Of a stretch of DNA of 64,000 bases, positions 1-64,000 are shown piece by piece; position 1 is the stretch's first letter, and each line of letters begins with the position of its first letter. The notes beneath the pieces are model-generated. The model searched no databases. It was not told where the DNA came from and worked only from the letters and a program-made list of their open reading frames with translations. Source of the DNA: Alistipes sp. (lineage in GTDB: Bacteria; Bacteroidota; Bacteroidia; Bacteroidales; Rikenellaceae); contig JAFTOU010000027.1 of the NCBI GenBank assembly GCA_017463615.1, positions 230,062 through 294,061 on the forward strand. Reading direction: 5' to 3'. The translations under genes and the position numbers were made by a program.

Positions 1-1659
1 TGTAAAGTTAGATACGCATCCGTCTACAACGCAGTTGTCAAATGTTGAGAGGAAGCGTGCGCGTGCTGCCATACCACCGCAGAAGTGGCTAATAGCATCA
101 ACAGTAGCACCCTTAGCCAAGGTACACTTGTTGAACTTTGTGCCCGCTGCGTATGCCACAATACCGCCACAATTCTGTGAAGCCGACTTTGCAGCACCGC
201 TAAATGTCACGCCCTCCATTGTACAGCCATTCACATAGCCCGCAACACCACCGGCATTACTTACCTCATAGTCCTTGCTATCGGCAGGCTCAATAAACTT
301 GATTGTTGCTGTACCACTAACCACAGCATCAACATTGACATTCTCAAATGTGGTATCAAATGCCACACCCGCAAGCGCACCAACATTGATGTGCGAAGAT
401 ACGAACTCGCTATCCTTGATAGTAATGTTCTTCAGCGTAGCACCCTCGGTGTAGCCAAACAGACCACACGCCTGAGTTGCAGTGTTGTTAATAGCGACGC
501 CAGAAATAGTGTAGTTACCACCATCGTAAACGCCCTTAAATGGCTGTGTAGCAATATTCAGCGTCACTGCTGTTGCAGTATAGTCGGTGTTATCCACATA
601 GCTACCAATAGGAGCGATAGCGAGGCCCGACATATCAATATTTGCCACCTGACGGTAGTGCTTGTCGGCGTATGTTGCACTCTGAGCCGCATCGTTAATA
701 CGGGTAGAGAGCAGCTGCAGGTCGGCAGCAGTGCTAATCAGATATGGATTTGCAGCTGAGCCGTCGCCACCACCCCACTCGCCTGTAATCTCGCGGCGAG
801 AAGCGGCATTGTTCAGGCTGACATAGAGGTCGTAGTAGGTGTTACGAGCAAGCTGCTTATTATATACATAGGTATAGATAGCCTTGTCGGTCGTAACCTC
901 AATAGTTCCCTGATAGTCGCCCGGTGCAAGTACCATATAGAGCGCCTGAGCCTCAGTCTTAGATGCGCCAACGGTATATGGAGCCGCCAAAGTGGTGGTT
1001 ACATTGCTGTAGTTGCCACCAGTGAGCACCAGAGCGTCTGCATCTCCTGATGCAAGGTCTACAGCAAACTCGCCCGCAACAGTACCTGAGGTGGTATAGC
1101 TAACAGAGCGCACAAGTTCACCAGCGTAAGCATCTGAGCCATAAACCTTTACCTGTAACAGCGACGCCATTGGACGCATAGTCACCTGCGGAGTAAGCTC
1201 GCTACCCAGAGTCTGCGGATAGCCAATCATCGGCATATTTACCACATTGAAAACAGCCGCCTCAGACTGACTCTGCGCCTGCGGAATAGTGAGCGACACC
1301 TGCGATATGCCCTTAGCGTCATTTGCACCACTATGTGGGAAGTAGACGAACATCTTATCGCCCGCCACAAAGTCCTTTGTCGTAGTTGAACAGATACCAC
1401 GACCGTCCTGCAGAGCCACTACAGCCTCGGCATTTACGGTTGGGAGGGTAGAGTCGATATAGACACCCAGAACCTCCTCGCCATTGCCCTGCCAAGCATA
1501 GAGGCCATCGTTAAAGAGAATACGGGTATCCTCGTCCAAATCAACATAGAAGCTCAACTGCTTGGATACAAGGGCGCTATCCTCAACAGCATCCCTCTGA
1601 CAAGAATTTAATCCTAAAACTGTAGCAATAGCCACAATAATAACAAACAATCTCTTCAT
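1..1659 (-). CDS. GLUG-type surface lipoprotein, truncated at the left window edge
   Basis: The frame is open from the ATG at 1659 to base 1 (553 codons), so the 3' end lies outside the window. The N-terminus is a lipoprotein signal (MKRLFVIIVAIATVLGLNSC) with the lipid-accepting Cys at residue 20. The first ~280 residues resemble the fimbrillin-like β-sandwich region of Bacteroidales surface proteins. After it come GLUG-type repeats with motifs such as FKGVYDGGNYTISG, GLFGY and GGIVAY, which usually form a β-helix. A small ORF ends 11 bases upstream and the only visible promoter lies ahead of that ORF, so the two are probably co-transcribed. Surface display or adhesion is the likely role, inferred from the family only. 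Confidence 0.85.
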   Translation of the reverse strand, partial: MKRLFVIIVAIATVLGLNSCQRDAVEDSALVSKQLSFYVDLDEDTRILFNDGLYAWQGNGEEVLGVYIDSTLPTVNAEAVVALQDGRGICSTTTKDFVAGDKMFVYFPHSGANDAKGISQVSLTIPQAQSQSEAAVFNVVNMPMIGYPQTLGSELTPQVTMRPMASLLQVKVYGSDAYAGELVRSVSYTTSGTVAGEFAVDLASGDADALVLTGGNYSNVTTTLAAPYTVGASKTEAQALYMVLAPGDYQGTIEVTTDKAIYTYVYNKQLARNTYYDLYVSLNNAASRREITGEWGGGDGSAANPYLISTAADLQLLSTRINDAAQSATYADKHYRQVANIDMSGLAIAPIGSYVDNTDYTATAVTLNIATQPFKGVYDGGNYTISGVAINNTATQACGLFGYTEGATLKNITIKDSEFVSSHINVGALAGVAFDTTFENVNVDAVVSGTATIKFIEPADSKDYEVSNAGGVAGYVNGCTMEGVTFSGAAKSASQNCGGIVAYAAGTKFNKCTLAKGATVDAISHFCGGMAARARFLSTFDNCVVDGCVSNFT

Positions 1660-1670
1660 AGCTGTAATTT

Positions 1671-1802
1671 TTAGAGGTTATCTTCCCCGCCATAATCGGG
1701 CTGTTCAAAGTTACCATCCGAGAGTGCAAAACCCCTCTCCAAAGATACTGCAAGCTGCCTAAGCTGCGGCGCAGTGTAGATTTCAAGATACTTTCTGTCC
1801 AT
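1671..1802 (-). CDS. Small ORF A, 43 aa, paralogue of the ORFs at 16179 and 19605
   Basis: This 43-codon ORF begins MDRKYLEIYTAPQLR and contains SLERGFALS and a C-terminal acidic GGED segment. It shares the pattern Y-x-x-P-(Q/E)-L-R, then E-x-GFA-x-S, then an aromatic-acidic tail with two other small ORFs in this window. Each of the three lies 11-24 bases upstream of a GLUG-type lipoprotein gene. A -33/-7 promoter lies just upstream (1834-1864). No signal peptide or membrane segment is visible. I know of no named family for it. It could be a co-expressed small protein, a leader peptide coupling translation to the lipoprotein, or a precursor peptide. Conservation across three loci argues that it is translated. 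Confidence 0.75.
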   Translation of the reverse strand: MDRKYLEIYTAPQLRQLAVSLERGFALSDGNFEQPDYGGEDNL

Positions 1803-1833
1803 ATAAGTTTAGTTTTTAGGTATTTACTGAGTC

Positions 1834-1864
1834 CAAAGTTATAAATTTTCTTCGGAAAAAGCAA
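1834..1864 (-). promoter_or_regulatory. Bacteroidetes-type promoter for small ORF A and the lipoprotein
   Basis: The minus strand reads TAACTTTG at 1834-1841, matching the -7 consensus TAnnTTTG. A TTG at 1862-1864 lies 20 bases upstream as the -33 element. The leader to the ATG at 1802 is about 30 bases. Confidence 0.7.
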
Positions 1865-1900
1865 GGGATGGCTTTTGGCTATCAGCTTTTTAGAGGTATT

Positions 1901-2009
1901 TTATTAAAGGTCATTAAAGAGAATTAAGGGTTACTAATGGTCGCGTTCCGCGACGCTACGCCGTACGAAATTTGCGCAACCCTTAATAACCCTTAATAGC
2001 CTTTAATAT
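1901..2009. repeat. Module C intergenic inverted repeat, copy 1
   Basis: AT-rich arms made of ATTAA/GGGTT units (left) and AACCC/TTAAT units (right) flank a conserved GC-rich core that includes GGGTTACTAATGGTCGC and GCGACGCTACG. The second copy is at 30368-30484. Both copies are preceded by a family-B-like arm (agctttttagagg) and followed, after a GCCACGGC segment, by a family A element. The gap 1803-2215 holds only this, the promoter and family A copy 1. Confidence 0.75.
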
Positions 2010-2084
2010 ACAGCCACGGCTTATTCCGTCGCTCATTATTTGCACGATTTTATAGTCAGAGTGGTGCCAATAAGCAATACCCAA

Positions 2085-2210
2085 TTTGACGTCAGAACGC
2101 GGTAGATACAACGCTCGGCACAAAAAACAGCGAAGGGCTGTACTAAGTCGTACTGCCCTTTGCTGTTTATTTGTGTTAGCGGAAGTAGGTATCCGCGTTA
2201 TCACGTCAAA
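2085..2210. repeat. Family A structured repeat, copy 1
   Basis: The outer arms TTTGACGT and ACGTCAAA form inverted termini. The inner hairpin at 2125-2168 pairs AAACAGCGAAGGGC with GCCCTTTGCTGTTT around the loop GTAC-TAAGTC-GTAC. One left-arm G faces a right-arm T, a G·U wobble in plus-strand RNA. The element ends five bases from the secDF stop codon. An extra degenerate left arm lies near 2048-2062. Five more copies in the window share the loop and architecture but have different stem sequences. Confidence 0.85.
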
Positions 2211-2215
2211 TTGAC

Positions 2216-5158
2216 TTATTGCTTAGACTTTGCGGGGAGCAAATCATACGCCAACGGCGTCGCAATAAAGAGGGTTGAATATGTACCAACGATAACACCG
2301 ATGAGCAGTGCGAATACGAAACCACGGATAGTTGTACCACCGAAGATAAAGATTGCAAGCAGGGTTACCAGGGTAGTACCTGAGGTATTGAGGGTACGAG
2401 ACAATGTAGAGCAAAGTGCATTGTTCAAGTTCTCACGAGCGTTACGCTTAGGGAAGAGAACATTGTACTCACGAATACGGTCAAAGACAACCACTGTATC
2501 GTTGATAGAGTAACCGATGATAGTCAGAATTGCTGCGATGAATGCCTGGTCAATCTCAAGACTGAATGGCATAAAGGTGTAGCAGAGTGAGTAGAGACCG
2601 ATAACGAAGAACACATCGTGTGCAAGACCCACGGTAGCACCTGTAGCCCACTGCCACTTCTTGAATCGGAATGCGATATAGAGACCGATAGCAATCAGTG
2701 AGAAGAATACAGCGAAGAATGCGCCAGTAGTCATATCCTTAGCCACTGCAGGACCAATCTTATCTGCAGAGATAATACCGTTCATATCCTCCTGAGTATT
2801 CTTGAACGCATCCATAGAGATGTCGTAGCTATAGAGTGGCTTGAGAGCCTTGTAAATCAGCTTCTCAACCTCCTCAGTAGTAGCCTCAGAGGTATCGTCG
2901 TGCTTGTACTGAGTAACGATACGCATGTGGTTCTTGTCACCATACTGCTTAACCTCAAATGAAGCGTTTGCAGCATCCTCAGCGTCAGCGAAGACCTCAG
3001 AGAGCTGTGCACGAACCTGCTCAGCAGTAACCTCCTGGTCAAAGCGAACTACGAAGGTACGACCACCGGTAAACTCTACGCCGAGGTTAAGACCCTGAAC
3101 GAACAGAGAGATAACAGATGCGAGGATTACAGCGCCAGAAGCCAGGTAAGCAATCTTACGCTTGCCGATGATGTCAAACTTGAAGTCTGCAAGCCAGTTC
3201 TCAGACCAGCTACGAGAGAATGATACGGTGCCACGCTTCTCCAGTACCCACTCAATAAGCATACGAGTAACGAATACTGCGCAGAAGAATGAGGTGATGA
3301 TACCGATAATCAGAGTAGTTGCGAAGCCCTGTACTGGACCATTACCGAAGATGTAGAGAACAACACCGGTGATGATGGTAGTAAGGTTACCGTCGATAAT
3401 TGCTGAGTATGCGTTAGAGAAACCATCCTTGATAGCGGCAGCAAGACCCTTGCCTGCACGAAGCTCCTCCTTGATACGCTCAAAGATAATAACGTTAGCA
3501 TCCACCGCCATACCCATGGTAAGCACGATACCCGCGATACCTGGCAGGGTAAGAACTGCACCGAATGAAACGAGCACACCCATAAGCAGGAATACATTGA
3601 CAATCAGCGCTGCAGCTGACAACCAACCACCTGTCTTATAGAACAGACCCATATAGAGCAGTACCAGAACGAATGCGATAACGAATGAGAGCAGACCAGA
3701 GTTGATAGACTCCTGACCCAGTGATGGACCTACTACGGTATCCTGGATGATGCGTGCTGGAGCTGGAACCTTACCAGACTTAAGAACATTTGCAAGGTCC
3801 TGAGCCTCCTGGATAGTGAAGTTACCAGTAATAGATGAGTTACCACCCTCAATCTTGTTGCGAACAACAGGAGCAGAGTATACATAACCATCCAGAACGA
3901 TAGCGATGCACTTGTTGATATTATCAGCGGTAAGCTGTGCCCACTCGGTAATACCGTTAGAGTTCATTGACATAGATACCTCAGCATCTGCACCAGTCTG
4001 TGCGTATGTAGCACGAGCGTCAGAGATTACGCCACCATCCAGTGGAGCCTTACCATCGGCACGCTCAACCTTGATAGCATAGAGGCAGAGGCGGTTGTCA
4101 AACATAGGCTCGCCCTTGATACCCCACTTGAATGCAACATCTGCAGGGAAGCAGTCGCGAACCTCTGGCAGAGCCAGATACTTGTTGATAGTAGCAACAT
4201 CGGCTGCAACAGCTGCACCGATAACTGCGCCACCAGCATAGTCTGGGCTGAGAAGTGCCAGGAGTGGATTCTGCTCGCGAGAGAAGCGGCTCTCAGCACC
4301 CTCCTCTGCAGTAGCAGCAACCTCAGCAGCGAGCTCTGACTGAGCAGTCTCAGCTACAGCCTCGTCTGTTGCCAATGACTTTACAACAGCATCAGCACGA
4401 AGCAGCGATGGAAGCAGCTCAGCGCCATTGTATGTTGTCCAGAACTCAAGCGATGCAGTACCCTGGAGGAGCTTACGAACACGCTCAGGCTCCTTGATAC
4501 CTGGAAGCTCTACCAGAATACGGTTAGAGTTTGGCAGGCGCTGGATATTTGGCTGCATAACGCCGAAGTGGTCAATACGGCTACGGATGATGTTGAATGA
4601 AGCAGAGATAGCAGCCTCAGTCTCCTCGCGAAGGACCTTAACTACCTCAGCATCAGACATTCCAGGCTGGATATCCTTGCGGTCTGGGCTAAGGAAAATA
4701 TCTACCAGCTTACCACCGTTGCCACCCTCAGCATAAGCCTCTGCGAAGGTGCCGATGTAGTCGCCAGTACCCTCCTTAAGAGCCTGTGCAGCCTTCTCCA
4801 TAGCGGCGATGAATGCAGGATCGTTCTTGCTATCGCCAGCCAGTGACTTAACCACATCCTCAACCTGAATCTCGAGCATTACGTTCATACCGCCCTTCAG
4901 GTCAAGACCCAAGTTAATCTCCTTCTCCTTGCACTGCTTGTATGTAAACTGTGCAAGACCAATGTTGTAAACCACCTTGTTCTGAATAGAATCGAGGTAG
5001 TACTGCTCCATTGCAACCTGCTCCTCTGCAGGGAAAGCTGCAGCGTACTCTACAGCATCCTTCTCTACGCTACGAGTCTTGAGCGAGAATGTCAGCTGAT
5101 AGAGACACGCCAGCGAAAGCAGGATTGCAATCAATTTGATAAAACCTTTACTTTGCAT
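2216..5158 (-). CDS. secDF: Protein translocase subunit SecDF (fused SecD-SecF)
   Basis: This 980-residue membrane protein uses the proton-motive force to assist Sec-dependent export at the periplasmic face. The fused form is usual in Bacteroidetes. An N-terminal membrane segment is followed by the SecD signature LGLDLKGG at residues 83-90, the P1 head, and a six-helix RND block containing GMAVDANVIIFERIKEE. The SecF half begins with LGVEFTGG near residue 690 and carries the equivalent NDTVVVFDRIREYN motif. It has its own promoter (5230-5259). Family A copy 1 lies directly behind the stop codon. Length matches the family. Confidence 0.97.
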   Translation of the reverse strand: MQSKGFIKLIAILLSLACLYQLTFSLKTRSVEKDAVEYAAAFPAEEQVAMEQYYLDSIQNKVVYNIGLAQFTYKQCKEKEINLGLDLKGGMNVMLEIQVEDVVKSLAGDSKNDPAFIAAMEKAAQALKEGTGDYIGTFAEAYAEGGNGGKLVDIFLSPDRKDIQPGMSDAEVVKVLREETEAAISASFNIIRSRIDHFGVMQPNIQRLPNSNRILVELPGIKEPERVRKLLQGTASLEFWTTYNGAELLPSLLRADAVVKSLATDEAVAETAQSELAAEVAATAEEGAESRFSREQNPLLALLSPDYAGGAVIGAAVAADVATINKYLALPEVRDCFPADVAFKWGIKGEPMFDNRLCLYAIKVERADGKAPLDGGVISDARATYAQTGADAEVSMSMNSNGITEWAQLTADNINKCIAIVLDGYVYSAPVVRNKIEGGNSSITGNFTIQEAQDLANVLKSGKVPAPARIIQDTVVGPSLGQESINSGLLSFVIAFVLVLLYMGLFYKTGGWLSAAALIVNVFLLMGVLVSFGAVLTLPGIAGIVLTMGMAVDANVIIFERIKEELRAGKGLAAAIKDGFSNAYSAIIDGNLTTIITGVVLYIFGNGPVQGFATTLIIGIITSFFCAVFVTRMLIEWVLEKRGTVSFSRSWSENWLADFKFDIIGKRKIAYLASGAVILASVISLFVQGLNLGVEFTGGRTFVVRFDQEVTAEQVRAQLSEVFADAEDAANASFEVKQYGDKNHMRIVTQYKHDDTSEATTEEVEKLIYKALKPLYSYDISMDAFKNTQEDMNGIISADKIGPAVAKDMTTGAFFAVFFSLIAIGLYIAFRFKKWQWATGATVGLAHDVFFVIGLYSLCYTFMPFSLEIDQAFIAAILTIIGYSINDTVVVFDRIREYNVLFPKRNARENLNNALCSTLSRTLNTSGTTLVTLLAIFIFGGTTIRGFVFALLIGVIVGTYSTLFIATPLAYDLLPAKSKQ

Positions 5159-5229
5159 TTGAGTTAAAAATTAAAATTATTTGTTTTTGTTCTCTTTCGT
5201 TTTGTTTCGTTACTATACACAAAAGCACG

Positions 5230-5259
5230 CAAAGATAATAAAAATTTTTCAATTCACAA
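5230..5259 (-). promoter_or_regulatory. Promoter of secDF
   Basis: The minus strand reads TATCTTTG at 5230-5237 (-7) and TTG at 5257-5259 (-33), with 19 bases between. The leader to the ATG at 5158 is about 65 bases. Confidence 0.75.
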
Positions 5260-5310
5260 TCTTCCGCGCGCTAATTTCAACAATATAGCATAAAAAGCCC
5301 CTATTTATTG

Positions 5311-5553
5311 GGCTATTGGCCATTTGCCATTGGCTCGTCTACGACGACCCTTCCTCCTCGCGGCTCGGCATAGTGAGCAGGCTCCCTCTGCTCTCGCTCC
5401 GCAGCGTCGGTTAGCTATTGGCTATATCAAGGTATCGCTACGCGATAGTGTTTAGGGGTGCAGTTTGTACTGCTGGTTTTTGTAGCGCCCTATAAACACT
5501 GTCGACTTGCCGACACCGCTAAAAAGCCAATGGCTAATAGCTAACGGCTAATG
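5311..5553. repeat. Family B nested inverted repeat, copy 1 (complete)
   Basis: The outer arms consist of iterated GGCTATTGGC-type units on the left and GCCAATGGCTAATAGC-type units on the right. Inside are a left sub-hairpin, GGTATCGCTACGCGATA followed by GTGTTTAGGGGTGC, and a right counterpart, TAAACACTGTCGACTTGCCGACACC. An 84-bp module (5332-5415) that also occurs in copies 2 and 3 sits in the left half. Family A copy 2 follows. The gap 5159-5683 is otherwise only the secDF leader and promoter. Confidence 0.8.
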
Positions 5554-5584
5554 TCCATTTTGGCGCGCTATCACGCTAAAATAA

Positions 5585-5707
5585 TTTGTCGTCAAAATGC
5601 GGTAGTAGGCGCGCATCGTGAAATATCCCCGGATGGGTTGTACTTGAGCGTACTACCCATTCGGGGATATGAGGGATGTGCGGCTAATGCCGTATTTTCA
5701 CGGCAAA
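5585..5707. repeat. Family A structured repeat, copy 2, overlapping the P-ATPase 3' end
   Basis: The outer arms are TTTGTCGTCAAAAT and ATTTTCACGGCAAA. The inner hairpin at 5623-5670 pairs ATATCCCCGGATGGGT with ACCCATTCGGGGATAT around GTAC-TTGAGC-GTAC, with one G·U. The right arm runs through the ATPase stop codon (5684-5686) and encodes its last residues, so this repeat supplies the natural C-terminus. Confidence 0.85.
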
Positions 5708-8700
5708 TAACCTGAATAGGTCGGGGATAATAAGTACTGGTGAGGTCAGTAGCAACAACCATCCCCAATCCTCGGCGGAGAGAGGTGTGACATTGAAGAA
5801 CTCGCCAGCGAAGGATACGATAGCCACCTGGCCGAGCAGGATGATGAGCAGAATCCAGATGAAGCCTGAGCTATAAGAGGCGGTTACCGCCTTACGGTTG
5901 CGGAACAGGTCTACAATGTCAAGTATCAGGCTACGGTTTGTGCGGAAGTACTTGGCATTAAACAAGTTCCAGAACTGCAGCAGCACGAATGTAGAGAAGA
6001 ATACGCCCAGGTCGTGGCCGCTCATACTCTTAGTATTTGCGACATCAAATAGACCCGTAAACATCATCTTGATACTCTCCACACTCAGCAGTTGGGCTAC
6101 GCTATCCACGCTAACATGGCGCAGCAGCTGCCACAGAGCCGAGAGGAAGACAAAGAAGAAGAGCCCTGTGCCCACAATGCGCTTCATCATCGCGATATTG
6201 ATAATATGACTCTTAGGACTACGCGGAGCCTCGTTTAGCACACCCTTATCTGGTGGCAGCGACGAGAGCGCCATAGCGGCGAAGGTATCCATAATAAGGT
6301 TTACCCAGAGCATCTGAGTAACAGTAAGTGGCGACTCAAGTCCCAAAAATGCACCCAGCAACACTACAAGGCAGGCGCAGAGGTTGATAGTCATCTGGAA
6401 GATGATAAATCGGCGGATATTGAGGTATAGCGAGCGACCCCACATAATCGCCTTATTGATGCTTGAGAATGAGTTGTCAATAATGGTTATATCGCTCGCC
6501 TCCTTAGCCCTTGATGTGCCGTCGCCCATACTCAGACCCACCTGCGCCTTGCTGAGCGCTGGGGCATCATTCGTACCGTCGCCCGTAACGGCCACCACCT
6601 CGCCCACCTGCTGGAGCAGGGTCACAAGGCGCGCCTTATCATCGGGGCGTGCACGGGAGATAATCTTGAAGTTAGGGTCGGCAACAAGCGCCAGAGCCTC
6701 AGCGTCCGACATAGCTGCAAACTGCGGTCCCGTAACGCTCTGCGGAGCCTCGTCAGCAGTCAGCAGACCTATCTGGCGACCAATCTCGTTTGCTGTTCCA
6801 GGGGTGTCGCCCGTAACGATAATAACGCGCACCTTTGCCCTATTTCGGCAGGTATCTATAGCCTCCAGCACATCCTCGCGAACAGGGTCGGCAATACCCA
6901 CCACGCCAACAAATATCAGCGGGCTATCCTCGTCCCCCACAACCTGATAGGCAAAGCCGAGGGTACGCATAGCCTTGTTCTGATATGCCGTAAGGGTCTG
7001 AAGCACAGAGCCTTTATCTACACCCGCAGCAATAGTGTCGCACATCTCAAGCAGTATCTCCGGAGCACCCTTTATCAGTCGCAGCGTGCGCTTATCCTCT
7101 GCTACGACGACCGTCTCCATAGACTTTGTCTCGGTAGAGAATGGACGCTGGCTTACAAGGGTCACCTTGCGGCGCAGTACGGCGTAGTCCTCGCCCTGCC
7201 CCTTGAGCCACTTGAGCAGCGCACCCTCCGTAGGGTTACCAATCACGCGAGTGACGCCATCGCTCTCTACGGCCAACTCGGCAGTAGAGTTTACGGCGAC
7301 ATTGAGCTTGATAATATCCTCCGCATCCTCGCCATAGAGGTCGGATGCCATCACTACCATCTGATTCTTTGTCAGCGTACCGGTCTTGTCGGTGCAGATA
7401 ACCGTCGTAGCGCCCATGGTCTCGCAAGCGTGGAGCTTACGCACTAAGTTGTTAGCCTTGAGCATCTTACGCATACTAAGCGCAAGGCTCACGGTAACAC
7501 TCATAGGCAGACCCTCAGGCACAGCTACGACAATGAGCGTCACGGCAATCATCACCGACGAGAGCATAAACTCCGCAAAGCCGAGCCAGTCAAACTGACC
7601 CTCTACGGCATGACCCTCGCCAACGAAGTAGACTATCGTTCTACCCACAAGGATAAGGGCGGCGATGATAAAGCTCGCCTTGGATATAAGACCTCCCAGC
7701 TGGTCAAGCTGCTGGTTGAGTGGGGTCTCCACATCACTACCCTCGCGAGTCAGAGCCACACCGCGACCCTCCTCCGTATCGTCACCCACAGCGGTTACGC
7801 AGTAGTAGCAGTTACCCTCAATAATCATCGCGCCACGCAGCAGGAAGTCCGAGTCGTAGGTTGCATCGGGGTCGCTATCCTCGGGGTTGGCACTCTTGTT
7901 GGCATACACCTCGCCCGTAAACTTGGACTCATCCACCTTGAGTGAGTTGGAGAATAGCAGACGGCCATCGGCAGGCACCTCGTCGCCACTCTCAAGGTAG
8001 ACAATATCGCCCACGACGACATTCTGCTTCTTAACCTTGAATGGGCGAACTACCATAACCACTGGCGACTTGCTCGTATCCGACTGCGGCACAGCGCCCT
8101 TACTTGCAGCTATAGATACCCGCTCCGCCTTGTCACCCTTGGCAATATCTCCAAAAAAGCCCTTCTCACAGAACACATTGTCGTGAGTAAGGGTGTCCGG
8201 CTGACAATCTATATCAGCCTTGTCGGCAGCAAAGGCTGCTGGCGAGACTACGCTGGCAGTAACGGCGACATTCAAACCCTCGTGCAGCTCAAGGTCTATC
8301 TCCTTGTCTACGCTCTCGTCTACCTTCTCGGAGGATAGCACAGAGGCGATGTTGGAGGCGGTCAAATCCTCGCTCTGCTTGTAGAGCACCAGCTCCACAG
8401 TGCGGTAGACAATTACCGGACGGTCGTCCTTGACCTTATTTAGAATCTCAAACTCCTTGTTTGCCTTAACCTCAAAAATAAAGGCGATGCCCGTTGCCAA
8501 AAGTAGAGCCACAAGTACACCACACGGCTCTAAAAGCATAGACATCCCCTTGCCCATCCATATAATCTCGTAGAGAGATATACCCACCGATAGCACAAAT
8601 ACAACCAGTAGGACGATGATAATCGGGTCCTTAAACTTCTCTATATACTGCCACCAGAGCGACCTCTTCTTCGGCGGCGTTATGATATTCTTACCCTCGC

Positions 8701-8764
8701 CACGCTGCACCTGCTCCGAGTTGAAAGCCAGCGCCTTGGCGAAAATCTGCTGCTTGTTCATCAT
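5684..8764 (-). CDS. Calcium-type P-type ATPase with a ~115-residue insertion
   Basis: This 1026-residue P-IIB-like cation ATPase probably exports Ca2+ from the cytoplasm. Visible motifs are the phosphorylation site DKTGTLT, the actuator loop FTGE, PEGLPM in membrane helix 4, TGD and GDGTNDAPAL. The actuator domain is interrupted between about residues 121 and 236 by an acidic, Ala/Ser-rich segment lacking in typical homologues, where PVIVYR would normally run into the VVVGDIV strand. I chose the start at 8764 because the -7 box at 8782-8789 lies downstream of the longer possible start at 8815. The C-terminus is encoded within family A copy 2. Confidence 0.92.
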   Translation of the reverse strand: MMNKQQIFAKALAFNSEQVQRGEGKNIITPPKKRSLWWQYIEKFKDPIIIVLLVVFVLSVGISLYEIIWMGKGMSMLLEPCGVLVALLLATGIAFIFEVKANKEFEILNKVKDDRPVIVYRTVELVLYKQSEDLTASNIASVLSSEKVDESVDKEIDLELHEGLNVAVTASVVSPAAFAADKADIDCQPDTLTHDNVFCEKGFFGDIAKGDKAERVSIAASKGAVPQSDTSKSPVVMVVRPFKVKKQNVVVGDIVYLESGDEVPADGRLLFSNSLKVDESKFTGEVYANKSANPEDSDPDATYDSDFLLRGAMIIEGNCYYCVTAVGDDTEEGRGVALTREGSDVETPLNQQLDQLGGLISKASFIIAALILVGRTIVYFVGEGHAVEGQFDWLGFAEFMLSSVMIAVTLIVVAVPEGLPMSVTVSLALSMRKMLKANNLVRKLHACETMGATTVICTDKTGTLTKNQMVVMASDLYGEDAEDIIKLNVAVNSTAELAVESDGVTRVIGNPTEGALLKWLKGQGEDYAVLRRKVTLVSQRPFSTETKSMETVVVAEDKRTLRLIKGAPEILLEMCDTIAAGVDKGSVLQTLTAYQNKAMRTLGFAYQVVGDEDSPLIFVGVVGIADPVREDVLEAIDTCRNRAKVRVIIVTGDTPGTANEIGRQIGLLTADEAPQSVTGPQFAAMSDAEALALVADPNFKIISRARPDDKARLVTLLQQVGEVVAVTGDGTNDAPALSKAQVGLSMGDGTSRAKEASDITIIDNSFSSINKAIMWGRSLYLNIRRFIIFQMTINLCACLVVLLGAFLGLESPLTVTQMLWVNLIMDTFAAMALSSLPPDKGVLNEAPRSPKSHIINIAMMKRIVGTGLFFFVFLSALWQLLRHVSVDSVAQLLSVESIKMMFTGLFDVANTKSMSGHDLGVFFSTFVLLQFWNLFNAKYFRTNRSLILDIVDLFRNRKAVTASYSSGFIWILLIILLGQVAIVSFAGEFFNVTPLSAEDWGWLLLLTSPVLIIPDLFRLFAVKIRH

Positions 8765-8781
8765 AGCAATTAAATTTTCCG

Positions 8782-8789
8782 CAAAGATA
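8782..8789 (-). promoter_or_regulatory. -7 box of the P-ATPase gene
   Basis: The minus strand reads TATCTTTG, 17 bases from the ATG at 8764. A TTTG-like -33 lies about 22 bases upstream. The box rules out the longer start codon at 8815. Confidence 0.65.
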
Positions 8790-8835
8790 ACACCAGCCAC
8801 AAACAAAACGGCCAAAAATCCAAACGTTTGGATTT

Positions 8836-9000
8836 TTAGCCGTTAGCCGTTAGCTATTGGCTGTTGGCTCGTCTACGACGACCCTTCCTCCTCGCGGCTC
8901 GGCAAAATGAGCAAGCTCCTTCTGCTCTCGCTCCGCAGCGTCGGTTAGCTTTTCAGCGGTATCGCCATAGGCGATGGTGTTTAGGGGTGCGGATTGCACC
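8836..9000. repeat. Family B repeat, copy 2 (left half only)
   Basis: This copy has the left arm (GCCGTTAGCCGTTAGC...), the 84-bp module at 8866-8949 and the left sub-hairpin GGTATCGCCATAGGCGATG followed by GTGTTTAGGGGTGC. The right half is absent and the sequence then enters the 3' end of the next gene. Confidence 0.7.
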
Positions 9001-9024
9001 GACGGCATAGACTGGAGCGGTTTA

Positions 9025-9594
9025 TTAAAGTCGGGTAAGGTCGAGCGCAAACCAGCTTTGGGTCTTCCAGCTTGCACCGTCGTCCATTTTCTGCACAATT
9101 TTGGCGTCAGAAGTATGCAACCTTGACGGTATATCATTATACCAAATCCATACCTCAGTACCCTTCATTCTGTTGGGTTTGCTGCGGCTTGGGTGGGATT
9201 TATAGAACTCGTTGCGGTCTATGATGATGAGGTTTGTACCTTTTTGCTTATGGAAGAGCATCCAGCGATAGGCGTCGTCTGCAGTTTTGAACTTCAGCAG
9301 CTCTGAGGCCTCTACAACCTCGTTACCCGAGAGCTTGAGTGACAAGATTGGTAAATCAAGCACCACATGCTCAAGTCCAGGAGCCGAGCTATGGTAAAAC
9401 TTCATCGTATAGCCCACAGCGGTATTGACAATAAAAAATTCGTCATCGCCCTTCCACCCATATCTCCACAGCCCATCACTTTTTGCACCGCCAGAGAGCT
9501 TGCTGAACTCCCCGATGATGTAGAGGCTCTGCTCCTGAGCCGATGATGTGAGCGCAAAGAGCGCAAAGGCAGCGAGTAGTATTAACCGTTTCAT
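9025..9594 (-). CDS. Secreted protein of unknown function, 189 aa
   Basis: A Sec signal peptide (MKRLILLAAFALFALTSSAQ) has a predicted cleavage after SAQ, so the mature protein should be periplasmic or exported. The remainder is rich in Trp and Tyr (GLWRYGWKGDDEFFIV, WIWYND) and probably β-rich. I recognise no family. It starts seven bases after the TerB-like gene and should be the last gene of that operon. It may therefore be the envelope-side component of the kinase-AAA+/TerB system, but that is inference from gene order only. Confidence 0.8.
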   Translation of the reverse strand: MKRLILLAAFALFALTSSAQEQSLYIIGEFSKLSGGAKSDGLWRYGWKGDDEFFIVNTAVGYTMKFYHSSAPGLEHVVLDLPILSLKLSGNEVVEASELLKFKTADDAYRWMLFHKQKGTNLIIIDRNEFYKSHPSRSKPNRMKGTEVWIWYNDIPSRLHTSDAKIVQKMDDGASWKTQSWFALDLTRL

Positions 9595-9601
9595 ATAGCA
9601 C

Positions 9602-11113
9602 TTACTTCTTCAGTTTACACCACAGGTCGTGGGAGGTGGCGGGGTGGGTTACGCCGTCGGCGCTCTGTATGGCAAGGGCAGTAGAGGAGTACTCTACGCT
9701 ATAGCTCTTGCTCTGCTTGTCGTACTTGATGCAGTACTGGTCGGCGCCTGCGAGGCGGTGCACACTGGAAAAGCCCGTATTGACATAGTTTTTCAGCGCG
9801 CTACGGTGCTGGATAATCTTTGATATATAACCCAGAAATGAGCTCTTGGCGCTATCCTTAGTAGAGAAGTAGTCGTAGATGACGATAAGGTTATATATCA
9901 GGTATGCCCAGTCGCTACGGTATGCCAGAAGGGTCTGCTTAAGGCGCTCCAGGCTGAATATATCGGAGTTTATGCTCTCCAAAATCTCGGCATTATTCAG
10001 GTAGCCCAGTGCCTGCTCAAAACAACTCTGCGGCACGCCCACCTTGCCGTAGAACATCAGCAGCAGGTAGAGGCTCTTTGCCTGAGGGGCAGACTCAAAC
10101 CTGAGCGCCATATTATCTATATCCACCAGTCGCAGCTCCCCCTTGCGGTCAATGAGCAGCGAGCTGGCAATCTTGGCCTCCGAGCTCAGGTAGTCGTAGA
10201 GGATGCGGTAGTAGCCCTCGTAGCTTATCAGATTTACATTCTGCTCCAACAGCCTCACGAAGTGGAGGATGCGCTGCTTGACCTGCTCGGAGATATCTAT
10301 GCAGAGGAAGTCCACCATCTTAACCAGACGGCCATCGTCCTCCAGCAGATAGTTATCCTCAATCTTGACCATCAGAAAGCCCTGATAAGGTATACGGTTG
10401 GGCTCTATATTATATCGCGAGCAGACAATCTTGTAGAAGGTCTTGGTATCCAGTCCGCCCAGCGTGTTATTCAAGTCGGAGAGCCTTACCCTATCGCCCA
10501 CAGGGACGATAAACTCCATAGAGCGGCGCAGGAAGTCAAAGTCGCCCTCTGCCCCCTCCGAGTCGTCCCATCGGCGCTCAAGCTCTGCAACAACATTGGG
10601 GAGGTAGAAGAGTTGCAGCCCCACATCGTTCAGCGCCTTTGTCAGCAGCAGGTAGTCGTACTTATCGCTCAGCACACTATGCACACCGCTGCACTGCTCG
10701 CGCTCTAAGTATATAATCTGCTCGGCAGAGCACTCGGCATCAATATCCGATGTAGAGACCACCGTGCACCACCCCTGCGACTGCTCCTCTAACGCAAGGC
10801 GTATAGCTGTGAGGAGCATACTCTCGCGAGAGTCTATATCGCTATCGGCACCGACAATAGAGCTCAGCACCTCCAGCGCCTGCTGCTTACTCTGCTCCGA
10901 GAGGGTACTGAGGCAAGATATAGCCTGCTGCAGCGATATGTAGTGGATAAACTCCAAGTCGCTAACCCCAATACCACACGCCCGCTGCAGGCGGTCAAGC
11001 AGCGAAACTTCATCCTTGTGAATCTGCTTATCCGCCTTCACCAAATCCACCGCGAGCTTAAACAGCGCCCGCTTCTGAACATCGGTAAGCTCTATATTCA
11101 GGTCTGCAACCAT
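9602..11113 (-). CDS. TerB-like domain protein, 503 aa
   Basis: Residues ~8-110 show the TerB/DjlA-like helical signature: two repeats each carrying an acidic turn, KADKQIHKDE and GADSDIDSRE. The remaining ~390 residues are mostly α-helical by eye and I cannot place them in a family. No signal peptide is present, so it is probably cytoplasmic. It begins 12 bases after the kinase-AAA+ gene, which implies translational or at least transcriptional coupling. TerB domains are known from Ter-type stress systems and are thought to act as metal-dependent scaffolds. Here the protein could be a substrate or partner of the adjacent kinase and ATPase. Confidence 0.8.
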   Translation of the reverse strand: MVADLNIELTDVQKRALFKLAVDLVKADKQIHKDEVSLLDRLQRACGIGVSDLEFIHYISLQQAISCLSTLSEQSKQQALEVLSSIVGADSDIDSRESMLLTAIRLALEEQSQGWCTVVSTSDIDAECSAEQIIYLEREQCSGVHSVLSDKYDYLLLTKALNDVGLQLFYLPNVVAELERRWDDSEGAEGDFDFLRRSMEFIVPVGDRVRLSDLNNTLGGLDTKTFYKIVCSRYNIEPNRIPYQGFLMVKIEDNYLLEDDGRLVKMVDFLCIDISEQVKQRILHFVRLLEQNVNLISYEGYYRILYDYLSSEAKIASSLLIDRKGELRLVDIDNMALRFESAPQAKSLYLLLMFYGKVGVPQSCFEQALGYLNNAEILESINSDIFSLERLKQTLLAYRSDWAYLIYNLIVIYDYFSTKDSAKSSFLGYISKIIQHRSALKNYVNTGFSSVHRLAGADQYCIKYDKQSKSYSVEYSSTALAIQSADGVTHPATSHDLWCKLKK

Positions 11114-11125
11114 AGTAAAAACGCT

Positions 11126-12979
11126 CTATACTCGGTAACCAATCTTAGGCTTTGCCATATTGCTGCGCTCAATGCCCTCCATCTTCTGGCGAATCTGCTC
11201 GTAGACCTTCATCGCATCCGGACGCAGGGATGGGTGGGTACTGCTGATAGTACTCTCAAGGGTCTGCTGGCAGATAAGGCGGTCGGTATATGCCGAGACC
11301 ATAGCCGCATCGTTTACCACATAGGCAATATCGCTGGCGATAAATCCCTCGGTAAGCTCCGCCAGTCGCTGAGCATCTATATCGTCGCTACAAGGGCGGT
11401 CGGCAAGATGAATCTTGAACATTTCGCGGCGAGCCTCCAAATCGGGCAGTGGCACATACACCTGCTTATCCATACGACCCGTACGAAGTACTGCAGGGTC
11501 TATCTTATCGGGACGGTTGGTTGTTCCGATGACAAAAATTCCGCGCTTAGAGCAGTTGTTGAGCTGCGTGAGGAACTCATTTACCTCGCCCGACGAGTAC
11601 TCCGCCGCACGACTTGAGCGGTCAGGCACAAGGGCGTCAAACTCGTCAAAGCAGATGACTATCGGCGCGTGAGCCTCGGCAACCTTGAAGAGCTTGCCAA
11701 TCTTCTCCTGCCCACCATGAACAAAGGAGCTGGCAAGGTCGGAGGACTTGACGAGCACAAAGTTGAACTGCGACTCCTCGGCAAACTTCTCCGAGATAAA
11801 GGTCTTACCGCATCCCGGAGGGCCATAGAGCAACATTCCATTCGGTATCGTTACGCGGTACTGCTCCGCCTTCTCCTTATTTCTGAGCACAAAGAGCACG
11901 CGCTGCTCCAAGTAGCTCTTCAGCTCCGCCATACCGGCAATATCCTTGAAGCCATTGCCTCCGCCCGTCTTAATCTCAAAATTTACGCGATTTGGGTCGT
12001 TCTGCGAGTAGCCATCCTCCTTCTGCGGGGTGTAGCTGTTGCTGCTGCTCTTGTCCGACTTCGTTGGCGCAGATGGCTTGCTCTCCGACTTGGAAGGCTG
12101 CGCCTCCTCACTCTGAGCCTCGCCAACAAAGCTCTTATAGTCCAAATCTAATAGCAGCTGCTCCACGCTGTGGTATCGCTCGGCAAAGTTGAGCGCAAGT
12201 CCCTTGGCGAGTATTACCTTCAGGCGCTCGTCTATATTTAGGCTGTTGAAGTTTATCGGCTCCTGCTTGCGCTCTGCCTTGACCAGCATCGCGCGACGCA
12301 CGAAGTTGGCACCATCGCCGAAGAATACCCTCCACGGCACGCGACCTGTGAGCATGGTATAAAATACCGCCGTGGCAGCAAATATATCGCTACGCTCGTC
12401 GTAGATGCCCGCAAAGGTCTCGTTGGCAGAGTAGAATACCTCAAGGTCGGAGGTGTCAAATGGCGCGCTGCCACTGCACTTTGGCGAGGTGTGACCGAGG
12501 TCTATAATCTCGGCACTGCCCGCAGTGGCGCTGAGCATAATGTTGCGCGGGGTGATGTCGTTGTGATAGAGTCCCTGCTGGTGCATGCTCTGCAAGCCCT
12601 CCAATATGCCGACAAAAATCTCTACCGCCTCAGCCTCCGAAAGACGCTGCTCGCGGTATATCTTCTCGGCAAGCAGCTCGCCCGTAAAGTAGGTGGTGGT
12701 GTAGTACTGACAGAGGCTCTGCTCGGCCTCTATCGTGCCAAAGGAGACTAACGAGACCACATTGCGGCTCTTAATCTTCTGACTGTACTCAATCTCCAGC
12801 ACAACGCCCGTAGTAGGATTTACCAACTTCTGCGGCACCTGCTTCATTATGTAGACCTTCATAAAGAAGGGCTGGTGCGATGAATCCTCTACACGATAAG
12901 TCTCGGTGTAGAGATTCGCCTTTATAAGACTCTGCACCAAGTATCCATCTACTCTCTGACCAATCTGAAGAACTGCCAT
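11126..12979 (-). CDS. Protein kinase-AAA+ ATPase fusion, 617 aa
   Basis: The N-terminal ~280 residues form a Hanks-type kinase fold with Lys41 in FFMKVY, the catalytic loop YHNDITPRN (139-146, HND in place of HRD), DLG at 160-162 in place of DFG, and the APE-helix region YDERSDIFAA near 193-202. The key Lys, Asp and Asn are present, so activity is plausible. A Ser/Lys-rich linker (~287-335) leads to an AAA+ module of the FtsH/Vps4 type, with GPPGCGKT (Walker A, 386-393), CFDEFDAL (Walker B) and GTTNRPDKIDP plus the arginine-finger region RTGRMD. There is no protease or membrane segment. It is the first gene of a three-gene operon with its own promoter. Confidence 0.9.
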   Translation of the reverse strand: MAVLQIGQRVDGYLVQSLIKANLYTETYRVEDSSHQPFFMKVYIMKQVPQKLVNPTTGVVLEIEYSQKIKSRNVVSLVSFGTIEAEQSLCQYYTTTYFTGELLAEKIYREQRLSEAEAVEIFVGILEGLQSMHQQGLYHNDITPRNIMLSATAGSAEIIDLGHTSPKCSGSAPFDTSDLEVFYSANETFAGIYDERSDIFAATAVFYTMLTGRVPWRVFFGDGANFVRRAMLVKAERKQEPINFNSLNIDERLKVILAKGLALNFAERYHSVEQLLLDLDYKSFVGEAQSEEAQPSKSESKPSAPTKSDKSSSNSYTPQKEDGYSQNDPNRVNFEIKTGGGNGFKDIAGMAELKSYLEQRVLFVLRNKEKAEQYRVTIPNGMLLYGPPGCGKTFISEKFAEESQFNFVLVKSSDLASSFVHGGQEKIGKLFKVAEAHAPIVICFDEFDALVPDRSSRAAEYSSGEVNEFLTQLNNCSKRGIFVIGTTNRPDKIDPAVLRTGRMDKQVYVPLPDLEARREMFKIHLADRPCSDDIDAQRLAELTEGFIASDIAYVVNDAAMVSAYTDRLICQQTLESTISSTHPSLRPDAMKVYEQIRQKMEGIERSNMAKPKIGYRV

Positions 12980-13006
12980 AATACATTTATTTAAGTTTCC
13001 AACTCA

Positions 13007-13038
13007 CAAATATAGCACATTTCTAACACAAAACAAAA
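13007..13038 (-). promoter_or_regulatory. Promoter of the kinase-AAA+/TerB operon
   Basis: The minus strand reads TATATTTG at 13007-13014 and TTTTG at 13034-13038, with 19 bases between. The -33 box lies in the T-rich tail of the preceding terminator. Confidence 0.75.
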
Positions 13039-13064
13039 CCAGCGAGGTTATTAGCCCCGCTGGT
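13031..13064 (-). terminator. Terminator after the first GLUG lipoprotein gene
   Basis: The minus-strand transcript ends in a hairpin with 10-base arms (ACCAGCGGGG with CCTCGCTGGT, one weak pair at 13038-13064) followed by TTTGTTT. Confidence 0.8.
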
Positions 13065-13085
13065 CTGAAATATATCTCCCAAGAG

Positions 13086-16000
13086 TTACTCTACATCAAC
13101 AAATGACATATCTGAGTAAACAGCTGGAGTGGTGTAACCTGTCAGCCAATACTTCCAGTAGTAAGTATCACCCTCAGTGTCGTTGAGCTTGTGAAGGATG
13201 TCTGCCTCGTAGCGATCCTCACCAGTACCACCCTTAACAGTACCGATATAACCACCTGCCTTGCAGTTCTTTATAGGCAGAGCCCTATTAGGATTACCTG
13301 CGATAGCTGCACGATACTCGGTTGTTGCATCAAGATTTACTACATAAGCAGTCTTAGCCTCGTTCAACTCCAGAAGTGTATCGTGTGCAGCAAGCATCTT
13401 ACCAGTGTTAGTACAGTTCTCAATCAGAGCCTTAGCGCCACCGCCAGTACCTACAACACCTGCAAGCAGTACATAGGTATTTGCAGTTGAAGCACCAGTC
13501 TCGCGAGCGGTCTTAGTCAGACAGCACATTGAGCCAGAGTTGCTACAGTTCTTAACATAAGAGTACTGATTCTCAATACAGCCAATGATACCGCCGAGAA
13601 TCTGTTCCTTTGGAGACTCATACTCAACAGCCAGAATACCTGTATTTACACAGCCCTCAATAGCTGAGCAGTTATTTACACCGGTCATACCACCAAGACG
13701 GAACTTAGCATTACCACCCATAAGGCGAACAAGACCATTGTTAGTACAGTTGGTAACATAGATACCATAAACACCGTCAGCAGTAACATCAGTTCCACCA
13801 TAGCAGCAACCTGCGATACCACCACCATAGTTCCAAGCAGTATTAACAGTAGAACCATAGAGGGTAAGAGTTCCGTTGTTTACGCAGTTCTCAATAACAA
13901 TACCCTTGTCGTGACCGCTACCTGCTACACCAATCTTACCACCGAATGCACCTGCAAATGTCTGCGAATTTGAAGCAGCAGCATCTACATAAACAGCACC
14001 CTGGTTCTCGCAGTTGGTCATCTTGCTGCAGAAGCGTGAGTAACCGATAAAACCACCAACGCAGATACCGCCAGCCATTGTATCAACATTCTGGACAGTT
14101 ACAGAGCCCTTGTTCACGCAGTTATCAGCATACGCTGTCTTAGAAGCGCCACCATTGGTAAGACCAATAACACCACCAACGCTTACAGTTGATGGAGAGT
14201 TAGTCTCCTCGTTCAGAGTAACATCACCGCTATTCTCGCAGTAAGAGATAGTGTGATAGTTTATACGACCTACAACACCTGCAAAGTGGAGAGCAGAGCA
14301 AGTAGACTCGGTAGAACCTACATTAACATCACCGCTATTCTTACAGTAGCTCATAACACCAGCCTCCTCAGCGCTCTGGGTAATGTAACCGAATACACCA
14401 CCTACATAGGTGTTATTACCAGTGTTGAATACGGTAACATCTGCGCTATTCTCGCAGTTTGTTACAGTTGGGGTATTTCCAGCAGAGCCATCGCCAATCA
14501 TACCTACAACACCACCTACAACAGCCTGATTTGCCTTAGCCTCAGCGTGGGCGAGGTTGATTGCGCCCTGGTTCTTACAATCCTTAACAAGGATATCTGC
14601 AGTAGAGGCGTAAACGCGGCCGATAACACCACCTACGCGAGTCTTACCAGAAGACTGTGCACCTGCAGAGATAGCAACCTGGCTTACGCAGTTCTCAACA
14701 GTACCGCCGCTAATCTGAGCAACAACACCGCCGACATAAGCCCAGTTGTTACCTGGGTCGGTCATATTGGCAACGATAGTACCTGCAACGGTCAGATTCT
14801 TAACAACACCGCCATTTGCTACAACGCCAAACAGACCGCAAGAGTTGTGGTAAGAGGGAACCAGCTCGCCCTCAGCGTTAGGAAAGCTAACCTTATGAAT
14901 GTCGTAGTTGTGGTCGATAGTAAGGCCAGAGATAGTGTTGTTACCACCATCAAAGATACCCACGAACTGAGGCTTAACGGTCTGAGCATCGTCGTTGTTG
15001 CAACCGATAGCAATCCAGTTTGTATATGCCGACAGGTCAATATTGTTCTTCAGAACAACAACACCATCCTCGTTAGAGAACTCTGCACCTGCAGGGTAAC
15101 GCTCTGTAGTGCCGTTAATTGCATCTGCAAATGCCTTCATCTGCTCTGCAGTAGAGATACCGTCGGCAACCTTCTCCTTCAGTACATCTACACTCTGGTA
15201 GATATGCTTGTGCTCGTCTACAGCAGTAGCGCCAGCCTCGTACTTAGCCCAGATAGTGCGGCGTGCATTCTCAGCGCCATTCTTGTAGGTCTTAAGCACA
15301 GCCTGGTCGTGGTAGATAGGAGCATAGAGCTCGGTCTTCTCAACCTCGGTAGTGGTCTGGTCCTCGTTGGTGATGGTCTCCTTAATAGTCACCTCGCGGG
15401 TAAGACCCATAACTACGGCCTGCACATTGCGAGCAGTAGCGATATCTGCAGCAGCGCCCATAGATACCTTTACCTCGGTGCCAACCTCTGCAGTCTCAAG
15501 GCTGATAGCGCCTGTAGCAGCGTCTACAACAACGCCAGAAGCTACAGCGTAGGTCTTGCTAAGCAGCGAGTTGCTCAGGCTGATAGCATCTACATTCCAG
15601 CTCTTAGAAGCGGTAAGCTCAAACTCTACAACAGAAGCGAGTGGCTGCATTGTAGCAACGAGCTTCTGGTCCTCAATAACCACATTTGCAGAGTAGTGGT
15701 AGAGCGGCATCTTGTTTGTCAGCTCACCTGCAACCTGCTCTGCAGCGATATCGTAAACTGCAGTCATAGCATCAGCATCTACACTCTTAACATTGTAGAA
15801 TACAGCCACTGGCTTAGTCAGGTCGGTTGGCAGGAACGCCTCCGAGCCCTCCTTTACTGTAAACTCAGAGGTACGACCTGCCTGTGTGGTCAGATAGGTG
15901 TATGTCTTGCCATCATAAACCACTGTAAGCTCGTCGCCTACCTCCCAGTTAAACTTACTTGTACCTGCAGCCTTATCGCCTGTAACAGTTACACGGGTAA

Positions 16001-16154
16001 GGTCGTCTACAGTAGCAACGATGGTAAGGCTCTGGCCGACAGCCTCAACGCCCTCATTGCCATTGATATTCACATCAACATCGGATGTCAAATCCTTTGA
16101 ACAGCTACTTGCCAACACAGCAACAGCAGCCATAAGCATAAAAATCTTTCTCAT
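13086..16154 (-). CDS. GLUG-repeat surface lipoprotein, 1022 aa
   Basis: A lipoprotein signal (MRKIFMLMAAVAVLASSC) places the lipidated Cys at residue 18, followed by SKDLTSDVD. Residues ~40-270 resemble a fimbrillin-like domain (NWEVGDELTVVYDG, GRTSEFTVKEG). From about residue 360 to the end run GLUG-type β-helix repeats, recognisable as recurring NCxNxGxV and xGGVxG cores. It is a close paralogue of the lipoprotein at 16478-19582, with near-identical signal peptides. Small ORF B lies 24 bases upstream. Surface binding or adhesion is inferred from the family. A long plus-strand ORF lies opposite it and is a shadow. Confidence 0.9.
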   Translation of the reverse strand: MRKIFMLMAAVAVLASSCSKDLTSDVDVNINGNEGVEAVGQSLTIVATVDDLTRVTVTGDKAAGTSKFNWEVGDELTVVYDGKTYTYLTTQAGRTSEFTVKEGSEAFLPTDLTKPVAVFYNVKSVDADAMTAVYDIAAEQVAGELTNKMPLYHYSANVVIEDQKLVATMQPLASVVEFELTASKSWNVDAISLSNSLLSKTYAVASGVVVDAATGAISLETAEVGTEVKVSMGAAADIATARNVQAVVMGLTREVTIKETITNEDQTTTEVEKTELYAPIYHDQAVLKTYKNGAENARRTIWAKYEAGATAVDEHKHIYQSVDVLKEKVADGISTAEQMKAFADAINGTTERYPAGAEFSNEDGVVVLKNNIDLSAYTNWIAIGCNNDDAQTVKPQFVGIFDGGNNTISGLTIDHNYDIHKVSFPNAEGELVPSYHNSCGLFGVVANGGVVKNLTVAGTIVANMTDPGNNWAYVGGVVAQISGGTVENCVSQVAISAGAQSSGKTRVGGVIGRVYASTADILVKDCKNQGAINLAHAEAKANQAVVGGVVGMIGDGSAGNTPTVTNCENSADVTVFNTGNNTYVGGVFGYITQSAEEAGVMSYCKNSGDVNVGSTESTCSALHFAGVVGRINYHTISYCENSGDVTLNEETNSPSTVSVGGVIGLTNGGASKTAYADNCVNKGSVTVQNVDTMAGGICVGGFIGYSRFCSKMTNCENQGAVYVDAAASNSQTFAGAFGGKIGVAGSGHDKGIVIENCVNNGTLTLYGSTVNTAWNYGGGIAGCCYGGTDVTADGVYGIYVTNCTNNGLVRLMGGNAKFRLGGMTGVNNCSAIEGCVNTGILAVEYESPKEQILGGIIGCIENQYSYVKNCSNSGSMCCLTKTARETGASTANTYVLLAGVVGTGGGAKALIENCTNTGKMLAAHDTLLELNEAKTAYVVNLDATTEYRAAIAGNPNRALPIKNCKAGGYIGTVKGGTGEDRYEADILHKLNDTEGDTYYWKYWLTGYTTPAVYSDMSFVDVE

Positions 16155-16178
16155 AGTTCTTGTTGTTTTGTTGGTTAA

Positions 16179-16316
16179 TTACTCGTCCTCGCGGCCCTCA
16201 AATGTTAAATCCTCAAAGCCTGAGACCTCTGATGCTGCAAAACCTGCCTCAATATGGCAACGGCACTCGCGCAGCTCTGGGCACTGATATGCCCCAAATT
16301 TAAGATTTGTTTTCAT
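16179..16316 (-). CDS. Small ORF B, 45 aa
   Basis: It begins MKTNLKFGAYQCPELREC and contains HIEAGFAAS and an acidic tail ending GREDE. It aligns with small ORFs A and C over the whole length, most clearly at Y-x-x-P-(Q/E)-L-R, E-x-GFA-x-S and the aromatic-acidic C-terminus. B and C share a Cys-x-Cys pair near residues 17-20. It lies 24 bases upstream of the GLUG lipoprotein start and after a terminator and promoter, so the unit is small ORF plus lipoprotein. No function is known to me. Confidence 0.78.
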   Translation of the reverse strand: MKTNLKFGAYQCPELRECRCHIEAGFAASEVSGFEDLTFEGREDE

Positions 16317-16406
16317 AAAAATGGTATTATTAGGTTATGTTATACTTCTTTATGATAATAAGACACTTTCACCCCACCTTACCCCTAAAGCAAGGTGAAT
16401 TTTTTG

Positions 16407-16414
16407 CAAATATA
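16407..16414 (-). promoter_or_regulatory. -7 box upstream of small ORF B
   Basis: The minus strand reads TATATTTG just after the terminator of the neighbouring unit. The -33 element is weak. The leader to the small ORF is about 90 bases, long for this genome. Confidence 0.55.
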
Positions 16415-16431
16415 TACAATTTTTTGGATAA

Positions 16432-16463
16432 TAAAAAACCACGAGTCTCCCCGTGGTTTTTTA
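16432..16463 (-). terminator. Terminator of the SusC-to-GLUG transcription unit
   Basis: Arms AAAAAACCACG and CGTGGTTTTTT form a hairpin directly downstream of the second GLUG lipoprotein stop. The A/T tracts on both sides make it bidirectional in principle. Confidence 0.85.
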
Positions 16464-16477
16464 TCAATTTATAACGC

Positions 16478-19400
16478 TTAGTTTGCCGAGCCGAGGAAGC
16501 TATTCTCGCTCAGTGTCATATTACCTGTCCAGCCGGTAAACCAGTGCTCCCAGTGCCACAGACTTGTAGCATCGTCTACCAGTGGGTGGAGCTGATCTAC
16601 CTCGTAAGTACCAGCCTCTGCATTGAAGTTCTTGATAGAGCCGATAGAGCCACCGAGCTTACAGCCAGAGATAGAATATTTACCAGGAGCTGCGCCTATG
16701 ATAGCCGAGCGGCACTCAAAGTTACGACCCTCCTCAACGCTTGTAGGAGCTACCCACGCCTTAGTCTCATCGTTCCAGTTGTGAGTTCCGTCGTTTGTAC
16801 CAAGCACCTTACCGCTGAATGTACAGTTGATAATCTTTGATTTCGCATCCTTTGCACGACCAAGGATACCACCGATACAAGCGTGGTAGTTGTTAGCAAC
16901 AGTCTTCTCGCCAGTACCACTTCGCGTAGGCATAAGATATGCAACAGTACCGCTGTTTGTACAGCCAGAGATGATAGAGTATGTTGCATTCTCAATAAAG
17001 CCTGCGATACCGCCGAAGAACTCCTCCTTATATGCAGGGGTACGCTCAGAGGTAATCTCGCCCTCGTTTACGCAGTTGATAACCTCGCCTCGGTTAATCA
17101 GACCAGTGATACCACCTGCACGATACTTAGCACCACCCAGTGCGCGAACCTTTCCCTTATTTACGCAACCATCAACAATAACACCTACATTGCCGTATGC
17201 TGCTGTAAAGGTATCAGAAGATGCACCGCCATAGCAAGTACCGAAGCAACCGCCAATATAGCACCAGCCACCTACGGTCTCAGTAGTCTCGGTATATGAA
17301 GATATAGCGCCCTCGTTTGTACAGTCGTAGACCTGAATACCATTCTGCATAGGGTTAGAGTTCACTCCATTCTTACCAACGATACCACCGCAGTGGAATG
17401 CAGAAGTTGATGTCATGTGAACAGATACAGAGCCCTTATTTACGCAACCATCAACAACCAGTGGCTGAGTAGCGTAGCCGATAATACCACCCACCATTGG
17501 AGCGACATTCTGACGATTCTCAACAACACCATTGTTTACGCAGTCGGTAATATATACCTCGCCATTAGCCTTTGTATTTCTACCATTGGTATAACCAGCG
17601 ATACCGCCGATATACATCTCAAGGTCTGTAGCCTCCTTAGTACCCTCGCCCAGAGAGATTTTACCATTGTTCTCGCACCCAAGGAACTCGTAGTGGCGAG
17701 TCTGACCCACGATACCACCGACATTACATGTGGTCTGACCTGTTACAGTCACAGCGCCATTGTTTACGCAGTTCTCAAATACGCCCTCCTTCTCGCTCAG
17801 ACGGGTAGTGTAACCGAACACACCGCCAATGATACCATTAGCCGTGGACTTTACAACCACACTACCGTTATTTGTAAGGTCAGAGATATTTACATCTACC
17901 GCCTCGCCATCGCCTACAATACCGATAACGCCACCGCCGATAATCTCCCAAGCAGCAGCACCGTCAGCGTGGATAACGCTGATATCGCCCTCGTTTGTAA
18001 GGTTGCTAATCTCGTTGTCAATCTCAGACTGCACGCGGCCCACAACACCACCGAAGCGAACCTTAGTATTGAGCTGGCTGCCAGAGGTGATAGTCACCTT
18101 GCTGGTAAGGTTATCCAGCGGAGCACCATACTGCTGTGCAACAACACCGCCAACATAGATCCAGTACGACTCAACATCTGCAGGGATAGTATAGTCCAGA
18201 ACGATGTTACCCTCAACGGTCAGATTCTTGATAGCACCTGCAGGGCTCACAGCACCAAACAGACCTGCGCTTGAGCAGATTACAGTGCCCTCGCCACCGT
18301 CGTAGGTTGTATACTTGAGCTGGTGGTCCGCGTAGTTGTAGTTGATGTTCATACCGCTAATGGTGTTGCCCTGACCATCAAAACGGCCAGAGAAGATAGT
18401 CTCAACGCCATCAAAAGTATCTGCATTGTTCTGACCAATAGCAATCCAGTTGCTATAGTCCGCCAGACTGATGCTGTTGTTGAGCAGGATAACGCCATCC
18501 TCGTTACAGAACTTAGTACCTGCAGGGAAGGTCTCAACAGAGAGGTTTACCTCGTCTGCCAGCTCCTTAAGGTCGGCAGCGGTAGAGATACCATTCTTGT
18601 GACCATCAAGGATATCCTTAAGCGGCTGATATACATGCTTGCGCTCGTCTACAGCCTTGGTGTTATCCACCGTGTAAGCGCTCCAAATAGTGCGGCTGAA
18701 GTTCTCAACGCCACCCTTATAGAGCTTCACGCAACCCTTACCGCAGTATACTGGTGCGTGGTGAGTCGTGGTGGTAGTGGTAACGGCAGCATCGCCCTCA
18801 CCCTCGGTAGTCTCAACGGTAACCTCGTTAGATACGCCAGGGACAACAACCACTACATTACGCTTAGTTGCAAAGTCGTGCATAGCGGCAAGGTTTACCT
18901 TCACGCTCTTGCCCACAGTTGCAGCAGAGAGGTCAATAAGACCTGTTGCAGCATCTACAACAAGGCCTGCAGCCGATGCGTAGGTATAGAGCTGACGAGC
19001 AGAGGTGCTGAGGCTCAGCGCATCTGCATTCCAAGCGCTTGACGCCTGAAGCTCAAACTCTACGACCGATGCCAGAGGCTTCATCACAACCACAACCTTT
19101 CCATTCTCCACAGCTGTAGTTGCTGCATAGCCATAGAGAGGCAGCTTATTTGTCAGCGTACCCTCGGTCTGCTCGGCAGCAATATCAAAGGTAGCCTTCA
19201 GCGTTGCAACATCTACGCTTGCAACATTGTAGAATGCAGCCACCGGAAGTGACGCATCTACAGCAGTGAGTGCATTTGCATCATCCTTTGGCACGAAGGT
19301 AGATGTACGGCCTGCCTGCTGAGCAAGGTATACATACTGTGCGCCATTGTGTACCAGAGTAAGCTCGTCGCCCACCTCCCAGGTGAGGTAGCTGGTCTGG

Positions 19401-19582
19401 TCAGACACATTTGTATTTACACGGGTAACATCGTCAGCCACAGCCTCAACGACAATACCATCGCCGCTCCAAGAGCCTACGCCCTGAGAGCCGCCAACAA
19501 GATTATCAACATCTGTTGTCAAATCCTTTGAGCAGCCTGCCAACATAGCAACAGCCGCTACAAGCATAAAAATCTTTCTCAT
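16478..19582 (-). CDS. GLUG-repeat surface lipoprotein, 1034 aa
   Basis: I place the start at 19582 (MRKIFMLVAAVAMLAGC, lipid Cys at residue 17). The longer in-frame start at 19672 would run through small ORF C and bury the signal peptide. After SKDLTTDVD comes a fimbrillin-like region (TWEVGDELTLVHNG, QAGRTSTFV) and then GLUG repeats (FDGQGNTISGM, GGVFGYT, NCVNNGAV and variants) to near the C-terminus. It is a tandem paralogue of 13086-16154. No promoter is visible between the BACON lipoprotein, small ORF C and this gene, so it is probably the last gene of the SusC/D operon. Confidence 0.9.
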   Translation of the reverse strand: MRKIFMLVAAVAMLAGCSKDLTTDVDNLVGGSQGVGSWSGDGIVVEAVADDVTRVNTNVSDQTSYLTWEVGDELTLVHNGAQYVYLAQQAGRTSTFVPKDDANALTAVDASLPVAAFYNVASVDVATLKATFDIAAEQTEGTLTNKLPLYGYAATTAVENGKVVVVMKPLASVVEFELQASSAWNADALSLSTSARQLYTYASAAGLVVDAATGLIDLSAATVGKSVKVNLAAMHDFATKRNVVVVVPGVSNEVTVETTEGEGDAAVTTTTTTHHAPVYCGKGCVKLYKGGVENFSRTIWSAYTVDNTKAVDERKHVYQPLKDILDGHKNGISTAADLKELADEVNLSVETFPAGTKFCNEDGVILLNNSISLADYSNWIAIGQNNADTFDGVETIFSGRFDGQGNTISGMNINYNYADHQLKYTTYDGGEGTVICSSAGLFGAVSPAGAIKNLTVEGNIVLDYTIPADVESYWIYVGGVVAQQYGAPLDNLTSKVTITSGSQLNTKVRFGGVVGRVQSEIDNEISNLTNEGDISVIHADGAAAWEIIGGGVIGIVGDGEAVDVNISDLTNNGSVVVKSTANGIIGGVFGYTTRLSEKEGVFENCVNNGAVTVTGQTTCNVGGIVGQTRHYEFLGCENNGKISLGEGTKEATDLEMYIGGIAGYTNGRNTKANGEVYITDCVNNGVVENRQNVAPMVGGIIGYATQPLVVDGCVNKGSVSVHMTSTSAFHCGGIVGKNGVNSNPMQNGIQVYDCTNEGAISSYTETTETVGGWCYIGGCFGTCYGGASSDTFTAAYGNVGVIVDGCVNKGKVRALGGAKYRAGGITGLINRGEVINCVNEGEITSERTPAYKEEFFGGIAGFIENATYSIISGCTNSGTVAYLMPTRSGTGEKTVANNYHACIGGILGRAKDAKSKIINCTFSGKVLGTNDGTHNWNDETKAWVAPTSVEEGRNFECRSAIIGAAPGKYSISGCKLGGSIGSIKNFNAEAGTYEVDQLHPLVDDATSLWHWEHWFTGWTGNMTLSENSFLGSAN

Positions 19583-19604
19583 AGTTCTTACTGTTTGTTG
19601 GTTA

Positions 19605-19739
19605 TTACTCCTCTGGACGGCCATCATAGTCCAGGTCATCAAAATCTGTTGCGCCAGAGACTGCAAAGCCACGCTCTATGCTACAGTTGCACACTCTGAG
19701 CTGCGGTGCTGCATAAGCACCAAGAAATTCTCTTCTCAT
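19605..19739 (-). CDS. Small ORF C, 44 aa
   Basis: It begins MRREFLGAYAAPQLRVC and contains SIERGFAVS and the tail DLDYDGRPEE. It is the clearest member of the three-copy small-ORF family in this window. It starts 24 bases after the BACON lipoprotein gene and ends 22 bases before the GLUG lipoprotein start, with no room for a promoter, so it should be co-transcribed with both. It has no signal peptide. The acidic C-terminus and conserved PQLR and GFA-x-S cores are its only visible features. Confidence 0.78.
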   Translation of the reverse strand: MRREFLGAYAAPQLRVCNCSIERGFAVSGATDFDDLDYDGRPEE

Positions 19740-19763
19740 ACTCTTCGTTTTAAGGTTTTTATG

Positions 19764-21275
19764 TTAAAGTTTGGTTATCTTGAAGTTGTCAAAGTAGAGG
19801 CGGATAGAACGGCCATCGGCCTGCTCCTCGGTGTATACCTCAAAGGTTGTATCGCGGGTTACATTGTCAAAGCTGACCTCAAAAGTTCCGTAGGTTTTTA
19901 TCTTATCCATCGCAACCACAATCTCGCGCTTATCGCTCACACCATTTGTCGTCGCCGTAACATAGCATACATTGGCATCGCTTGTAGAGTAACGACCCAC
20001 ATCCATAGAGAATAGCACGCTAATCTCTGCATCTACATCAATCTTCTCCAGCGCCTTGAGTGGCAGGGTGAAGCTACCCGTGTGTTTACGGGCGTTAGAC
20101 TGCGATGCGCGACCAATCTTGAAGTGGCCATCGCCAGCCGTATCAACCTCTACATAGGCGTAGTTCCAAGTGCGCTCTCCCCTATCTGGCGGAGTTGTGT
20201 AGCCCTTCTCTATCCACAGAGCCTTACTCTCGGCAGGCACGCTGGCGTTAGAGTGCATATACATATTGCATACAGAGTATCCATCGGCAAATGGGATATT
20301 GGCATCCACAGTATTTGCAAAGTCGCGGGTAATCCAGTTCAAGTCGTCCGCAAAGAAGACATAGCCTATAGGGTTGCTATCCATACTTATGCGCGCCATC
20401 GGAGCATTATCCTCGGCATAGCCCTGCAGCATAACAATATCGTCAATCTCATAGCCCGCAGGAGCGACAAACTTGAAGTAGATATCTGTAGCGATATTCT
20501 TCTTGAGCGAGAAGTCACCCACAGCCTTAGTCCAGCCCATGGTTGTATCTACAGTGTAGGCAAATGGGAACCAATCCTTGCCATTATCGCCCGCATAGAC
20601 CTTCAGCTCCGACGCCGACACCACACCATTGCGGTTATTCACGCCAAACGAGAAGCGGAAGAACTCGTCGCCATAGATACCGATAGGACCGATGATAAGT
20701 TCTTGATTATCTGCGCTGAATAACAGCGAGTTACCACCAGAAGCGCCCTCTATAGTAGATGGGTTGGTAGAGGTGATGCTCAAGTCGCCATCGTAGATAG
20801 TGAGGTTTGAGCCGAAGCCCGTAGTCTCCCACTCATCAAAGCGGTTGATGTTTGTATCCTCCGTCACAGGGTTCTGGCCGAAGGTCTCGCAGTAGTACGA
20901 CAGCTGCTCATCTACGCCGTGCTGGTTGATAGTAACCTGCTCCTTGACACCCATCTGAGTATCAAATACCAGCGTAGCCATACGCGCCACATCGGTATTC
21001 TCGGCGATGGTAACAAACACCTCGGTCGTTCCCGCAGGTGCAGCCTTCGGAGTAAAGGATATCCACTCAGCGGCAGCCTCGTCTACATTGAGAATCCAGT
21101 AGGTATTGGAGGTCACATTGAGGATAACCTGACCGCCATTGCTATCTATACCGCGACGATTTGCCTGGACGGTTACACGGTCGCTACTGACCTGATAGTC
21201 AATCGTCTGCTCGGTCTGGCACCCAACAAAACCGACAGCAAGTAGCGCAACTATTACATAAAATATCTTTCTCAT
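19764..21275 (-). CDS. BACON-domain lipoprotein, 503 aa
   Basis: The lipoprotein signal MRKIFYVIVALLAVGFVGC gives lipid Cys at residue 19. Residues ~30-120 form a BACON-type domain (GGQVILNVTSNTYWILNV, then ITINQHG-like closing strand VTINQHG). The rest is β-rich, with one region (FFRFSFGVNNRNG) resembling a carbohydrate-binding jelly roll. It is the fifth gene of the SusC/D operon, starting five bases after the phosphoesterase gene. It is probably a surface-exposed ligand-binding protein of this uptake system. The ligand is unknown. Confidence 0.85.
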   Translation of the reverse strand: MRKIFYVIVALLAVGFVGCQTEQTIDYQVSSDRVTVQANRRGIDSNGGQVILNVTSNTYWILNVDEAAAEWISFTPKAAPAGTTEVFVTIAENTDVARMATLVFDTQMGVKEQVTINQHGVDEQLSYYCETFGQNPVTEDTNINRFDEWETTGFGSNLTIYDGDLSITSTNPSTIEGASGGNSLLFSADNQELIIGPIGIYGDEFFRFSFGVNNRNGVVSASELKVYAGDNGKDWFPFAYTVDTTMGWTKAVGDFSLKKNIATDIYFKFVAPAGYEIDDIVMLQGYAEDNAPMARISMDSNPIGYVFFADDLNWITRDFANTVDANIPFADGYSVCNMYMHSNASVPAESKALWIEKGYTTPPDRGERTWNYAYVEVDTAGDGHFKIGRASQSNARKHTGSFTLPLKALEKIDVDAEISVLFSMDVGRYSTSDANVCYVTATTNGVSDKREIVVAMDKIKTYGTFEVSFDNVTRDTTFEVYTEEQADGRSIRLYFDNFKITKL

Positions 21276-21280
21276 AGTAT

Positions 21281-23251
21281 TTACTGAATATATGTCGCAA
21301 TTTCAAACTTCTTTCGGCGGCTACGGTCCGTAACGGTCTGGGTAAACTCCTCGCCAAAGCGGTTTGTCACCTTGATTGTAAGGTCGGTATCGTTATCCTC
21401 CGTTACAGCCTTCCAGATGTGTGACGAGCGAACAGTAGCCAGATCCTCGGTCAGCATACCCGACTTACCCAGCACAATATCGGTAGTGAGTGTGTGGAGT
21501 GGGTCACGGTCAAATACGCGAGTGAGGGTCAGCGGCGTTGTGTTGCCACTCTCGTAGACCTCTATCTTCCACTTTGAGTCGTAGTCCCACACATTGATAT
21601 ATATCGCATTGCTCTCAAGCTCGGCATAGTCGTCACCTCCCGTATCGCGTGCAGGCTCCTGCGTTGCCAGAGCACTTGTCCAACGCTCGTTCTTGACATT
21701 GTTCATATCGTACACGCGGAACTGCAAACTCTTATCAAAGCCGATAGACTTGTAGTACCACTTCACATCGCTACCCCTAAGCTCCATCACTGCATAGCCC
21801 GCAGGAGCACCATCGCGGTTGATACCACGCCCCTCCAGCAGCGATGCCGATGTACTCTGCCACCAGGTCTCACAGGTAGCACCTACATTGTGCTCAATGA
21901 CATTGTCGCGCAGCTCCATAGTCATATTATAGTGCGCGTGGCCAGTCATAACATGCACATTGGTAAAGCCATTGAAGCAATCCAGCACCTTATCGGCGTT
22001 CTGCATATAGCGGTTAGGCTTGAAGCTCGCATTGCGGTTTGAGTAGAACTGCGAGTGTGCGCAGACAACCACAGGCTTGCTCTTATCGGCGATGTGCGAC
22101 AGATCCTGCTTGAGCCACTGCAGCTGAACCTCATCCACGCGCTCGTAGTAGTCGCGAGCACCGACAAAACCATTTGCACCGTCTGTATTTATCCACTCAA
22201 TATTATCCAGAACGATGTAGTGCACATCGCCAAGGTTGAACGAGTAGTAGGTCGGAGCAATAGTGGTACGGTAGACCTTTGAGCCGTTGTTATCGCCCTG
22301 AACATACGGGTTATTGTCGTGGTTACCCATACAGTTAAACATCATCAGCGGATACTGCTTCATCTTAGAGACAAAACTTGCAGGCATAAATCCGCTCTTA
22401 TACCAGTGCACATCCCAAGTAATATCGCCCAGTGTGATAAGGAAGGTGTTGCTGCCGTATGTTGCCGCCAGCTCCTTGCTATCCTTGATAAATCCCTGGT
22501 CAAACTGCTTCAGGTCGTTGATTGCATTAGGGCCAATAGCGCGGTCTGACAGGTGAAGGTCGGCAGCAAAGAATACCTGATGGTTAGAGGTATCTACAGC
22601 CTTGAGCTCAAAGTTACACTGCTCGTGCAGGTTGGCATCAATAGATACCGCCTTCCAATATCCAGGAACAACATTGCTACCCGTTGCTGGCAGATAACCC
22701 GTTGGGAGACAAACAAATACATAACCGAAGCGCTTGTCGGACTCCAACCAGTAGAAGCCCTGCTCGTCGGTCTGGGTAAAGTTCACACCATCCGACACCC
22801 ATACGCCCGCAAGGCCTGTATCGCCCACATGGACAATACCACGCAGTGAGCAACCCTCCTTCTCAGGCACATCCAACGAGAGGGTCAGGTATACCATCAC
22901 CGCGCAGACCTTCTGCTGCTTCTCGCCACGGCTGATATATATGGTATACTCCCCCTTAGGCATATCCGGCGCAAGGAATATCGCCGAGGTATCATCTACC
23001 GCAATAATCTCGGAGACATACTCCACACCATCTGCCGTGCGGAAGATAATCTTATCGCCCACAGTAAAACCGATACCCTGAATCTCAATCTCCTTACCCT
23101 GGTAGACAGTAATCTCGCTATTGAGAAACGCCTGCTTGACCAGTCGGGTTTGGTACTGATACTCCGGATACTGCTCGCCCTTACAGCCAACAAAGAGTGC
23201 GGCTGCAGAGACAAGGATAAGTAATATTTTGGTTACACTTCTCATAATCAT
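21281..23251 (-). CDS. Lipoprotein calcineurin-like phosphoesterase, 656 aa
   Basis: The lipid Cys is at residue 23 (AALFVGC). An IPT/TIG-like strand set (residues ~35-120) and a short carboxypeptidase-regulatory-like domain precede the metallophosphoesterase core. Core motifs are DLHLSD, GDITWD, GNHDNN, AHSQF and GHAH, which supply a complete dinuclear metal site. The C-terminal ~150 residues match the β-domain typical of Bacteroidetes secreted phosphoesterases. It is located in the SusC/D operon, four bases after the DUF5689 gene. It should remove phosphate from an extracellular ligand. A second family member without the lipobox is at 40014-41651. Substrate is unknown. Confidence 0.9.
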   Translation of the reverse strand: MIMRSVTKILLILVSAAALFVGCKGEQYPEYQYQTRLVKQAFLNSEITVYQGKEIEIQGIGFTVGDKIIFRTADGVEYVSEIIAVDDTSAIFLAPDMPKGEYTIYISRGEKQQKVCAVMVYLTLSLDVPEKEGCSLRGIVHVGDTGLAGVWVSDGVNFTQTDEQGFYWLESDKRFGYVFVCLPTGYLPATGSNVVPGYWKAVSIDANLHEQCNFELKAVDTSNHQVFFAADLHLSDRAIGPNAINDLKQFDQGFIKDSKELAATYGSNTFLITLGDITWDVHWYKSGFMPASFVSKMKQYPLMMFNCMGNHDNNPYVQGDNNGSKVYRTTIAPTYYSFNLGDVHYIVLDNIEWINTDGANGFVGARDYYERVDEVQLQWLKQDLSHIADKSKPVVVCAHSQFYSNRNASFKPNRYMQNADKVLDCFNGFTNVHVMTGHAHYNMTMELRDNVIEHNVGATCETWWQSTSASLLEGRGINRDGAPAGYAVMELRGSDVKWYYKSIGFDKSLQFRVYDMNNVKNERWTSALATQEPARDTGGDDYAELESNAIYINVWDYDSKWKIEVYESGNTTPLTLTRVFDRDPLHTLTTDIVLGKSGMLTEDLATVRSSHIWKAVTEDNDTDLTIKVTNRFGEEFTQTVTDRSRRKKFEIATYIQ

Positions 23252-23255
23252 CTAT

Positions 23256-25346
23256 CTATCTACTACTTAAACGAATCATACCAATCTTATTGTTACCAGA
23301 AGCATCTATCGCCGAGGTGTTCTTTGCGCGCAGATTCTGAGATACGCGCAGGCGAATTACAAGGTTTGGAACATTCTTGCAACCCTCTGGTAAATCAAGC
23401 GTATACATCTTCTGACCATACGACATTGTAGAATTTGCAGCCACAACCTCAGCAACCTGCGTCCACTCGGCAAGTGGGGCATCCTCGTAGGTAGCATACT
23501 CTACCATAAAGTACATCGGGCCACCACTTGAGCTACACATAGTCCAGTCTAACGAGAGCTGACCCTCAACGCCCGTAGTAGTTGTCGTAATAACCCACGC
23601 CACACCGTCACAGTCGGCAATGCGGTTGTAGTTATTACCCCACCAGTTAAGTGCTGCCACGCTGAAGTAGGTAACGCCCTCCGCCGTAGCATATATCGGG
23701 TACCACTTGCCATTAGTCTCATTGAGCGTAGATACGACAGAGCGTGCCCACGAGTCTGATGCAAATACCGAGACGCTGGAGGTAGAGAGTATCAGACCCT
23801 CATTTGTCGCAGAGCTATTCAGATGACCCGTACCCACCGAGGCGGTAATCTTATCCAGCAGCTTACGCTCTGTCCACGGACCTATCTGCATAATAGTGCG
23901 AGCGCGGCGCGTAGTTGCATCGTCCGAAATATTATCATCCTCCAAGGAGCGCATACGCAGGTGATAGACAGCCTTGTCGCCCTTTGTGCGACGCATAACA
24001 ACGCCCGTAATGCTACCCGAACCCTCTGGTATAAGGCGCGCAGCGCGGAACTTAGCCGTGCGGCGGGTATAGAGCTCAGTAAGGTTATCGTGTGCATCGC
24101 GCAGCGGATGTACATACTCGTTGTAGAAGGTATTATAAGGCTGTGATGCCGAGTAAGCGTAGTCTAAGTAGTCGCCATTAAAGTCCTCATTTACATTGAC
24201 ATAGGTACCGTATGGCACTGCATACTCAACACCGCTGAGCTTTACAAGGCAGTACTCATAGTCCGCCAAGTCGGCTGCCGAATCAATCTCTATAGGGGCG
24301 ATGCCCGCAGAGGCCTCAACAGCCTTGACACGCGACGATGGGAAGCCCGCAATCTTCGGAGCATTTGTACCCTCGTCTACACCCACACCCGTATCAAGGA
24401 CAAATGCCATATCCTTGAGGTGGAGCGTAACAAGGCTATTTACTGGGTAGATATTGGAGTCAATATCCTCAAACTCCACGCAGATAGCCTTCTGGCTATC
24501 ATCCATAACCACCATCTGCATATCGTCAAAGTTGCCCGAAGCGGGGTCGCTAATGACATAGCCCTGCACATAGATATTGTCGCGGATAGTACCCACGCCC
24601 TCCTCTAACTGCATCAGCACATCGGCAATAGTACTCTTTGATGCGGCATCAAAGTCGGCAGAGGTACCCTGCTGAACATAGAGTATATGCTCTATATCTG
24701 TACCCAGTGCGCGGAATGTTACGGAGGAGATACGCTCCTCGTCAGTATCGTTCGGCGCAACGACAAACTCCTGATAGTTATCAACCTTCTCGCCCAGCGT
24801 CAGCCAGCCTGAGTTCTGCGTAACTACAGCCTTCCACTCAATATTTGAGTTGATGCGCACCTTAAATCGCTCGCCAGCCTCGCTTACAATCTTGACATCA
24901 TCCGGATAGGAGTATGCAAACTCCATTATTGGCAGATTTGCCGTCTGGTTGAATGTAATGGTAGCCATAACCTGACCGCGAGCAACGACATTCATCTCGC
25001 AGGTACGCGGATAGGCGGTCTTATTCTCAAAGACCTTGAGCGAGAAGCGAGCATCGTTCTTGCCCTCCGAAGGCCAAGTCTGGCACCACTCGTTATCCTC
25101 CTCAAAGGTAGGCTTGAGCTGCCACTCGCCAATATCGGAGTAGAGCAAAAACTCGTACATCTGCCCATTTAGTGAGGTCTCAAACTCTGTAACCTCAACC
25201 TCCTGCCCATCTACAAGCTGGCAAATCTTTACCGAGGTGCCATAGCTCGGCTCTGCCTGCTGGCAAGATGCAAGCATCAGCGCCAAGCAGAGCACCACGC
25301 CGTAGAGGACTCTATCTATATATAATCTAAGTTTCATCTCATTCAC
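23256..25346 (-). CDS. DUF5689/BACON surface lipoprotein, 696 aa
   Basis: The signal ends in LALMLASC, with lipid Cys at residue 28 (25 if translation starts at the second Met). Two BACON-like domains lie at residues ~50-230 (closing strands ITFNQTA and LYVQQGT). Next comes a DUF5689 region (~235-470) with the OB-fold-like stretch YVQGYVISDPASGNFDD. The C-terminal third looks like another β-sandwich. It is the third gene of the SusC/D operon and occupies the position of a SusE/F-type ligand-binding lipoprotein. Function is inferred from position. Confidence 0.85.
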   Translation of the reverse strand: MNEMKLRLYIDRVLYGVVLCLALMLASCQQAEPSYGTSVKICQLVDGQEVEVTEFETSLNGQMYEFLLYSDIGEWQLKPTFEEDNEWCQTWPSEGKNDARFSLKVFENKTAYPRTCEMNVVARGQVMATITFNQTANLPIMEFAYSYPDDVKIVSEAGERFKVRINSNIEWKAVVTQNSGWLTLGEKVDNYQEFVVAPNDTDEERISSVTFRALGTDIEHILYVQQGTSADFDAASKSTIADVLMQLEEGVGTIRDNIYVQGYVISDPASGNFDDMQMVVMDDSQKAICVEFEDIDSNIYPVNSLVTLHLKDMAFVLDTGVGVDEGTNAPKIAGFPSSRVKAVEASAGIAPIEIDSAADLADYEYCLVKLSGVEYAVPYGTYVNVNEDFNGDYLDYAYSASQPYNTFYNEYVHPLRDAHDNLTELYTRRTAKFRAARLIPEGSGSITGVVMRRTKGDKAVYHLRMRSLEDDNISDDATTRRARTIMQIGPWTERKLLDKITASVGTGHLNSSATNEGLILSTSSVSVFASDSWARSVVSTLNETNGKWYPIYATAEGVTYFSVAALNWWGNNYNRIADCDGVAWVITTTTTGVEGQLSLDWTMCSSSGGPMYFMVEYATYEDAPLAEWTQVAEVVAANSTMSYGQKMYTLDLPEGCKNVPNLVIRLRVSQNLRAKNTSAIDASGNNKIGMIRLSSR

Positions 25347-25358
25347 ATATTTGGTTTA

Positions 25359-26870
25359 CTACTCAATACCTCTCTCTATAGCGTTCTTTGACCACCATAC
25401 CGGGGTCTTCATATCGTCATCGCCATAGTATACCTTCTGCAGTCGGGTACGCGCAGCGGCGTAGTTGGTTGCATTGGTGATAGTCGTATTATCTGGGTAG
25501 CAGAAGCGACGCGGAAGGATATGGTCATTGCTGGTCGCAGGGCCGATTGGCAGCACCGGATAGCCCGTACGGCGATACTCGTGCCAAGCCTCGTAGCCCG
25601 TCCAGAACAGAGCGATATACTTCTGCTCCATAATAGTCTCCAACTCGTGCGTATAAGGGACCTTCGCCATAAAGCGGCTGATAGTCTGCTCGGTAATAGC
25701 CGTACCCGAAGGGTCTACACTGCTCCAGTAGGCGATAGATGCCCTAAGAGCATTGGTGTAGTACTGCTCTGCCAGCGCCTCGCCACCAGGTATCCAGCCA
25801 CGCCAGATAGCCTCGCAGAAGATAAAGAGCACCTCGTCGTACTTCATAAACGACATAGGAGAGTCGTAGCGACCCAGAGTCTCGTTGTTGATATGAGCGA
25901 TGTTGGTCTCACCCTCGGTCTCCGATGTTGGCATACCACTTGGAAAGCCGTTCCACGCATTACCATTCTGGGTAAAGTAGATGGAGAGGCGTGGGTCGCC
26001 AGGGGCCTTCATCATATCCACAATGGTAAGGCACGCCTTTCGCGGAGTGGAGAACTGAGCCAGCGTATATGAGCCGAAGCAGTTTACAAACGGCTCTACA
26101 GAGTCGAAGTAGAGGGTTGCATTGTCGGCATTGCTCTCAAAGACAGGATAGGTGTTCGGGTTGAGATATATCTCCTGAATCTTCTTGCCCACATTGAACA
26201 CATTGTCGCGGTTGCTCAGACGCATCAGCAGACGCAGGTAGATGGAGTTGTTGAACTTACGCCACTTCTCAATATCGCCATTATAGAGCAGGTCGCGCGA
26301 AGCATCAAAGCCTGCACTTGCCTTATAGAGCGAGTTGGCATACTCCAGCTGCTCAAAGAGCTTGGTGTATACATCGCGCTGAGTATCAAATACCGGCTTA
26401 TTGTTCTTCTCGCCATTGATATTTCCAAACGCCTCCGAGTATGGCACATCGCCAAAGCAGTCGGTAAGGTTTGACATAAAGAGCACCTTGAGCGTCAGAG
26501 CTATAGCCTGGCTATTTACATCGTTACGAGCAATCGCCAGACGCTCCATCTCATCGGCAGTAGCAGCCATGCGGGCATACCAGTTCCAAGAGGCCGCCAT
26601 AGTGGTATTTGGAATAACAAAGCGGTGGTATGAGTTGTTGCTCGTACCCGAAACGGTATACTGTATCAGCTCGCCATTGAGTGTCCAGGTGTGGTTGAGC
26701 CACCTATCGCTGGCATTCATCGTAAGCACCTGCAGCAGGTTTACGGGGTTTATATCGCCATACTCAGGCTGGTTAGGGTTTGTGTTATACTCGTCAAACT
26801 TGGTTGTACAAGACGAACCGATAATCAAGCACAAACCTAAAAGTAAAAGATAATTTTTAACTGTTTTCAT
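25359..26870 (-). CDS. SusD/RagB-family nutrient-binding lipoprotein
   Basis: This 503-residue lipoprotein (lipid Cys at residue 21, IGSSC) is the surface lid of a SusC/D importer. The N-terminal KFDEYNTNPNQPEY and the helical TPR-like body (NWYARMAATADEMERLA) match the SusD-like_2 branch. It starts 13 bases after the SusC gene. Length is typical of the family. No glycoside hydrolase is encoded in the operon, so the substrate may not be a plain polysaccharide. Confidence 0.93.
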   Translation of the reverse strand: MKTVKNYLLLLGLCLIIGSSCTTKFDEYNTNPNQPEYGDINPVNLLQVLTMNASDRWLNHTWTLNGELIQYTVSGTSNNSYHRFVIPNTTMAASWNWYARMAATADEMERLAIARNDVNSQAIALTLKVLFMSNLTDCFGDVPYSEAFGNINGEKNNKPVFDTQRDVYTKLFEQLEYANSLYKASAGFDASRDLLYNGDIEKWRKFNNSIYLRLLMRLSNRDNVFNVGKKIQEIYLNPNTYPVFESNADNATLYFDSVEPFVNCFGSYTLAQFSTPRKACLTIVDMMKAPGDPRLSIYFTQNGNAWNGFPSGMPTSETEGETNIAHINNETLGRYDSPMSFMKYDEVLFIFCEAIWRGWIPGGEALAEQYYTNALRASIAYWSSVDPSGTAITEQTISRFMAKVPYTHELETIMEQKYIALFWTGYEAWHEYRRTGYPVLPIGPATSNDHILPRRFCYPDNTTITNATNYAAARTRLQKVYYGDDDMKTPVWWSKNAIERGIE

Positions 26871-26883
26871 AATTTATGCCTGC

Positions 26884-29800
26884 TTAGAATTTGAGTTTAA
26901 CATTAAGACCGTATGTGCGGGTCATCGGGTAGCTACCCGTCTCCACACCGCCCTGCAGCGAGCCACCTGCCATAGAGGCAACCTCTGGGTCGTACTGTGG
27001 CCACGAGGTTATGCAGAATACATTTGTCATAAACAGCGCCACAGACATACCCTGCAGAGCCTTTGTGCGTGCAACGACCCTCTTTGGCAGCGAGTACTCC
27101 AGACGCATCTCCTTGAGCTTGAGGAACGAGGTGTCAAAGGTATTTGACTCCACATTATTACGGTGCCAGATGCAAGAGGACCAGTAGTCTACAACATTGG
27201 TCGTAACGGTGGTATTCTTTGAGAATGTACCATCCGCATTTGCATTCACACCCTCGTGGATAAGGCCATCGTAGCGACCCTCAAGAGAGTTCTTATTCTT
27301 ACCCATATAGGAGAAGATGGCGTTGGTCATAGAGTATGCACGACCGCCATACGACGCCGTGAAGGCCATAGAGAAGGCTATAGACTTCCAGCGCAGGTTG
27401 AGGTTTGCGCCTGCACGCCACTTTGGATACATATTTCCCACATAGGTCAGGTTCTCGTCCAGAATTGGGTTGCCCGTGTTCTTATCAACAATAACCTGAT
27501 TTGAGCAGTCTACACGCTCGCCCGCCTCGTTGTAGTAGAAGGCACCCTCTGGGGCACGCAGGAAGCCAGTACCGTATATCTGACCTAATCGCTGACCAGG
27601 ATATGCGTAGATAAGCACGCGGCTACCGATGGTATTCTTATTGAGCTGCCATACATCCACGCCCTCTGCCAACGAAACAAGGTAGTTCCAGTTCTTTGAC
27701 CAGTTGAGCGAGATGTTGAACTTCAGATTCTTGGTATTTATCGGACGGATGTTGGTAGAGAGCTCAACACCATAGTTGCGCACCTCTCCGGCGTTAATCA
27801 TAGTACTTGAAGCGCCTGTAATCCAGTCTGTTGGCACAGAGATAATCTGGTCTGTGGTGCTTGAGTCGTAGTAGGCAACATCAAAGCTCCAAATACCCTT
27901 GAACAGCTTAGCTTCCAGACCAACCTCCCAGCTCTCAACATTCTCAGGGCGGAGATTTGGATTCTTGAGCGACGCTGTGAGTGCGTAGGCACTTGAGAAG
28001 TCGGCGCTGTTGGTATAGGTGTCAATAATCTGATAAGGGTCGGTATCGTTACCCACATTTGCCCACGAGCCACGCAGCTTGAGCAGGCTAATCCACGATG
28101 TGTTGCGCTGGAGCTTAAAAATCTCACTCAGCAGCACACTCGCACTAACTGATGGGTAGAAGTAGGAGTTATTTCCCTTTGCCAGAGTAGAGGACCAGTC
28201 GTTACGACCAGTGATGTCGATGTAGAACATATCGCGGTAGCCAAACGACACAAAGCCGTAGAAGGAGTTGATACTCTTATAGCTACGGATAGATGTTGTT
28301 GCCAGCTGACCCTTGACATTGGAGAGCATATAGACATTCTTCGCATCCAGCATATTGGCCTTCAGGTTGATGTTTGAGTATCTATATATCATATTGTTAC
28401 CACCAAACGAAGCGTTGAGCGAGATACCATTTGTAAAATCCTTCTTGTATGCCAGCAGGAAGTCGTTGTTAATCTCCAACTTGCGGGCGGTCTGCTCGCG
28501 GTACATACCCTGCACATAGGAGCGAGAGTAGAATGGCTTTTGCTGGGTGCGGAAGTCGTTGTTCAGGTCCAAACCGGTACGCAGGGTAAGCGTGAGCTCG
28601 TTGCGAATAAGGTTTGCCGTAACGCTCACATTTCCGTAGATACGGTCGCGCTGCTGGGTGTTCAGGTGCTCGTAGCACATCCAGTAAGGGTTGTCGCTCT
28701 GGTTGTTAATCAGCGTACCCTCGTTTCGCTCCCAGTAGGCATTGGTGCGGTCTTTTACATACTCGTCGTAGACACCCCCGTCGGTTACAGATACGGGCAG
28801 CCACATCAGCGTCTTGAGCGGAGAGGCGTCGTTATAACCCGATATTGGCAGGTTGTCCGAGGTTTTGCGGTAGTAGTTCACCTTCGCCTGAGCCTGGATG
28901 TAGCGATTCTTCTTGCTGACCATAGACAGACCGATGCTCTGGGTGTTGTAGCCCGTATTTGGAACTATCCAGCGGTTGCGAACATCCTTGACAGAGACAC
29001 GCAGCGACTGGCCCTTGCCATCGCCCGCATCTACAGAGAGTGCATTTGTCCAGGTGGCACCCATCTGGTAGAAGTCCTTGTAGTTATCCTCTACCTTATA
29101 TGGCAGACGAGTGTATGTGTCATTCTCCCAGTCGCGAGACTCGTACATATAGCGCAGCTGACCCTCCACCTTCTCGCCGAATGAGAAGCGAGAGTGGTAG
29201 CGGCTAACCTTCTTGTCGGTCTCCGACTTATTCGCCGTAACGGTCCAGAAGGAGTACTCCGACGGATAGAGACCCGTCTCGTCACGCGAGATACCTGAGT
29301 AGCCCCAGTTACCTGCGCCATAGTCATACTGGAAGTCAGGCCAGAAGCCCGGATTCTCAAGCACTACATTGGTGCTGTACTGGATACCCAGACCCTTGCC
29401 CTTGCGACCCGACTTGGTGGTGATGATAATAGCACCATTTGCCGCACGAGAACCATAGAGCGCCGTAGCCGATGGACCCTTGAGCACCGAGATAGACTCA
29501 ATATCGTCTGGGTTCAAATCGCCCGCACCATTACCGTAGTCAATAGGTGCATCATTGTCGCCATAGGAGCTACCGCTGGTGTTGGCATCCATATCGGAGT
29601 TGATAGGCACACCGTCTACAACAAAGAGCGCAGCATTCTTGTCGTGCGAGAGCGAACCCTCACCACGCAGCGTTACACGCATAGAGCCCGCAGGACCTGC
29701 CGAGGAGGTGTCCATATTAAGACCTGCAACCTTACCATTCAGACCACTGAGCCAGTTGCCTGTCTCTGCCGCGGTGAACTCCTCGTTGCTCAGCTTAGAT

Positions 29801-30231
29801 ACGGCATATCCCAGACTCTTCTCCTGACGGGTGATACCGAGCGCGGTTACAACAACCTCGCTAATCTTCTGCGACTCGTCCTTAAGGGTGAAATCAATAA
29901 CTGTACGGGAGCCCACCTTCGCCTCCTCGGTCTTGTAACCGATAAACTCGCAGACGATAATATCATCCGCCGAGGTTACAGTGATTGAGTAGTGACCGTT
30001 TATGTCGGTCGTAGCTCCTACGGTTGAGTTTTTGATTGACACTGTAGCGCCTATTAGAGGTGTGGGCGCATCATTCTCGGTCTGACTGAGCACCGTACCC
30101 TGCACAACATGCCCCTGTGCATAGGCCGATACTGTCCCCGCGATGATGCACGCAACTGCCACTATAGCAGCTCGCACAGCCCTCATAGAGCGTTCTACAG
30201 CACATTTCTTCAAAGAGGTAGAATTACTCAT
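26884..30231 (-). CDS. SusC/RagA-family TonB-dependent receptor
   Basis: This 1115-residue outer-membrane importer has a signal peptide ending near AYAQ (residue ~39), a carboxypeptidase-like domain (~42-125), a TonB-box-like region before VVVTALG, a plug with DDIESISVLKGPSATALYGS, and a β-barrel ending in the aromatic terminus LKF. It starts the seven-gene unit that runs to 16478. Family C and A repeats fill the upstream 400 bases. A near-consensus -7 box lies at 30269-30276. Confidence 0.95.
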   Translation of the reverse strand: MSNSTSLKKCAVERSMRAVRAAIVAVACIIAGTVSAYAQGHVVQGTVLSQTENDAPTPLIGATVSIKNSTVGATTDINGHYSITVTSADDIIVCEFIGYKTEEAKVGSRTVIDFTLKDESQKISEVVVTALGITRQEKSLGYAVSKLSNEEFTAAETGNWLSGLNGKVAGLNMDTSSAGPAGSMRVTLRGEGSLSHDKNAALFVVDGVPINSDMDANTSGSSYGDNDAPIDYGNGAGDLNPDDIESISVLKGPSATALYGSRAANGAIIITTKSGRKGKGLGIQYSTNVVLENPGFWPDFQYDYGAGNWGYSGISRDETGLYPSEYSFWTVTANKSETDKKVSRYHSRFSFGEKVEGQLRYMYESRDWENDTYTRLPYKVEDNYKDFYQMGATWTNALSVDAGDGKGQSLRVSVKDVRNRWIVPNTGYNTQSIGLSMVSKKNRYIQAQAKVNYYRKTSDNLPISGYNDASPLKTLMWLPVSVTDGGVYDEYVKDRTNAYWERNEGTLINNQSDNPYWMCYEHLNTQQRDRIYGNVSVTANLIRNELTLTLRTGLDLNNDFRTQQKPFYSRSYVQGMYREQTARKLEINNDFLLAYKKDFTNGISLNASFGGNNMIYRYSNINLKANMLDAKNVYMLSNVKGQLATTSIRSYKSINSFYGFVSFGYRDMFYIDITGRNDWSSTLAKGNNSYFYPSVSASVLLSEIFKLQRNTSWISLLKLRGSWANVGNDTDPYQIIDTYTNSADFSSAYALTASLKNPNLRPENVESWEVGLEAKLFKGIWSFDVAYYDSSTTDQIISVPTDWITGASSTMINAGEVRNYGVELSTNIRPINTKNLKFNISLNWSKNWNYLVSLAEGVDVWQLNKNTIGSRVLIYAYPGQRLGQIYGTGFLRAPEGAFYYNEAGERVDCSNQVIVDKNTGNPILDENLTYVGNMYPKWRAGANLNLRWKSIAFSMAFTASYGGRAYSMTNAIFSYMGKNKNSLEGRYDGLIHEGVNANADGTFSKNTTVTTNVVDYWSSCIWHRNNVESNTFDTSFLKLKEMRLEYSLPKRVVARTKALQGMSVALFMTNVFCITSWPQYDPEVASMAGGSLQGGVETGSYPMTRTYGLNVKLKF

Positions 30232-30268
30232 TTGGGTAGTATTTAGGTTTTTTATTAGGTATTTGGTG

Positions 30269-30276
30269 TAAAGATA
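30269..30276 (-). promoter_or_regulatory. Weak -7 box upstream of susC-like gene
   Basis: The minus strand reads TATCTTTA, one base from the TAnnTTTG consensus, about 37 bases before the start codon. No clear -33 is visible. Confidence 0.35.
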
Positions 30277-30367
30277 GTACTTTTTTGGATAATTCCCTAA
30301 TATCCAGAATATTTTACCGATTTTTTAGCTATTAGCCATTAGCTATTGGCTTTTTAGAGGATTTTTT

Positions 30368-30484
30368 TATTAAGGGTTATTAAAGAGTATTAAGGGTTAC
30401 TAATGGTCGCTGGCGCGACGCTACGCAGTACAAAAGTTGCGCAACCCTTAATAATCTTTAATCTCCCTTAATAATCTTTAATAT
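30368..30484. repeat. Module C intergenic inverted repeat, copy 2
   Basis: Arms of ATTAAGGGTTATTAAAGA and its approximate complement flank the core GGTTACTAATGGTCGC and GCGACGCTACG. A family-B-like fragment (agccattagctattggc) lies just left at 30335-30355 and family A copy 3 lies to the right, the same order as around copy 1. The gap 30232-30649 holds these and the weak promoter. Confidence 0.75.
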
Positions 30485-30533
30485 ATCGCCACGGCTCGCA
30501 CTGTCGGTTATTATGCACACCCATTTGTCGTCA

Positions 30534-30646
30534 AAATGCGGTAGTAGGTGTGCATCGTGAAATATCCCCGGATGGGTTGTACTAAGGCGTACTACCCATT
30601 CGGGGATATGAGGGATGTGCAGCTAATGCCGTATTTTCACGGCAAA
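30534..30646. repeat. Family A structured repeat, copy 3
   Basis: The outer arms are TTTGTCGTCAAAAT and ATTTTCACGGCAAA. The inner hairpin at 30562-30609 has the same stem as copy 2 (ATATCCCCGGATGGGT with its partner) but the loop reads GTAC-TAAGGC-GTAC. It ends three bases before the stop codon of the dehydrogenase gene. Confidence 0.85.
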
Positions 30647-30649
30647 TAG

Positions 30650-31702
30650 CTACTTTGTGTTGTCAAAGGTATAATCCTCCCAAGGATGCTGTGCATCTGC
30701 ACCACGCTCGAGGATGTTCTCTACATGGACGAGCATTGGGAAGTCTTTGAGGTCTACCTGGCCGAGCTCTGCCTTGCGGTAGATAGCCTTAGCTACGCGG
30801 CGAGCGACAACGAGGGACTCAAGGGTTACGCCAGCGAGGATATCCAGTGCCTCCTCGTAGGTCTTACCCTCGCCGAGCAGGATACCGATCTTACGGGTAC
30901 GGCCGCCATAAACGGTTACATAGAGGTCGCCGATACCGATATTCTCGCAGTCAAAGTCTGCGCCCTGGATAGCGAGCAGGCGGCGCATCTCCTTAACAGC
31001 CTGATAGAAGGCAGCTGCCTGAGAGTTGTAGTGCAGACCTGCATCCTCGCCAAGGTAGCGGTTTACAAGGCCGATGGTCAGAGCCACGCCGAGGGCGTAA
31101 GCGTTCTTGAGTGCTACGGCGCTCTCAAGGCCGATAACATCGTTTGTCAGGGAGATATGGTAGTAGTCTGTAGTGAGTGTCTCGCGCATCATACGGAGCA
31201 CTGCAGAGTCCTTACCGCAGAATGCAACCTCGGTCTGGTCGTGGAACACCAGCTCGTAAGAGGTACAAGGGCCACCGATAGCGCATACCTCGCGCTCAAT
31301 GCCCTTCTTTGCAAGCTCTGCCTGCCAGTAGTCTGGGTAGCTGATAAGGGTACCATCCTCAAGGTTGATAAGGCCCTTAGTTACAGAGAGAACAGGGGTC
31401 TTAGGGTCAAGGTTTGTGAGAATCTCCTCCAGGAACCAATCAACACCGAATGAAGATACACCGCCGATAACGAAGTCGCAACCCTCAACAGCTGTTTTCC
31501 AATCCTCAATCTGATAGTACTTGATACCCTGTGGGAAGTCGCGGTCAAACTTAGGGTGGCGATTTGTCGCCTTGCAGGCATCAATAATGTCGCGGTCCAG
31601 TGGTGAACCTACCAGACGCACCTCGTGGCCATTCTCTGCAGCTGGAAATGCGAGTGCAGAACCCATCATTCCCGAGCCAATAATCGTTACTACTTTTTTC
31701 AT
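30650..31702 (-). CDS. Glycerol-3-phosphate-dehydrogenase-like protein (GpsA family, divergent)
   Basis: The 350-residue protein opens with a Rossmann motif (IIGSGMMGSALA) and shows GpsA-type landmarks: GGPCTSYEL, DVIGLESAVALKNAYALG containing the catalytic-Lys region, and GIGDLYVTVYGGR. GpsA reduces dihydroxyacetone phosphate to sn-glycerol-3-phosphate for phospholipid synthesis. Several positions differ from canonical GpsA (GSG instead of GAG; the CTSPQSRN block is replaced), so I give no symbol. It has its own promoter. A related opine- or ketopantoate-type dehydrogenase is less likely. Confidence 0.75.
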   Translation of the reverse strand: MKKVVTIIGSGMMGSALAFPAAENGHEVRLVGSPLDRDIIDACKATNRHPKFDRDFPQGIKYYQIEDWKTAVEGCDFVIGGVSSFGVDWFLEEILTNLDPKTPVLSVTKGLINLEDGTLISYPDYWQAELAKKGIEREVCAIGGPCTSYELVFHDQTEVAFCGKDSAVLRMMRETLTTDYYHISLTNDVIGLESAVALKNAYALGVALTIGLVNRYLGEDAGLHYNSQAAAFYQAVKEMRRLLAIQGADFDCENIGIGDLYVTVYGGRTRKIGILLGEGKTYEEALDILAGVTLESLVVARRVAKAIYRKAELGQVDLKDFPMLVHVENILERGADAQHPWEDYTFDNTK

Positions 31703-31775
31703 TTTATTTATATTTAATGGTTTATTTTTTTCGTGCTATCATTATAAAGACAACTGACCCCCCTCTTACACCTTG

Positions 31776-31806
31776 CAAAAGTATCTACTTTTTTGCTTTT
31801 GTGCAA
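31776..31806 (-). promoter_or_regulatory. Promoter of the GpsA-like gene
   Basis: The minus strand reads TACTTTTG at 31776-31783 and TTG at 31804-31806, with 20 bases between. The gap 31703-32048 otherwise holds family A copy 4 and about 100 bases in which I see nothing. Confidence 0.65.
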
Positions 31807-31910
31807 CTTTTACGCATAAAAAAGACAATAATAGCAAAATTTTCGCTGTCTTTTCGTTTACTTTTGGGTATTTTGTGCTATTTTGCGCTACCTTTCTCTT
31901 TGCACGACCA

Positions 31911-32048
31911 TTTTGGCGTCAGAGTGGTGTAGTTGCGGGGCATCGTGCAAAAAAATCAGTCGCGGATAGTACTAAAGCGTACAGCCGCGACTGATTTTTA
32001 AGGGATGTGCCGCAACTGCGCCACTATCACGCCAAAATCACGATAAAA
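31911..32048. repeat. Family A structured repeat, copy 4
   Basis: The outer arms are TTTTGGCGTCA and TCACGCCAAAA (31911-32037), followed by an extra right arm TCACGATAAAA that touches the dnaK stop codon at 32049. The inner hairpin at 31951-31999 pairs AAAAATCAGTCGCGG with CCGCGACTGATTTTT around GTAC-TAAAGC-GTAC. With flanking A and T tracts it could serve as a terminator in both directions. Confidence 0.85.
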
Positions 32049-33953
32049 CTATTTAACCTCCTCAAACTCTACATCCTCAGGCTGCGCCTGCTGCTGAGCA
32101 CCCTGCTGCTGCGCTGCTGAAGGGTCTGCCTGAGCGCCCTGAGCTGCCTGCTGAGCGGCGTAGATATCCTGAGAAGCTGCCTGCCAAGCGTTGTTAAGCT
32201 CTGCCATAGCGGTGTCAATAGCTGCGATATCGGCGTTCTTGTGAGCCTCCTTGAGCTTACCGAGGGCGGTCTCAATAGCTGCCTTCTTATCTGCAGGAAT
32301 CTTATCACCATACTCCTTGAGGTTCTTCTCGGTAGTGAAGATATTTGCATCGGCGGTGTTAATCTTCTCAACACGCTCCTTCTCTACGCGGTCCTTCTCC
32401 TCGTTAGCCTTAGCCTCGTCGCGCATACGCTGAATCTCGGCGTCGGTAAGACCGCTTGAAGCCTCAATGCGGATAGTCTGCTCCTTGCCAGTACCCTTAT
32501 CCTTAGCGGATACATTGAGGATACCGTTTGCGTCAATATCAAAAGTTACCTCAATCTGTGGCACGCCGCGTGGAGCTGCAGGGATGCCATCAAGGTGGAA
32601 GCTACCGATGCTCTTATTGTCGCGTGCAAACTGGCGCTCGCCCTGGCATACATTGATAACTACAGATGGCTGGTTGTCCTCAGCGGTAGAGAACACCTGG
32701 CTCTTGCGAGTAGGGATGGTGGTGTTAGCCTCAATGAGCTTAGTGAACACGCCACCCAGGGTCTCAATACCGAGTGAGAGCGGAGTAACATCAAGCAGTA
32801 CCAAATCGTCCTTAACATCGCCAGAGAGGATACCGCCCTGGATAGATGCACCTACAGCAACAACCTCGTCTGGGTTTACGCTCTTATTTGGAGCCTTGCC
32901 GAAGAACTGCTCAACAATCTTCTGGATTGCAGGGATACGGGTAGAACCACCTACGAGGATAACCTCGTCAATCTGCGAAGCGCTCAGGCCTGCATCGCGC
33001 AGAGCTGCACGGCAAGGCTCAATAGTACGCTGTACGAGGTGGTCGCAGAGCTGCTCAAACTTAGCACGAGTGAGAGTCATCACAAGGTGCTGAGGGATGC
33101 CGTTGATAGGCATGATGTATGGCAGGTTAATCTCGGTAGACTGTGACGAAGAGAGCTCAATCTTAGCCTTCTCAGCAGCCTCCTTAAGACGCTGGAGAGC
33201 CATAGCATCCTGACGAAGGTCTACGCCGTGCTCGCTCTTGAAAGACTCTGCCATAAAGTCAATGAGGACATGGTCAAAGTCGTCGCCACCAAGGTGGGTA
33301 TCACCATTTGTAGACTTAACCTCAAATACGCCATCGCCAAGCTCAAGGATAGAGATATCAAAAGTACCACCACCAAGGTCGTAAACGGCAATCTTCATAT
33401 CGCGGTTCATCTTGTCCATACCGTAAGCCAGAGCCGCAGCGGTAGGCTCGTTTACGATACGACGAACCTTCAGACCAGCAATCTCGCCAGCCTCCTTAGT
33501 AGCCTGACGCTGAGAGTCTGAGAAGTATGCAGGCACGGTGATAACAGCCTCGGTAACCTCCTGACCCAGATAGTCCTCGGCAGTCTTCTTCATCTTCTGA
33601 AGGATGATAGCCGAAATCTCCTGTGGAGTGTACTGACGACCGTCAATATCTACGCGAGCAGTATCGTTAGCACCACGCACAACAGCGTATGGAGAGCGAG
33701 CGATGTCAGAAGCGACATTCTCAAACTTCTCGCCCATGTAGCGCTTGATAGAGAATACTGTACGCTTAGGGTTTGTGATAGCCTGACGCTTTGCAGGATC
33801 GCCTACCTTGCGCTCGCCACCATCAGTAAATGCAACAATAGAAGGGGTTGTACGATGACCCTCAGAGTTTGGAATAACAACAGGCTCTGCACCCTCCATT
33901 ACAGCGACACACGAGTTAGTTGTACCCAAGTCAATACCAATAATCTTTCCCAT
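32049..33953 (-). CDS. dnaK: Molecular chaperone DnaK (Hsp70)
   Basis: This 634-residue chaperone has the ATPase signatures [25 protein letters not shown] and [11 protein letters not shown], a substrate-binding domain ([14 protein letters not shown]), and a Gln/Ala-rich tail ending [10 protein letters not shown], the usual C-terminal EEVD-like motif. It folds and protects client proteins with DnaJ and GrpE, neither of which is in this window. It is apparently monocistronic: family A copy 4 abuts the stop, and a 130-base leader region plus family A and B repeats lie upstream. Confidence 0.98.
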
Positions 33954-34096
33954 AGTTTTGAATTTTTTATTTGTTTATAATTTTTTTCGGTTTTGCGTTT
34001 GGCATATAACTGAGCAAACCCCTTGCCAAATAACATTTTCTGCCAAAAAAGGGCGTACCACTGCCATTTCGGTCGTGCCACGACAGAAAATGTGAC

Positions 34097-34134
34097 AAAA
34101 TGACAGAACGACGCGATTGTCGTTCTGTCATTTT
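34097..34134. terminator. Perfect 16-bp hairpin upstream of dnaK
   Basis: Arms AAAATGACAGAACGAC and its exact complement flank a six-base loop. The flanking A/T tracts make it terminator-like in both directions. Similar motifs (ATTTTCTGCC near 34031 and CGACAGAAAATG near 34081) lie between it and dnaK and could instead be a stress-regulatory site. Confidence 0.55.
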
Positions 34135-34295
34135 TGGCTGTTGGCTCGTCTACGACGACCCTTCCTCCTCGCGGCTCGGCATAGTCTGCAAGCAGCCTCT
34201 GCTCTCGCTCCGCAGCGTCGGTTAGCCATTAGCTATTGGCTTTTCAGAGGTGTCGCTGCGCGACAGATGTTTAGGGGTGCGCCGCGGACAGCACC
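34135..34295. repeat. Family B repeat, copy 3 (left half)
   Basis: It contains the 84-bp module at 34143-34226, the arm TTAGCCATTAGCTATTGGC, and the left sub-hairpin GGTGTCGCTGCGCGACAG followed by TGTTTAGGGGTGCG. The right half is missing and family A copy 5 follows. The gap 33954-34483 consists of the dnaK leader, the hairpin, this copy and family A copy 5. Confidence 0.7.
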
Positions 34296-34355
34296 GCTGT
34301 CAAGTTTCTGCACCGCCCGTTTTGGCGTCAGAGTGCGTCTGGTATATACCGCCCG

Positions 34356-34483
34356 TTTTATCGTCAGAACGCGGTAGATACAACGCTCGGCAAAAAATCC
34401 CAGCGATGGATAGTACTAAAAGCGTACAGCCATTGCTGGGATTTTTTTTTAGCGGCAGTAGGTGCCGCGTTATCACGATAAAA
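34356..34483. repeat. Family A structured repeat, copy 5
   Basis: The outer arms are TTTTATCGT and ACGATAAAA. The inner hairpin at 34392-34447 pairs AAAAAATCCCAGCGATGG with CCATTGCTGGGATTTTTT around GTAC-TAAAAGC-GTAC, including one G·U. The right arm touches the stop codon of the SGNH hydrolase gene. A second left arm (TTTTGGCGTCAGAG) lies just outside at 34320-34333. Confidence 0.85.
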
Positions 34484-35590
34484 CTATTTGATATTGTAGG
34501 TGGAAAGAATCTCCACCACCTTCGGCTGAATAGTATCCGCCCAACGCTTATAACCCCAAGAGCATGGGTGAACGCCATCGGCAGAGGTGAGGCCGTCGGT
34601 ACCGGTCTGGTTTGGAGTGTCGATGAAGTAGACATCAGAGTACTCGGCGCAGATCTCCTTCATAAGGTTATCTACATACTCCATACGATCCTGCTCCTTC
34701 TTCTCGGCAGCGGTATCAAAGAGGCGACCATCGCGGTAGATGGTGCGCAGGAAGATGATAGGAGCCTTAGGGTTGCGCTTACGAATCTCGTTGAGGAATG
34801 GGCGGATGCGCTCACCAATCTGCTGGATAGATGGATTTGAGAATGCGTCGCAGATGTAGGCATCAGCCTTAGTGCCACCCAGAATCTCGCCCATAACGCG
34901 CTGCAGCTTACTATTGCCGCTCATACCGAAGCTATTGAGGTTCAGACCTGTCTGACGCATAAGGAATGCAGGGTATGTCATACCTGCGCAAGTAGCGCCT
35001 GAGCCGTGGGTGAACGACGAGCCGAAGATGGCGATATTGTGGCGATAAGGGTTCTTCATAGCCTTAATCTTTGCGCCCTCAGGCACGCCAATCTCAAGGT
35101 GTGTAAGCTCCGCAAACAGAGGCAGATAGAGTATACACTTGTGGTTAGAGCCGTCCATATTACGGATAACGCGCAAAGGCTTCTCAATCTTAGAGTTGCC
35201 ATCCTTGTCGTGGCCATCGCCATTGACTACAGAGGCAGCCCACTTATACTCGTTCTGGTGCTCAATGAAGAGGTTGAAGCCGCAGCCAGCAGTTGCAGGC
35301 ATAGCGCGGTTATGGCCACGATAGCCATACTTTGCACGCACCCAAATCTCCTTAGCGTCGGTCTCAAAGAGAATAGCCTGGCCTGCGCAGGTCTTGAGCA
35401 GGTTAGCCTCGGTCTTATTGAGCTCCGGATAGTCATTAACCTCAACGCGGTTGTAAGGGTTCTTGGTCTTGCACATCTTACCGATGTGGTTGAGCTTCTG
35501 AGCATCTGTCCACTTAAGCTCTACCTTCTGAGCGAATGCGAAGCCGAGCGAAAGGCTCAAAGCAACGACAAATAAAACGATTCTTTTCAT
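34484..35590 (-). CDS. Secreted SGNH/GDSL-family hydrolase, 368 aa
   Basis: A signal peptide (ends GFAFA/Q) is followed by an N-terminal β-domain of the type found ahead of Bacteroidetes SGNH esterases. The SGNH core has the nucleophile Ser in GSSFTHGSG, the Gly/Asn block FGMSGNSKLQ and the Asp/His pair in DGVHP. The protein should cleave ester groups, for example acetyl groups on glycans, in the periplasm or outside. It stands alone between the HTH gene and dnaK. The exact substrate cannot be read from sequence. Confidence 0.88.
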   Translation of the reverse strand: MKRIVLFVVALSLSLGFAFAQKVELKWTDAQKLNHIGKMCKTKNPYNRVEVNDYPELNKTEANLLKTCAGQAILFETDAKEIWVRAKYGYRGHNRAMPATAGCGFNLFIEHQNEYKWAASVVNGDGHDKDGNSKIEKPLRVIRNMDGSNHKCILYLPLFAELTHLEIGVPEGAKIKAMKNPYRHNIAIFGSSFTHGSGATCAGMTYPAFLMRQTGLNLNSFGMSGNSKLQRVMGEILGGTKADAYICDAFSNPSIQQIGERIRPFLNEIRKRNPKAPIIFLRTIYRDGRLFDTAAEKKEQDRMEYVDNLMKEICAEYSDVYFIDTPNQTGTDGLTSADGVHPCSWGYKRWADTIQPKVVEILSTYNIK

Positions 35591-35624
35591 TTTAGATATG
35601 TTTTTAAGGTTTTCTTAACAAAGA

Positions 35625-35650
35625 GAGCCCAAGCAGTAGATGCTGGGCTC
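35625..35650 (-). terminator. Hairpin between the HTH gene and the SGNH gene
   Basis: GAGCCCAAGCA and TGCTGGGCTC pair with one bulge, directly downstream of the small HTH gene. The trailing T tract is short, so it is a moderate call. Confidence 0.55.
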
Positions 35651-35671
35651 AAAAATCATTATCAACGATAA

Positions 35672-35917
35672 TTATTTCTGCTCATTCAGAATGCGCATAG
35701 CTGCGTCCAAAATAGCAGTATCATCCAGCGTAACAACGCCACCGTCCGGACCCTGCTCAAAGTGAACACCAACGCCAGCCTTAGCGTCAAAGTGCTTACC
35801 ACCGAAGTAGTTACGAACGGACTCTACATCAATACCGAGTTCATCTGCAATACGCTGGGAGCTACCGCTTGGGAGGCGATCCTTGATGCGGCGCAATTCA
35901 TTAAATGTGATAATCAT
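35672..35917 (-). CDS. Small helix-turn-helix-like protein, 81 aa
   Basis: The N-terminal ~40 residues read as a helix-turn-helix (IADELGIDVESVRNYFGGK). The rest is Gly/Asp-rich with a short C-terminal helix ending AAMRILNEQK. Small proteins like this are common in Bacteroidales, and DNA or RNA binding is likely but unproven. It is preceded by ~120 AT-rich bases without a clear promoter and followed by a hairpin. Confidence 0.8.
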   Translation of the reverse strand: MIITFNELRRIKDRLPSGSSQRIADELGIDVESVRNYFGGKHFDAKAGVGVHFEQGPDGGVVTLDDTAILDAAMRILNEQK

Positions 35918-36036
35918 AGTCGTTAAATTTTAGTGTTATTCTAATAATTGTCTGTTTTCGCACTACTAATTTACGGCATTTTTCCGAAAGTGCAAAATTT
36001 CCGAGCGATTTTTTTAGTTTTTTTACTTTTTTACGA

Positions 36037-36630
36037 CTATCGCATATCCAAAAGCTCATATTGAGCATACTTTTCGCTATCAAAGCGTGGCAGCGGCCTC
36101 TGATAAGGGGCTACGGAGAGAAAACGCACCGTAAGTGAGCTGCTACCCTCGCGGTAGATTACCTGCGCGGGGAGTTTTCCGCTGCTATCGGCAACGACAG
36201 TAACACTCTGTCCACCATACTGCTCGCTATACTCCGCCTTTGGCGTAAGCTCTACCGCAGCAGCACCAGATACGGTTGTAGCCTTAGCCACAAACTGCTC
36301 CTTAAGCAGAGCAAAGCCCTGCGCGGGGTTGCTAACAATATCGCTACCCAAGCTCTGGGCGGTATCTATCGTAACCTCGCCCTTGCGGCTATTGACCTCG
36401 TACTTCACCCCATCGGCGACATAGAGCTCTACCCCATCCATATAGGCGTAGAAGTCTGTACCCTCAACGATATATCCGCCCGCGAGGCTATAGTCGTCAA
36501 TAGCAATCTGCACCCGAGCCTCATAGCGTCCCATAGCGGCAAGGGACTCGGAGAGGGTATCAAGCAGCGACTGCGCCGAGGCACTGAGTGTACCTATTAT
36601 TATAAATAAGGTAAGGACTATCTTTCTCAT
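36037..36630 (-). CDS. LolA-like outer-membrane lipoprotein carrier, 197 aa
   Basis: A signal peptide (ends LSASAQ) precedes a single LolA/LolB-like β-domain (RYEARVQIAIDDYSLAGGYIV, ELYVADGVKYEV). Such proteins shuttle lipoproteins across the periplasm. The start overlaps the ftsK stop by four bases (ATGA), so translation is coupled. FtsK next to LolA is a familiar arrangement in many bacteria. It is somewhat shorter and more diverged than proteobacterial LolA, so I give no symbol. Confidence 0.8.
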   Translation of the reverse strand: MRKIVLTLFIIIGTLSASAQSLLDTLSESLAAMGRYEARVQIAIDDYSLAGGYIVEGTDFYAYMDGVELYVADGVKYEVNSRKGEVTIDTAQSLGSDIVSNPAQGFALLKEQFVAKATTVSGAAAVELTPKAEYSEQYGGQSVTVVADSSGKLPAQVIYREGSSSLTVRFLSVAPYQRPLPRFDSEKYAQYELLDMR

Positions 36631-39095
36631 ATAACGCCCAGCTCCTGCAACTTTGCCTCCAAAACATAAGGGTCTGAAATCTTCACATCGCGCGACTTAG
36701 CACCTGGCACCTGAGGACCGACGATACCGGCACGCTCCAGCTGACCCATAATACGACCTGCGCGAACAAAGCCAACCTCGTAGGTGCGCTGGATGTACGA
36801 CACCGAGAAGTTCTCGCCTCCACCCACAGCATCGCGGGCGATATCGGCAAACAGGGCGTCGTACTTTATCGCTGCGCCGCTCTCGCTACCCAGGCCGCTA
36901 TCTGCTGCCGAGCCACCGCCAGAGGTTGATGCGCCACCGCTCTCCTCATAGTCAGGCAGCGAGTATGGCATACCCGTAGGAGATGGCTGCGAGGAGATAT
37001 AGTCTACAATGCGCTTAACCTCAGGGGTATCTACAAAGGCGCACTGGAGTCGTGTGAGCGAGCAAGGCTGCGAGAAGAGCATATCTCCACGACCGATAAG
37101 TGCCTGAGCACCAGGCTGGTCGATGATTGTTCCCGAGTCTACGCGCGAAGATACACGGAAGGCGATGCGGGCAGGGAAGTTGGTCTTGATACGACCCGTA
37201 AGGATATCTACCGAAGGTCGCTGCGTTGCCAGGATAAGGTGTATGCCCGCAGCACGAGCCTTCTGAGCAAGACGCATAACTGGCTGCTCAACGAGCTTAG
37301 ACTGGGTTACAAGGTCGGCATACTCGTCAATAACAACGACGATATATGGCATAATCTCGCGCGACTCAATCTTGCACTTACGCACCAGCTCGTTGTACTC
37401 CGCAATATTTCTGGTACCCACAAGGCGACACTTCTTAAGTCGCTCCTCCATCTCGGCACAGAGCGAGTAGAGGGTGTAGACAGCCTTCTGAGCATCAATG
37501 ACGATATTCTCCTCCTCGCTCTCCATGCGGGCAAGGAAGTGGCTACCCAGACCCTCGTAGAGCGAGAACTCCACCTGCTTAGGGTCTATAAGCACCAGCT
37601 TGAGCTGCGAAGGGTCTTTACGATAGAGCAACGAGGTGAGTATCACATTCAGTCCCACAGACTTACCCGTACCCGTAGCACCCGCAACAAGCAGGTGAGG
37701 CATCTTGGCAAGGTCAAAGACTATGCACTCGTTCTGAATATTACGACCGATAACTACCGGCAGCTCGCCCTTGAAGTTGAGGAAACGCTCACTCCTCAGC
37801 GCAGCACGCATAGATACCGTCGCAGGGTGGCGGTTTGGCACCTCAATGCCGACCGTACCGCTCTCAGGAATTGGAGCAATACGCACACTGCTCGCCTTGA
37901 GCGCCTGAGCAACCTCCTTAGAGAGACTCTCCACCTTATTGACCTTAACGCCACGGTCAAGCTCCACCTCATAGAGCGTCACGGTAGGGCCAGTGGTGGC
38001 TGTAACGCCAACGATAGGAATCTTAAAGTCGGCAAGCACCTGCTCAATATTGCGGGTGTTCTCCTCAATCTCCTCGCTACTAACCTCCGAGGTGGTATCT
38101 ATCTCGTCCAGCAGCTCCACAGATGGGAAGTTGTAGTGCAGAGTGCGGTCGGGGTTGAACGCCAAGTGCTTATCCGCCTCGCGGTCGGTAACCTCGTCGT
38201 CGTTCTCAGGGTCAATAACATTGACCACCAGCACATCCTCTTCCTCCTCTGGCACTGGTGCAGGGGTAGGCGCAGGCGCAGGTGCAGGAGTTGGCTCTGG
38301 AACAACCACAGGCGCAGGCTCTACAACTGGCTCTGGCTCAACGATAGGAGCAGGTTCTACGACTGGCTCTACAATCGGCTCTGGCTCAGGCTCCACGACT
38401 GGCTCCATAACGGGGTCGGGGGTAACTACTGGTGCAGGGTCGGCATCCGCATCATCATCCTCAGCAGATGCAGCCTTTGGATGGGTGACCTTATCCACCA
38501 GATTCTTGCTCTTATTTGCAATGCCGTTACCCAAGCTATTGATAAGTTCAATAACGCGGGCGTTGATAAATATAGCCGTAAGTAACCAGCAGAGTATCAG
38601 CGCAATAGAGATACCCCACATACCGAGCGTAGGCTTTAGCAGACCAACAATCTCAATACCGAAAGCGCCACCCCAGTTGCTGGCAAAGACCTCATCCTCC
38701 GAGCCGAAGAAGATAGCCCCCAGCGTCAGCGAGCCGAGGATAGCAACCAGCGCGAAGGAGATAAGTGTATGGTCGTAGAGTTTTACCCTATTTGCAAATA
38801 TCTTGAACGAGAGAATTATCAGCATCAGCGGCACAAGCACACCGAAAGCGCCGAAGCTATTTGTCACAAGTAGCGCCGATATCCAGCCACCCAAATCTCC
38901 CGACGACTGGTCCTCCACAATACCGCTCTGCCAACTAAATAGGAAGTGCAGCACAGCGATAAAGGCGTAGATGCTCACAGCCAGCAGCACAAAGCCCAAG
39001 ACCCAGCGCGCTGTGCGAAATCTATCCTCGGTATTTTTATTATCTCTCTTCGGTGGAGTCGCCTTCTTCGGCTTCCTCTTCACAATCACATCCAT
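36627..39095 (-). CDS. ftsK: DNA translocase FtsK
   Basis: This 822-residue divisome protein pumps chromosomal DNA through the septum. The N-terminal quarter has four membrane segments. A Pro/Glu/Val-rich linker (~220-300; units such as PEPEPIVEPVVEP) precedes the motor with Walker A GATGTGKS, VVIDEYADL and RGDMLFSQ, and a C-terminal winged-helix γ domain (SVSYIQRTYEVGFVRAGRIM) that would recognise polar DNA motifs. The start overlaps the end of murI by 56 bases in another frame. No later Met would keep the basic N-terminus and first membrane helix. Confidence 0.96.
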   Translation of the reverse strand: MDVIVKRKPKKATPPKRDNKNTEDRFRTARWVLGFVLLAVSIYAFIAVLHFLFSWQSGIVEDQSSGDLGGWISALLVTNSFGAFGVLVPLMLIILSFKIFANRVKLYDHTLISFALVAILGSLTLGAIFFGSEDEVFASNWGGAFGIEIVGLLKPTLGMWGISIALILCWLLTAIFINARVIELINSLGNGIANKSKNLVDKVTHPKAASAEDDDADADPAPVVTPDPVMEPVVEPEPEPIVEPVVEPAPIVEPEPVVEPAPVVVPEPTPAPAPAPTPAPVPEEEEDVLVVNVIDPENDDEVTDREADKHLAFNPDRTLHYNFPSVELLDEIDTTSEVSSEEIEENTRNIEQVLADFKIPIVGVTATTGPTVTLYEVELDRGVKVNKVESLSKEVAQALKASSVRIAPIPESGTVGIEVPNRHPATVSMRAALRSERFLNFKGELPVVIGRNIQNECIVFDLAKMPHLLVAGATGTGKSVGLNVILTSLLYRKDPSQLKLVLIDPKQVEFSLYEGLGSHFLARMESEEENIVIDAQKAVYTLYSLCAEMEERLKKCRLVGTRNIAEYNELVRKCKIESREIMPYIVVVIDEYADLVTQSKLVEQPVMRLAQKARAAGIHLILATQRPSVDILTGRIKTNFPARIAFRVSSRVDSGTIIDQPGAQALIGRGDMLFSQPCSLTRLQCAFVDTPEVKRIVDYISSQPSPTGMPYSLPDYEESGGASTSGGGSAADSGLGSESGAAIKYDALFADIARDAVGGGENFSVSYIQRTYEVGFVRAGRIMGQLERAGIVGPQVPGAKSRDVKISDPYVLEAKLQELGVI

Positions 39096-39846
39096 AAGCT
39101 CTAAAAATCAATCTATCCAAATAATCATCATCTGCGAGGGTCATAAACTCATATCGGGGCTCACTGCCACTCTCCGCTCGCAAACCGTACATATCAAGCA
39201 GCTGCGCAACACGACGCGAGACGGCACTGCCTGAGTCTATAACCTCAACATCCCGCTCCCCTATCACGCGCTCTATAGTCTGGCGCAGGAATGGATAGTG
39301 GGTACACCCCAGCACAATTCTATCCGCCCCTGCTGCTATAAGAGGCTCTACCACGCCCCTTACAGCCTCAAAAGCCTGTGGCGTATTCTCCTCGCCACGC
39401 TCTACCAACTCCACAAAACCCTCGCCTACAGCCTTGATGATATTCACCTTGTCGGCATAGAGCGCCGAGGTGTGCTGAAATAGCTCCCCCTCAAGCGAGC
39501 GAGCTGTCGCCAGCACCGCCACCGTGCCACTCTTGGTACTCAGCGCCGCTGGCTTTACCGCCGGCTCAAGGCCAACAAACGGAACATCGGGATAGTGGCT
39601 GCGGAGGTAATCTATAGCCACTGCCGTAGCGGTATTGCAGGCGATGACAATCATCTTGCAACCCTCTGCCAGCAGCTTCTCCACGCCATTTACCGTATAT
39701 CCAAGCACCTGCTCCCGACTCTTTGAGCCATAGGGACAATTGAGGCCGTCGCCGAAAAATATCAGCGACTCCTCAGGCAGAGCAATGGCAATCTCCTGCC
39801 ACACACTCAAGCCCCCCATTCCACTATCAAATACTCCGATGGACAT
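39040..39846 (-). CDS. murI: Glutamate racemase
   Basis: The enzyme makes D-glutamate for peptidoglycan. Both catalytic cysteines are present, in VIACNTATA and LGCTHYPFL, along with the N-terminal GVFDSGMGGLSV. I place the start at 39846 (MSIGVFDSG, 268 residues). A longer start at 39873 would add nine residues encoded by the family B repeat. The C-terminal acidic tail overlaps the ftsK start by 56 bases. The murI, ftsK and LolA-like genes appear to form one operon. Confidence 0.95.
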   Translation of the reverse strand: MSIGVFDSGMGGLSVWQEIAIALPEESLIFFGDGLNCPYGSKSREQVLGYTVNGVEKLLAEGCKMIVIACNTATAVAIDYLRSHYPDVPFVGLEPAVKPAALSTKSGTVAVLATARSLEGELFQHTSALYADKVNIIKAVGEGFVELVERGEENTPQAFEAVRGVVEPLIAAGADRIVLGCTHYPFLRQTIERVIGERDVEVIDSGSAVSRRVAQLLDMYGLRAESGSEPRYEFMTLADDDYLDRLIFRAYGCDCEEEAEEGDSTEER

Positions 39847-39851
39847 AGTTT

Positions 39852-40018
39852 TTGGCTGTTGGCTATTGGCCATTAGCTCTTAGCTTTTCTAAGGTATCCG
39901 CTGCGCGGATAGTGTTTAGGGGTGCTAATAAAATTGGTCTTGCACCTTAATAAACTACTATCGCCGAGGCGATACCGCTAAAAAGCCAATGGCTAACGGC
40001 TAATGGCTAACGGCTAAT
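39852..40018. repeat. Family B nested inverted repeat, copy 4
   Basis: The outer arms are iterated GGCTATTGGCCATTAGC and GCCAATGGCTAACGGC units. The left sub-hairpin is TATCCGCTGCGCGGATA followed by GTGTTTAGGGGTGC. The right one is TATCGCCGAGGCGATA preceded by TAATAAACTAC. The two stems have different sequence but each is self-complementary. The right arm contains the stop codon (40014-40016) of the phosphoesterase gene. Confidence 0.8.
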
Positions 40019-41651
40019 AGTTCTTATTCAGCTCCTCACGAGGTGTTGAGAGCAACTTATTAGTCAGCTCGCACTCCGAGTAGTCAAAGCTCTCGGTGAA
40101 GCGGGTCTGAGAGTAGACATTTCCGTTGGTATCTTTTGCAACGACCTTAATCTCCTTTGCATTAGGGTTATTGAGCTTGAGGCGATAGAGGTGGTTGCAC
40201 TGTGTTAGGTAGCCCTTACGGCCGCCGCCCTTCCAAGCGCTTACGCCATCTACCTTGCCGTAGCTACGACCCACAACGCCGATATGGTAACCTACGGCGT
40301 ACCAGTCGCGGCTTGAGTCTGCCTCAGGCACGCTATCGCGGGTGGTAGGTATGCGCTCCATCTTGCCCGTAAGCACGCCATCCTCATAGAGCAGCACCTC
40401 CCAAGCAGGGTCGGCATTGAAGACATTGGCAAGCACCGTATCGTGGCTATATGGGAACTGGAAGGTCTCAAACTCACCACCGAACTTAGCATCTCCGCGA
40501 TACATACGAATCTGGTAGGAGATATCATATCCGATGCTCTTATACCACCAATTCTTGATATGTGCGCCGTCAATATCGTAGATTGCGTAGCCATTAGGTG
40601 CGCCATCGCCATTGAGGCAGCTCCACCAGAAAGCACCACTGGCAGCTGCGTGCACATGCTCAAAGACGCCATCCTTATTTACCGAGTGGTTCATAAAGTG
40701 GGTGTGGCCAATCATAATATGTGCCTCCTTGAACTGAGCAACAAGCTGGCGAACAGCATCTACATTCTTTCGCATACGATTGTACAGACCGATGTGCAGG
40801 CAGAGGATAACCATCTTATCCTTAGGCACAGCTGCCAAATCCTGACGAAGCCACTCAAGCTGCTCGTCGGTAAAGCACGGATTGCCATACTCCTTATGGT
40901 AGCGGAACTTCTTTGGGTTGTCATCGGCGATATAGTCCTTCATAGAGACGATATGCACATCGCCACGATTCCACGAGTAGTTCACTGGACCAAAGACCTT
41001 CTCAAAGGCGCGCTGGTAGGCGAGGTTGTAGGTGCTTGTACCCTTATCCAGAGTCACTGGATGGTCGTTAAAGTCGTGATTACCAATGGTCTGGAAGAAG
41101 AGCAGGTGGGTATTATCATAACCCATAGCGCGACGCATAGGCTCCATATACTTATTACACTTATGCGGGCCCTCGGTGTAGACAACATCGCCCAGAGTTA
41201 CGCCATAGCAAGGCAGTGTCTGAGAGTCTACATAGGCGCGAATATCAGGCACCGTCTCGCGCTCAAAGCGCTTGATGTGGAACTCACACTGCGCCTGCGG
41301 GTCGGCAACCATCAGCAGACGAAACGCCTTCTCAGGCTTATCGTTGGCAGCCAGGGTGAAGTCGTACCTCTTGGTCTTGCTGTCAAGCAGCTGGTAGAAG
41401 TCGGGATGTCCATCCTTGACACTAACCTTATACCCCGACGGGATGGAGTAGAATACATGCATCGCATCCGAGGAGGTGGTCATCTTGTAGCGACCCTTGC
41501 TGTCTGTAGTCACGCAGCTAAAGCCATCACTTACCGTAACGCCGGCAATACCCTTGCCGTTTGTATCGCGCAGAGTACCCGAAATCTTCATCTGCGCAGA
41601 TGCCGAGAGGGCAACAAACGCCGAGAGGGCTATAAGCAGTAATCTTTTCAT
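40014..41651 (-). CDS. Secreted calcineurin-like phosphoesterase, 545 aa
   Basis: A signal peptide (ends LSASAQ) precedes a carboxypeptidase-regulatory-like domain (ISGTLRDTNGKGIAGVTV) and the metallophosphoesterase core with VADPQ, LGDVVYTEG, IGNHDFND, LHIGLYN and GHTHF. The C-terminal β-domain matches the paralogue at 21281-23251. This copy lacks the lipobox and the IPT-like domain, so it should be soluble in the periplasm. It overlaps the shikimate kinase stop by four bases, an odd partner that suggests shared transcription only. Substrate unknown. Confidence 0.9.
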   Translation of the reverse strand: MKRLLLIALSAFVALSASAQMKISGTLRDTNGKGIAGVTVSDGFSCVTTDSKGRYKMTTSSDAMHVFYSIPSGYKVSVKDGHPDFYQLLDSKTKRYDFTLAANDKPEKAFRLLMVADPQAQCEFHIKRFERETVPDIRAYVDSQTLPCYGVTLGDVVYTEGPHKCNKYMEPMRRAMGYDNTHLLFFQTIGNHDFNDHPVTLDKGTSTYNLAYQRAFEKVFGPVNYSWNRGDVHIVSMKDYIADDNPKKFRYHKEYGNPCFTDEQLEWLRQDLAAVPKDKMVILCLHIGLYNRMRKNVDAVRQLVAQFKEAHIMIGHTHFMNHSVNKDGVFEHVHAAASGAFWWSCLNGDGAPNGYAIYDIDGAHIKNWWYKSIGYDISYQIRMYRGDAKFGGEFETFQFPYSHDTVLANVFNADPAWEVLLYEDGVLTGKMERIPTTRDSVPEADSSRDWYAVGYHIGVVGRSYGKVDGVSAWKGGGRKGYLTQCNHLYRLKLNNPNAKEIKVVAKDTNGNVYSQTRFTESFDYSECELTNKLLSTPREELNKNY

Positions 41652-42172
41652 TGTTTTGTAGTTTTAAGTTCTCGTAATATCAAATCAATAATCGCATCGT
41701 CCGAGAGCGTGTCGCAATCTATCACCAAGTCCGCCTTGGCATATATAGGCTCGCGCTCGGCCATGTGCGTAGTCATAAAGGCAAGCAGCTGCTCGTCGTT
41801 CAGACCGCGAAACTTAGGGCGCTTCTGACGGCCGTATGGCGAGAGTCGGCTCATAATATTCTGCGGCGAGCGACGCAGGTATATGCTCTTACCCAACTGG
41901 CTGAGGCGCTCCATATTATCGTCCCAGATGGGCAGTCCGCCACCCGTGGAGACGATAATGTTATCCTCTGCCGCCGTATCCTCCAGCACCGCACGCTCTA
42001 CCATGCGGAAGTGCTCCTCGCCCTGATAGGTTATAACATCGGCGACACTTGCACCCTCGCGCTGCTCTACGCACGCGTCGGTATCTACAAAGCGCAGGTG
42101 CGCAAAGCGTGCAACCTTGCGCCCCACGGTGCTCTTTCCGCACCCCATATATCCGATAAGGTATAATCGCAT
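41648..42172 (-). CDS. aroK: Shikimate kinase
   Basis: This 174-residue kinase phosphorylates shikimate in aromatic amino-acid synthesis. It has Walker A GYMGCGKST, the DTDACVEQREG shikimate-binding Asp, STGGGLPIW, and the lid RLSPYGRQKRP. Length matches the family. The ATG lies three bases from family B copy 5, so any leader must consist of repeat sequence. The stop overlaps the next gene by four bases. Confidence 0.95.
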   Translation of the reverse strand: MRLYLIGYMGCGKSTVGRKVARFAHLRFVDTDACVEQREGASVADVITYQGEEHFRMVERAVLEDTAAEDNIIVSTGGGLPIWDDNMERLSQLGKSIYLRRSPQNIMSRLSPYGRQKRPKFRGLNDEQLLAFMTTHMAEREPIYAKADLVIDCDTLSDDAIIDLILRELKTTKQ

Positions 42173-42175
42173 ATT

Positions 42176-42347
42176 TTGGCTGTTGGCTTTTGGCTTTTGG
42201 CTATTAGCTATTAGCTGTTGGCTTTTTAGCGGTATCGCCGTTGGCGATAGTGTTTATTATGGTGCAAGGCTAACTGCTAGCACCCCTAAATACTATCCGC
42301 GCAGCGGATACCTTAGAAAAGCCAATGGCTAATGGCTAATGGCTAAC
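42176..42347. repeat. Family B nested inverted repeat, copy 5
   Basis: The arrangement is the mirror of copy 4. The left sub-hairpin is GGTATCGCCGTTGGCGATA with GTGTTTA, and the right is TACTATCCGCGCAGCGGATACC preceded by GCACCCCTAAA. The outer arms are iterated TTGGC/GCCAATGGC units. It fills the whole space between the parC stop and the aroK start. Confidence 0.8.
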
Positions 42348-42349
42348 TG

Positions 42350-45046
42350 TTAAAAAAGGTTTAGCTGTTCGGTTTGGTACTCCTCGTCCTCGGTCATCAA
42401 CTCTACGACCTGCTCCTGGTCTGTATCTGGAGTAGCAGGCTGAAGCTCGTCCTGAGGCATATCGTCGTCCGCATCGGTATTCTCGTCCAACTCTGGCTCC
42501 AACTCCTCTGGCTCCTCTGGCTCTATAAAGGTCAGAGTATCAACCTCATAGGTTGTAAGTCGCTTACCCTTAGCCTTGCGACTCTTAACGCCCACGAACT
42601 CGTCTACAGCAATCTCGTCGGCTGGGCGAGTGGCGTTATTGCCCTTGTATGTAATGCGGAGCGTTGAGCCATTGCGAGAGCAGATAGCCACAAAGTCGGC
42701 ATTACCCTCCTCGTCAAGGAACGGCATCAGGCGGTCGGTCATATCAAGCTGGAAGCGCTTCATATAGTAGTAGCCCTGCTCGCGGTCAAAGTAGCAGAGG
42801 TTGTATATGCGCGAAGCGTTGTACTTCTCTACCGTCACAGTATCATCTGGGAAGTGCTGCTGCAGGTCAAAGCCGGTAATGTAGTACTGGTGCTTTGCTG
42901 TCCAGACAACAATCTTATCCTCGCCCTTGAACATACCCAGCGAGCGACCCCTGCCATCGGCATTGAGGCGGCGGATATCGTCGTCCCAGAATATCTCCTG
43001 CGCGCTGAGGGTAGAGGTACCCTTCTTCTTGATTGCAATCTTATGTATTGGGTAGCGCGAGAAGAGGTTACCCTGGCTCTGGCGACCCTTGATAGCCAGC
43101 GTTGCAAAGTCAAGGTCTACGATAACCTTCTTCAGTCGTGGGCGTGGCTTGAAGTATATCTTGAGCACCTCCGCCTCGCCATTTGGATTGACAGTAAGGT
43201 GGAGAATCTCACTCTTGGCAGTACCCTTGGTCAGGTTATACTCCTTATCGCGGGTGATACCCTTGATGGCGCATCGCTTCATCAGCACAGGGCCATTCTT
43301 ACCACCGTCGCGGTAGAGGACATTGTAGATTGTACGCTCGTCGTTGCGCTTGAACACACCTATATATATAATATCCTTATCAAAGAAGCTCTTTTCAGCA
43401 ACCTTCTTGATTACATAGCGGCCATCGCGCAGGATAACGATTACATCGTCAATATCGGAGCAGTCGCATACATACTCCGCATCCTTCATACCCTTACCGA
43501 TACCGAAGAAGCCCTCCTTGCGGTCTACATAGAGCTTTGCATTTGATACGGCAACCTTGGTAGAGTCTATAATATCAAAGCTACGAATCTCGGTCAATCG
43601 GTCACGACCCTTACCATAACGCTCGCGGATATGCTCAAAGTACTCTATGGTATACTCCACAAGGTGGCTCAGGTTGTAGTTCACCTGCTCAATCTCCTCG
43701 TCTATGCGCTTAATCTCGTTATCCGCCTTCTCCATATTGAAGCGCGAGATACGGATAAACGGCAGACCCACCAGATGCTCAATATCATCGTCGTCTATAG
43801 CGCGGCGGAGCTTCTTGGCGTATGGCTTAAGCGCCTCGGCAACCGCTGCGTGAGCCTCCTCAACGCTACGCTTGCCCTCCAGTACCTGGTAGACCTTCTT
43901 CTCAATGAAGATGCGCTCTAACGAAATCTTATGCCACTGGTCGTTCAGCTCGCCAAGGCGAATCTCCAGCTCCTGACGCAGCAAATCCTTGGTGTGGTCG
44001 GTAGAGTGGCGGAGGATGTCACTAACACCCATAAACTCTGGGTGCTTATCCTTGATGACGCACGAGTTTGGCGAGAGCGAAATCTCGCAGAGCGTAAAGG
44101 CGTAGAGTGCATCAATGGTCTTGTCGCACGACTCGCCCGAAGAGACATGAACAACAATCTCGGCAGTAGAGGCTGTATTGTCGTCAAAGTTCTTAATCTT
44201 AATCTTACCCTTCTCCTGCGCCTTGGTGATAGATTCCTTCAGGGTCTCAGTAGTGATTGAGAATGGAATCTCGGAGATTACCAGCGTGCTCTTATCAATC
44301 TTTGAAATCTTTGCACGCACCTTCACCGCACCACCGCGCAGACCGTCGTTATAGCGCGACACATCTATCATACCGCCCGTAGGGAAGTCGGGATAGAGTG
44401 CAAACGGCTCGCCCTTAAGGTGGGCAATGGCTGCCGAGATAAGTTCGTTGAAGTTGTGCGGAAGAATCTTAGATGCCAAACCTACGGCAATACCCTCCGT
44501 ACCCTGAGCAAGCAGCAGAGGGAACTTTACAGGCAGAGCCACAGGCTCCTCCTTACGACCATCGTAGGAGAGCATCCACTCCGTAGTCTTGCGGTTAAAG
44601 ACAACCTCAAGGGCAAACTTAGAGAGGCGTGCCTCAATATATCGCGGTGCCGCTGCAGGGTCACCCGTGAGGATATTTCCCCAGTTACCCTGACAGTCAA
44701 TCAAAAGGTCCTTCTGACCCATCTGCACCAACGCCGCACCGATACTCGCATCGCCATGTGGATGGTACTGCATAGTCTGACCCACGACATTGGCAACCTT
44801 ATTGAAGCGACCATCGTCTACCACCTTCATCGCGTGGAGTATGCGTCGCTGAACGGGCTTTAGTCCATCGTCAATATGCGGCACGGCACGCTCCAGAATT
44901 ACATAGGAGGCGTAGTCCAGAAACCAGTTCTTAAACATACCCGTCAGACGGCTTACGCTCTGCTCCGCCATCAGTCGGTCGTATTTACCCGAGCTACTCT
45001 CCTCAGCCACGGGCATATCATCCATCAAATCTATATCCTCAGCCAT
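42350..45046 (-). CDS. parC: DNA topoisomerase IV subunit A
   Basis: This 898-residue subunit cuts and rejoins DNA to decatenate chromosomes. The winged-helix core contains DGLKPVQRRILHAM, HGDASIGAALVQMGQ and the catalytic Tyr in APRYIEARLS. A C-terminal β-pinwheel and an acidic tail follow. It lies downstream of parE, separated by a MITE-like element. I prefer ParC to GyrA because of the ParE neighbour and the lack of a GyrA box. Confidence 0.93.
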   Translation of the reverse strand: MAEDIDLMDDMPVAEESSSGKYDRLMAEQSVSRLTGMFKNWFLDYASYVILERAVPHIDDGLKPVQRRILHAMKVVDDGRFNKVANVVGQTMQYHPHGDASIGAALVQMGQKDLLIDCQGNWGNILTGDPAAAPRYIEARLSKFALEVVFNRKTTEWMLSYDGRKEEPVALPVKFPLLLAQGTEGIAVGLASKILPHNFNELISAAIAHLKGEPFALYPDFPTGGMIDVSRYNDGLRGGAVKVRAKISKIDKSTLVISEIPFSITTETLKESITKAQEKGKIKIKNFDDNTASTAEIVVHVSSGESCDKTIDALYAFTLCEISLSPNSCVIKDKHPEFMGVSDILRHSTDHTKDLLRQELEIRLGELNDQWHKISLERIFIEKKVYQVLEGKRSVEEAHAAVAEALKPYAKKLRRAIDDDDIEHLVGLPFIRISRFNMEKADNEIKRIDEEIEQVNYNLSHLVEYTIEYFEHIRERYGKGRDRLTEIRSFDIIDSTKVAVSNAKLYVDRKEGFFGIGKGMKDAEYVCDCSDIDDVIVILRDGRYVIKKVAEKSFFDKDIIYIGVFKRNDERTIYNVLYRDGGKNGPVLMKRCAIKGITRDKEYNLTKGTAKSEILHLTVNPNGEAEVLKIYFKPRPRLKKVIVDLDFATLAIKGRQSQGNLFSRYPIHKIAIKKKGTSTLSAQEIFWDDDIRRLNADGRGRSLGMFKGEDKIVVWTAKHQYYITGFDLQQHFPDDTVTVEKYNASRIYNLCYFDREQGYYYMKRFQLDMTDRLMPFLDEEGNADFVAICSRNGSTLRITYKGNNATRPADEIAVDEFVGVKSRKAKGKRLTTYEVDTLTFIEPEEPEELEPELDENTDADDDMPQDELQPATPDTDQEQVVELMTEDEEYQTEQLNLF

Positions 45047-45048
45047 AT

Positions 45049-45238
45049 AGGTATGTCCTATAAATTAGTATATTATTCTTCCGTCTTAAGTAAATCCCAT
45101 TTCGGTCGCTTTTGGGTTTATTTTGGCATCTTTTCCTGCTTTTCTCGGTTACAATAGGCTATTGCGCCCTCAAAAGAGCAGAAAATCCTACTCAAAATAA
45201 CCTCCAAAATCGCCACGACCTAATTTATAGGACCTACC
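45049..45238. mobile_element. 190-bp MITE-like element between parE and parC
   Basis: Near-perfect 19-base terminal inverted repeats (GGTATGTCCTATAAATTAG and the complement of GGTAGGTCCTATAAATTAG; 18 of 19 match) bound an AT-rich interior with no coding capacity. The interior is related, in inverted orientation, to 63714-63850. No transposase is present in the window. No clear target-site duplication is visible. Confidence 0.7.
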
Positions 45239-45261
45239 TTCTCTTCTCTCTTTTTACTTCG

Positions 45262-47157
45262 TTACAACTCGTCCTCGTCGCTACCTATCTGCAGGTGCTG
45301 CTCTATCAAATCCTCCTCCACGCGCAGGTTGTCCATAATGAAGTGCTGGCGGTCAAAGGTATTTGTACCCATATAGAAGGCGAGCAGGTCGCTCACAGGG
45401 TCGTCCTTAGTGAGGCGCACGCGGTCAAGGCGTATCTGGTCGCCGATAAAGCCAGCAAACTCGTCTGGAGAAATCTCTCCCAAACCTTTGAATCGGGTAA
45501 TCTCTGCCTTAGCGCCGCACTTCTCAATAGCATCTAATCGCTCCTGCTCCGAGTAGCAGTAGAAGGTCTGCTTCTTATTGCGGACACGGAACAGCGGCGT
45601 CTGCATAATGAAGAGGTGGCCGTTGCGAATAAGGTCTGGGAAGTACTGCAAGAAGAATGTGAGCAGCAGCATACGGATGTGCATACCATCCACATCGGCA
45701 TCGGTTGCAATAACGACCTTCTCATAGCGCAGATTCTCCACATCCTCGTCAATATTGAGGGCGTTGTGCAGGAACTTGAACTCGTCGTTAGCATAGGCCT
45801 GCGCCTTCTTCTTGCCGTATGTATTGAGTGGCTTACCGCGCAGCGAGAATACCGCCTGAGTGAGGGCATTACGCGACTTGGTAATAGAACCCGATGCGGA
45901 GTTACCCTCGGTGATGAATATCATCGTCTGCGAAGCGAGCTCGCTCTTATCGCCACGGTGAATCTTGCAGTCGCGCAGGTTCTTATTGTTGAGCAGCAGG
46001 CGACGATTTGCCTCGCGGCTCTTCTTCTGCACGCCCGCCATAGCCTTACGCTCCTTCTCGCTCTCAACAATCTTGCGCTGGATAACCTGTGCCACCTCTG
46101 GGTTGCGGTGCAGGTAGTTATCAAGCTCTACGGCAAGGAACTCGCCGATAAACTGACGCATAGAGACACCCTCGGCAGCATCCTTACTTCCGAGCTTAGA
46201 CTTCACCTGATTCTCAAAGATTGCATTTGACACACGAACAGATACCGCCGCAACGATAGAGGTGCGGATATCTGCCGGGTCGTAGTCCTTGTGATAGAAG
46301 TCCTTGAGCACCTTTACAACCATCTCGCGGAAGGCCGCCTGGTGCGTACCGCCATGCCATGTATTCTGGCTATTGGCAAAGGTGTAGTAGGTCTCACCAT
46401 AGCCCGTAGAGTGGGTTATGGCAATCTCTATATTCTTGCTTGTCAGATGGATAGGAGGATAGAGCATAGTCTGATTCTCCATGCTATCATTCACAAGGTC
46501 TAACAGTCCATTCTTTGACGAGTACGACACGCCATTAAACACCAGCGTAAGACCCACATTGAGGTAGGCGTAGTTGTGCACCATCTGCTCAATGTACTCC
46601 AGGTTGAACTCGTAGTTCGGGAAAATCTCTGGGTCGGGAACAAACGATACGAAGGTACCATTCTTCTCCTTCACACCACTCTCGCGCTCATCTGAGAGCA
46701 TCAGTCCCTGACTAAATGTAACCTTTCGCGCCTCGCCATCACGCACCGAGCGGACAATAAACTCCGTAGAGAGGTAGTTTACAGCCTTCACACCCACACC
46801 ATTAAGACCTACGGTCTTATCAAATGCCGAGTCCTCGCCCTGGTCGTACTTAGCACCGGTGTTAATCTGCGAAACGACGCTATCCAGCGAGTTGAGCGGA
46901 ATACCACGGCCATAGTCGCGGACAGTCACGCGCTTAACCTCAAGGGTTATCTCAATAGTCTTTCCATAGCCCATGATAAACTCGTCAATACCGTTGTCAA
47001 TAACCTCCTTGACAAGCACATAGAGGGCATCCTCACGCTCCGAACCATCGCCCGGAGTTCCTACATACATACCTGTGCGTCGTCGCACATGCTCACGCGG
47101 GGTGAGCTGTTGTATGGCATCGTCGCCATAACTATTTTTCTTCTGCTCTTGGGTCAT
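45262..47157 (-). CDS. parE: DNA topoisomerase IV subunit B
   Basis: This 631-residue subunit provides the ATPase that drives DNA passage. It has the GHKL motifs EVIDNGIDEF and DYGRGIP, the QTNK-like region, and the TOPRIM block ITEGNSASGSI with DADVDGMHIR. It starts 11 bases after plsC and is followed by parC after the MITE-like element, so plsC, parE and parC are probably one transcription unit. Confidence 0.94.
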   Translation of the reverse strand: MTQEQKKNSYGDDAIQQLTPREHVRRRTGMYVGTPGDGSEREDALYVLVKEVIDNGIDEFIMGYGKTIEITLEVKRVTVRDYGRGIPLNSLDSVVSQINTGAKYDQGEDSAFDKTVGLNGVGVKAVNYLSTEFIVRSVRDGEARKVTFSQGLMLSDERESGVKEKNGTFVSFVPDPEIFPNYEFNLEYIEQMVHNYAYLNVGLTLVFNGVSYSSKNGLLDLVNDSMENQTMLYPPIHLTSKNIEIAITHSTGYGETYYTFANSQNTWHGGTHQAAFREMVVKVLKDFYHKDYDPADIRTSIVAAVSVRVSNAIFENQVKSKLGSKDAAEGVSMRQFIGEFLAVELDNYLHRNPEVAQVIQRKIVESEKERKAMAGVQKKSREANRRLLLNNKNLRDCKIHRGDKSELASQTMIFITEGNSASGSITKSRNALTQAVFSLRGKPLNTYGKKKAQAYANDEFKFLHNALNIDEDVENLRYEKVVIATDADVDGMHIRMLLLTFFLQYFPDLIRNGHLFIMQTPLFRVRNKKQTFYCYSEQERLDAIEKCGAKAEITRFKGLGEISPDEFAGFIGDQIRLDRVRLTKDDPVSDLLAFYMGTNTFDRQHFIMDNLRVEEDLIEQHLQIGSDEDEL

Positions 47158-47168
47158 ATATCGTTCTC

Positions 47169-47891
47169 CTATTTTCTAATCTTCTCGTACTCCTCGCACA
47201 TAGCCGCCCTGGTGCGCTCAATAAGTTCGGCGGTCTCTGTATTCTGAACATCCTCCACGCTTACTGGTGGCAGAACGCTGATGCTCAGGCGGTTGCGCCA
47301 GTTCACCATATAGTTCTTCTTCAGCACATCGCGCGTGCCGTGGATAACTACAGGCAGAATCTCCACGCCCGCCTCCTTAGCCAGCGCAAATGCACCCTGC
47401 TTGAAGCGACCAATCTCGCCACTCTTTGAGCGAGTACCCTCTGGGAACATGGCGATAGAGACGCCACGGCCTACCCACATCTTACCCTGCTCGGTAACCT
47501 TGCGCATAGAGTCTGCACCACGGCTGCGGTCAATAGCAATATCGCCATGGATTGTAAGCAGCTGGCCGATATAAGGGATGCGGAACACCTCGCGCTTGCT
47601 CACCCAACGGAAGTTGAGCGGAACGAAGTAGAGGGCGAGAATATCCGCCATAGAGTTGTGGTTTATAACGATGACATAGCTCTTTTTCTTATCAATATTC
47701 TCCAGCCCCTTAATGCGACGCTTCCAGGTTGGTGGCACATACCAGAAGAACATGCAGATACAGCGCGAAAGCTCGTGAATAATACGGCGCGGCTTATCAA
47801 ACGGAAAGCATACAATAAGAGCCAAAACCGACAATATGAAGAAGAATGTCAGCTCTATCAAAGTGTAAATGTAGAAAATAATTGACAGCAT
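47169..47891 (-). CDS. plsC: 1-acyl-sn-glycerol-3-phosphate acyltransferase
   Basis: This 240-residue enzyme adds the second acyl chain to make phosphatidic acid at the inner membrane. Two N-terminal hydrophobic segments precede the acyltransferase motifs HNSMAD (HX4D) and FPEGTRS. The -7 box at 47918-47925 provides a promoter, divergent from the PqqD-like gene. Confidence 0.93.
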   Translation of the reverse strand: MLSIIFYIYTLIELTFFFILSVLALIVCFPFDKPRRIIHELSRCICMFFWYVPPTWKRRIKGLENIDKKKSYVIVINHNSMADILALYFVPLNFRWVSKREVFRIPYIGQLLTIHGDIAIDRSRGADSMRKVTEQGKMWVGRGVSIAMFPEGTRSKSGEIGRFKQGAFALAKEAGVEILPVVIHGTRDVLKKNYMVNWRNRLSISVLPPVSVEDVQNTETAELIERTRAAMCEEYEKIRK

Positions 47892-47917
47892 AGTTATCCA
47901 ATATATTTATATCTGTG

Positions 47918-47925
47918 CAAAGATA
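47918..47925 (-). promoter_or_regulatory. -7 box of plsC
   Basis: The minus strand reads TATCTTTG, 26 bases before the ATG at 47891. No strong -33 is visible. Confidence 0.6.
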
Positions 47926-47987
47926 GAATTTTTTACGGTTTTTTGAAAAAAATAGCGAAAAAAGTTATTAACAATCTTAAAAATCAC

Positions 47988-47995
47988 TACCTTTG
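47988..47995 (+). promoter_or_regulatory. -7 box of the PqqD-like operon
   Basis: TACCTTTG ends four bases before the ATG at 48000. The transcript would start at or within a base or two of the start codon, so the mRNA is probably leaderless. Confidence 0.65.
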
Positions 47996-47999
47996 CGCT

Positions 48000-48269
48000 A
48001 TGAAATTCAAGAAAGAGTACAAAGTTAGAGAGATTGCGGGCGAGCATGTTATCATCAAGCAGGGTCGTTTCGGTGCCGATATGACCCGCGTAATTGCCCT
48101 CAACGCCTCATCGCTGCTACTGTGGAACGAGCTTCAGGGTCGCGAGTTTGAGGCTGAGGATGTAGCCAACATTCTCACCGAGAACTACGAGGTTGATGCC
48201 ACCACCGCCGCTACTGATGCAGCTGCGTGGGTTGCAAAACTTGCCGAGTGCGGCCTTATTGAGAAGTAA
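48000..48269 (+). CDS. PqqD-family protein, 89 aa
   Basis: I place the start at 48000 (MKFKKEYKVREIAGEH). An upstream in-frame start at 47943 lies before the -7 box and would not be transcribed from it. The sequence fits the PqqD peptide-chaperone fold (IALNASSLLLWNELQG, FEAEDVANILTENYEV, LAECGLIEK). PqqD-type domains bind precursor peptides of modified products. Here it precedes a Cys/His-rich peptide by two bases, then a TonB receptor and an HMA protein, so it may act on that peptide rather than in PQQ synthesis. The last point is inference. Confidence 0.85.
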   Translation: MKFKKEYKVREIAGEHVIIKQGRFGADMTRVIALNASSLLLWNELQGREFEAEDVANILTENYEVDATTAATDAAAWVAKLAECGLIEK

Positions 48270-48271
48270 AG

Positions 48272-48691
48272 ATGGGACTCAAGAGATTCATATCCGCTAC
48301 GCTACTTGCCATATATCTTATGGCGAGCTGTGGCTCTATGCTCTCTGTAATTCTCTGCCACTGCACCCGCAGCAGCCACTTCCAGGCAAAGCACAGCTGC
48401 TGTCACACCTGCCATTGCTGCGAGGCATCCGATGGCGAGGGTTTCCGCCTTCCATCTTCGTGCGGCTGCACACACGACCACTCTACCGAGATAGACCTCT
48501 ACAACCACGAGAAGAGTCAGCCGTCGCTACTCGCTCCCGCTGTATGCGCAATTTTACCTCAGTTACAGGAGCAGATTTCGCCCTGCGACGGCATATCTAC
48601 AATAAAGCTGTTTGACCGTCGGAAAACACCACTACCAACATCCGACTTTGTGGCTCTAAAGGGACTTAGAGCCCCTCCTGTTATTGCATAA
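48272..48691 (+). CDS. Cys/His-rich secreted protein, 139 aa
   Basis: An N-terminal hydrophobic segment (ATLLAIYLMASCGSMLSVILC) looks like a signal peptide or, less likely, a lipoprotein signal. It is followed by a dense Cys/His stretch (residues ~29-70, including CHCTRSSHF, HSCCHTCHCC and CGCTHDHS), typical of metal-binding sequences. The rest is unremarkable. It starts two bases after the PqqD-like gene and precedes the TonB receptor by 53 bases. The cluster suggests metal (perhaps copper) handling, or a precursor peptide for the PqqD-like partner. Confidence 0.75.
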   Translation: MGLKRFISATLLAIYLMASCGSMLSVILCHCTRSSHFQAKHSCCHTCHCCEASDGEGFRLPSSCGCTHDHSTEIDLYNHEKSQPSLLAPAVCAILPQLQEQISPCDGISTIKLFDRRKTPLPTSDFVALKGLRAPPVIA

Positions 48692-48744
48692 ATCGCACTG
48701 CGGAGATTATCCGCCAAATCGTTTATGTTCAATAACTTACAGCA

Positions 48745-51093
48745 ATGAAAAAATCTATTTTTACCATACTTTTTGCTGCACTTTGTGTAGCAACTGTTTC
48801 GGCTCAGGATATCACTGGCCGCGTACTTGACGCTGCGGGAAATCCACTCCCTGGCGCATCGGTCTACTGGGCTGATACCAACATCGGCGAGGCTGCCGAT
48901 ATGAACGGAAATTTCCGTCTCCACCGCGTGAAGGACTACAACCGTCTTGTAGGCTCATTCCTCGGCTATACTAACGACACCGTAGTGGTTGAAAAGAGCA
49001 CTACCGAGGTGCTGTTCAACCTTGTTGAGGGTGTTGCCGTAGAGAGCGTTGTCGTTGAGGGTAACCTGCGCGGAAACTACATCTCCCACGAGGGTATTCT
49101 CAAGAACGAGAACATCTCCTTTGCAGGCCTCTGCAAGATGGCGTGCTGCAACCTTGCCGAGAGCTTTGAGAACTCCGCCTCGGTTACTGTCGGCTACTCC
49201 GACGCTATCTCTGGCGCGCGACAGATTAAGATGCTCGGCCTTGCAGGTACATACACCCAGATTCTGGACGAGAGCCGTGCCATTATGCGCGGCCTGAGTG
49301 CACCATACGGTCTGGGATACACCCCAGGTATGTGGCTCAACTCTATTCAGGTATCTAAGGGTATCGCCTCTGTTACGGCTGGACATGAGGCTGTTACGGG
49401 TCAGATTAACCTTGAGCACCGCAAGCCTACCGACGAGGAGCGACTCTTTGTAAACCTCTACTTTGACAACGAGCTCAAGCCGGAGATAAACCTCTCCACT
49501 GCCCTGCCGGTGACTAAGGATAAGAAGCTCTCTACCATCATTCTTGCCCACGCCTCGGCAGATACCAAGAGCTACGACCACAATGGCGACGGCTACCGCG
49601 ACCTGCCACTTGCCCGTCAGTTCAATGTTGCCAACCGCTGGCTCTATCAGGGCGACAACGGCATACAGGTGCGCTGGGGTGCTAAGTACATCAACGACCA
49701 CCGCATAGGCGGCCAGATGGACTTCAAGAAGGATATGATTGCCGACCGCGACGGCAAGCCGTACTACGAGTGGTGGCGCGAGGATCAGCTCTACGGCTCA
49801 GTAGTTGCCAATCAGGAGGCAAACGCCTACTTCAAGATGGGTAAGCCCGTAGGTGCATCCGTATTTGACAAGGATGAGAACGACGAGATGCGCTCCAATG
49901 TGGCTATGGTCGTAGACTACGACTTCTTCCGCGAGGATGCACTCTTTGGCGCCGACAAGAGCTACCTCGGTGGTCAGCACATGGCAAACCTCAACCTGAT
50001 GTACACCCACTACTTTACATACAACTCCTCGTTGGCTACGGGTCTTTCTGCCTCCTCGCGTTGGGTTGCTGAGGCTCTTACCGACCGCACATGGGGTCGT
50101 GATGGTGTGTGGGGCAGCAGCGACAGCAGCAAGGTGCTCCAGAACTTTGACCGCAACGAGAGCGAGGTGGGCGCATACGCCGAGTATACCTACAACATCA
50201 AGGAGAAGTTCTCTGTAGTGGCGGGTCTGAGATACGACTACAACCTCTACTTCCGCAAGCACCTTGTAACTCCGCGCGGACATATCAAGTGGAACATCAC
50301 CCCTACCACCGTGCTGCGTGGCTCTGCGGGTCTTGGCTACCGCCCTACCGACATCGTTACGGACAATATCGGCATTATGGCTACAGGTCGCCGAGTGGTG
50401 TTTGACACCCCATTTGACCGCAACTTTGACCGTATGGAGAGGGCGCTGACGGCTGGTGGCTCGCTAGCGCAGACTATCTCTACGGTGAACTATCAGGATA
50501 TGACCATCAGCTTCGACTACTTCCGCACACAGCTCTACCATAGCGTTATCGTGGACCAGGAGTACGATGCACACAATATCCACATCTACACCACCGACGG
50601 CAAGTCCTACACAAACACCTATCAGGTAGACCTAAGCTGGGCACCTGCCGAGCGATTGGATATCTTTGCAACATTCAGATATACAGACAGTAAGTACACC
50701 ATCAACCGCCCTGACGGCACTACGCAGCTTGTTGAGCGACCTTTGGTTTCGCGCTTCAAGACCCTGCTCAACATCCAGTACGCAACCCGTATGCGCAAGT
50801 GGACATTTGATGTTACGGCACAGCTCAACGGCAAGAGCCGCATACCTACACAGACGGGCGTGATTGAGGATAGCCAGTACTCGCCAGTATACCCTATGTT
50901 CTTCGCGCAGGTGACCCGCAAAATCAAGATGTGGGACATCTACCTCGGCTGCGAGAATATCGCCGGCTTCCGCCAGAAAAACCCTATCTTGGGAAGCGCT
51001 ACACCATACGACACCGCCTTCAACTCCGCCTGCGTTTGGGGACCACTGATGGGACGAAAAATATATATTGGCGTGCGATTTAATTTGTACTAA
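48745..51093 (+). CDS. TonB-dependent receptor, probably metal-related, 782 aa
   Basis: A signal peptide (ends VSAQ), a carboxypeptidase-like domain (ITGRVLDAAGNPLPGASVYW), a plug (ASVTVGYSDAISGARQIKMLG, GIASVTAGHEAVTGQINLE) and a β-barrel ending in the aromatic FNLY define an outer-membrane importer. It is shorter than SusC proteins and has no SusD partner. It is flanked by a Cys/His-rich protein and an HMA protein, a context seen for heavy-metal or metallophore receptors. The final codons form half of a 12-bp inverted repeat. Confidence 0.9.
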   Translation: MKKSIFTILFAALCVATVSAQDITGRVLDAAGNPLPGASVYWADTNIGEAADMNGNFRLHRVKDYNRLVGSFLGYTNDTVVVEKSTTEVLFNLVEGVAVESVVVEGNLRGNYISHEGILKNENISFAGLCKMACCNLAESFENSASVTVGYSDAISGARQIKMLGLAGTYTQILDESRAIMRGLSAPYGLGYTPGMWLNSIQVSKGIASVTAGHEAVTGQINLEHRKPTDEERLFVNLYFDNELKPEINLSTALPVTKDKKLSTIILAHASADTKSYDHNGDGYRDLPLARQFNVANRWLYQGDNGIQVRWGAKYINDHRIGGQMDFKKDMIADRDGKPYYEWWREDQLYGSVVANQEANAYFKMGKPVGASVFDKDENDEMRSNVAMVVDYDFFREDALFGADKSYLGGQHMANLNLMYTHYFTYNSSLATGLSASSRWVAEALTDRTWGRDGVWGSSDSSKVLQNFDRNESEVGAYAEYTYNIKEKFSVVAGLRYDYNLYFRKHLVTPRGHIKWNITPTTVLRGSAGLGYRPTDIVTDNIGIMATGRRVVFDTPFDRNFDRMERALTAGGSLAQTISTVNYQDMTISFDYFRTQLYHSVIVDQEYDAHNIHIYTTDGKSYTNTYQVDLSWAPAERLDIFATFRYTDSKYTINRPDGTTQLVERPLVSRFKTLLNIQYATRMRKWTFDVTAQLNGKSRIPTQTGVIEDSQYSPVYPMFFAQVTRKIKMWDIYLGCENIAGFRQKNPILGSATPYDTAFNSACVWGPLMGRKIYIGVRFNLY

Positions 51094-51121
51094 CAAGGAG
51101 CGTAAGTGACACGCCAATATA
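51064..51121. promoter_or_regulatory. 12-bp inverted repeat spanning the TonB receptor stop codon
   Basis: TATATTGGCGTG (51064-51075) and CACGCCAATATA (51110-51121) are perfect complements separated by 34 bases that include the stop codon. It could be a processing or attenuation structure between the receptor and the HMA gene. Confidence 0.5.
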
Positions 51122-51140
51122 CATTTAAGCGTGTTACCCA

Positions 51141-51172
51141 CCCCCTAAATCCCCCTCCTGTGAGGGGGACTT
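51141..51172. repeat. C-rich hairpin repeat, copy 1
   Basis: CCCCCTAAATCCCCCT followed by AGGGGGACTT forms a short strong hairpin. The second copy, nearly identical at both ends, is at 60443-60475. Confidence 0.75.
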
Positions 51173-51242
51173 AAACGACAAAACATACGATTTAACCTTT
51201 ACTAACCGTTATTATTAAAAAACAAAAAAAACATACAAGATT

Positions 51243-51629
51243 ATGAAAAAGATTATCATCCTTGCAGTTGCACTGTTCGCAGTAGCAGGCACTGCAGTAG
51301 CACAGAAGGCTCAGAAGCAGATTGTTACAACCGTATTTATCACAGACATTGACTGCGAGGGTTGCGCAAAGAAGATCTACGACAACTTCTACGGCAAGGG
51401 CGTGCGCAGCGTTAAGTGCGATGTTGCAACAAAGAGCGTAGCTGTAACCTATGACGCATCTAAGAACACCCCAGAGGGTCTTAAGCCATCATTCGCCGAC
51501 CTGAAGGTTAAGGTGTTCAAGCACATGACCCAGGAGGAGTTCGCTAAGTGCAAAGATGCAAAGACCAACGGCTCTTGCTGCTCTGGTCACGACCACAAGC
51601 ACGGTCAGGGCCACAGCCACAAGCACTAA
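51243..51629 (+). CDS. Secreted HMA-domain metal-binding protein, 128 aa
   Basis: A signal peptide (ends GTAVAQ) precedes one heavy-metal-associated domain with the CxxC motif in TDIDCEGCAKKI. The C-terminus is a Cys/His-rich tail (CCSGHDHKHGQGHSHKH). It should bind soft metal ions in the periplasm, likely Cu+ or Zn2+, and pass them to or from the neighbouring receptor. A strong hairpin terminator follows. Confidence 0.92.
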   Translation: MKKIIILAVALFAVAGTAVAQKAQKQIVTTVFITDIDCEGCAKKIYDNFYGKGVRSVKCDVATKSVAVTYDASKNTPEGLKPSFADLKVKVFKHMTQEEFAKCKDAKTNGSCCSGHDHKHGQGHSHKH

Positions 51630-51640
51630 ACAACGACAAA

Positions 51641-51682
51641 AAAAACAACACAGCCGCTTTTACGAGCGGCTGTGTTGTTTTT
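51641..51682. terminator. Bidirectional terminator between the HMA and amide hydrolase genes
   Basis: An 18-bp arm (AAAAACAACACAGCCGCT) pairs perfectly with its complement around a six-base loop, with A and T tracts outside. It lies between convergent genes and its right end touches the amide hydrolase stop codon. Confidence 0.92.
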
Positions 51683-52748
51683 ATAATGCCTGCAACATCT
51701 GGTGGCGATGCTTTTCAAAGATGGCGTCTATCTTGGCGTTGAATTTGACGATATCCGACGGCATACGCTTTGGAGTTTTGATATCATTATTGATTTTCAG
51801 AGCCTTGCGGGCGATGTTCTTATTCAGGTAGGCGCGCTTGCCATCGGTGTAGTATGCCTTAGCCGTAAATGCGCGACCTAAGTCGTACATAGCTCTGCCC
51901 GCAACACACTTCGGGATATTACGCCCTGCGGCAACCCAGACGGGGACGGAGATACCCGCCACGGGGTGGCCGATAATCACATCCATACGGGGTGTAGTGC
52001 TGCAGACAATAGCCACACTGGCAACGCTACTGCGACGCGGGACGGTGTAGTTATTATCGCGATAGGGTTTATCATCTGCCAGAATATCTCCCTTATCGGC
52101 GCTATAGAAGCTGCGCGAGTAGCCGATAAAGTCGGCGGTAGAGAACATTTTTTCGTCCTTCATCTGCGCATGTACGGTGCGGTATCTACGCTCGGAGGCG
52201 CCGCGGTCACTGTTCAGTGCTGCGAAGGAGAAGTTTGTTCGCACATCGTATTGCTCCACATCGTAGCTGCGGTAGCCATCCGCCCAAATCTCAAAGTAGG
52301 CAGCGCCACCCTCGGCATCGCCCACGCCGATATTGGACTCAAAAGAGGCGCCGCGCTTAAAGCGTTTGAGCAGCTGCTCAAACTCATCCACCGTACGACA
52401 TTCGCGCAGGGCTGTAGCCATAAGATTATAGCGCGAGTCGGGCCTCTGTACCACAGCGGGCTTACGACTCAGATGATTTGTCGCAGTGCTGATACATCCG
52501 AAGCCAACCTCATTAACACCCGCCAAGGCAGATGTGCCGACGCTGACATAGGAGTTGACAAGTGCCGTATAGGCGTACCGTCCATCGTCAAAATGGGCTA
52601 TACGGCAGTCGTTTATAGAGGTCTGGTCACGGTGCTTCCAGAGTATCACACCGCCCTCCTTAGATGCACTACGAGCCACAACCGCCGAAGAGCAGGCCTC
52701 GGCAGCGACCCATACAAGGGCAAGGAGCGTAGTTAGCAGCAGTCGCAT
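51681..52748 (-). CDS. Secreted Ntn-type linear amide C-N hydrolase, 355 aa
   Basis: The N-terminus MRLLLTTLLALVWVAAEA precedes CSSAVV, so signal peptidase I cleavage after AEA would directly expose Cys19 as an N-terminal nucleophile, as in the acyl-CoA:6-APA-acyltransferase/choloylglycine-hydrolase superfamily. Supporting motifs are LWKHRD, VNEVGFGC and ALNSDRG. It should cleave an N-acyl amide in the periplasm. Substrate is unknown; bile-salt hydrolase activity cannot be assumed. It starts one base after cinA, so it is the last gene of a pyrD-cinA operon. Confidence 0.85.
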   Translation of the reverse strand: MRLLLTTLLALVWVAAEACSSAVVARSASKEGGVILWKHRDQTSINDCRIAHFDDGRYAYTALVNSYVSVGTSALAGVNEVGFGCISTATNHLSRKPAVVQRPDSRYNLMATALRECRTVDEFEQLLKRFKRGASFESNIGVGDAEGGAAYFEIWADGYRSYDVEQYDVRTNFSFAALNSDRGASERRYRTVHAQMKDEKMFSTADFIGYSRSFYSADKGDILADDKPYRDNNYTVPRRSSVASVAIVCSTTPRMDVIIGHPVAGISVPVWVAAGRNIPKCVAGRAMYDLGRAFTAKAYYTDGKRAYLNKNIARKALKINNDIKTPKRMPSDIVKFNAKIDAIFEKHRHQMLQAL

Positions 52749-52749
52749 A

Positions 52750-53982
52750 TTAGAGGTTGTCGTAGAGCAACTTTATGGCGTATGCCGTTGCGCGGTCAAT
52801 AATCTGACGGCGGTCGGTACCGCAATTCTTCAGCACAGCGAAGCACTTTGTAGGCGTTGCTATGGCAATCCACACCGTGCCGACAGGCTTCTCGGCGCTA
52901 CCACCTGTAGGGCCTGCAATGCCCGTTGTGGCAATAGCATAGTCGCTACGACCTGCGCGCCTTGCGCCCTGAGCCATCTGCAGTGCAACCGTCTCACTCA
53001 CAGCGCCATAGCGTGCAATATCCTCGCCATTAACGCCTAAAATATCGCACTTAGCCTCGTTGGAGTAGCTGACAACGCCCGCATTGAAGTATGCCGAAGC
53101 ACCCGCCATAGCGGTAAACTTAGAGGCTATATTTCCACCTGTGCAGCTCTCAGCCACCGAGAGCGTGCAGCGGTTGGCTACCATCCAGTTGTGGACAGCC
53201 TGCTCCACGGTAGCGCCCTCAAAGCCGACAACGGCCTCGGGGATAATCTGTCGCAGAGCCTCAAACTGACTATCTATAAGCGCCTCGGCCTCACTCTGCT
53301 CCACCTCGTATGCCGACAGGCGCAGGCGGACAACATTCGGTGCGGGGAGATATGCAAGGTGCAGCACATCGGGCAGGGCGTCCTCCCACGCAGCGATACG
53401 CTCGGCAAGCAGCGACTCGGCAATGCCAGATGTAATCATCGTGCGGTGGACTATAGCCTTGAGCTCAAAGCGAGCCTTGAGCATCGGTATCACGCTGTCG
53501 TCTATAAGGTGCTCCATCTCAAACGGCACGCCAGGCAGGGAGACTACCACCTTGTCGTCCTGCTCAAACCACATTCCCGGAGCTGTTCCGTGGGCGTTAT
53601 GGAGTACGGTGCAGCACTTAGGCACCATAGCCTGACCGCGATTAAGGTCGTTGAAGGCTATGCCGCGGCGCTCAAGGAGCGTGCGGACAAACTCACCCAC
53701 CTCGGCGTTATAGACCAACTCCGAGCCGAAATAGCGGGCAAGGGTGTGCTTAGTAATATCGTCCTTAGTAGGGCCCAGTCCGCCCGTGATGATGACAATA
53801 TCGGTGCTCTCAAGTGCGCGAGTGAGGGTCTGAGTAATCTGCTCGGCACTATCGCCGATAGATGTGCGCTCGGCAACAACAACGCCTATGCGGTTGAGTG
53901 CCTGAGAGATGTAGCGCGAGTTGGTGTCAAGAATCTGACCTATCAGAATCTCGTCGCCAATAGTTACGATGGTTGCTTTCAT
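52750..53982 (-). CDS. cinA: CinA family protein (competence/damage-inducible; NMN deamidase type)
   Basis: This 410-residue protein has an N-terminal molybdopterin-binding-like (COG1058) domain with TIGDEILIGQILDTNS and ITGGLGPTKDDIT. The C-terminal CinA domain has SVAESCTGG and ATTGIAGPTGGS, linked to nicotinamide-nucleotide deamidation in pyridine nucleotide salvage. It lies one base after pyrD and one base before the amide hydrolase gene. Full length. Confidence 0.93.
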   Translation of the reverse strand: MKATIVTIGDEILIGQILDTNSRYISQALNRIGVVVAERTSIGDSAEQITQTLTRALESTDIVIITGGLGPTKDDITKHTLARYFGSELVYNAEVGEFVRTLLERRGIAFNDLNRGQAMVPKCCTVLHNAHGTAPGMWFEQDDKVVVSLPGVPFEMEHLIDDSVIPMLKARFELKAIVHRTMITSGIAESLLAERIAAWEDALPDVLHLAYLPAPNVVRLRLSAYEVEQSEAEALIDSQFEALRQIIPEAVVGFEGATVEQAVHNWMVANRCTLSVAESCTGGNIASKFTAMAGASAYFNAGVVSYSNEAKCDILGVNGEDIARYGAVSETVALQMAQGARRAGRSDYAIATTGIAGPTGGSAEKPVGTVWIAIATPTKCFAVLKNCGTDRRQIIDRATAYAIKLLYDNL

Positions 53983-53983
53983 T

Positions 53984-55024
53984 CTAATTTTTGGAATCTT
54001 CCAATAGCTGTTTGCAAATGTCGCCTACAAAGGTTGGGCCGTTATAGACAAAGCCAGTATATACCTGCACAAGCGTTGCGCCAGCGTCAAGCATAGCCTT
54101 CGCCTGCTCGGGGGTCATGATACCGCCCACGCCGATGATTGGATATGTGCCATTGGAGCGCTTGTATACGCGGCGGATAACCTCTATAGAGCGATTTGTA
54201 AGTGGTGCTCCGCTGACAATACCTGCGCCGTAGCGCTTCATACGCTCAGGCTCGGTCTTAAGGCCCGAGTGGCGGACAGTGCCGTTGGTGGCAACAATGC
54301 CGTCTAACGGGGTGTCAATCATAATGTCGGTCATCATATCTATATCCTCGTCCGAGAGGTCGGGCGAAATCTTTAGCAGTATCGGGCGATACTGATTCTG
54401 CCCGCGACGGAAGTCAAAGAGTGGTTCAAGGATAGATATAATGCTCTCGCGCGTGCGAGGGACATACTGCTTGAAGGAGGTGTTGTAGCTCACATTGACC
54501 GTAAAGTAGTCGGCATACTGATAGAGGTTGCGGAACACGCGCAGGTAGTCGTGCGGAGCATCCTCAGGCTCTGTGGCTGAGTTCTTGCCGATATTGCAGC
54601 CGATAATCACGCCGCCATGGTCGTTGCGCAAGTTGGCAACAGCCTGCTCCAGACCCTCGCTACTAAGACCTATGCGGTTCATTATAGCGCTGTCGTCATC
54701 CAGACGGAAGAGCCTTGGCTTAGGATTTCCCTGCTGCGGCTCGGGCGTTATGGTACCAATCTCCACAAAGCCGAAGCCCAACGCCCCCAGCTCGCGGAAG
54801 ATATCTCCATTGCGGTCAAAGCCCGCCGCCATACCTATCGGGTTGCGGAAGTGAATACCGAAAACATCGCGCTCCAGACGCTCATCCTCAACAGCATAGA
54901 GCTTGCGCATCAGCCACTTAGCGCCAGGGATATACCCCACCGCCCGCAGCAACATAACTGCAAGATTGTGCGACCTCTCCGCCCCCAACAGTGGAGCTAT
55001 AAAACTCAAAATGCGAAAAATCAT
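53984..55024 (-). CDS. pyrD: Quinone-dependent dihydroorotate dehydrogenase
   Basis: This 346-residue membrane-associated flavoenzyme oxidises dihydroorotate to orotate in pyrimidine synthesis. The class 2 features are an N-terminal membrane-binding helix (MIFRILSFIAPLLGAE), NPIGMAAGFDRNG, the catalytic-Ser region NVSYNTS, and VATNGTVRHSG with GVGGI for FMN. The -7 box TATCTTTG ends four bases before the ATG, so the mRNA looks leaderless. It heads the pyrD-cinA-amide hydrolase operon. Confidence 0.96.
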   Translation of the reverse strand: MIFRILSFIAPLLGAERSHNLAVMLLRAVGYIPGAKWLMRKLYAVEDERLERDVFGIHFRNPIGMAAGFDRNGDIFRELGALGFGFVEIGTITPEPQQGNPKPRLFRLDDDSAIMNRIGLSSEGLEQAVANLRNDHGGVIIGCNIGKNSATEPEDAPHDYLRVFRNLYQYADYFTVNVSYNTSFKQYVPRTRESIISILEPLFDFRRGQNQYRPILLKISPDLSDEDIDMMTDIMIDTPLDGIVATNGTVRHSGLKTEPERMKRYGAGIVSGAPLTNRSIEVIRRVYKRSNGTYPIIGVGGIMTPEQAKAMLDAGATLVQVYTGFVYNGPTFVGDICKQLLEDSKN

Positions 55025-55028
55025 ACCA

Positions 55029-55036
55029 CAAAGATA
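55029..55036 (-). promoter_or_regulatory. -7 box of pyrD, implying a leaderless transcript
   Basis: The minus strand reads TATCTTTG and only four bases (TGGT) separate it from the ATG at 55024. A TTTG lies 23 bases upstream as a possible -33. Confidence 0.6.
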
Positions 55037-55085
55037 TAAAATTTGTTTTGAATTTTATTCAAACATAGATAAATGGACTCGCCTA

Positions 55086-57704
55086 CTACTTATTTCTTGC
55101 CTCCTCGACGATTTGGGCGGCTTTGCGCTCCGCCTCGGCGATTAGCTTATCGGCAGCGGCTTTAGCGGCAACTTTGGCGATAGGATTACTTGCCTTAGCG
55201 ACCAGTTTATCCGCCTCGGTGCGTGCTGTGGCGATGATTTGCGCAGCGCGAGCCTCCGCCTCGGCGATAAGCTCCTGCTTGGCGGTATCTACCTTCTGCT
55301 CCACCTGCTCTACCACCTGCTGCTTATCTATGCCCGCCTTCTCAAGCACAGCCTCGGCACTCTTGGCAGTATCAAGGCCAATCTTTGGCGAGGTGAATGT
55401 ACCTCCAATCTTAGCGTGCAGGGTAACCTGCGGCAGGGCTACAGCCACCTTATAGTCTATACTCTGGTCAAGACCCGTAAGACCCGAGAGGGTGAGCTTG
55501 GTCTTGCCCAACTTGATATCAAACGGCTGGGTTACGATATTACCATCCTCAATAGTAAAGCTGATAACCGTAGCCTCGGAGGTCTGTATCGTATTCAAAT
55601 CAATGCCGTTGCCAACCACCTTGGCCAGCGCCGTAAAGGCAGGGATATTGGAGAGCTTGAAGTTGCCCGAGGTAATCTTACCATTTCCGTTTACGCTCTT
55701 GAGCACCGGCGACATAGTGCTGTCTAACAGCATATTACAGTTCAGCGCCATGGTGTATGTACCCTCAATCTTCTCAAAGAGTGGCACCATCTTGGTTATC
55801 ATTTCAACTTGCGCTGCTGTCGTCTTAAACGACGCTTCGCTGAAGTTTGCATTGAGTCTGAGCCTGGGATTAGAGACATCTGCGGTAGAGTAGAGTGCCG
55901 AAGCCTTTGCTGCACCGTCAAACATATTCATAATCAGGTTGTTAAGCGACAGCTCGCCACCGCGAACAGTAGCCGCACCGGCAAGGTTGTCTATAACCAT
56001 CTTGTCGTAGAGCACCTTGTCAAACTTGCAGCTCAGGGCAAGGTCAAGATTCTTCGGAACCTCTATAACGGTCATCGGCTCGTCCGCGCCCTCCTCTGTC
56101 TGCTCAGTGTTTTCCGTCTGCTCAGTCTGCTCCTCATCCTCCGCCATAGAAGCCATAATCTCGTTGAGGTCAAGCAGTGTAGAGTTTACCGAAAGGTTGC
56201 CCGAGAGGGTCTTGTCGTGCAGCAGATAGCCCCAGTAGTTTGTAAGGCTGCCCTTTGCCGAGATATCGCTCTTGCCGATAGTAATATCCAAATTCTCCAA
56301 CGCCATCTTTGACGGTGAGAGTGTTGCCAGAGCGCTCTTCACGCCGATAGTTGGCAGTGAGCCATACTCAACCTCTATGCTCTCCACGCCCAGCTGACCC
56401 GACACGGCAAGGCGGTCGTAAGCGCCCTTGTCAATATCCGAGAGGCGACCCGCAGCGCTCGCATCGGCGGTGATAATACCCGCAAGTGCCATATCCTCAA
56501 GCGGATAGATATCCTTAATAGCACCCAAATCTACCTTGCCCTTTGCCGTAGCGGCGAAATTGAGGTCCGAGAGCGGAGTAGAGGCCTTGAGTGTAGCCGA
56601 GAAGCTCTGACCGCCGAAGCTGGCACCAAAGCGCGACACATCTACCGTAGTTGCATCCAACGAGCCACCGCGATTTGCCACCGCAGCGACAATATTTATA
56701 TCGGTAACCGACTTTGGCAGGTCTGCATACTTGAAGCTACCGCCCGCAACCTTCATATTGAGGTTGAAGGCAGGATAGTTCTCGCCACTCATACGACCCT
56801 TGATATCGCCCGTAAGCGATACATCGCCCGCAGCGGTAAGATTCTTGAAATCAGTAGTATAGAATGCCGGAACAAGCGAGAGGATATTCTTGAAGTTGTT
56901 GCCCGAGCAGTCAAGGTTGATGTCGGTAACGATATCGTCGCCCTCAAGCTGCACCCAGCCATCAAGCGCCGCCTTGACGCTATTTACCGACAGCTGCAGA
57001 CCATTGAGGGTATACTTGTCATTCTCAAGGTCAGCCACCACGCTACCATCCAATGTAGCTGTAAGACCTGAGGCGTAGGACTCCTTGCCACTCACGAAGG
57101 TTATATCGCCAGCCGCAGCCTGCAGGGCAAGCGTAGTGGTTGCTGCCGAGAGGTCACCCGAGAGGTGCAACGAGGCTGGAGCGGTGTGGAAGTGCATAGC
57201 CGACTGGTTGTCGGTGTAGTATATCTTAGCATCCTCAATAGCGAGCGAGCGGAGCGAAAGGCTGAATGAGGATGAGGACTCCTCCTCAACCTCCTCTTCC
57301 TCCTCGCCATCACTCTTCATGATGTCCCAGTTTACAGCGCCATCCTTAGCCACCACGCCGTAAATCTCTGGCGAGAGCAGCCACACCTTGCTAATCTCAA
57401 AGCTATCGCCAAAGAGCGAGAAGAGGTCTACGGCAACCTCTATCTTATCTGCTGCCACAAGCGTCTGACCCTCAAAGGCTTCCACGCCCACAACGCTAAG
57501 ACCAGAGAGCCCCACAGAGGCCTTTGGAAAGTGGCGCAGCAGCGAAATATCCAACTTACTGAACTCAACCTTGGCGTTGAGCATATTGTTCGCCTCACGC
57601 TTTACAATCTCCTCAATTTTACCACTCAGAGCCACTGGCACAATCAGCATAATAGCCACAATCAGACCGAGTATAACTGAGATAATCTTCAAAAATTTTT
57701 TCAT
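55086..57704 (-). CDS. AsmA-family protein with a coiled-coil tail, 872 aa
   Basis: An N-terminal membrane anchor (residues ~5-28) is followed by AsmA-type repeating β-groove sequence (NMLNAKVEFSKLDISLLRHFP, SLSGLSVVGVEAF-like strands) through to an AsmA_2-like C-terminal region. AsmA proteins are thought to move phospholipid to the outer membrane. The last ~85 residues are an Ala/Glu/Lys-rich coiled coil (AEARAAQIIATARTEADK, AEAERKAAQIVEEARNK) not typical of the family. A Glu/Thr-rich insert (QTENTEQTEEG) lies mid-protein. It is divergent from the DUF4923 gene. Confidence 0.85.
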   Translation of the reverse strand: MKKFLKIISVILGLIVAIMLIVPVALSGKIEEIVKREANNMLNAKVEFSKLDISLLRHFPKASVGLSGLSVVGVEAFEGQTLVAADKIEVAVDLFSLFGDSFEISKVWLLSPEIYGVVAKDGAVNWDIMKSDGEEEEEVEEESSSSFSLSLRSLAIEDAKIYYTDNQSAMHFHTAPASLHLSGDLSAATTTLALQAAAGDITFVSGKESYASGLTATLDGSVVADLENDKYTLNGLQLSVNSVKAALDGWVQLEGDDIVTDINLDCSGNNFKNILSLVPAFYTTDFKNLTAAGDVSLTGDIKGRMSGENYPAFNLNMKVAGGSFKYADLPKSVTDINIVAAVANRGGSLDATTVDVSRFGASFGGQSFSATLKASTPLSDLNFAATAKGKVDLGAIKDIYPLEDMALAGIITADASAAGRLSDIDKGAYDRLAVSGQLGVESIEVEYGSLPTIGVKSALATLSPSKMALENLDITIGKSDISAKGSLTNYWGYLLHDKTLSGNLSVNSTLLDLNEIMASMAEDEEQTEQTENTEQTEEGADEPMTVIEVPKNLDLALSCKFDKVLYDKMVIDNLAGAATVRGGELSLNNLIMNMFDGAAKASALYSTADVSNPRLRLNANFSEASFKTTAAQVEMITKMVPLFEKIEGTYTMALNCNMLLDSTMSPVLKSVNGNGKITSGNFKLSNIPAFTALAKVVGNGIDLNTIQTSEATVISFTIEDGNIVTQPFDIKLGKTKLTLSGLTGLDQSIDYKVAVALPQVTLHAKIGGTFTSPKIGLDTAKSAEAVLEKAGIDKQQVVEQVEQKVDTAKQELIAEAEARAAQIIATARTEADKLVAKASNPIAKVAAKAAADKLIAEAERKAAQIVEEARNK

Positions 57705-57724
57705 AATTTATCGTTTTTTATTTC

Positions 57725-57752
57725 CAAAGTTAGTGAGAATTTCTTAATTTTG
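57725..57752. promoter_or_regulatory. Divergent promoter region of the AsmA-like and DUF4923 genes
   Basis: The minus strand carries TAACTTTG at 57725-57732 for the AsmA-like gene. The plus strand carries TAATTTTG at 57745-57752 for DUF4923. The two boxes are only 12 bases apart, so the two promoters probably interfere with each other. Confidence 0.6.
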
Positions 57753-57776
57753 TAGCAAATATAAATAAAAAGTATT

Positions 57777-58376
57777 ATGAAACGAATTTTTATCACATTT
57801 TTCGCCGCTCTATTTACCCTCACAACGGTAAATGCCCAGTGGCTTGACGCCCTGAAAAAGGTCGCAACAGAGGTGGTAGACCAGGCTACAGATGGTCAGC
57901 TTACACAGCTGGCAGTTATCGGCAATTGGACATATTCAGCCCCTACCGTAAAGCTCCAGGGCGATGATACCCTCTCCAACCTCGGCAGCACAGCCCTTAC
58001 CTCAACCCTTGAGAGTAAGCTGGTTAGCGCCTTTGCAAAGGTGGGCATCAGCGAGGGCTTCTGCTCCGTGACATTCAATGCCGATGGTACATTCTCCATG
58101 CCAGTAAAGAGCAAGAGCCTCACAGGTACATATACCTACAACAACACCGACCACTCGCTCACCATGCTTGTCGGCCAGAGTGGCAAGATAGACCTCAAGG
58201 GCTACGCCTACATCAGCGGCGAGAGCCTGCAGCTGGTCTTCCCTATCAACAAGTTCACCCAGCTGCTCACAACCCTCGGCTCAAGCGTCAGCGCCCTGAG
58301 CTCTGTAACCTCCCTGGTAAAGCAGTACGAGAACATCTACCTCGGCCTCTCATTCAACAGAGTGGTAGCGGAGTAG
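57777..58376 (+). CDS. DUF4923 lipocalin-like secreted protein, 199 aa
   Basis: A signal peptide (ends TVNAQ) precedes LDALKKVATEVVDQATDG and a β-barrel-like region (GNWTYSAPTVKLQGDD, VTFNADGTFSMPVKSKSLTGTY) characteristic of the DUF4923 family. A small periplasmic ligand-binding role is inferred. It is the only plus-strand gene here that is followed by a family A repeat (copy 6). Confidence 0.85.
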   Translation: MKRIFITFFAALFTLTTVNAQWLDALKKVATEVVDQATDGQLTQLAVIGNWTYSAPTVKLQGDDTLSNLGSTALTSTLESKLVSAFAKVGISEGFCSVTFNADGTFSMPVKSKSLTGTYTYNNTDHSLTMLVGQSGKIDLKGYAYISGESLQLVFPINKFTQLLTTLGSSVSALSSVTSLVKQYENIYLGLSFNRVVAE

Positions 58377-58404
58377 TTCTAAAACTCCGAGTGCAACCTG
58401 CACC

Positions 58405-58532
58405 TTTTATCGTCAGAGTGGTGCAGTTACCACGCTCGGCAAAAAGTGGCAACGATGGATAGTACTAAAGCGTACAGCCATTGTTGCCACCTTTTTGTTA
58501 GCGGAAGTAAATGCGCCACTATCACGATAAAA
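58405..58532. repeat. Family A structured repeat, copy 6
   Basis: The outer arms are TTTTATCGTCAGAGTGG and CCACTATCACGATAAAA. The inner hairpin (58441-58506) pairs GTGGCAACGATGG with CCATTGTTGCCAC around GTAC-TAAAGC-GTAC, with one G·U. It lies 28 bases after the DUF4923 stop. The loop has the same orientation as in copies 1-5, although the upstream gene is on the opposite strand. Confidence 0.85.
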
Positions 58533-58554
58533 GCGAAAAGCTGATGGCCAAAAT

Positions 58555-58586
58555 TTTGCATCTTCAAAAAACTTTTCCTATCTTTG
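58555..58586 (+). promoter_or_regulatory. Promoter of the NifU-like/GGGtGRT operon
   Basis: TTTG at 58555-58558 and TATCTTTG at 58579-58586 are separated by 20 bases, a good match to the consensus. The leader to the ATG at 58640 is about 50 bases. Confidence 0.75.
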
Positions 58587-58639
58587 CGATAGAATGTGTA
58601 GAAATTTATCTTAAACACTTTTAATAACATTAAACTCTT

Positions 58640-59332
58640 ATGATTTATTCACACGAAGTGCAGCAGATGTGCTGCGTAAAGAAGGGTGCTAATCACGAGT
58701 CTGCTCCTATCCCTGAGGAGGGCAAGTGGGTTCGCGCCAAGGAGATTAAGGACATTTCTGGTCTTACTCACGGCATCGGTTGGTGCGCACCTCAGCAGGG
58801 TGCTTGTAAGCTGACCCTCAATGTTAAGGATGGTATCATCCAGGAGGCTCTCGTTGAGACTATCGGTTGCTCTGGTATGACCCACTCAGCTGCTATGGCT
58901 TCTGAGATTCTGCCAGGTAAGACTATCCTTGAGGCACTCAACACTGACCTTGTTTGCGACGCTATCAACACCGCTATGCGCGAGTTGTTCAAGCAGATCG
59001 TTTACGGTCGTACTCAGTCTGCTTTCTCTGAGGGCGGTCTGGTTATCGGTGCTTCTCTTGAGGATCTGGGTAAGGGTCTGCGTTCACAGGTGGGTACTAT
59101 GTTCGGTACTCTGGCTAAGGGCGCTCGTTACCTTGAGATGGCAGAGGGCTACTGTACTCGTATGGGTCTTGACGCTAACGACGAGATTATCGGCTACGAG
59201 TTCGTTCACCTCGGCAAGTTTATGGACTTCGTAAAGAAGGGCATTGAGCCAGTAGAGGCACTTGAGAAGGCTAAGGGTTCTTACGGCCGCTTCAAGGATG
59301 CAGTTAAGTACATTGATCCTCGTCACGAGTAA
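58640..59332 (+). CDS. NifU-like iron-sulfur scaffold protein, 230 aa
   Basis: The sequence resembles the IscU/NifU N-terminal scaffold fold: GIGWCAPQQGACKLTLNVKDG, IGCSGMTHSAAMASEILPG, and a further Cys near residue 173. Such proteins assemble Fe-S clusters on conserved cysteines. It is longer than IscU and the spacing is unusual, so the assignment is to superfamily only. The GGGtGRT gene follows after 35 bases and the two share strong T-ending codon use (ggt, gct), suggesting high expression. Confidence 0.8.
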   Translation: MIYSHEVQQMCCVKKGANHESAPIPEEGKWVRAKEIKDISGLTHGIGWCAPQQGACKLTLNVKDGIIQEALVETIGCSGMTHSAAMASEILPGKTILEALNTDLVCDAINTAMRELFKQIVYGRTQSAFSEGGLVIGASLEDLGKGLRSQVGTMFGTLAKGARYLEMAEGYCTRMGLDANDEIIGYEFVHLGKFMDFVKKGIEPVEALEKAKGSYGRFKDAVKYIDPRHE

Positions 59333-59367
59333 ACCATATTGTTAAACCATTAAACTTTAGAAGAATT

Positions 59368-60366
59368 ATGGCATTATTTGAGAGCTATGAGCGCAGAATT
59401 GATAAGATTAACGCTGTGCTTGCACAATATGGAATCAATGGCATTGAGGATGCAAAGGCTATCTGCGAGGCTAAGGGTATTGACCCTTACACAATGTGTG
59501 AGGAGACCCAGCCAATCTGCTTTGAGAATGCAAAGTGGGCTTATGTAGTAGGCGCTGCTATCGCTATTAAGAAGGGCTGCACTTCTGCTGCTGACGCTGC
59601 AGAGGCTATCGGCGAGGGTCTGCAGGCATTCTGTATCCCAGGATCTGTTGCTGACGACCGCCTTGTAGGTCTTGGTCACGGTAACCTCGCTGCTCGTCTG
59701 CTCCGCGAGGAGACTCAGTGCTTCGCTTTCCTTGCTGGTCACGAGTCTTTCGCAGCTGCTGAGGGCGCTATTAAGATTGCCGAGATGGCAAACAAGGTTC
59801 GTAAGAACCCACTCCGCGTAATCCTTAACGGTCTTGGTAAGGACGCTGCTAAGATTATCTCTCGTATCAACGGCTTTACCTATGTTCAGACCCAGTTTGA
59901 CTACTACACTGGCGAGGTACACGAGGTTGAGACTATCGCTTACTCTGATGGCCTCCGCTCAAAGGTTCGTTGCTATGGCGTAGACGATGTTCGCGAGGGC
60001 GTTGCAGTGATGTGGAAGGAGGATGTAGATGTATCTATCACCGGTAACTCTACCAACCCAACCCGCTTCCAGCACCCAGTAGCAGGTACCTATAAGAAGG
60101 AGCGCGTTCTTGCAGGCAAGAAGTACTTCTCAGTAGCATCAGGTGGCGGTACCGGCCGTACCCTCCACCCAGATAACATGGGCGCAGGTCCTGCATCTTA
60201 CGGTATGACCGACACCCTTGGTCGTATGCACTCAGACGCACAGTTCGCAGGTTCATCTTCAGTACCAGCACACGTTGAGATGATGGGCTTCCTCGGCATG
60301 GGTAACAACCCAATGGTAGGTGCAACTGTGGCAGTGGCTGTTGCTATCCAGCAGGCAATGAAATAG
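59368..60366 (+). CDS. GGGtGRT family protein, 332 aa
   Basis: The namesake motif GGGTGRT is present near residue 263. Other conserved blocks are HGNLAARLLREETQCFAFLAGHES and PAHVEMMGFLGMGNNPMVGA. I know of no established biochemical function for this family. Its place after a NifU-like scaffold implies a role tied to Fe-S chemistry or a metal cofactor. It has no signal peptide, so it is cytoplasmic. The last 57 bases are duplicated downstream at 60494-60550. Confidence 0.88.
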   Translation: MALFESYERRIDKINAVLAQYGINGIEDAKAICEAKGIDPYTMCEETQPICFENAKWAYVVGAAIAIKKGCTSAADAAEAIGEGLQAFCIPGSVADDRLVGLGHGNLAARLLREETQCFAFLAGHESFAAAEGAIKIAEMANKVRKNPLRVILNGLGKDAAKIISRINGFTYVQTQFDYYTGEVHEVETIAYSDGLRSKVRCYGVDDVREGVAVMWKEDVDVSITGNSTNPTRFQHPVAGTYKKERVLAGKKYFSVASGGGTGRTLHPDNMGAGPASYGMTDTLGRMHSDAQFAGSSSVPAHVEMMGFLGMGNNPMVGATVAVAVAIQQAMK

Positions 60367-60385
60367 TAAAACCATACACTAAATG

Positions 60386-60417
60386 AAAGAGACACTCGCT
60401 GAGTGTCTCTTTTTTTG
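60386..60417 (+). terminator. Terminator of the NifU-like/GGGtGRT operon
   Basis: AAAGAGACACTC and GAGTGTCTCTTT pair perfectly around a three-base loop, followed by a run of T. Confidence 0.93.
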
Positions 60418-60442
60418 GGTTGTTACCCTATTTTTTGACATT

Positions 60443-60475
60443 CCCCCTAAATCCCCCTTTGGCAAAGGGGGACTT
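60443..60475. repeat. C-rich hairpin repeat, copy 2
   Basis: CCCCCTAAATCCCCCTTT and AAAGGGGGACTT form the same hairpin as at 51141. It lies between the terminator and the duplicated gene end. Confidence 0.75.
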
Positions 60476-60493
60476 GGTCGCCTACGGCTCCAG

Positions 60494-60550
60494 CCCAATG
60501 GTAGGTGCAACTGTGGCAGTGGCTGTTGCTATTCAGCAGGCAATGAAATA
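60494..60550 (+). repeat. Duplicate of the GGGtGRT gene 3' end
   Basis: These 57 bases match 60309-60365 with one difference (tattcag for tatccag) and encode PMVGATVAVAVAIQQAMK in a frame with no start. The stop becomes TAA instead of TAG. It is a non-coding relic. The gap 60367-60677 holds the terminator, the C-rich repeat, this duplicate and the apt promoter. Confidence 0.9.
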
Positions 60551-60648
60551 AGCCTATCCACCGCTAGGATTTTTCTTGCACAAAGTTTGCAGAGGCAGGA
60601 AGTTTGTGCTTTTCAGTGGCAAAATGGCTGAGTATTAACATTTTTTAC

Positions 60649-60656
60649 TATCTTTG
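60649..60656 (+). promoter_or_regulatory. -7 box of apt
   Basis: TATCTTTG lies 21 bases before the ATG at 60678. The -33 is weak. Confidence 0.6.
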
Positions 60657-60677
60657 TAGCAGTTAATTGTTTGAGCT

Positions 60678-61238
60678 ATGTTAGAGACACTTAAATTTTA
60701 CAAGGATTTTCCGAAGGAGGGTATCAATTTTATTGACATAATTCCGTTCTTGCAGTCGCGCAAGGCCTTTAGGGAGGTGATTGAGGCGCTGAATAAGGCG
60801 ACCACTGCGCCGAATGTTGCTGCGCCAGAGGCGCGTGCGTTCCTATTTGCTGCGCCGCTGCTCACGGAGGAGGGTGCTGTGGAGAACATCATTCCGATGC
60901 GCAAGTCGGGCAAGTTGCCGTTCCACGAGGGCGATTTGGTTGAGGTGAAGATTGAGAAGGAGTACGGTTTTGACCGTCTCTACTATCGTCTGAGCGACAT
61001 TGCGGCGGGTGTACCTACGGGCGATGTTTTTGAGGTTACAATTCTGGACGATGTGCTGGCTACGGGTGGCACTGCCGAGGGTGTTGCGCGCTCGTTGGAG
61101 CAGCTGACCGTATACAAGGAGGGCAAGCCGTACAAGGTGCGCATCAAGGAGTTTGTATTCCTTGTAGGCATTCCTGAGATTGGCGGTCGCGAGCGTCTGG
61201 AGACCATAGCCCCTGTGACCGTGCTGATGAACATCTAA
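60678..61238 (+). CDS. apt: Adenine phosphoribosyltransferase-like protein
   Basis: This 186-residue enzyme transfers adenine to PRPP to make AMP. It has the N-terminal PKEGINFIDIIPFL, the EARAFLFAAPL block, the FHEGDLVEVKIEKEYG loop and the PRPP motif ILDDVLATGGTA. Length fits Apt. The EARGFLFG block of typical Apt is slightly altered (EARAFLFA), so another purine phosphoribosyltransferase is possible. It is monocistronic with a perfect hairpin behind it. Confidence 0.85.
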   Translation: MLETLKFYKDFPKEGINFIDIIPFLQSRKAFREVIEALNKATTAPNVAAPEARAFLFAAPLLTEEGAVENIIPMRKSGKLPFHEGDLVEVKIEKEYGFDRLYYRLSDIAAGVPTGDVFEVTILDDVLATGGTAEGVARSLEQLTVYKEGKPYKVRIKEFVFLVGIPEIGGRERLETIAPVTVLMNI

Positions 61239-61254
61239 ACTGGTCATCAAAATT

Positions 61255-61298
61255 AAAGCGCAGTGTAGATTAAATCTACACTGCGCTTTGCTTTTTTA
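61255..61298. terminator. Bidirectional terminator between apt and the M48 gene
   Basis: AAAGCGCAGTGTAGAT and its exact complement flank a three-base loop (61255-61289), followed by a T tract. It lies between convergent genes. Confidence 0.92.
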
Positions 61299-61306
61299 CG
61301 GTATGG

Positions 61307-62089
61307 CTACTTCTGGTTAGCTACATACTTATCTGCCATCTCCTTAACGCGAGCCGCGCGGGTTGCGCTATCAGGGTGAGTAGAGAACATCTGGGTCACC
61401 TTAGAGACGGTTGAAGAGCTGCTGCTGCCTGCCATCTGAATCAGCTTGTTGAGCGAGTTATACATAGCGTATGGGCTATAGTCGTTAGCCACGCATATAT
61501 TAAATGCCTCCTCGTCGGCTGCAAACTCCTGCTTCTGAGAGAACTGAGCCTCGCCATAAGCCACGGCGATAGCTGCCAGCTGCGACTGCGTCAGCTTCTC
61601 AAGTGTTGGGCTGATAGCACCGATAGCGTCCTTAAGAGCGGCAGTCTGGTATGCCTGCTTCATCATATTCTTGGTATCGGCGTGCTTGAGGTGGCCAATC
61701 TCGTGACCGATAACGGCAAATACCTCCTCGTCGGTCATGGCATCCATAAGACCCGAGTATACGCGGATGCTACCATCGCCACAAGCGAAGGCATTAACCT
61801 CGTCGGTCTGGTAGACCTTGAAGTTGAGGTTGAGGTTCTCCGCGCCCTTGATGTTCTTAACCAGCTTGTTCAGACGCACTGCGTATGGCGAGTTGTCGGC
61901 AGCGATAGTGTTCAGTGAGTCCTGGTAGACCATATACTCGCTACACATCTGTGCCACCTGCGCATCGGTAATAGAGAGCGAAGTGGCGATATTCGTTCCA
62001 GCACTGAGAAGTTTCTCCTGATTGAGTGAACTGAGTGCGCCGCAGCCTACAAGCATCAGCGGACAGAGAAGAATAAGAATCTTTTTCAT
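61307..62089 (-). CDS. M48-family metalloprotease lipoprotein, 260 aa
   Basis: The lipid Cys is at residue 16 (PLMLVGC). The Zn site is HEIGH in FAVIGHEIGHLKHAD, with a downstream Glu in EFAADEEAFN. The protein resembles BepA/LoiP-type periplasmic proteases that act in outer-membrane quality control. It starts 12 bases after the FAD protein gene, so it is second in a two-gene operon. Confidence 0.92.
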   Translation of the reverse strand: MKKILILLCPLMLVGCGALSSLNQEKLLSAGTNIATSLSITDAQVAQMCSEYMVYQDSLNTIAADNSPYAVRLNKLVKNIKGAENLNLNFKVYQTDEVNAFACGDGSIRVYSGLMDAMTDEEVFAVIGHEIGHLKHADTKNMMKQAYQTAALKDAIGAISPTLEKLTQSQLAAIAVAYGEAQFSQKQEFAADEEAFNICVANDYSPYAMYNSLNKLIQMAGSSSSSTVSKVTQMFSTHPDSATRAARVKEMADKYVANQK

Positions 62090-62101
62090 ACTATCATCTA
62101 T

Positions 62102-63655
62102 TTAATTGTTTGTTAGCACTATAGCCTCGGCAATACGCTCACCATCCAGCGCCGCCGAGATAATTCCTCCCGCATATCCTGCGCCCTCGCCCGCAGGGTA
62201 GAGAGCCTCAACATCGGGGTGGCAGAGCGTCTGCTTATCACGCGGGATACGCACAGGCGTAGAGGTGCGCGACTCAACACCCACAACCAACGCCTCGTTA
62301 GTTAGGTAACCCTTCATGCGGCGGTCAAAGATACGGATAGCCTCGCGCAGACGGTCGGCGATGAAGTCGGGCATCCACCTATCAAGCCTTGACGGCACAA
62401 CGCCAGGGACATAGGAGCACGACGGCAGAGTTGCCGAGTTGCGCCCCGCCACAAAGTCCGCAACGCGCTGAGCTGGAGCGGTTTGGCGACCGTCAGCCTC
62501 GGCGCGAGCCATAACCTCAAACTGGCGCTGAAACTCCAGCCCTGCCAGCTGACCATACTGCTCGGTAAGGTGCGCAAAGTCCTCGGCGCGAATCTCCGTA
62601 ACGAAGCCCGAGTTGGCAAATGGCGAGCCACGATGCGACGGCGACATACCATTGACTACACTCTCCGTTTCATCGGTCATCGCCGGCACGATAAAGCCGC
62701 CAGGGCACATGCAGAACGAGTATACACCACGCCCAGCCACCTGCTCAACAAGCGAGTAGGAGGCGGCTGGCAGATACTCCATCTGCTCCGAGTTGTGATA
62801 CTGAATCTTGTTTATCAGCCACTGCGGATGCTCTATGCGTACACCCATAGCAAATGGCTTCGCCTCAAGCCTTACGCCGCTGCTGTCAAGCATAGTGTAG
62901 ATGTCGCGCGCCGAGTGGCCCGTAGCAATCACTACCGCCGAGCCCTCAACCCTCTGCTCGCCCACCTCAACACCTACAGCGCGGCCTTTTTTAATTATTA
63001 TACCCGTCACACGCGCACCGAAGTGAATCTCACCTCCGCACTCAACTATCTGACGGCGAATATCGGCAATAATTCGGGGTAAACGGTCGGAGCCGATATG
63101 GGGATGTGCCTCGTAGAGAATCTCCTCCGTAGCTCCGTGATATACAAGGCGTTGCAGCGCACGGTTATAGTCGCCACGCTTCTTTGAACGGGTGAATAAC
63201 TTACCATCCGAGAATGTTCCTGCGCCACCCTCTCCAAAGGCATAATTTGAGTCGGGGTCTATCACTCCGCCGCGCTGAATTTGGGCAATATCCTTACCTC
63301 GCGCCGCAACATCTTTTCCGCGCTCAAATATAATCGGCCGACGGCCTAACTCTATCAATCTCAGCGCAGCAAATAGACCTGCAGGACCTGCGCCGATGAT
63401 TATCACGGGGTCGCAATGCCCCACCTGTGGATACTCAAAATGTATCGGATCGGGCATCGGCTCAAAGTCCAAAAATGCCTCAAGCGTCAGATTTACCTTC
63501 AACGCCCCACGACGCGCATCCACGCTGCGCTTCACTATCCTCAGCAGCGCAATATCGCTCTGCTTCACCCCGAGCAGCTTCGCCGTTGCCCCGGTGTAAA
63601 ACCCGCTATCTGTCGCCTGCTTGGGCGTAAGTGTAAGAGTAATCTTCTGCGCCAT
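62102..63655 (-). CDS. FAD-dependent oxidoreductase (COG2509-like), 517 aa
   Basis: An N-terminal ~85-residue domain precedes the dinucleotide-binding motif VIIIGAGPAGLFAALRL and IFERGKDVAARGKDI. Other conserved blocks are NYAFGEGGAGTFSDGKL and VGVESRTSTPVRIPRD, with the C-terminal GEGAGYAGGI. This is the uncharacterised family usually called FAD-dependent dehydrogenase or NAD(P)/FAD-dependent oxidoreductase. Substrate is unknown. It has its own -7 box and is followed by the M48 protease gene. Confidence 0.88.
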   Translation of the reverse strand: MAQKITLTLTPKQATDSGFYTGATAKLLGVKQSDIALLRIVKRSVDARRGALKVNLTLEAFLDFEPMPDPIHFEYPQVGHCDPVIIIGAGPAGLFAALRLIELGRRPIIFERGKDVAARGKDIAQIQRGGVIDPDSNYAFGEGGAGTFSDGKLFTRSKKRGDYNRALQRLVYHGATEEILYEAHPHIGSDRLPRIIADIRRQIVECGGEIHFGARVTGIIIKKGRAVGVEVGEQRVEGSAVVIATGHSARDIYTMLDSSGVRLEAKPFAMGVRIEHPQWLINKIQYHNSEQMEYLPAASYSLVEQVAGRGVYSFCMCPGGFIVPAMTDETESVVNGMSPSHRGSPFANSGFVTEIRAEDFAHLTEQYGQLAGLEFQRQFEVMARAEADGRQTAPAQRVADFVAGRNSATLPSCSYVPGVVPSRLDRWMPDFIADRLREAIRIFDRRMKGYLTNEALVVGVESRTSTPVRIPRDKQTLCHPDVEALYPAGEGAGYAGGIISAALDGERIAEAIVLTNN

Positions 63656-63682
63656 AATCCTAATTTCTCGCGATTTCTACCG

Positions 63683-63690
63683 CAAATATA
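63683..63690 (-). promoter_or_regulatory. -7 box of the FAD protein/M48 operon
   Basis: The minus strand reads TATATTTG, 27 bases before the ATG at 63655. No clear -33 is visible. Confidence 0.6.
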
Positions 63691-63713
63691 ATCATTTTTG
63701 CGAAATAATCATA

Positions 63714-63850
63714 GGTGGGTTCTATAAATTAGGTCGAGTTGATTTTGTGGGATATTTTGAGGCTATTTTGCAGCTCTTTGGAGGGCGTAATCGCCGATTA
63801 TAACCGAGAAAAGATGTAAAATAGACACAAAAGCAACCGAAATAGAATCT
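63714..63850. repeat. Decayed relative of the parE-parC MITE-like element
   Basis: It starts with a degenerate terminal repeat (TTCTATAAATTAGGTCG) and continues with blocks shared with the complement of 45049-45238, including TAACCGAGAAAAG, GAGGGCG and ACCGAAAT. The far terminal repeat is not recognisable. The remaining bases 63851-64000 hold a TTCTTTGACATTTTGG segment that could be the leader of a gene beyond the window. I see no gene in them. Confidence 0.6.
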
Positions 63851-64000
63851 ATCCTAAAATAGTACTGGTGCGATAAATTTTACTTAAAATAATTTTTGTT
63901 CTTTGACATTTTGGTTTTCGATTGTTTGTTGGTCGTTTGCAAGCAATTCCCGAATGGGTGTTTTAGCAAATGCCGATACACCCAATATGCGAGCGACTTC

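Follow-up and report, generated by a model that had tools for sequence, protein, structure and literature searches.

Dispersed hairpin repeats anchored at stop codons and uniform in orientation in Alistipes: a possible non-autonomous mobile element family

Background

ERIC sequences of enterobacteria are imperfect palindromes of about 127 bp that lie between genes and for which no transposase is known. The insertion sequences of the IS200/IS605 group are characterised by single-stranded hairpins and by an orientation that is tied to the direction of replication, IS608 acting on the lagging-strand template. The attC sites of integrons are imperfect palindromes behind stop codons, which are conserved in structure, fold on the strand opposite to the gene and carry the core motif RYYYAAC / GTTRRRY. 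REP palindromes measure 20–40 bp and are high-copy and extragenic (PMC3733652). In E. coli, 446 of 4,072 REPs are placed no more than 15 nt from a stop codon, where they are said to stall ribosomes (PMC12306157).

In an earlier note on a 64-kb stretch of Alistipes DNA, referred to here as the window, six repeats had been described whose stems differ in sequence and yet stay paired. To this description we add the anchoring of the repeats at stop codons, their uniform orientation and their link to codon usage.

Results

Copies in the window

All six repeats are present at the positions reported, except that the third starts at 30523 and not at 30534 (Table 1). Each folds into a single long, imperfect hairpin whose apex is GTAC-N6/7-GTAC, and the differences in sequence between inner stems and the paired changes in the outer arms are both real. 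The carrier genes in the window are housekeeping genes, e.g. dnaK, secD/F and gpsA. Copy 6 keeps the orientation of the contig even though neither neighbouring gene reads towards its right end.

Table 1. Repeat copies, remnants and the terminator-like hairpin of dnaK in the window
Feature	Position	Strand	Context
Copy 1	2084..2211	+	right end 4 nt from stop codon of SecD/SecF gene 2216-5158 (-)
Copy 2	5584..5708	+	stop codon of P-type cation ATPase gene 5684-8815 (-) inside right part, 25 nt from end
Copy 3	30523..30647	+	right end 2 nt from stop codon of NAD-glycerol-3-phosphate dehydrogenase (gpsA-like) gene 30650-31702 (-)
Copy 4	31911..32037	+	downstream of dnaK 32049-33953 (-)
11-nt right-end fragment of another copy	32038..32048	+	between copy 4 and dnaK stop codon
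Terminator-like hairpin with T-run of dnaK	31818..31854	-	by eye homologous to one directly after the stop codon in relative G142
Copy 5	34356..34483	+	adjoins stop codon of GDSL lipase gene 34484-35590 (-)
Copy 6	58405..58532	+	between + genes DUF4923 57777-58376 and NifU-like 58640-59332
Left-end-only remnant	2048..2068	+	upstream of copy 1
24-nt remnant with both outer ends	5558..5581	+	upstream of copy 2
Left-end-only remnant	34320..34337	+	upstream of copy 5

Family size and distribution

The six copies are a share of a much larger family. A covariance-model search of the genome and its relatives, which had been proposed with the first description, found the family in both: the 2.4-Mb genome contains at least 148 matches, three of them cut by contig ends, and of 149 other genomes in the taxonomic family 36 carry it as well. 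Some of the match counts include places listed on both strands. The named relatives with the family belong to Alistipes/Rikenellaceae. The unit measures 125–130 nt (about 127), and many copies are only 75–85% identical to copy 6. Counts that needed sequence context were made on 118 of the 148 matches. The strand assigned by the model agrees with sequence marks in 116 of these 118 copies; for the other two (C64:65210 and C3:103291) agreement was judged by eye. Plasmids and phages gave no match at the sensitivity used. One match of the pattern to a viral contig is a chance match; the sequence does not continue as the element.

Pairing and the folded strand

Covariation was tested on 37 of 40 copies of the own genome, aligned with MAFFT without structure, the structure tested being the fold of one copy plus one outer pair. 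Three copies for which the pattern located no right end (L029, L036 and L037) were left out, and two at contig ends with ill-matched arms (L008 and L035) were kept. Pairing was seen in 95.5% of 1806 cells, compared with 83.1% in shuffles and 34–52% in slid controls, and changes on both sides occurred in 31 of 50 pairs against 16.4 in the shuffles. None of 500 shuffles matched the real alignment on any of five measures, which strongly supports the covariation that the earlier note had suggested testing. Because the script that gathered these 37 copies required the GTAC apex, the invariance of the apex among them is partly by choice; among the 118 copies found by the covariance model, GTAC-N5..8-GTAC is present in 112. 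Just outside the ends an additional variable pair is formed in 85 of 115 copies (52.7 expected), three of the 118 being too near the end of a stretch to be counted, and beyond it the 115 copies show little or no further pairing. With regard to a MITE of a DDE transposase, which would have a fixed terminal inverted repeat and a target-site duplication, the ends vary in sequence yet stay paired, and the flanks show no match outside the one outer pair, one filled and empty site having been compared.

Wobble pairs fall mostly on one strand. G.T outnumbers A.C by 160 to 17 in the 37 own copies, by 278 to 69 at 58 places in other genomes and by 64 to 19 when only the 47 pairs with Watson-Crick as the most frequent type are counted. 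The single-stranded form of that strand, which is '+' in the window and opposite to the mRNA of the carrier genes, is therefore what is kept, and selection for a single-stranded fold, as suggested before, is supported by the covariation together with the wobble asymmetry.

Arm-to-arm conversion, which had been offered as an alternative to such selection, does occur: in C58:8147 the 18 nt at one end, with the loop among them, are perfectly complementary to the 18 nt at the other, and two copies in relatives look like this converted copy. It is rare, however (1 of 118 own copies), and an unpaired left loop of the GTCARA type is kept in 104 of the 118; conversion alone therefore does not explain paired change in which the internal loops are preserved.

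A switch based on pairing of the tail with the left arm was also considered and rejected. The matches of tails to their own arms are no better than those to other arms (5.60 vs 5.52, with 506 of 2000 permutations as high), and a 9-nt complementarity is found in a few copies.

Position, orientation and codon usage

The right end of the element is precise and the left end loose. On stretches chosen for containing copies, and with genes taken from mechanical ORF calls, the stop codon of the gene reading into the right end lies within -25 to +24 nt in 90 of 118 own copies, and between -11 and +7 nt in 81 of them; 17 of the 118 have no right-hand gene reading in, and 11 of the 101 with a facing gene are more than 100 nt from its stop. 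In other genomes, 41 of 58 places are at a stop codon, and in G122 and G146 the stop lies within 15 nt in 61 of 70 places (35/40 and 26/30).

Copies share a single orientation per contig, which is uniform over 400 kb and is still followed by copies between '+' genes. On contigs with three or more copies this holds for 124 of 129 own copies and, among the copies listed, for 49 of 51 in G122 and 47 of 49 in G146. Of the 29 own stretches longer than 9 kb, 26 have a GC skew that fits this orientation, including L101 and L115, in which the majority of genes point the opposite way; the own contigs C57 and C7 lack the expected sign of the skew. Judged by this skew, the orientation appears to be tied to replication. 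Single stretches in relatives have a weak skew. There, the skew of the 20-kb stretch in which a copy lies fits its orientation for 39 of 55 copies.

In the own genome a copy stands at the end of 74 of 288 genes whose reading direction opposes that of most copies on the contig (treated as leading) and of 3 of 157 others, a difference that partly restates the orientation result because the labels come from the orientation of the copies themselves. In relatives, leading and lagging genes as called by skew were no different (25/198 vs 11/127, p = 0.28).

Carrier genes are nearer to dnaK, the one reference gene on which the scores rest, in codon usage (p = 4e-8; p = 1e-4 when only genes followed by a gap of more than 60 nt are compared), suggesting that they are highly expressed. 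Among high-scoring genes with such a gap, 27 of 43 leading and 0 of 15 lagging ones have a copy, the labels again being taken from the majority orientation of the copies.

Filled and empty sites

In this genome a copy sits between the stop codon and the terminator of dnaK, while in four relatives with the same following gene (G168, G167, G149 and G142) the terminator stands directly after the dnaK stop and there is no full copy. Mobility of the repeat, as the note had implied, is supported by this spacer, which is filled here and empty in close relatives. Copies 91–93% identical to copy 6 are found at other contig-internal loci. Other species, too, have copies at orthologous gene ends, by eye mostly of other subfamilies: of 63 right-hand genes of copies in G122 and G146, 18 match one of 98 own carrier genes (16 distinct ones hit). 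At four loci informative for left synteny it is kept in two and not in the other two.

A mobile terminator, one of the identities proposed at first, does not agree with these data: reading of the flanks by eye gave no consistent T-run after the hairpin on either strand, and behind dnaK a separate terminator-like hairpin with a T-run stands 56 nt beyond the element. Rfam gave no match in the whole window at gathering thresholds, and the eight matches at five loci with E up to 5 were all below their gathering scores, so that the family, as had been stated, matches no described RNA family at Rfam thresholds.

Discussion

We favour, with a probability of roughly 45%, the reading that the repeats constitute a family of non-autonomous mobile elements which spreads as a folded single strand of lagging sense. 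The unit would fold preferentially on one strand ('+' in the window) into a long hairpin with conserved internal loops, mostly capped by GTAC, and copies would multiply via a folded single-stranded intermediate of that strand, either ssDNA or RNA, having the sense of the lagging strand. Insertion would join a new copy to the gene-sense strand at the stop codon, either directly behind it or a few codons upstream, in highly expressed genes whose transcription runs with replication, and the other end of the inserted copy would carry the looser tail. The stop codon might be chosen because past the last ribosome the gene-sense strand may most often be single-stranded, in R-loops and in the lagging-strand template. 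None of the mobile-element enzymes looked for (Y1 transposase, integron integrase and reverse transcriptase) accounts for the spread of the copies, and the mobilising enzyme would be a host enzyme or one supplied in trans. We regard as doubtful the further proposal of a new mode of mobility without a resident dedicated transposase, integron integrase or reverse transcriptase, in which host enzymes spread the folded lagging-sense strand and the single-stranded gap arising from translation termination and the lagging strand probably steers it to the stops of highly expressed co-replicative genes. We know of no dispersed bacterial repeat, and saw none in the literature listings examined, that combines stop-codon anchoring, a single orientation over 400 kb and a single-strand fold preserved through compensatory change.

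It is rather unlikely that the copies are instead functional end-of-gene elements kept in place, which would tune translation termination or mRNA decay or block antisense transcription against the fork, spreading rarely and being swapped among sites by recombination. Such a role would account for copies at matching gene ends of different species (18 of 63, see above); it would also fit the link to codon usage, stems that stay paired in spite of the sequence divergence from copy 6, and the stalling of ribosomes ascribed to those E. coli REPs that lie no more than 15 nt from a stop (PMC12306157). The wobble asymmetry, however, favours the strand opposite to the mRNA, and a role in the 3'UTR of the mRNA is therefore not the one being kept. 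In addition, high-scoring genes on the other strand are without copies, copies between '+' genes keep the contig orientation, and at dnaK a full copy is missing from the closest relatives.

A retroposon similar to a bacterial SINE, in which a reverse transcriptase would copy '+' RNA using the gene-sense strand at the stop as its primer, would explain the precise right end and loose left end, and tolerance of wobble pairs fits RNA. We consider it improbable, as RVT_1 has a match in 8 of 19 carrier genomes and none in the other 11, the only match found in the own genome is on a piece of contig that contains no copy, and the upstream remnants seen are left ends and not the expected 5'-truncated copies.

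If the repeats do spread as a folded single strand, they may give a natural readout of accessible single-stranded DNA or naked RNA in the chromosome and would link translation termination to insertion, the dozens of related Alistipes species serving as replicates. If the copies act in place, common gut bacteria would possess a large class of elements that work at the ends of genes.

Comparison with known systems

The earlier note had also proposed a substrate of a REP-type Y1 transposase. REP/REPIN sequences with their RAYT (the GTAG and CGTC families) are likewise high-copy extragenic palindromes, some within 15 nt of stops, and with IS200/IS605 elements and MITEs the repeat shares single-stranded hairpins and the tie to replication direction. 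An element of either kind, moved by a Y1 (HUH) transposase, is nevertheless very improbable here: Y1_Tnp has no match in the own genome and is found in only 1 of 37 genomes carrying the element, which speaks against such a transposase unless its gene lies on an unassembled replicon, and the unit is about 127 nt long and not 20–40 bp as in REPs. The motif CGTC is common in the own subfamily, where it sits within the paired arm, and many copies of relatives lack it. The repeat further differs from IS200/IS605 in that the whole unit is one hairpin, in its position at stop codons and in the strand that folds, the kept fold being on the lagging-sense strand whereas IS608 acts on the lagging-strand template.

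Least probable of all is an integron-like attC recombination site, which has in common with the repeat a structure-conserved imperfect palindrome behind stops with the folded strand opposite to the gene; the copies are dispersed behind housekeeping genes, no GTTRRRY / RYYYAAC core was seen by eye at the element ends, and none of 19 genomes passed the cut-off for an integron integrase in a search that no control genome passed either and whose sensitivity is thus not shown, weaker matches omitting model positions of about 190–230 and looking like ordinary tyrosine recombinases.

The likeness to ERIC, which is by description only, lies in the length, the single imperfect palindrome, the intergenic position and the lack of a known transposase. 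The repeat occurs in a different phylum, and to our knowledge stop-codon anchoring and uniform orientation have not been described for ERIC. Compared with E. coli REPs, of which 446 of 4,072 are that close (15 nt) to a stop, the element has the facing gene's stop between -11 and +7 nt in 81 of 118 copies, and it differs from REPs also in having one orientation per contig.

Fold and covariation

The six structured repeats that an earlier note had described in the window were confirmed with slightly corrected ends (see table), and a long imperfect hairpin with a GTAC-N6/7-GTAC apex is indeed seen in the predicted + strand fold of each copy. From outside to inside, this fold comprises an outer stem (N)TTTNNNGTC/GACNNNAAA(N), an internal loop, a middle stem, a sequence-variable inner stem and the apex. 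The predicted fold of the + strand is more stable than that of the - strand in 6/6 window copies, and no Rfam family was matched at its threshold.

Statistically supported covariation, by which the earlier note had proposed to check the family, was found in a MAFFT alignment (A2) of 37 copies from this Alistipes genome, with 50 pairs derived from the fold of one copy and one added outer pair. In detail, 95.5% of cells are paired compared with 34–52% in slid structures, a measure biased towards the unslid version by the source of the structure. Both sides change at 31 pairs, 68 further pair types are present, and 0/500 shuffles of A2 were as good on any of five measures. The copies had been gathered by a pattern demanding the apex, and the four apex pairs are no independent evidence. 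Arm-to-arm conversion, also suggested before, fits the copy at C58:8147, whose left end is the exact complement of its right; it fails as a general account, since 104 of 118 copies retain an unpaired GTCARA-type loop and the arms are therefore not simply copies of each other.

When G.T and A.C oppositions were scored equally, G.T prevailed both in the 37 own copies (160 vs 17) and at 58 places in other genomes (278 vs 69). Three conserved wobble positions are insufficient alone as a cause, because the excess is also found at the 47 pairs with Watson-Crick as the commonest type (64 vs 19). This excess indicates that a molecule of + sequence is folded while selection acts; no such asymmetry would arise from a cruciform in double-stranded DNA.

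Distribution and position at gene ends

The own genome contains at least 148 matches to a covariance model built on 37 copies, 145 covering it completely and 3 cut by contig ends. A scan of 150 genomes across the taxonomic family, with stricter filters, found matches in 37, namely 29 of the same genus (own included) and 8 from two other genera. Further species of the genus gave 116 matches in one and 141 and 135 in two more, counts in which some places are entered on both strands. A search of named genome records with the exact apex 27-mer gave 25 stretches, each from an Alistipes or Rikenellaceae metagenome-assembled genome. Six own contigs (C53, C28, C65, C35, C36 and C23) start or finish inside or beside a copy, and short-read assemblies are therefore probably interrupted by the family; at the stretches L008 and L035, the poor match between the arms may reflect joins made during assembly.

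Locations of repeats and of the reverse transcriptase match
Feature	Location	Description
Hairpin copies, + strand	window 2084, 5584, 30523, 31911, 34356, 58405	right-hand genes (five): SecD/SecF, P-type ATPase, GpsA-like, DnaK, GDSL lipase
Second dispersed repeat family	window 5307-5344, 8834-8871, 30323-30360, 34213-34250, 39857-39894, 42174-42232	TTAGCYATTGGC runs, then AGAGGTATCGC..GCGATAGTGTTTAGGGGTGC inverted repeat
Third repeat	window 1899-2008, 30365-30473	TTAAGGGTTATTAAAG-like units around GCGACGCTACGC core
Tandem hairpin arrays	G095 C13:243399-243775, C10:142134-142535; L021:1546-1801; L180	head-to-tail, 2-3 copies, few nt apart
RVT_1 match (L165)	G000:C49:2406-3044	sole one in own genome; neighbourhood without hairpin copy

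Genomic context was available for 118 of the at least 148 own matches, and in 101 of these an ORF reads into the copy from the right. Its stop lies within -25 to +24 nt of the right end of the copy in 90 of the 101, within -11 to +7 in 81 and within -2 to +2 in 55, the stops at -6 and -11 being supplied by the hairpin copy itself. The C-termini of these genes differ from one another. The 50 ORFs approaching from the left show no distance peak: 47 end at distances of 14–701 nt, and the other three at -22, -90 and -137. In other genomes the stop is within 15 nt at 41 of 58 places, and in G122 and G146 together at 61 of 70 copies. The second repeat family is often found left of hairpin copies, in constant order in the flanks examined, and the third repeat shares the same spacers.

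At the own dnaK 3' end, a copy lies between stop and terminator, and 11 nt of a further copy abut the stop codon. In four genomes where the same gene follows dnaK (G168, G167, G149 and G142), a terminator stands immediately behind the stop; the one in G142 is similar by eye to the own one. G122 and G146 have a different downstream gene and no copy behind dnaK, and G106, G178, G231 and G236 carry copies of other subfamilies directly after the stop (two in tandem in G236). Short hairpins with a GGGT-GTAC-type apex and no outer arms, perhaps decayed or minimal versions of the family, stand behind dnaK in G153 (L069/L174) and G205 (L172). A different structured repeat of TTTTAAGCAGC.. type is located just behind the stop in four further genomes of the genus, G200 (L175), G216 (L178), G199 (L181) and G169 (L075); its apex is TTTAC-N6-GTAAA or CATAC-N5-GTATG, its apical loop resembles that of the hairpin family, and the two possibly form a superfamily.

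Among right-hand genes of G122/G146 copies, 18 of 63 have a counterpart of ≥60% identity within the set of 98 carrier genes of the own genome (16 distinct own genes), whereas these 98 carriers would make up about 5% of genes if the 462 ORFs called in 562 kb are extrapolated to the genome; we therefore infer that the same gene ends are used repeatedly. At the 18 shared ends the G122/G146 copies are, by eye, mostly of another subfamily. Of 4 informative loci, 2 share the left neighbour.

Orientation and carrier genes

On contigs with at least three own copies, 124 of 129 are in the majority orientation of their contig (C40, 402 kb, 30/30; C64, 294 kb, 24/24; C51, 16/17), and 142 of 148 when smaller contigs are added; among the matches listed, the values are 49/51 for G122 and 47/49 for G146. 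In 26 of the 29 own stretches longer than 9 kb the sign of the GC skew is as expected, also where most ORFs run the opposite way (L115, 15:2, weak skew; L101, 9:2); the pooled contigs C57 and C7 did not support the expected skew. By this skew the folded strand is the C-rich strand of lagging sense. The test is weaker in relatives, where 39 of 55 copies agree and skew-labelled genes carry a copy in 25/198 leading and 11/127 lagging cases (p = 0.28).

Own genes that run opposite to the majority orientation of the copies were termed leading, and 74/288 of them end in a copy vs 3/157 lagging genes (p = 2e-12), the three being followed by reversed copies; as the label is taken from the copies, this restates that genes on one strand carry copies and those on the other do not. 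Scored against one reference gene, dnaK, itself a carrier, codon usage is nearer dnaK in carriers than in other leading-strand genes (68 vs 187, p = 4e-8, dnaK excluded), a difference which persists with a downstream gap >60 nt (55 vs 60 genes, p = 1e-4, dnaK included). Among high-scoring genes (score > -0.05, gap >60 nt) a copy is present in 27/43 leading and 0/15 lagging genes, and with a looser cut-off in 35/57 and 2/21. Two rules, gene end and direction, seem to act on copy placement.

Possible mechanism and relation to known repeats

Four features are indicative of a single-stranded intermediate: the copies end precisely on the side facing the gene, their left tails are loose and accompanied by left-end remnants, their orientation is fixed, and their fold favours one strand. 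The intermediate would be of lagging-strand sense and become attached, at the stop codon, to the gene-sense strand, which may most often be open past the last ribosome, in R-loops and as lagging-strand template; joining might be performed by a host enzyme or one supplied in trans. As the chief alternative, copies may be kept where they are by selection for a function at the gene end; the simple mRNA version of this reading is opposed both by the strand asymmetry of the fold and by the high-scoring other-strand genes without copies.

The usual mobilising enzymes of the three classes searched are missing or patchy. The family had been proposed as a possible substrate of a REP-type Y1 transposase, a gene that 36 of the 37 carrier genomes lack; integron integrase was below cut-off in 19/19 genomes and reverse transcriptase absent from 11/19.

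We know of no small dispersed palindromic repeat with the properties of this family, and searches of open-literature listings, together with passages of PMC3733652 and PMC12306157, brought up no such family. The defining features tested for REP/RAYT and attC are not shared by the hairpin family; alike in kind to REP and ERIC repeats, it is filed here as a new variant among the small dispersed palindromic repeats.
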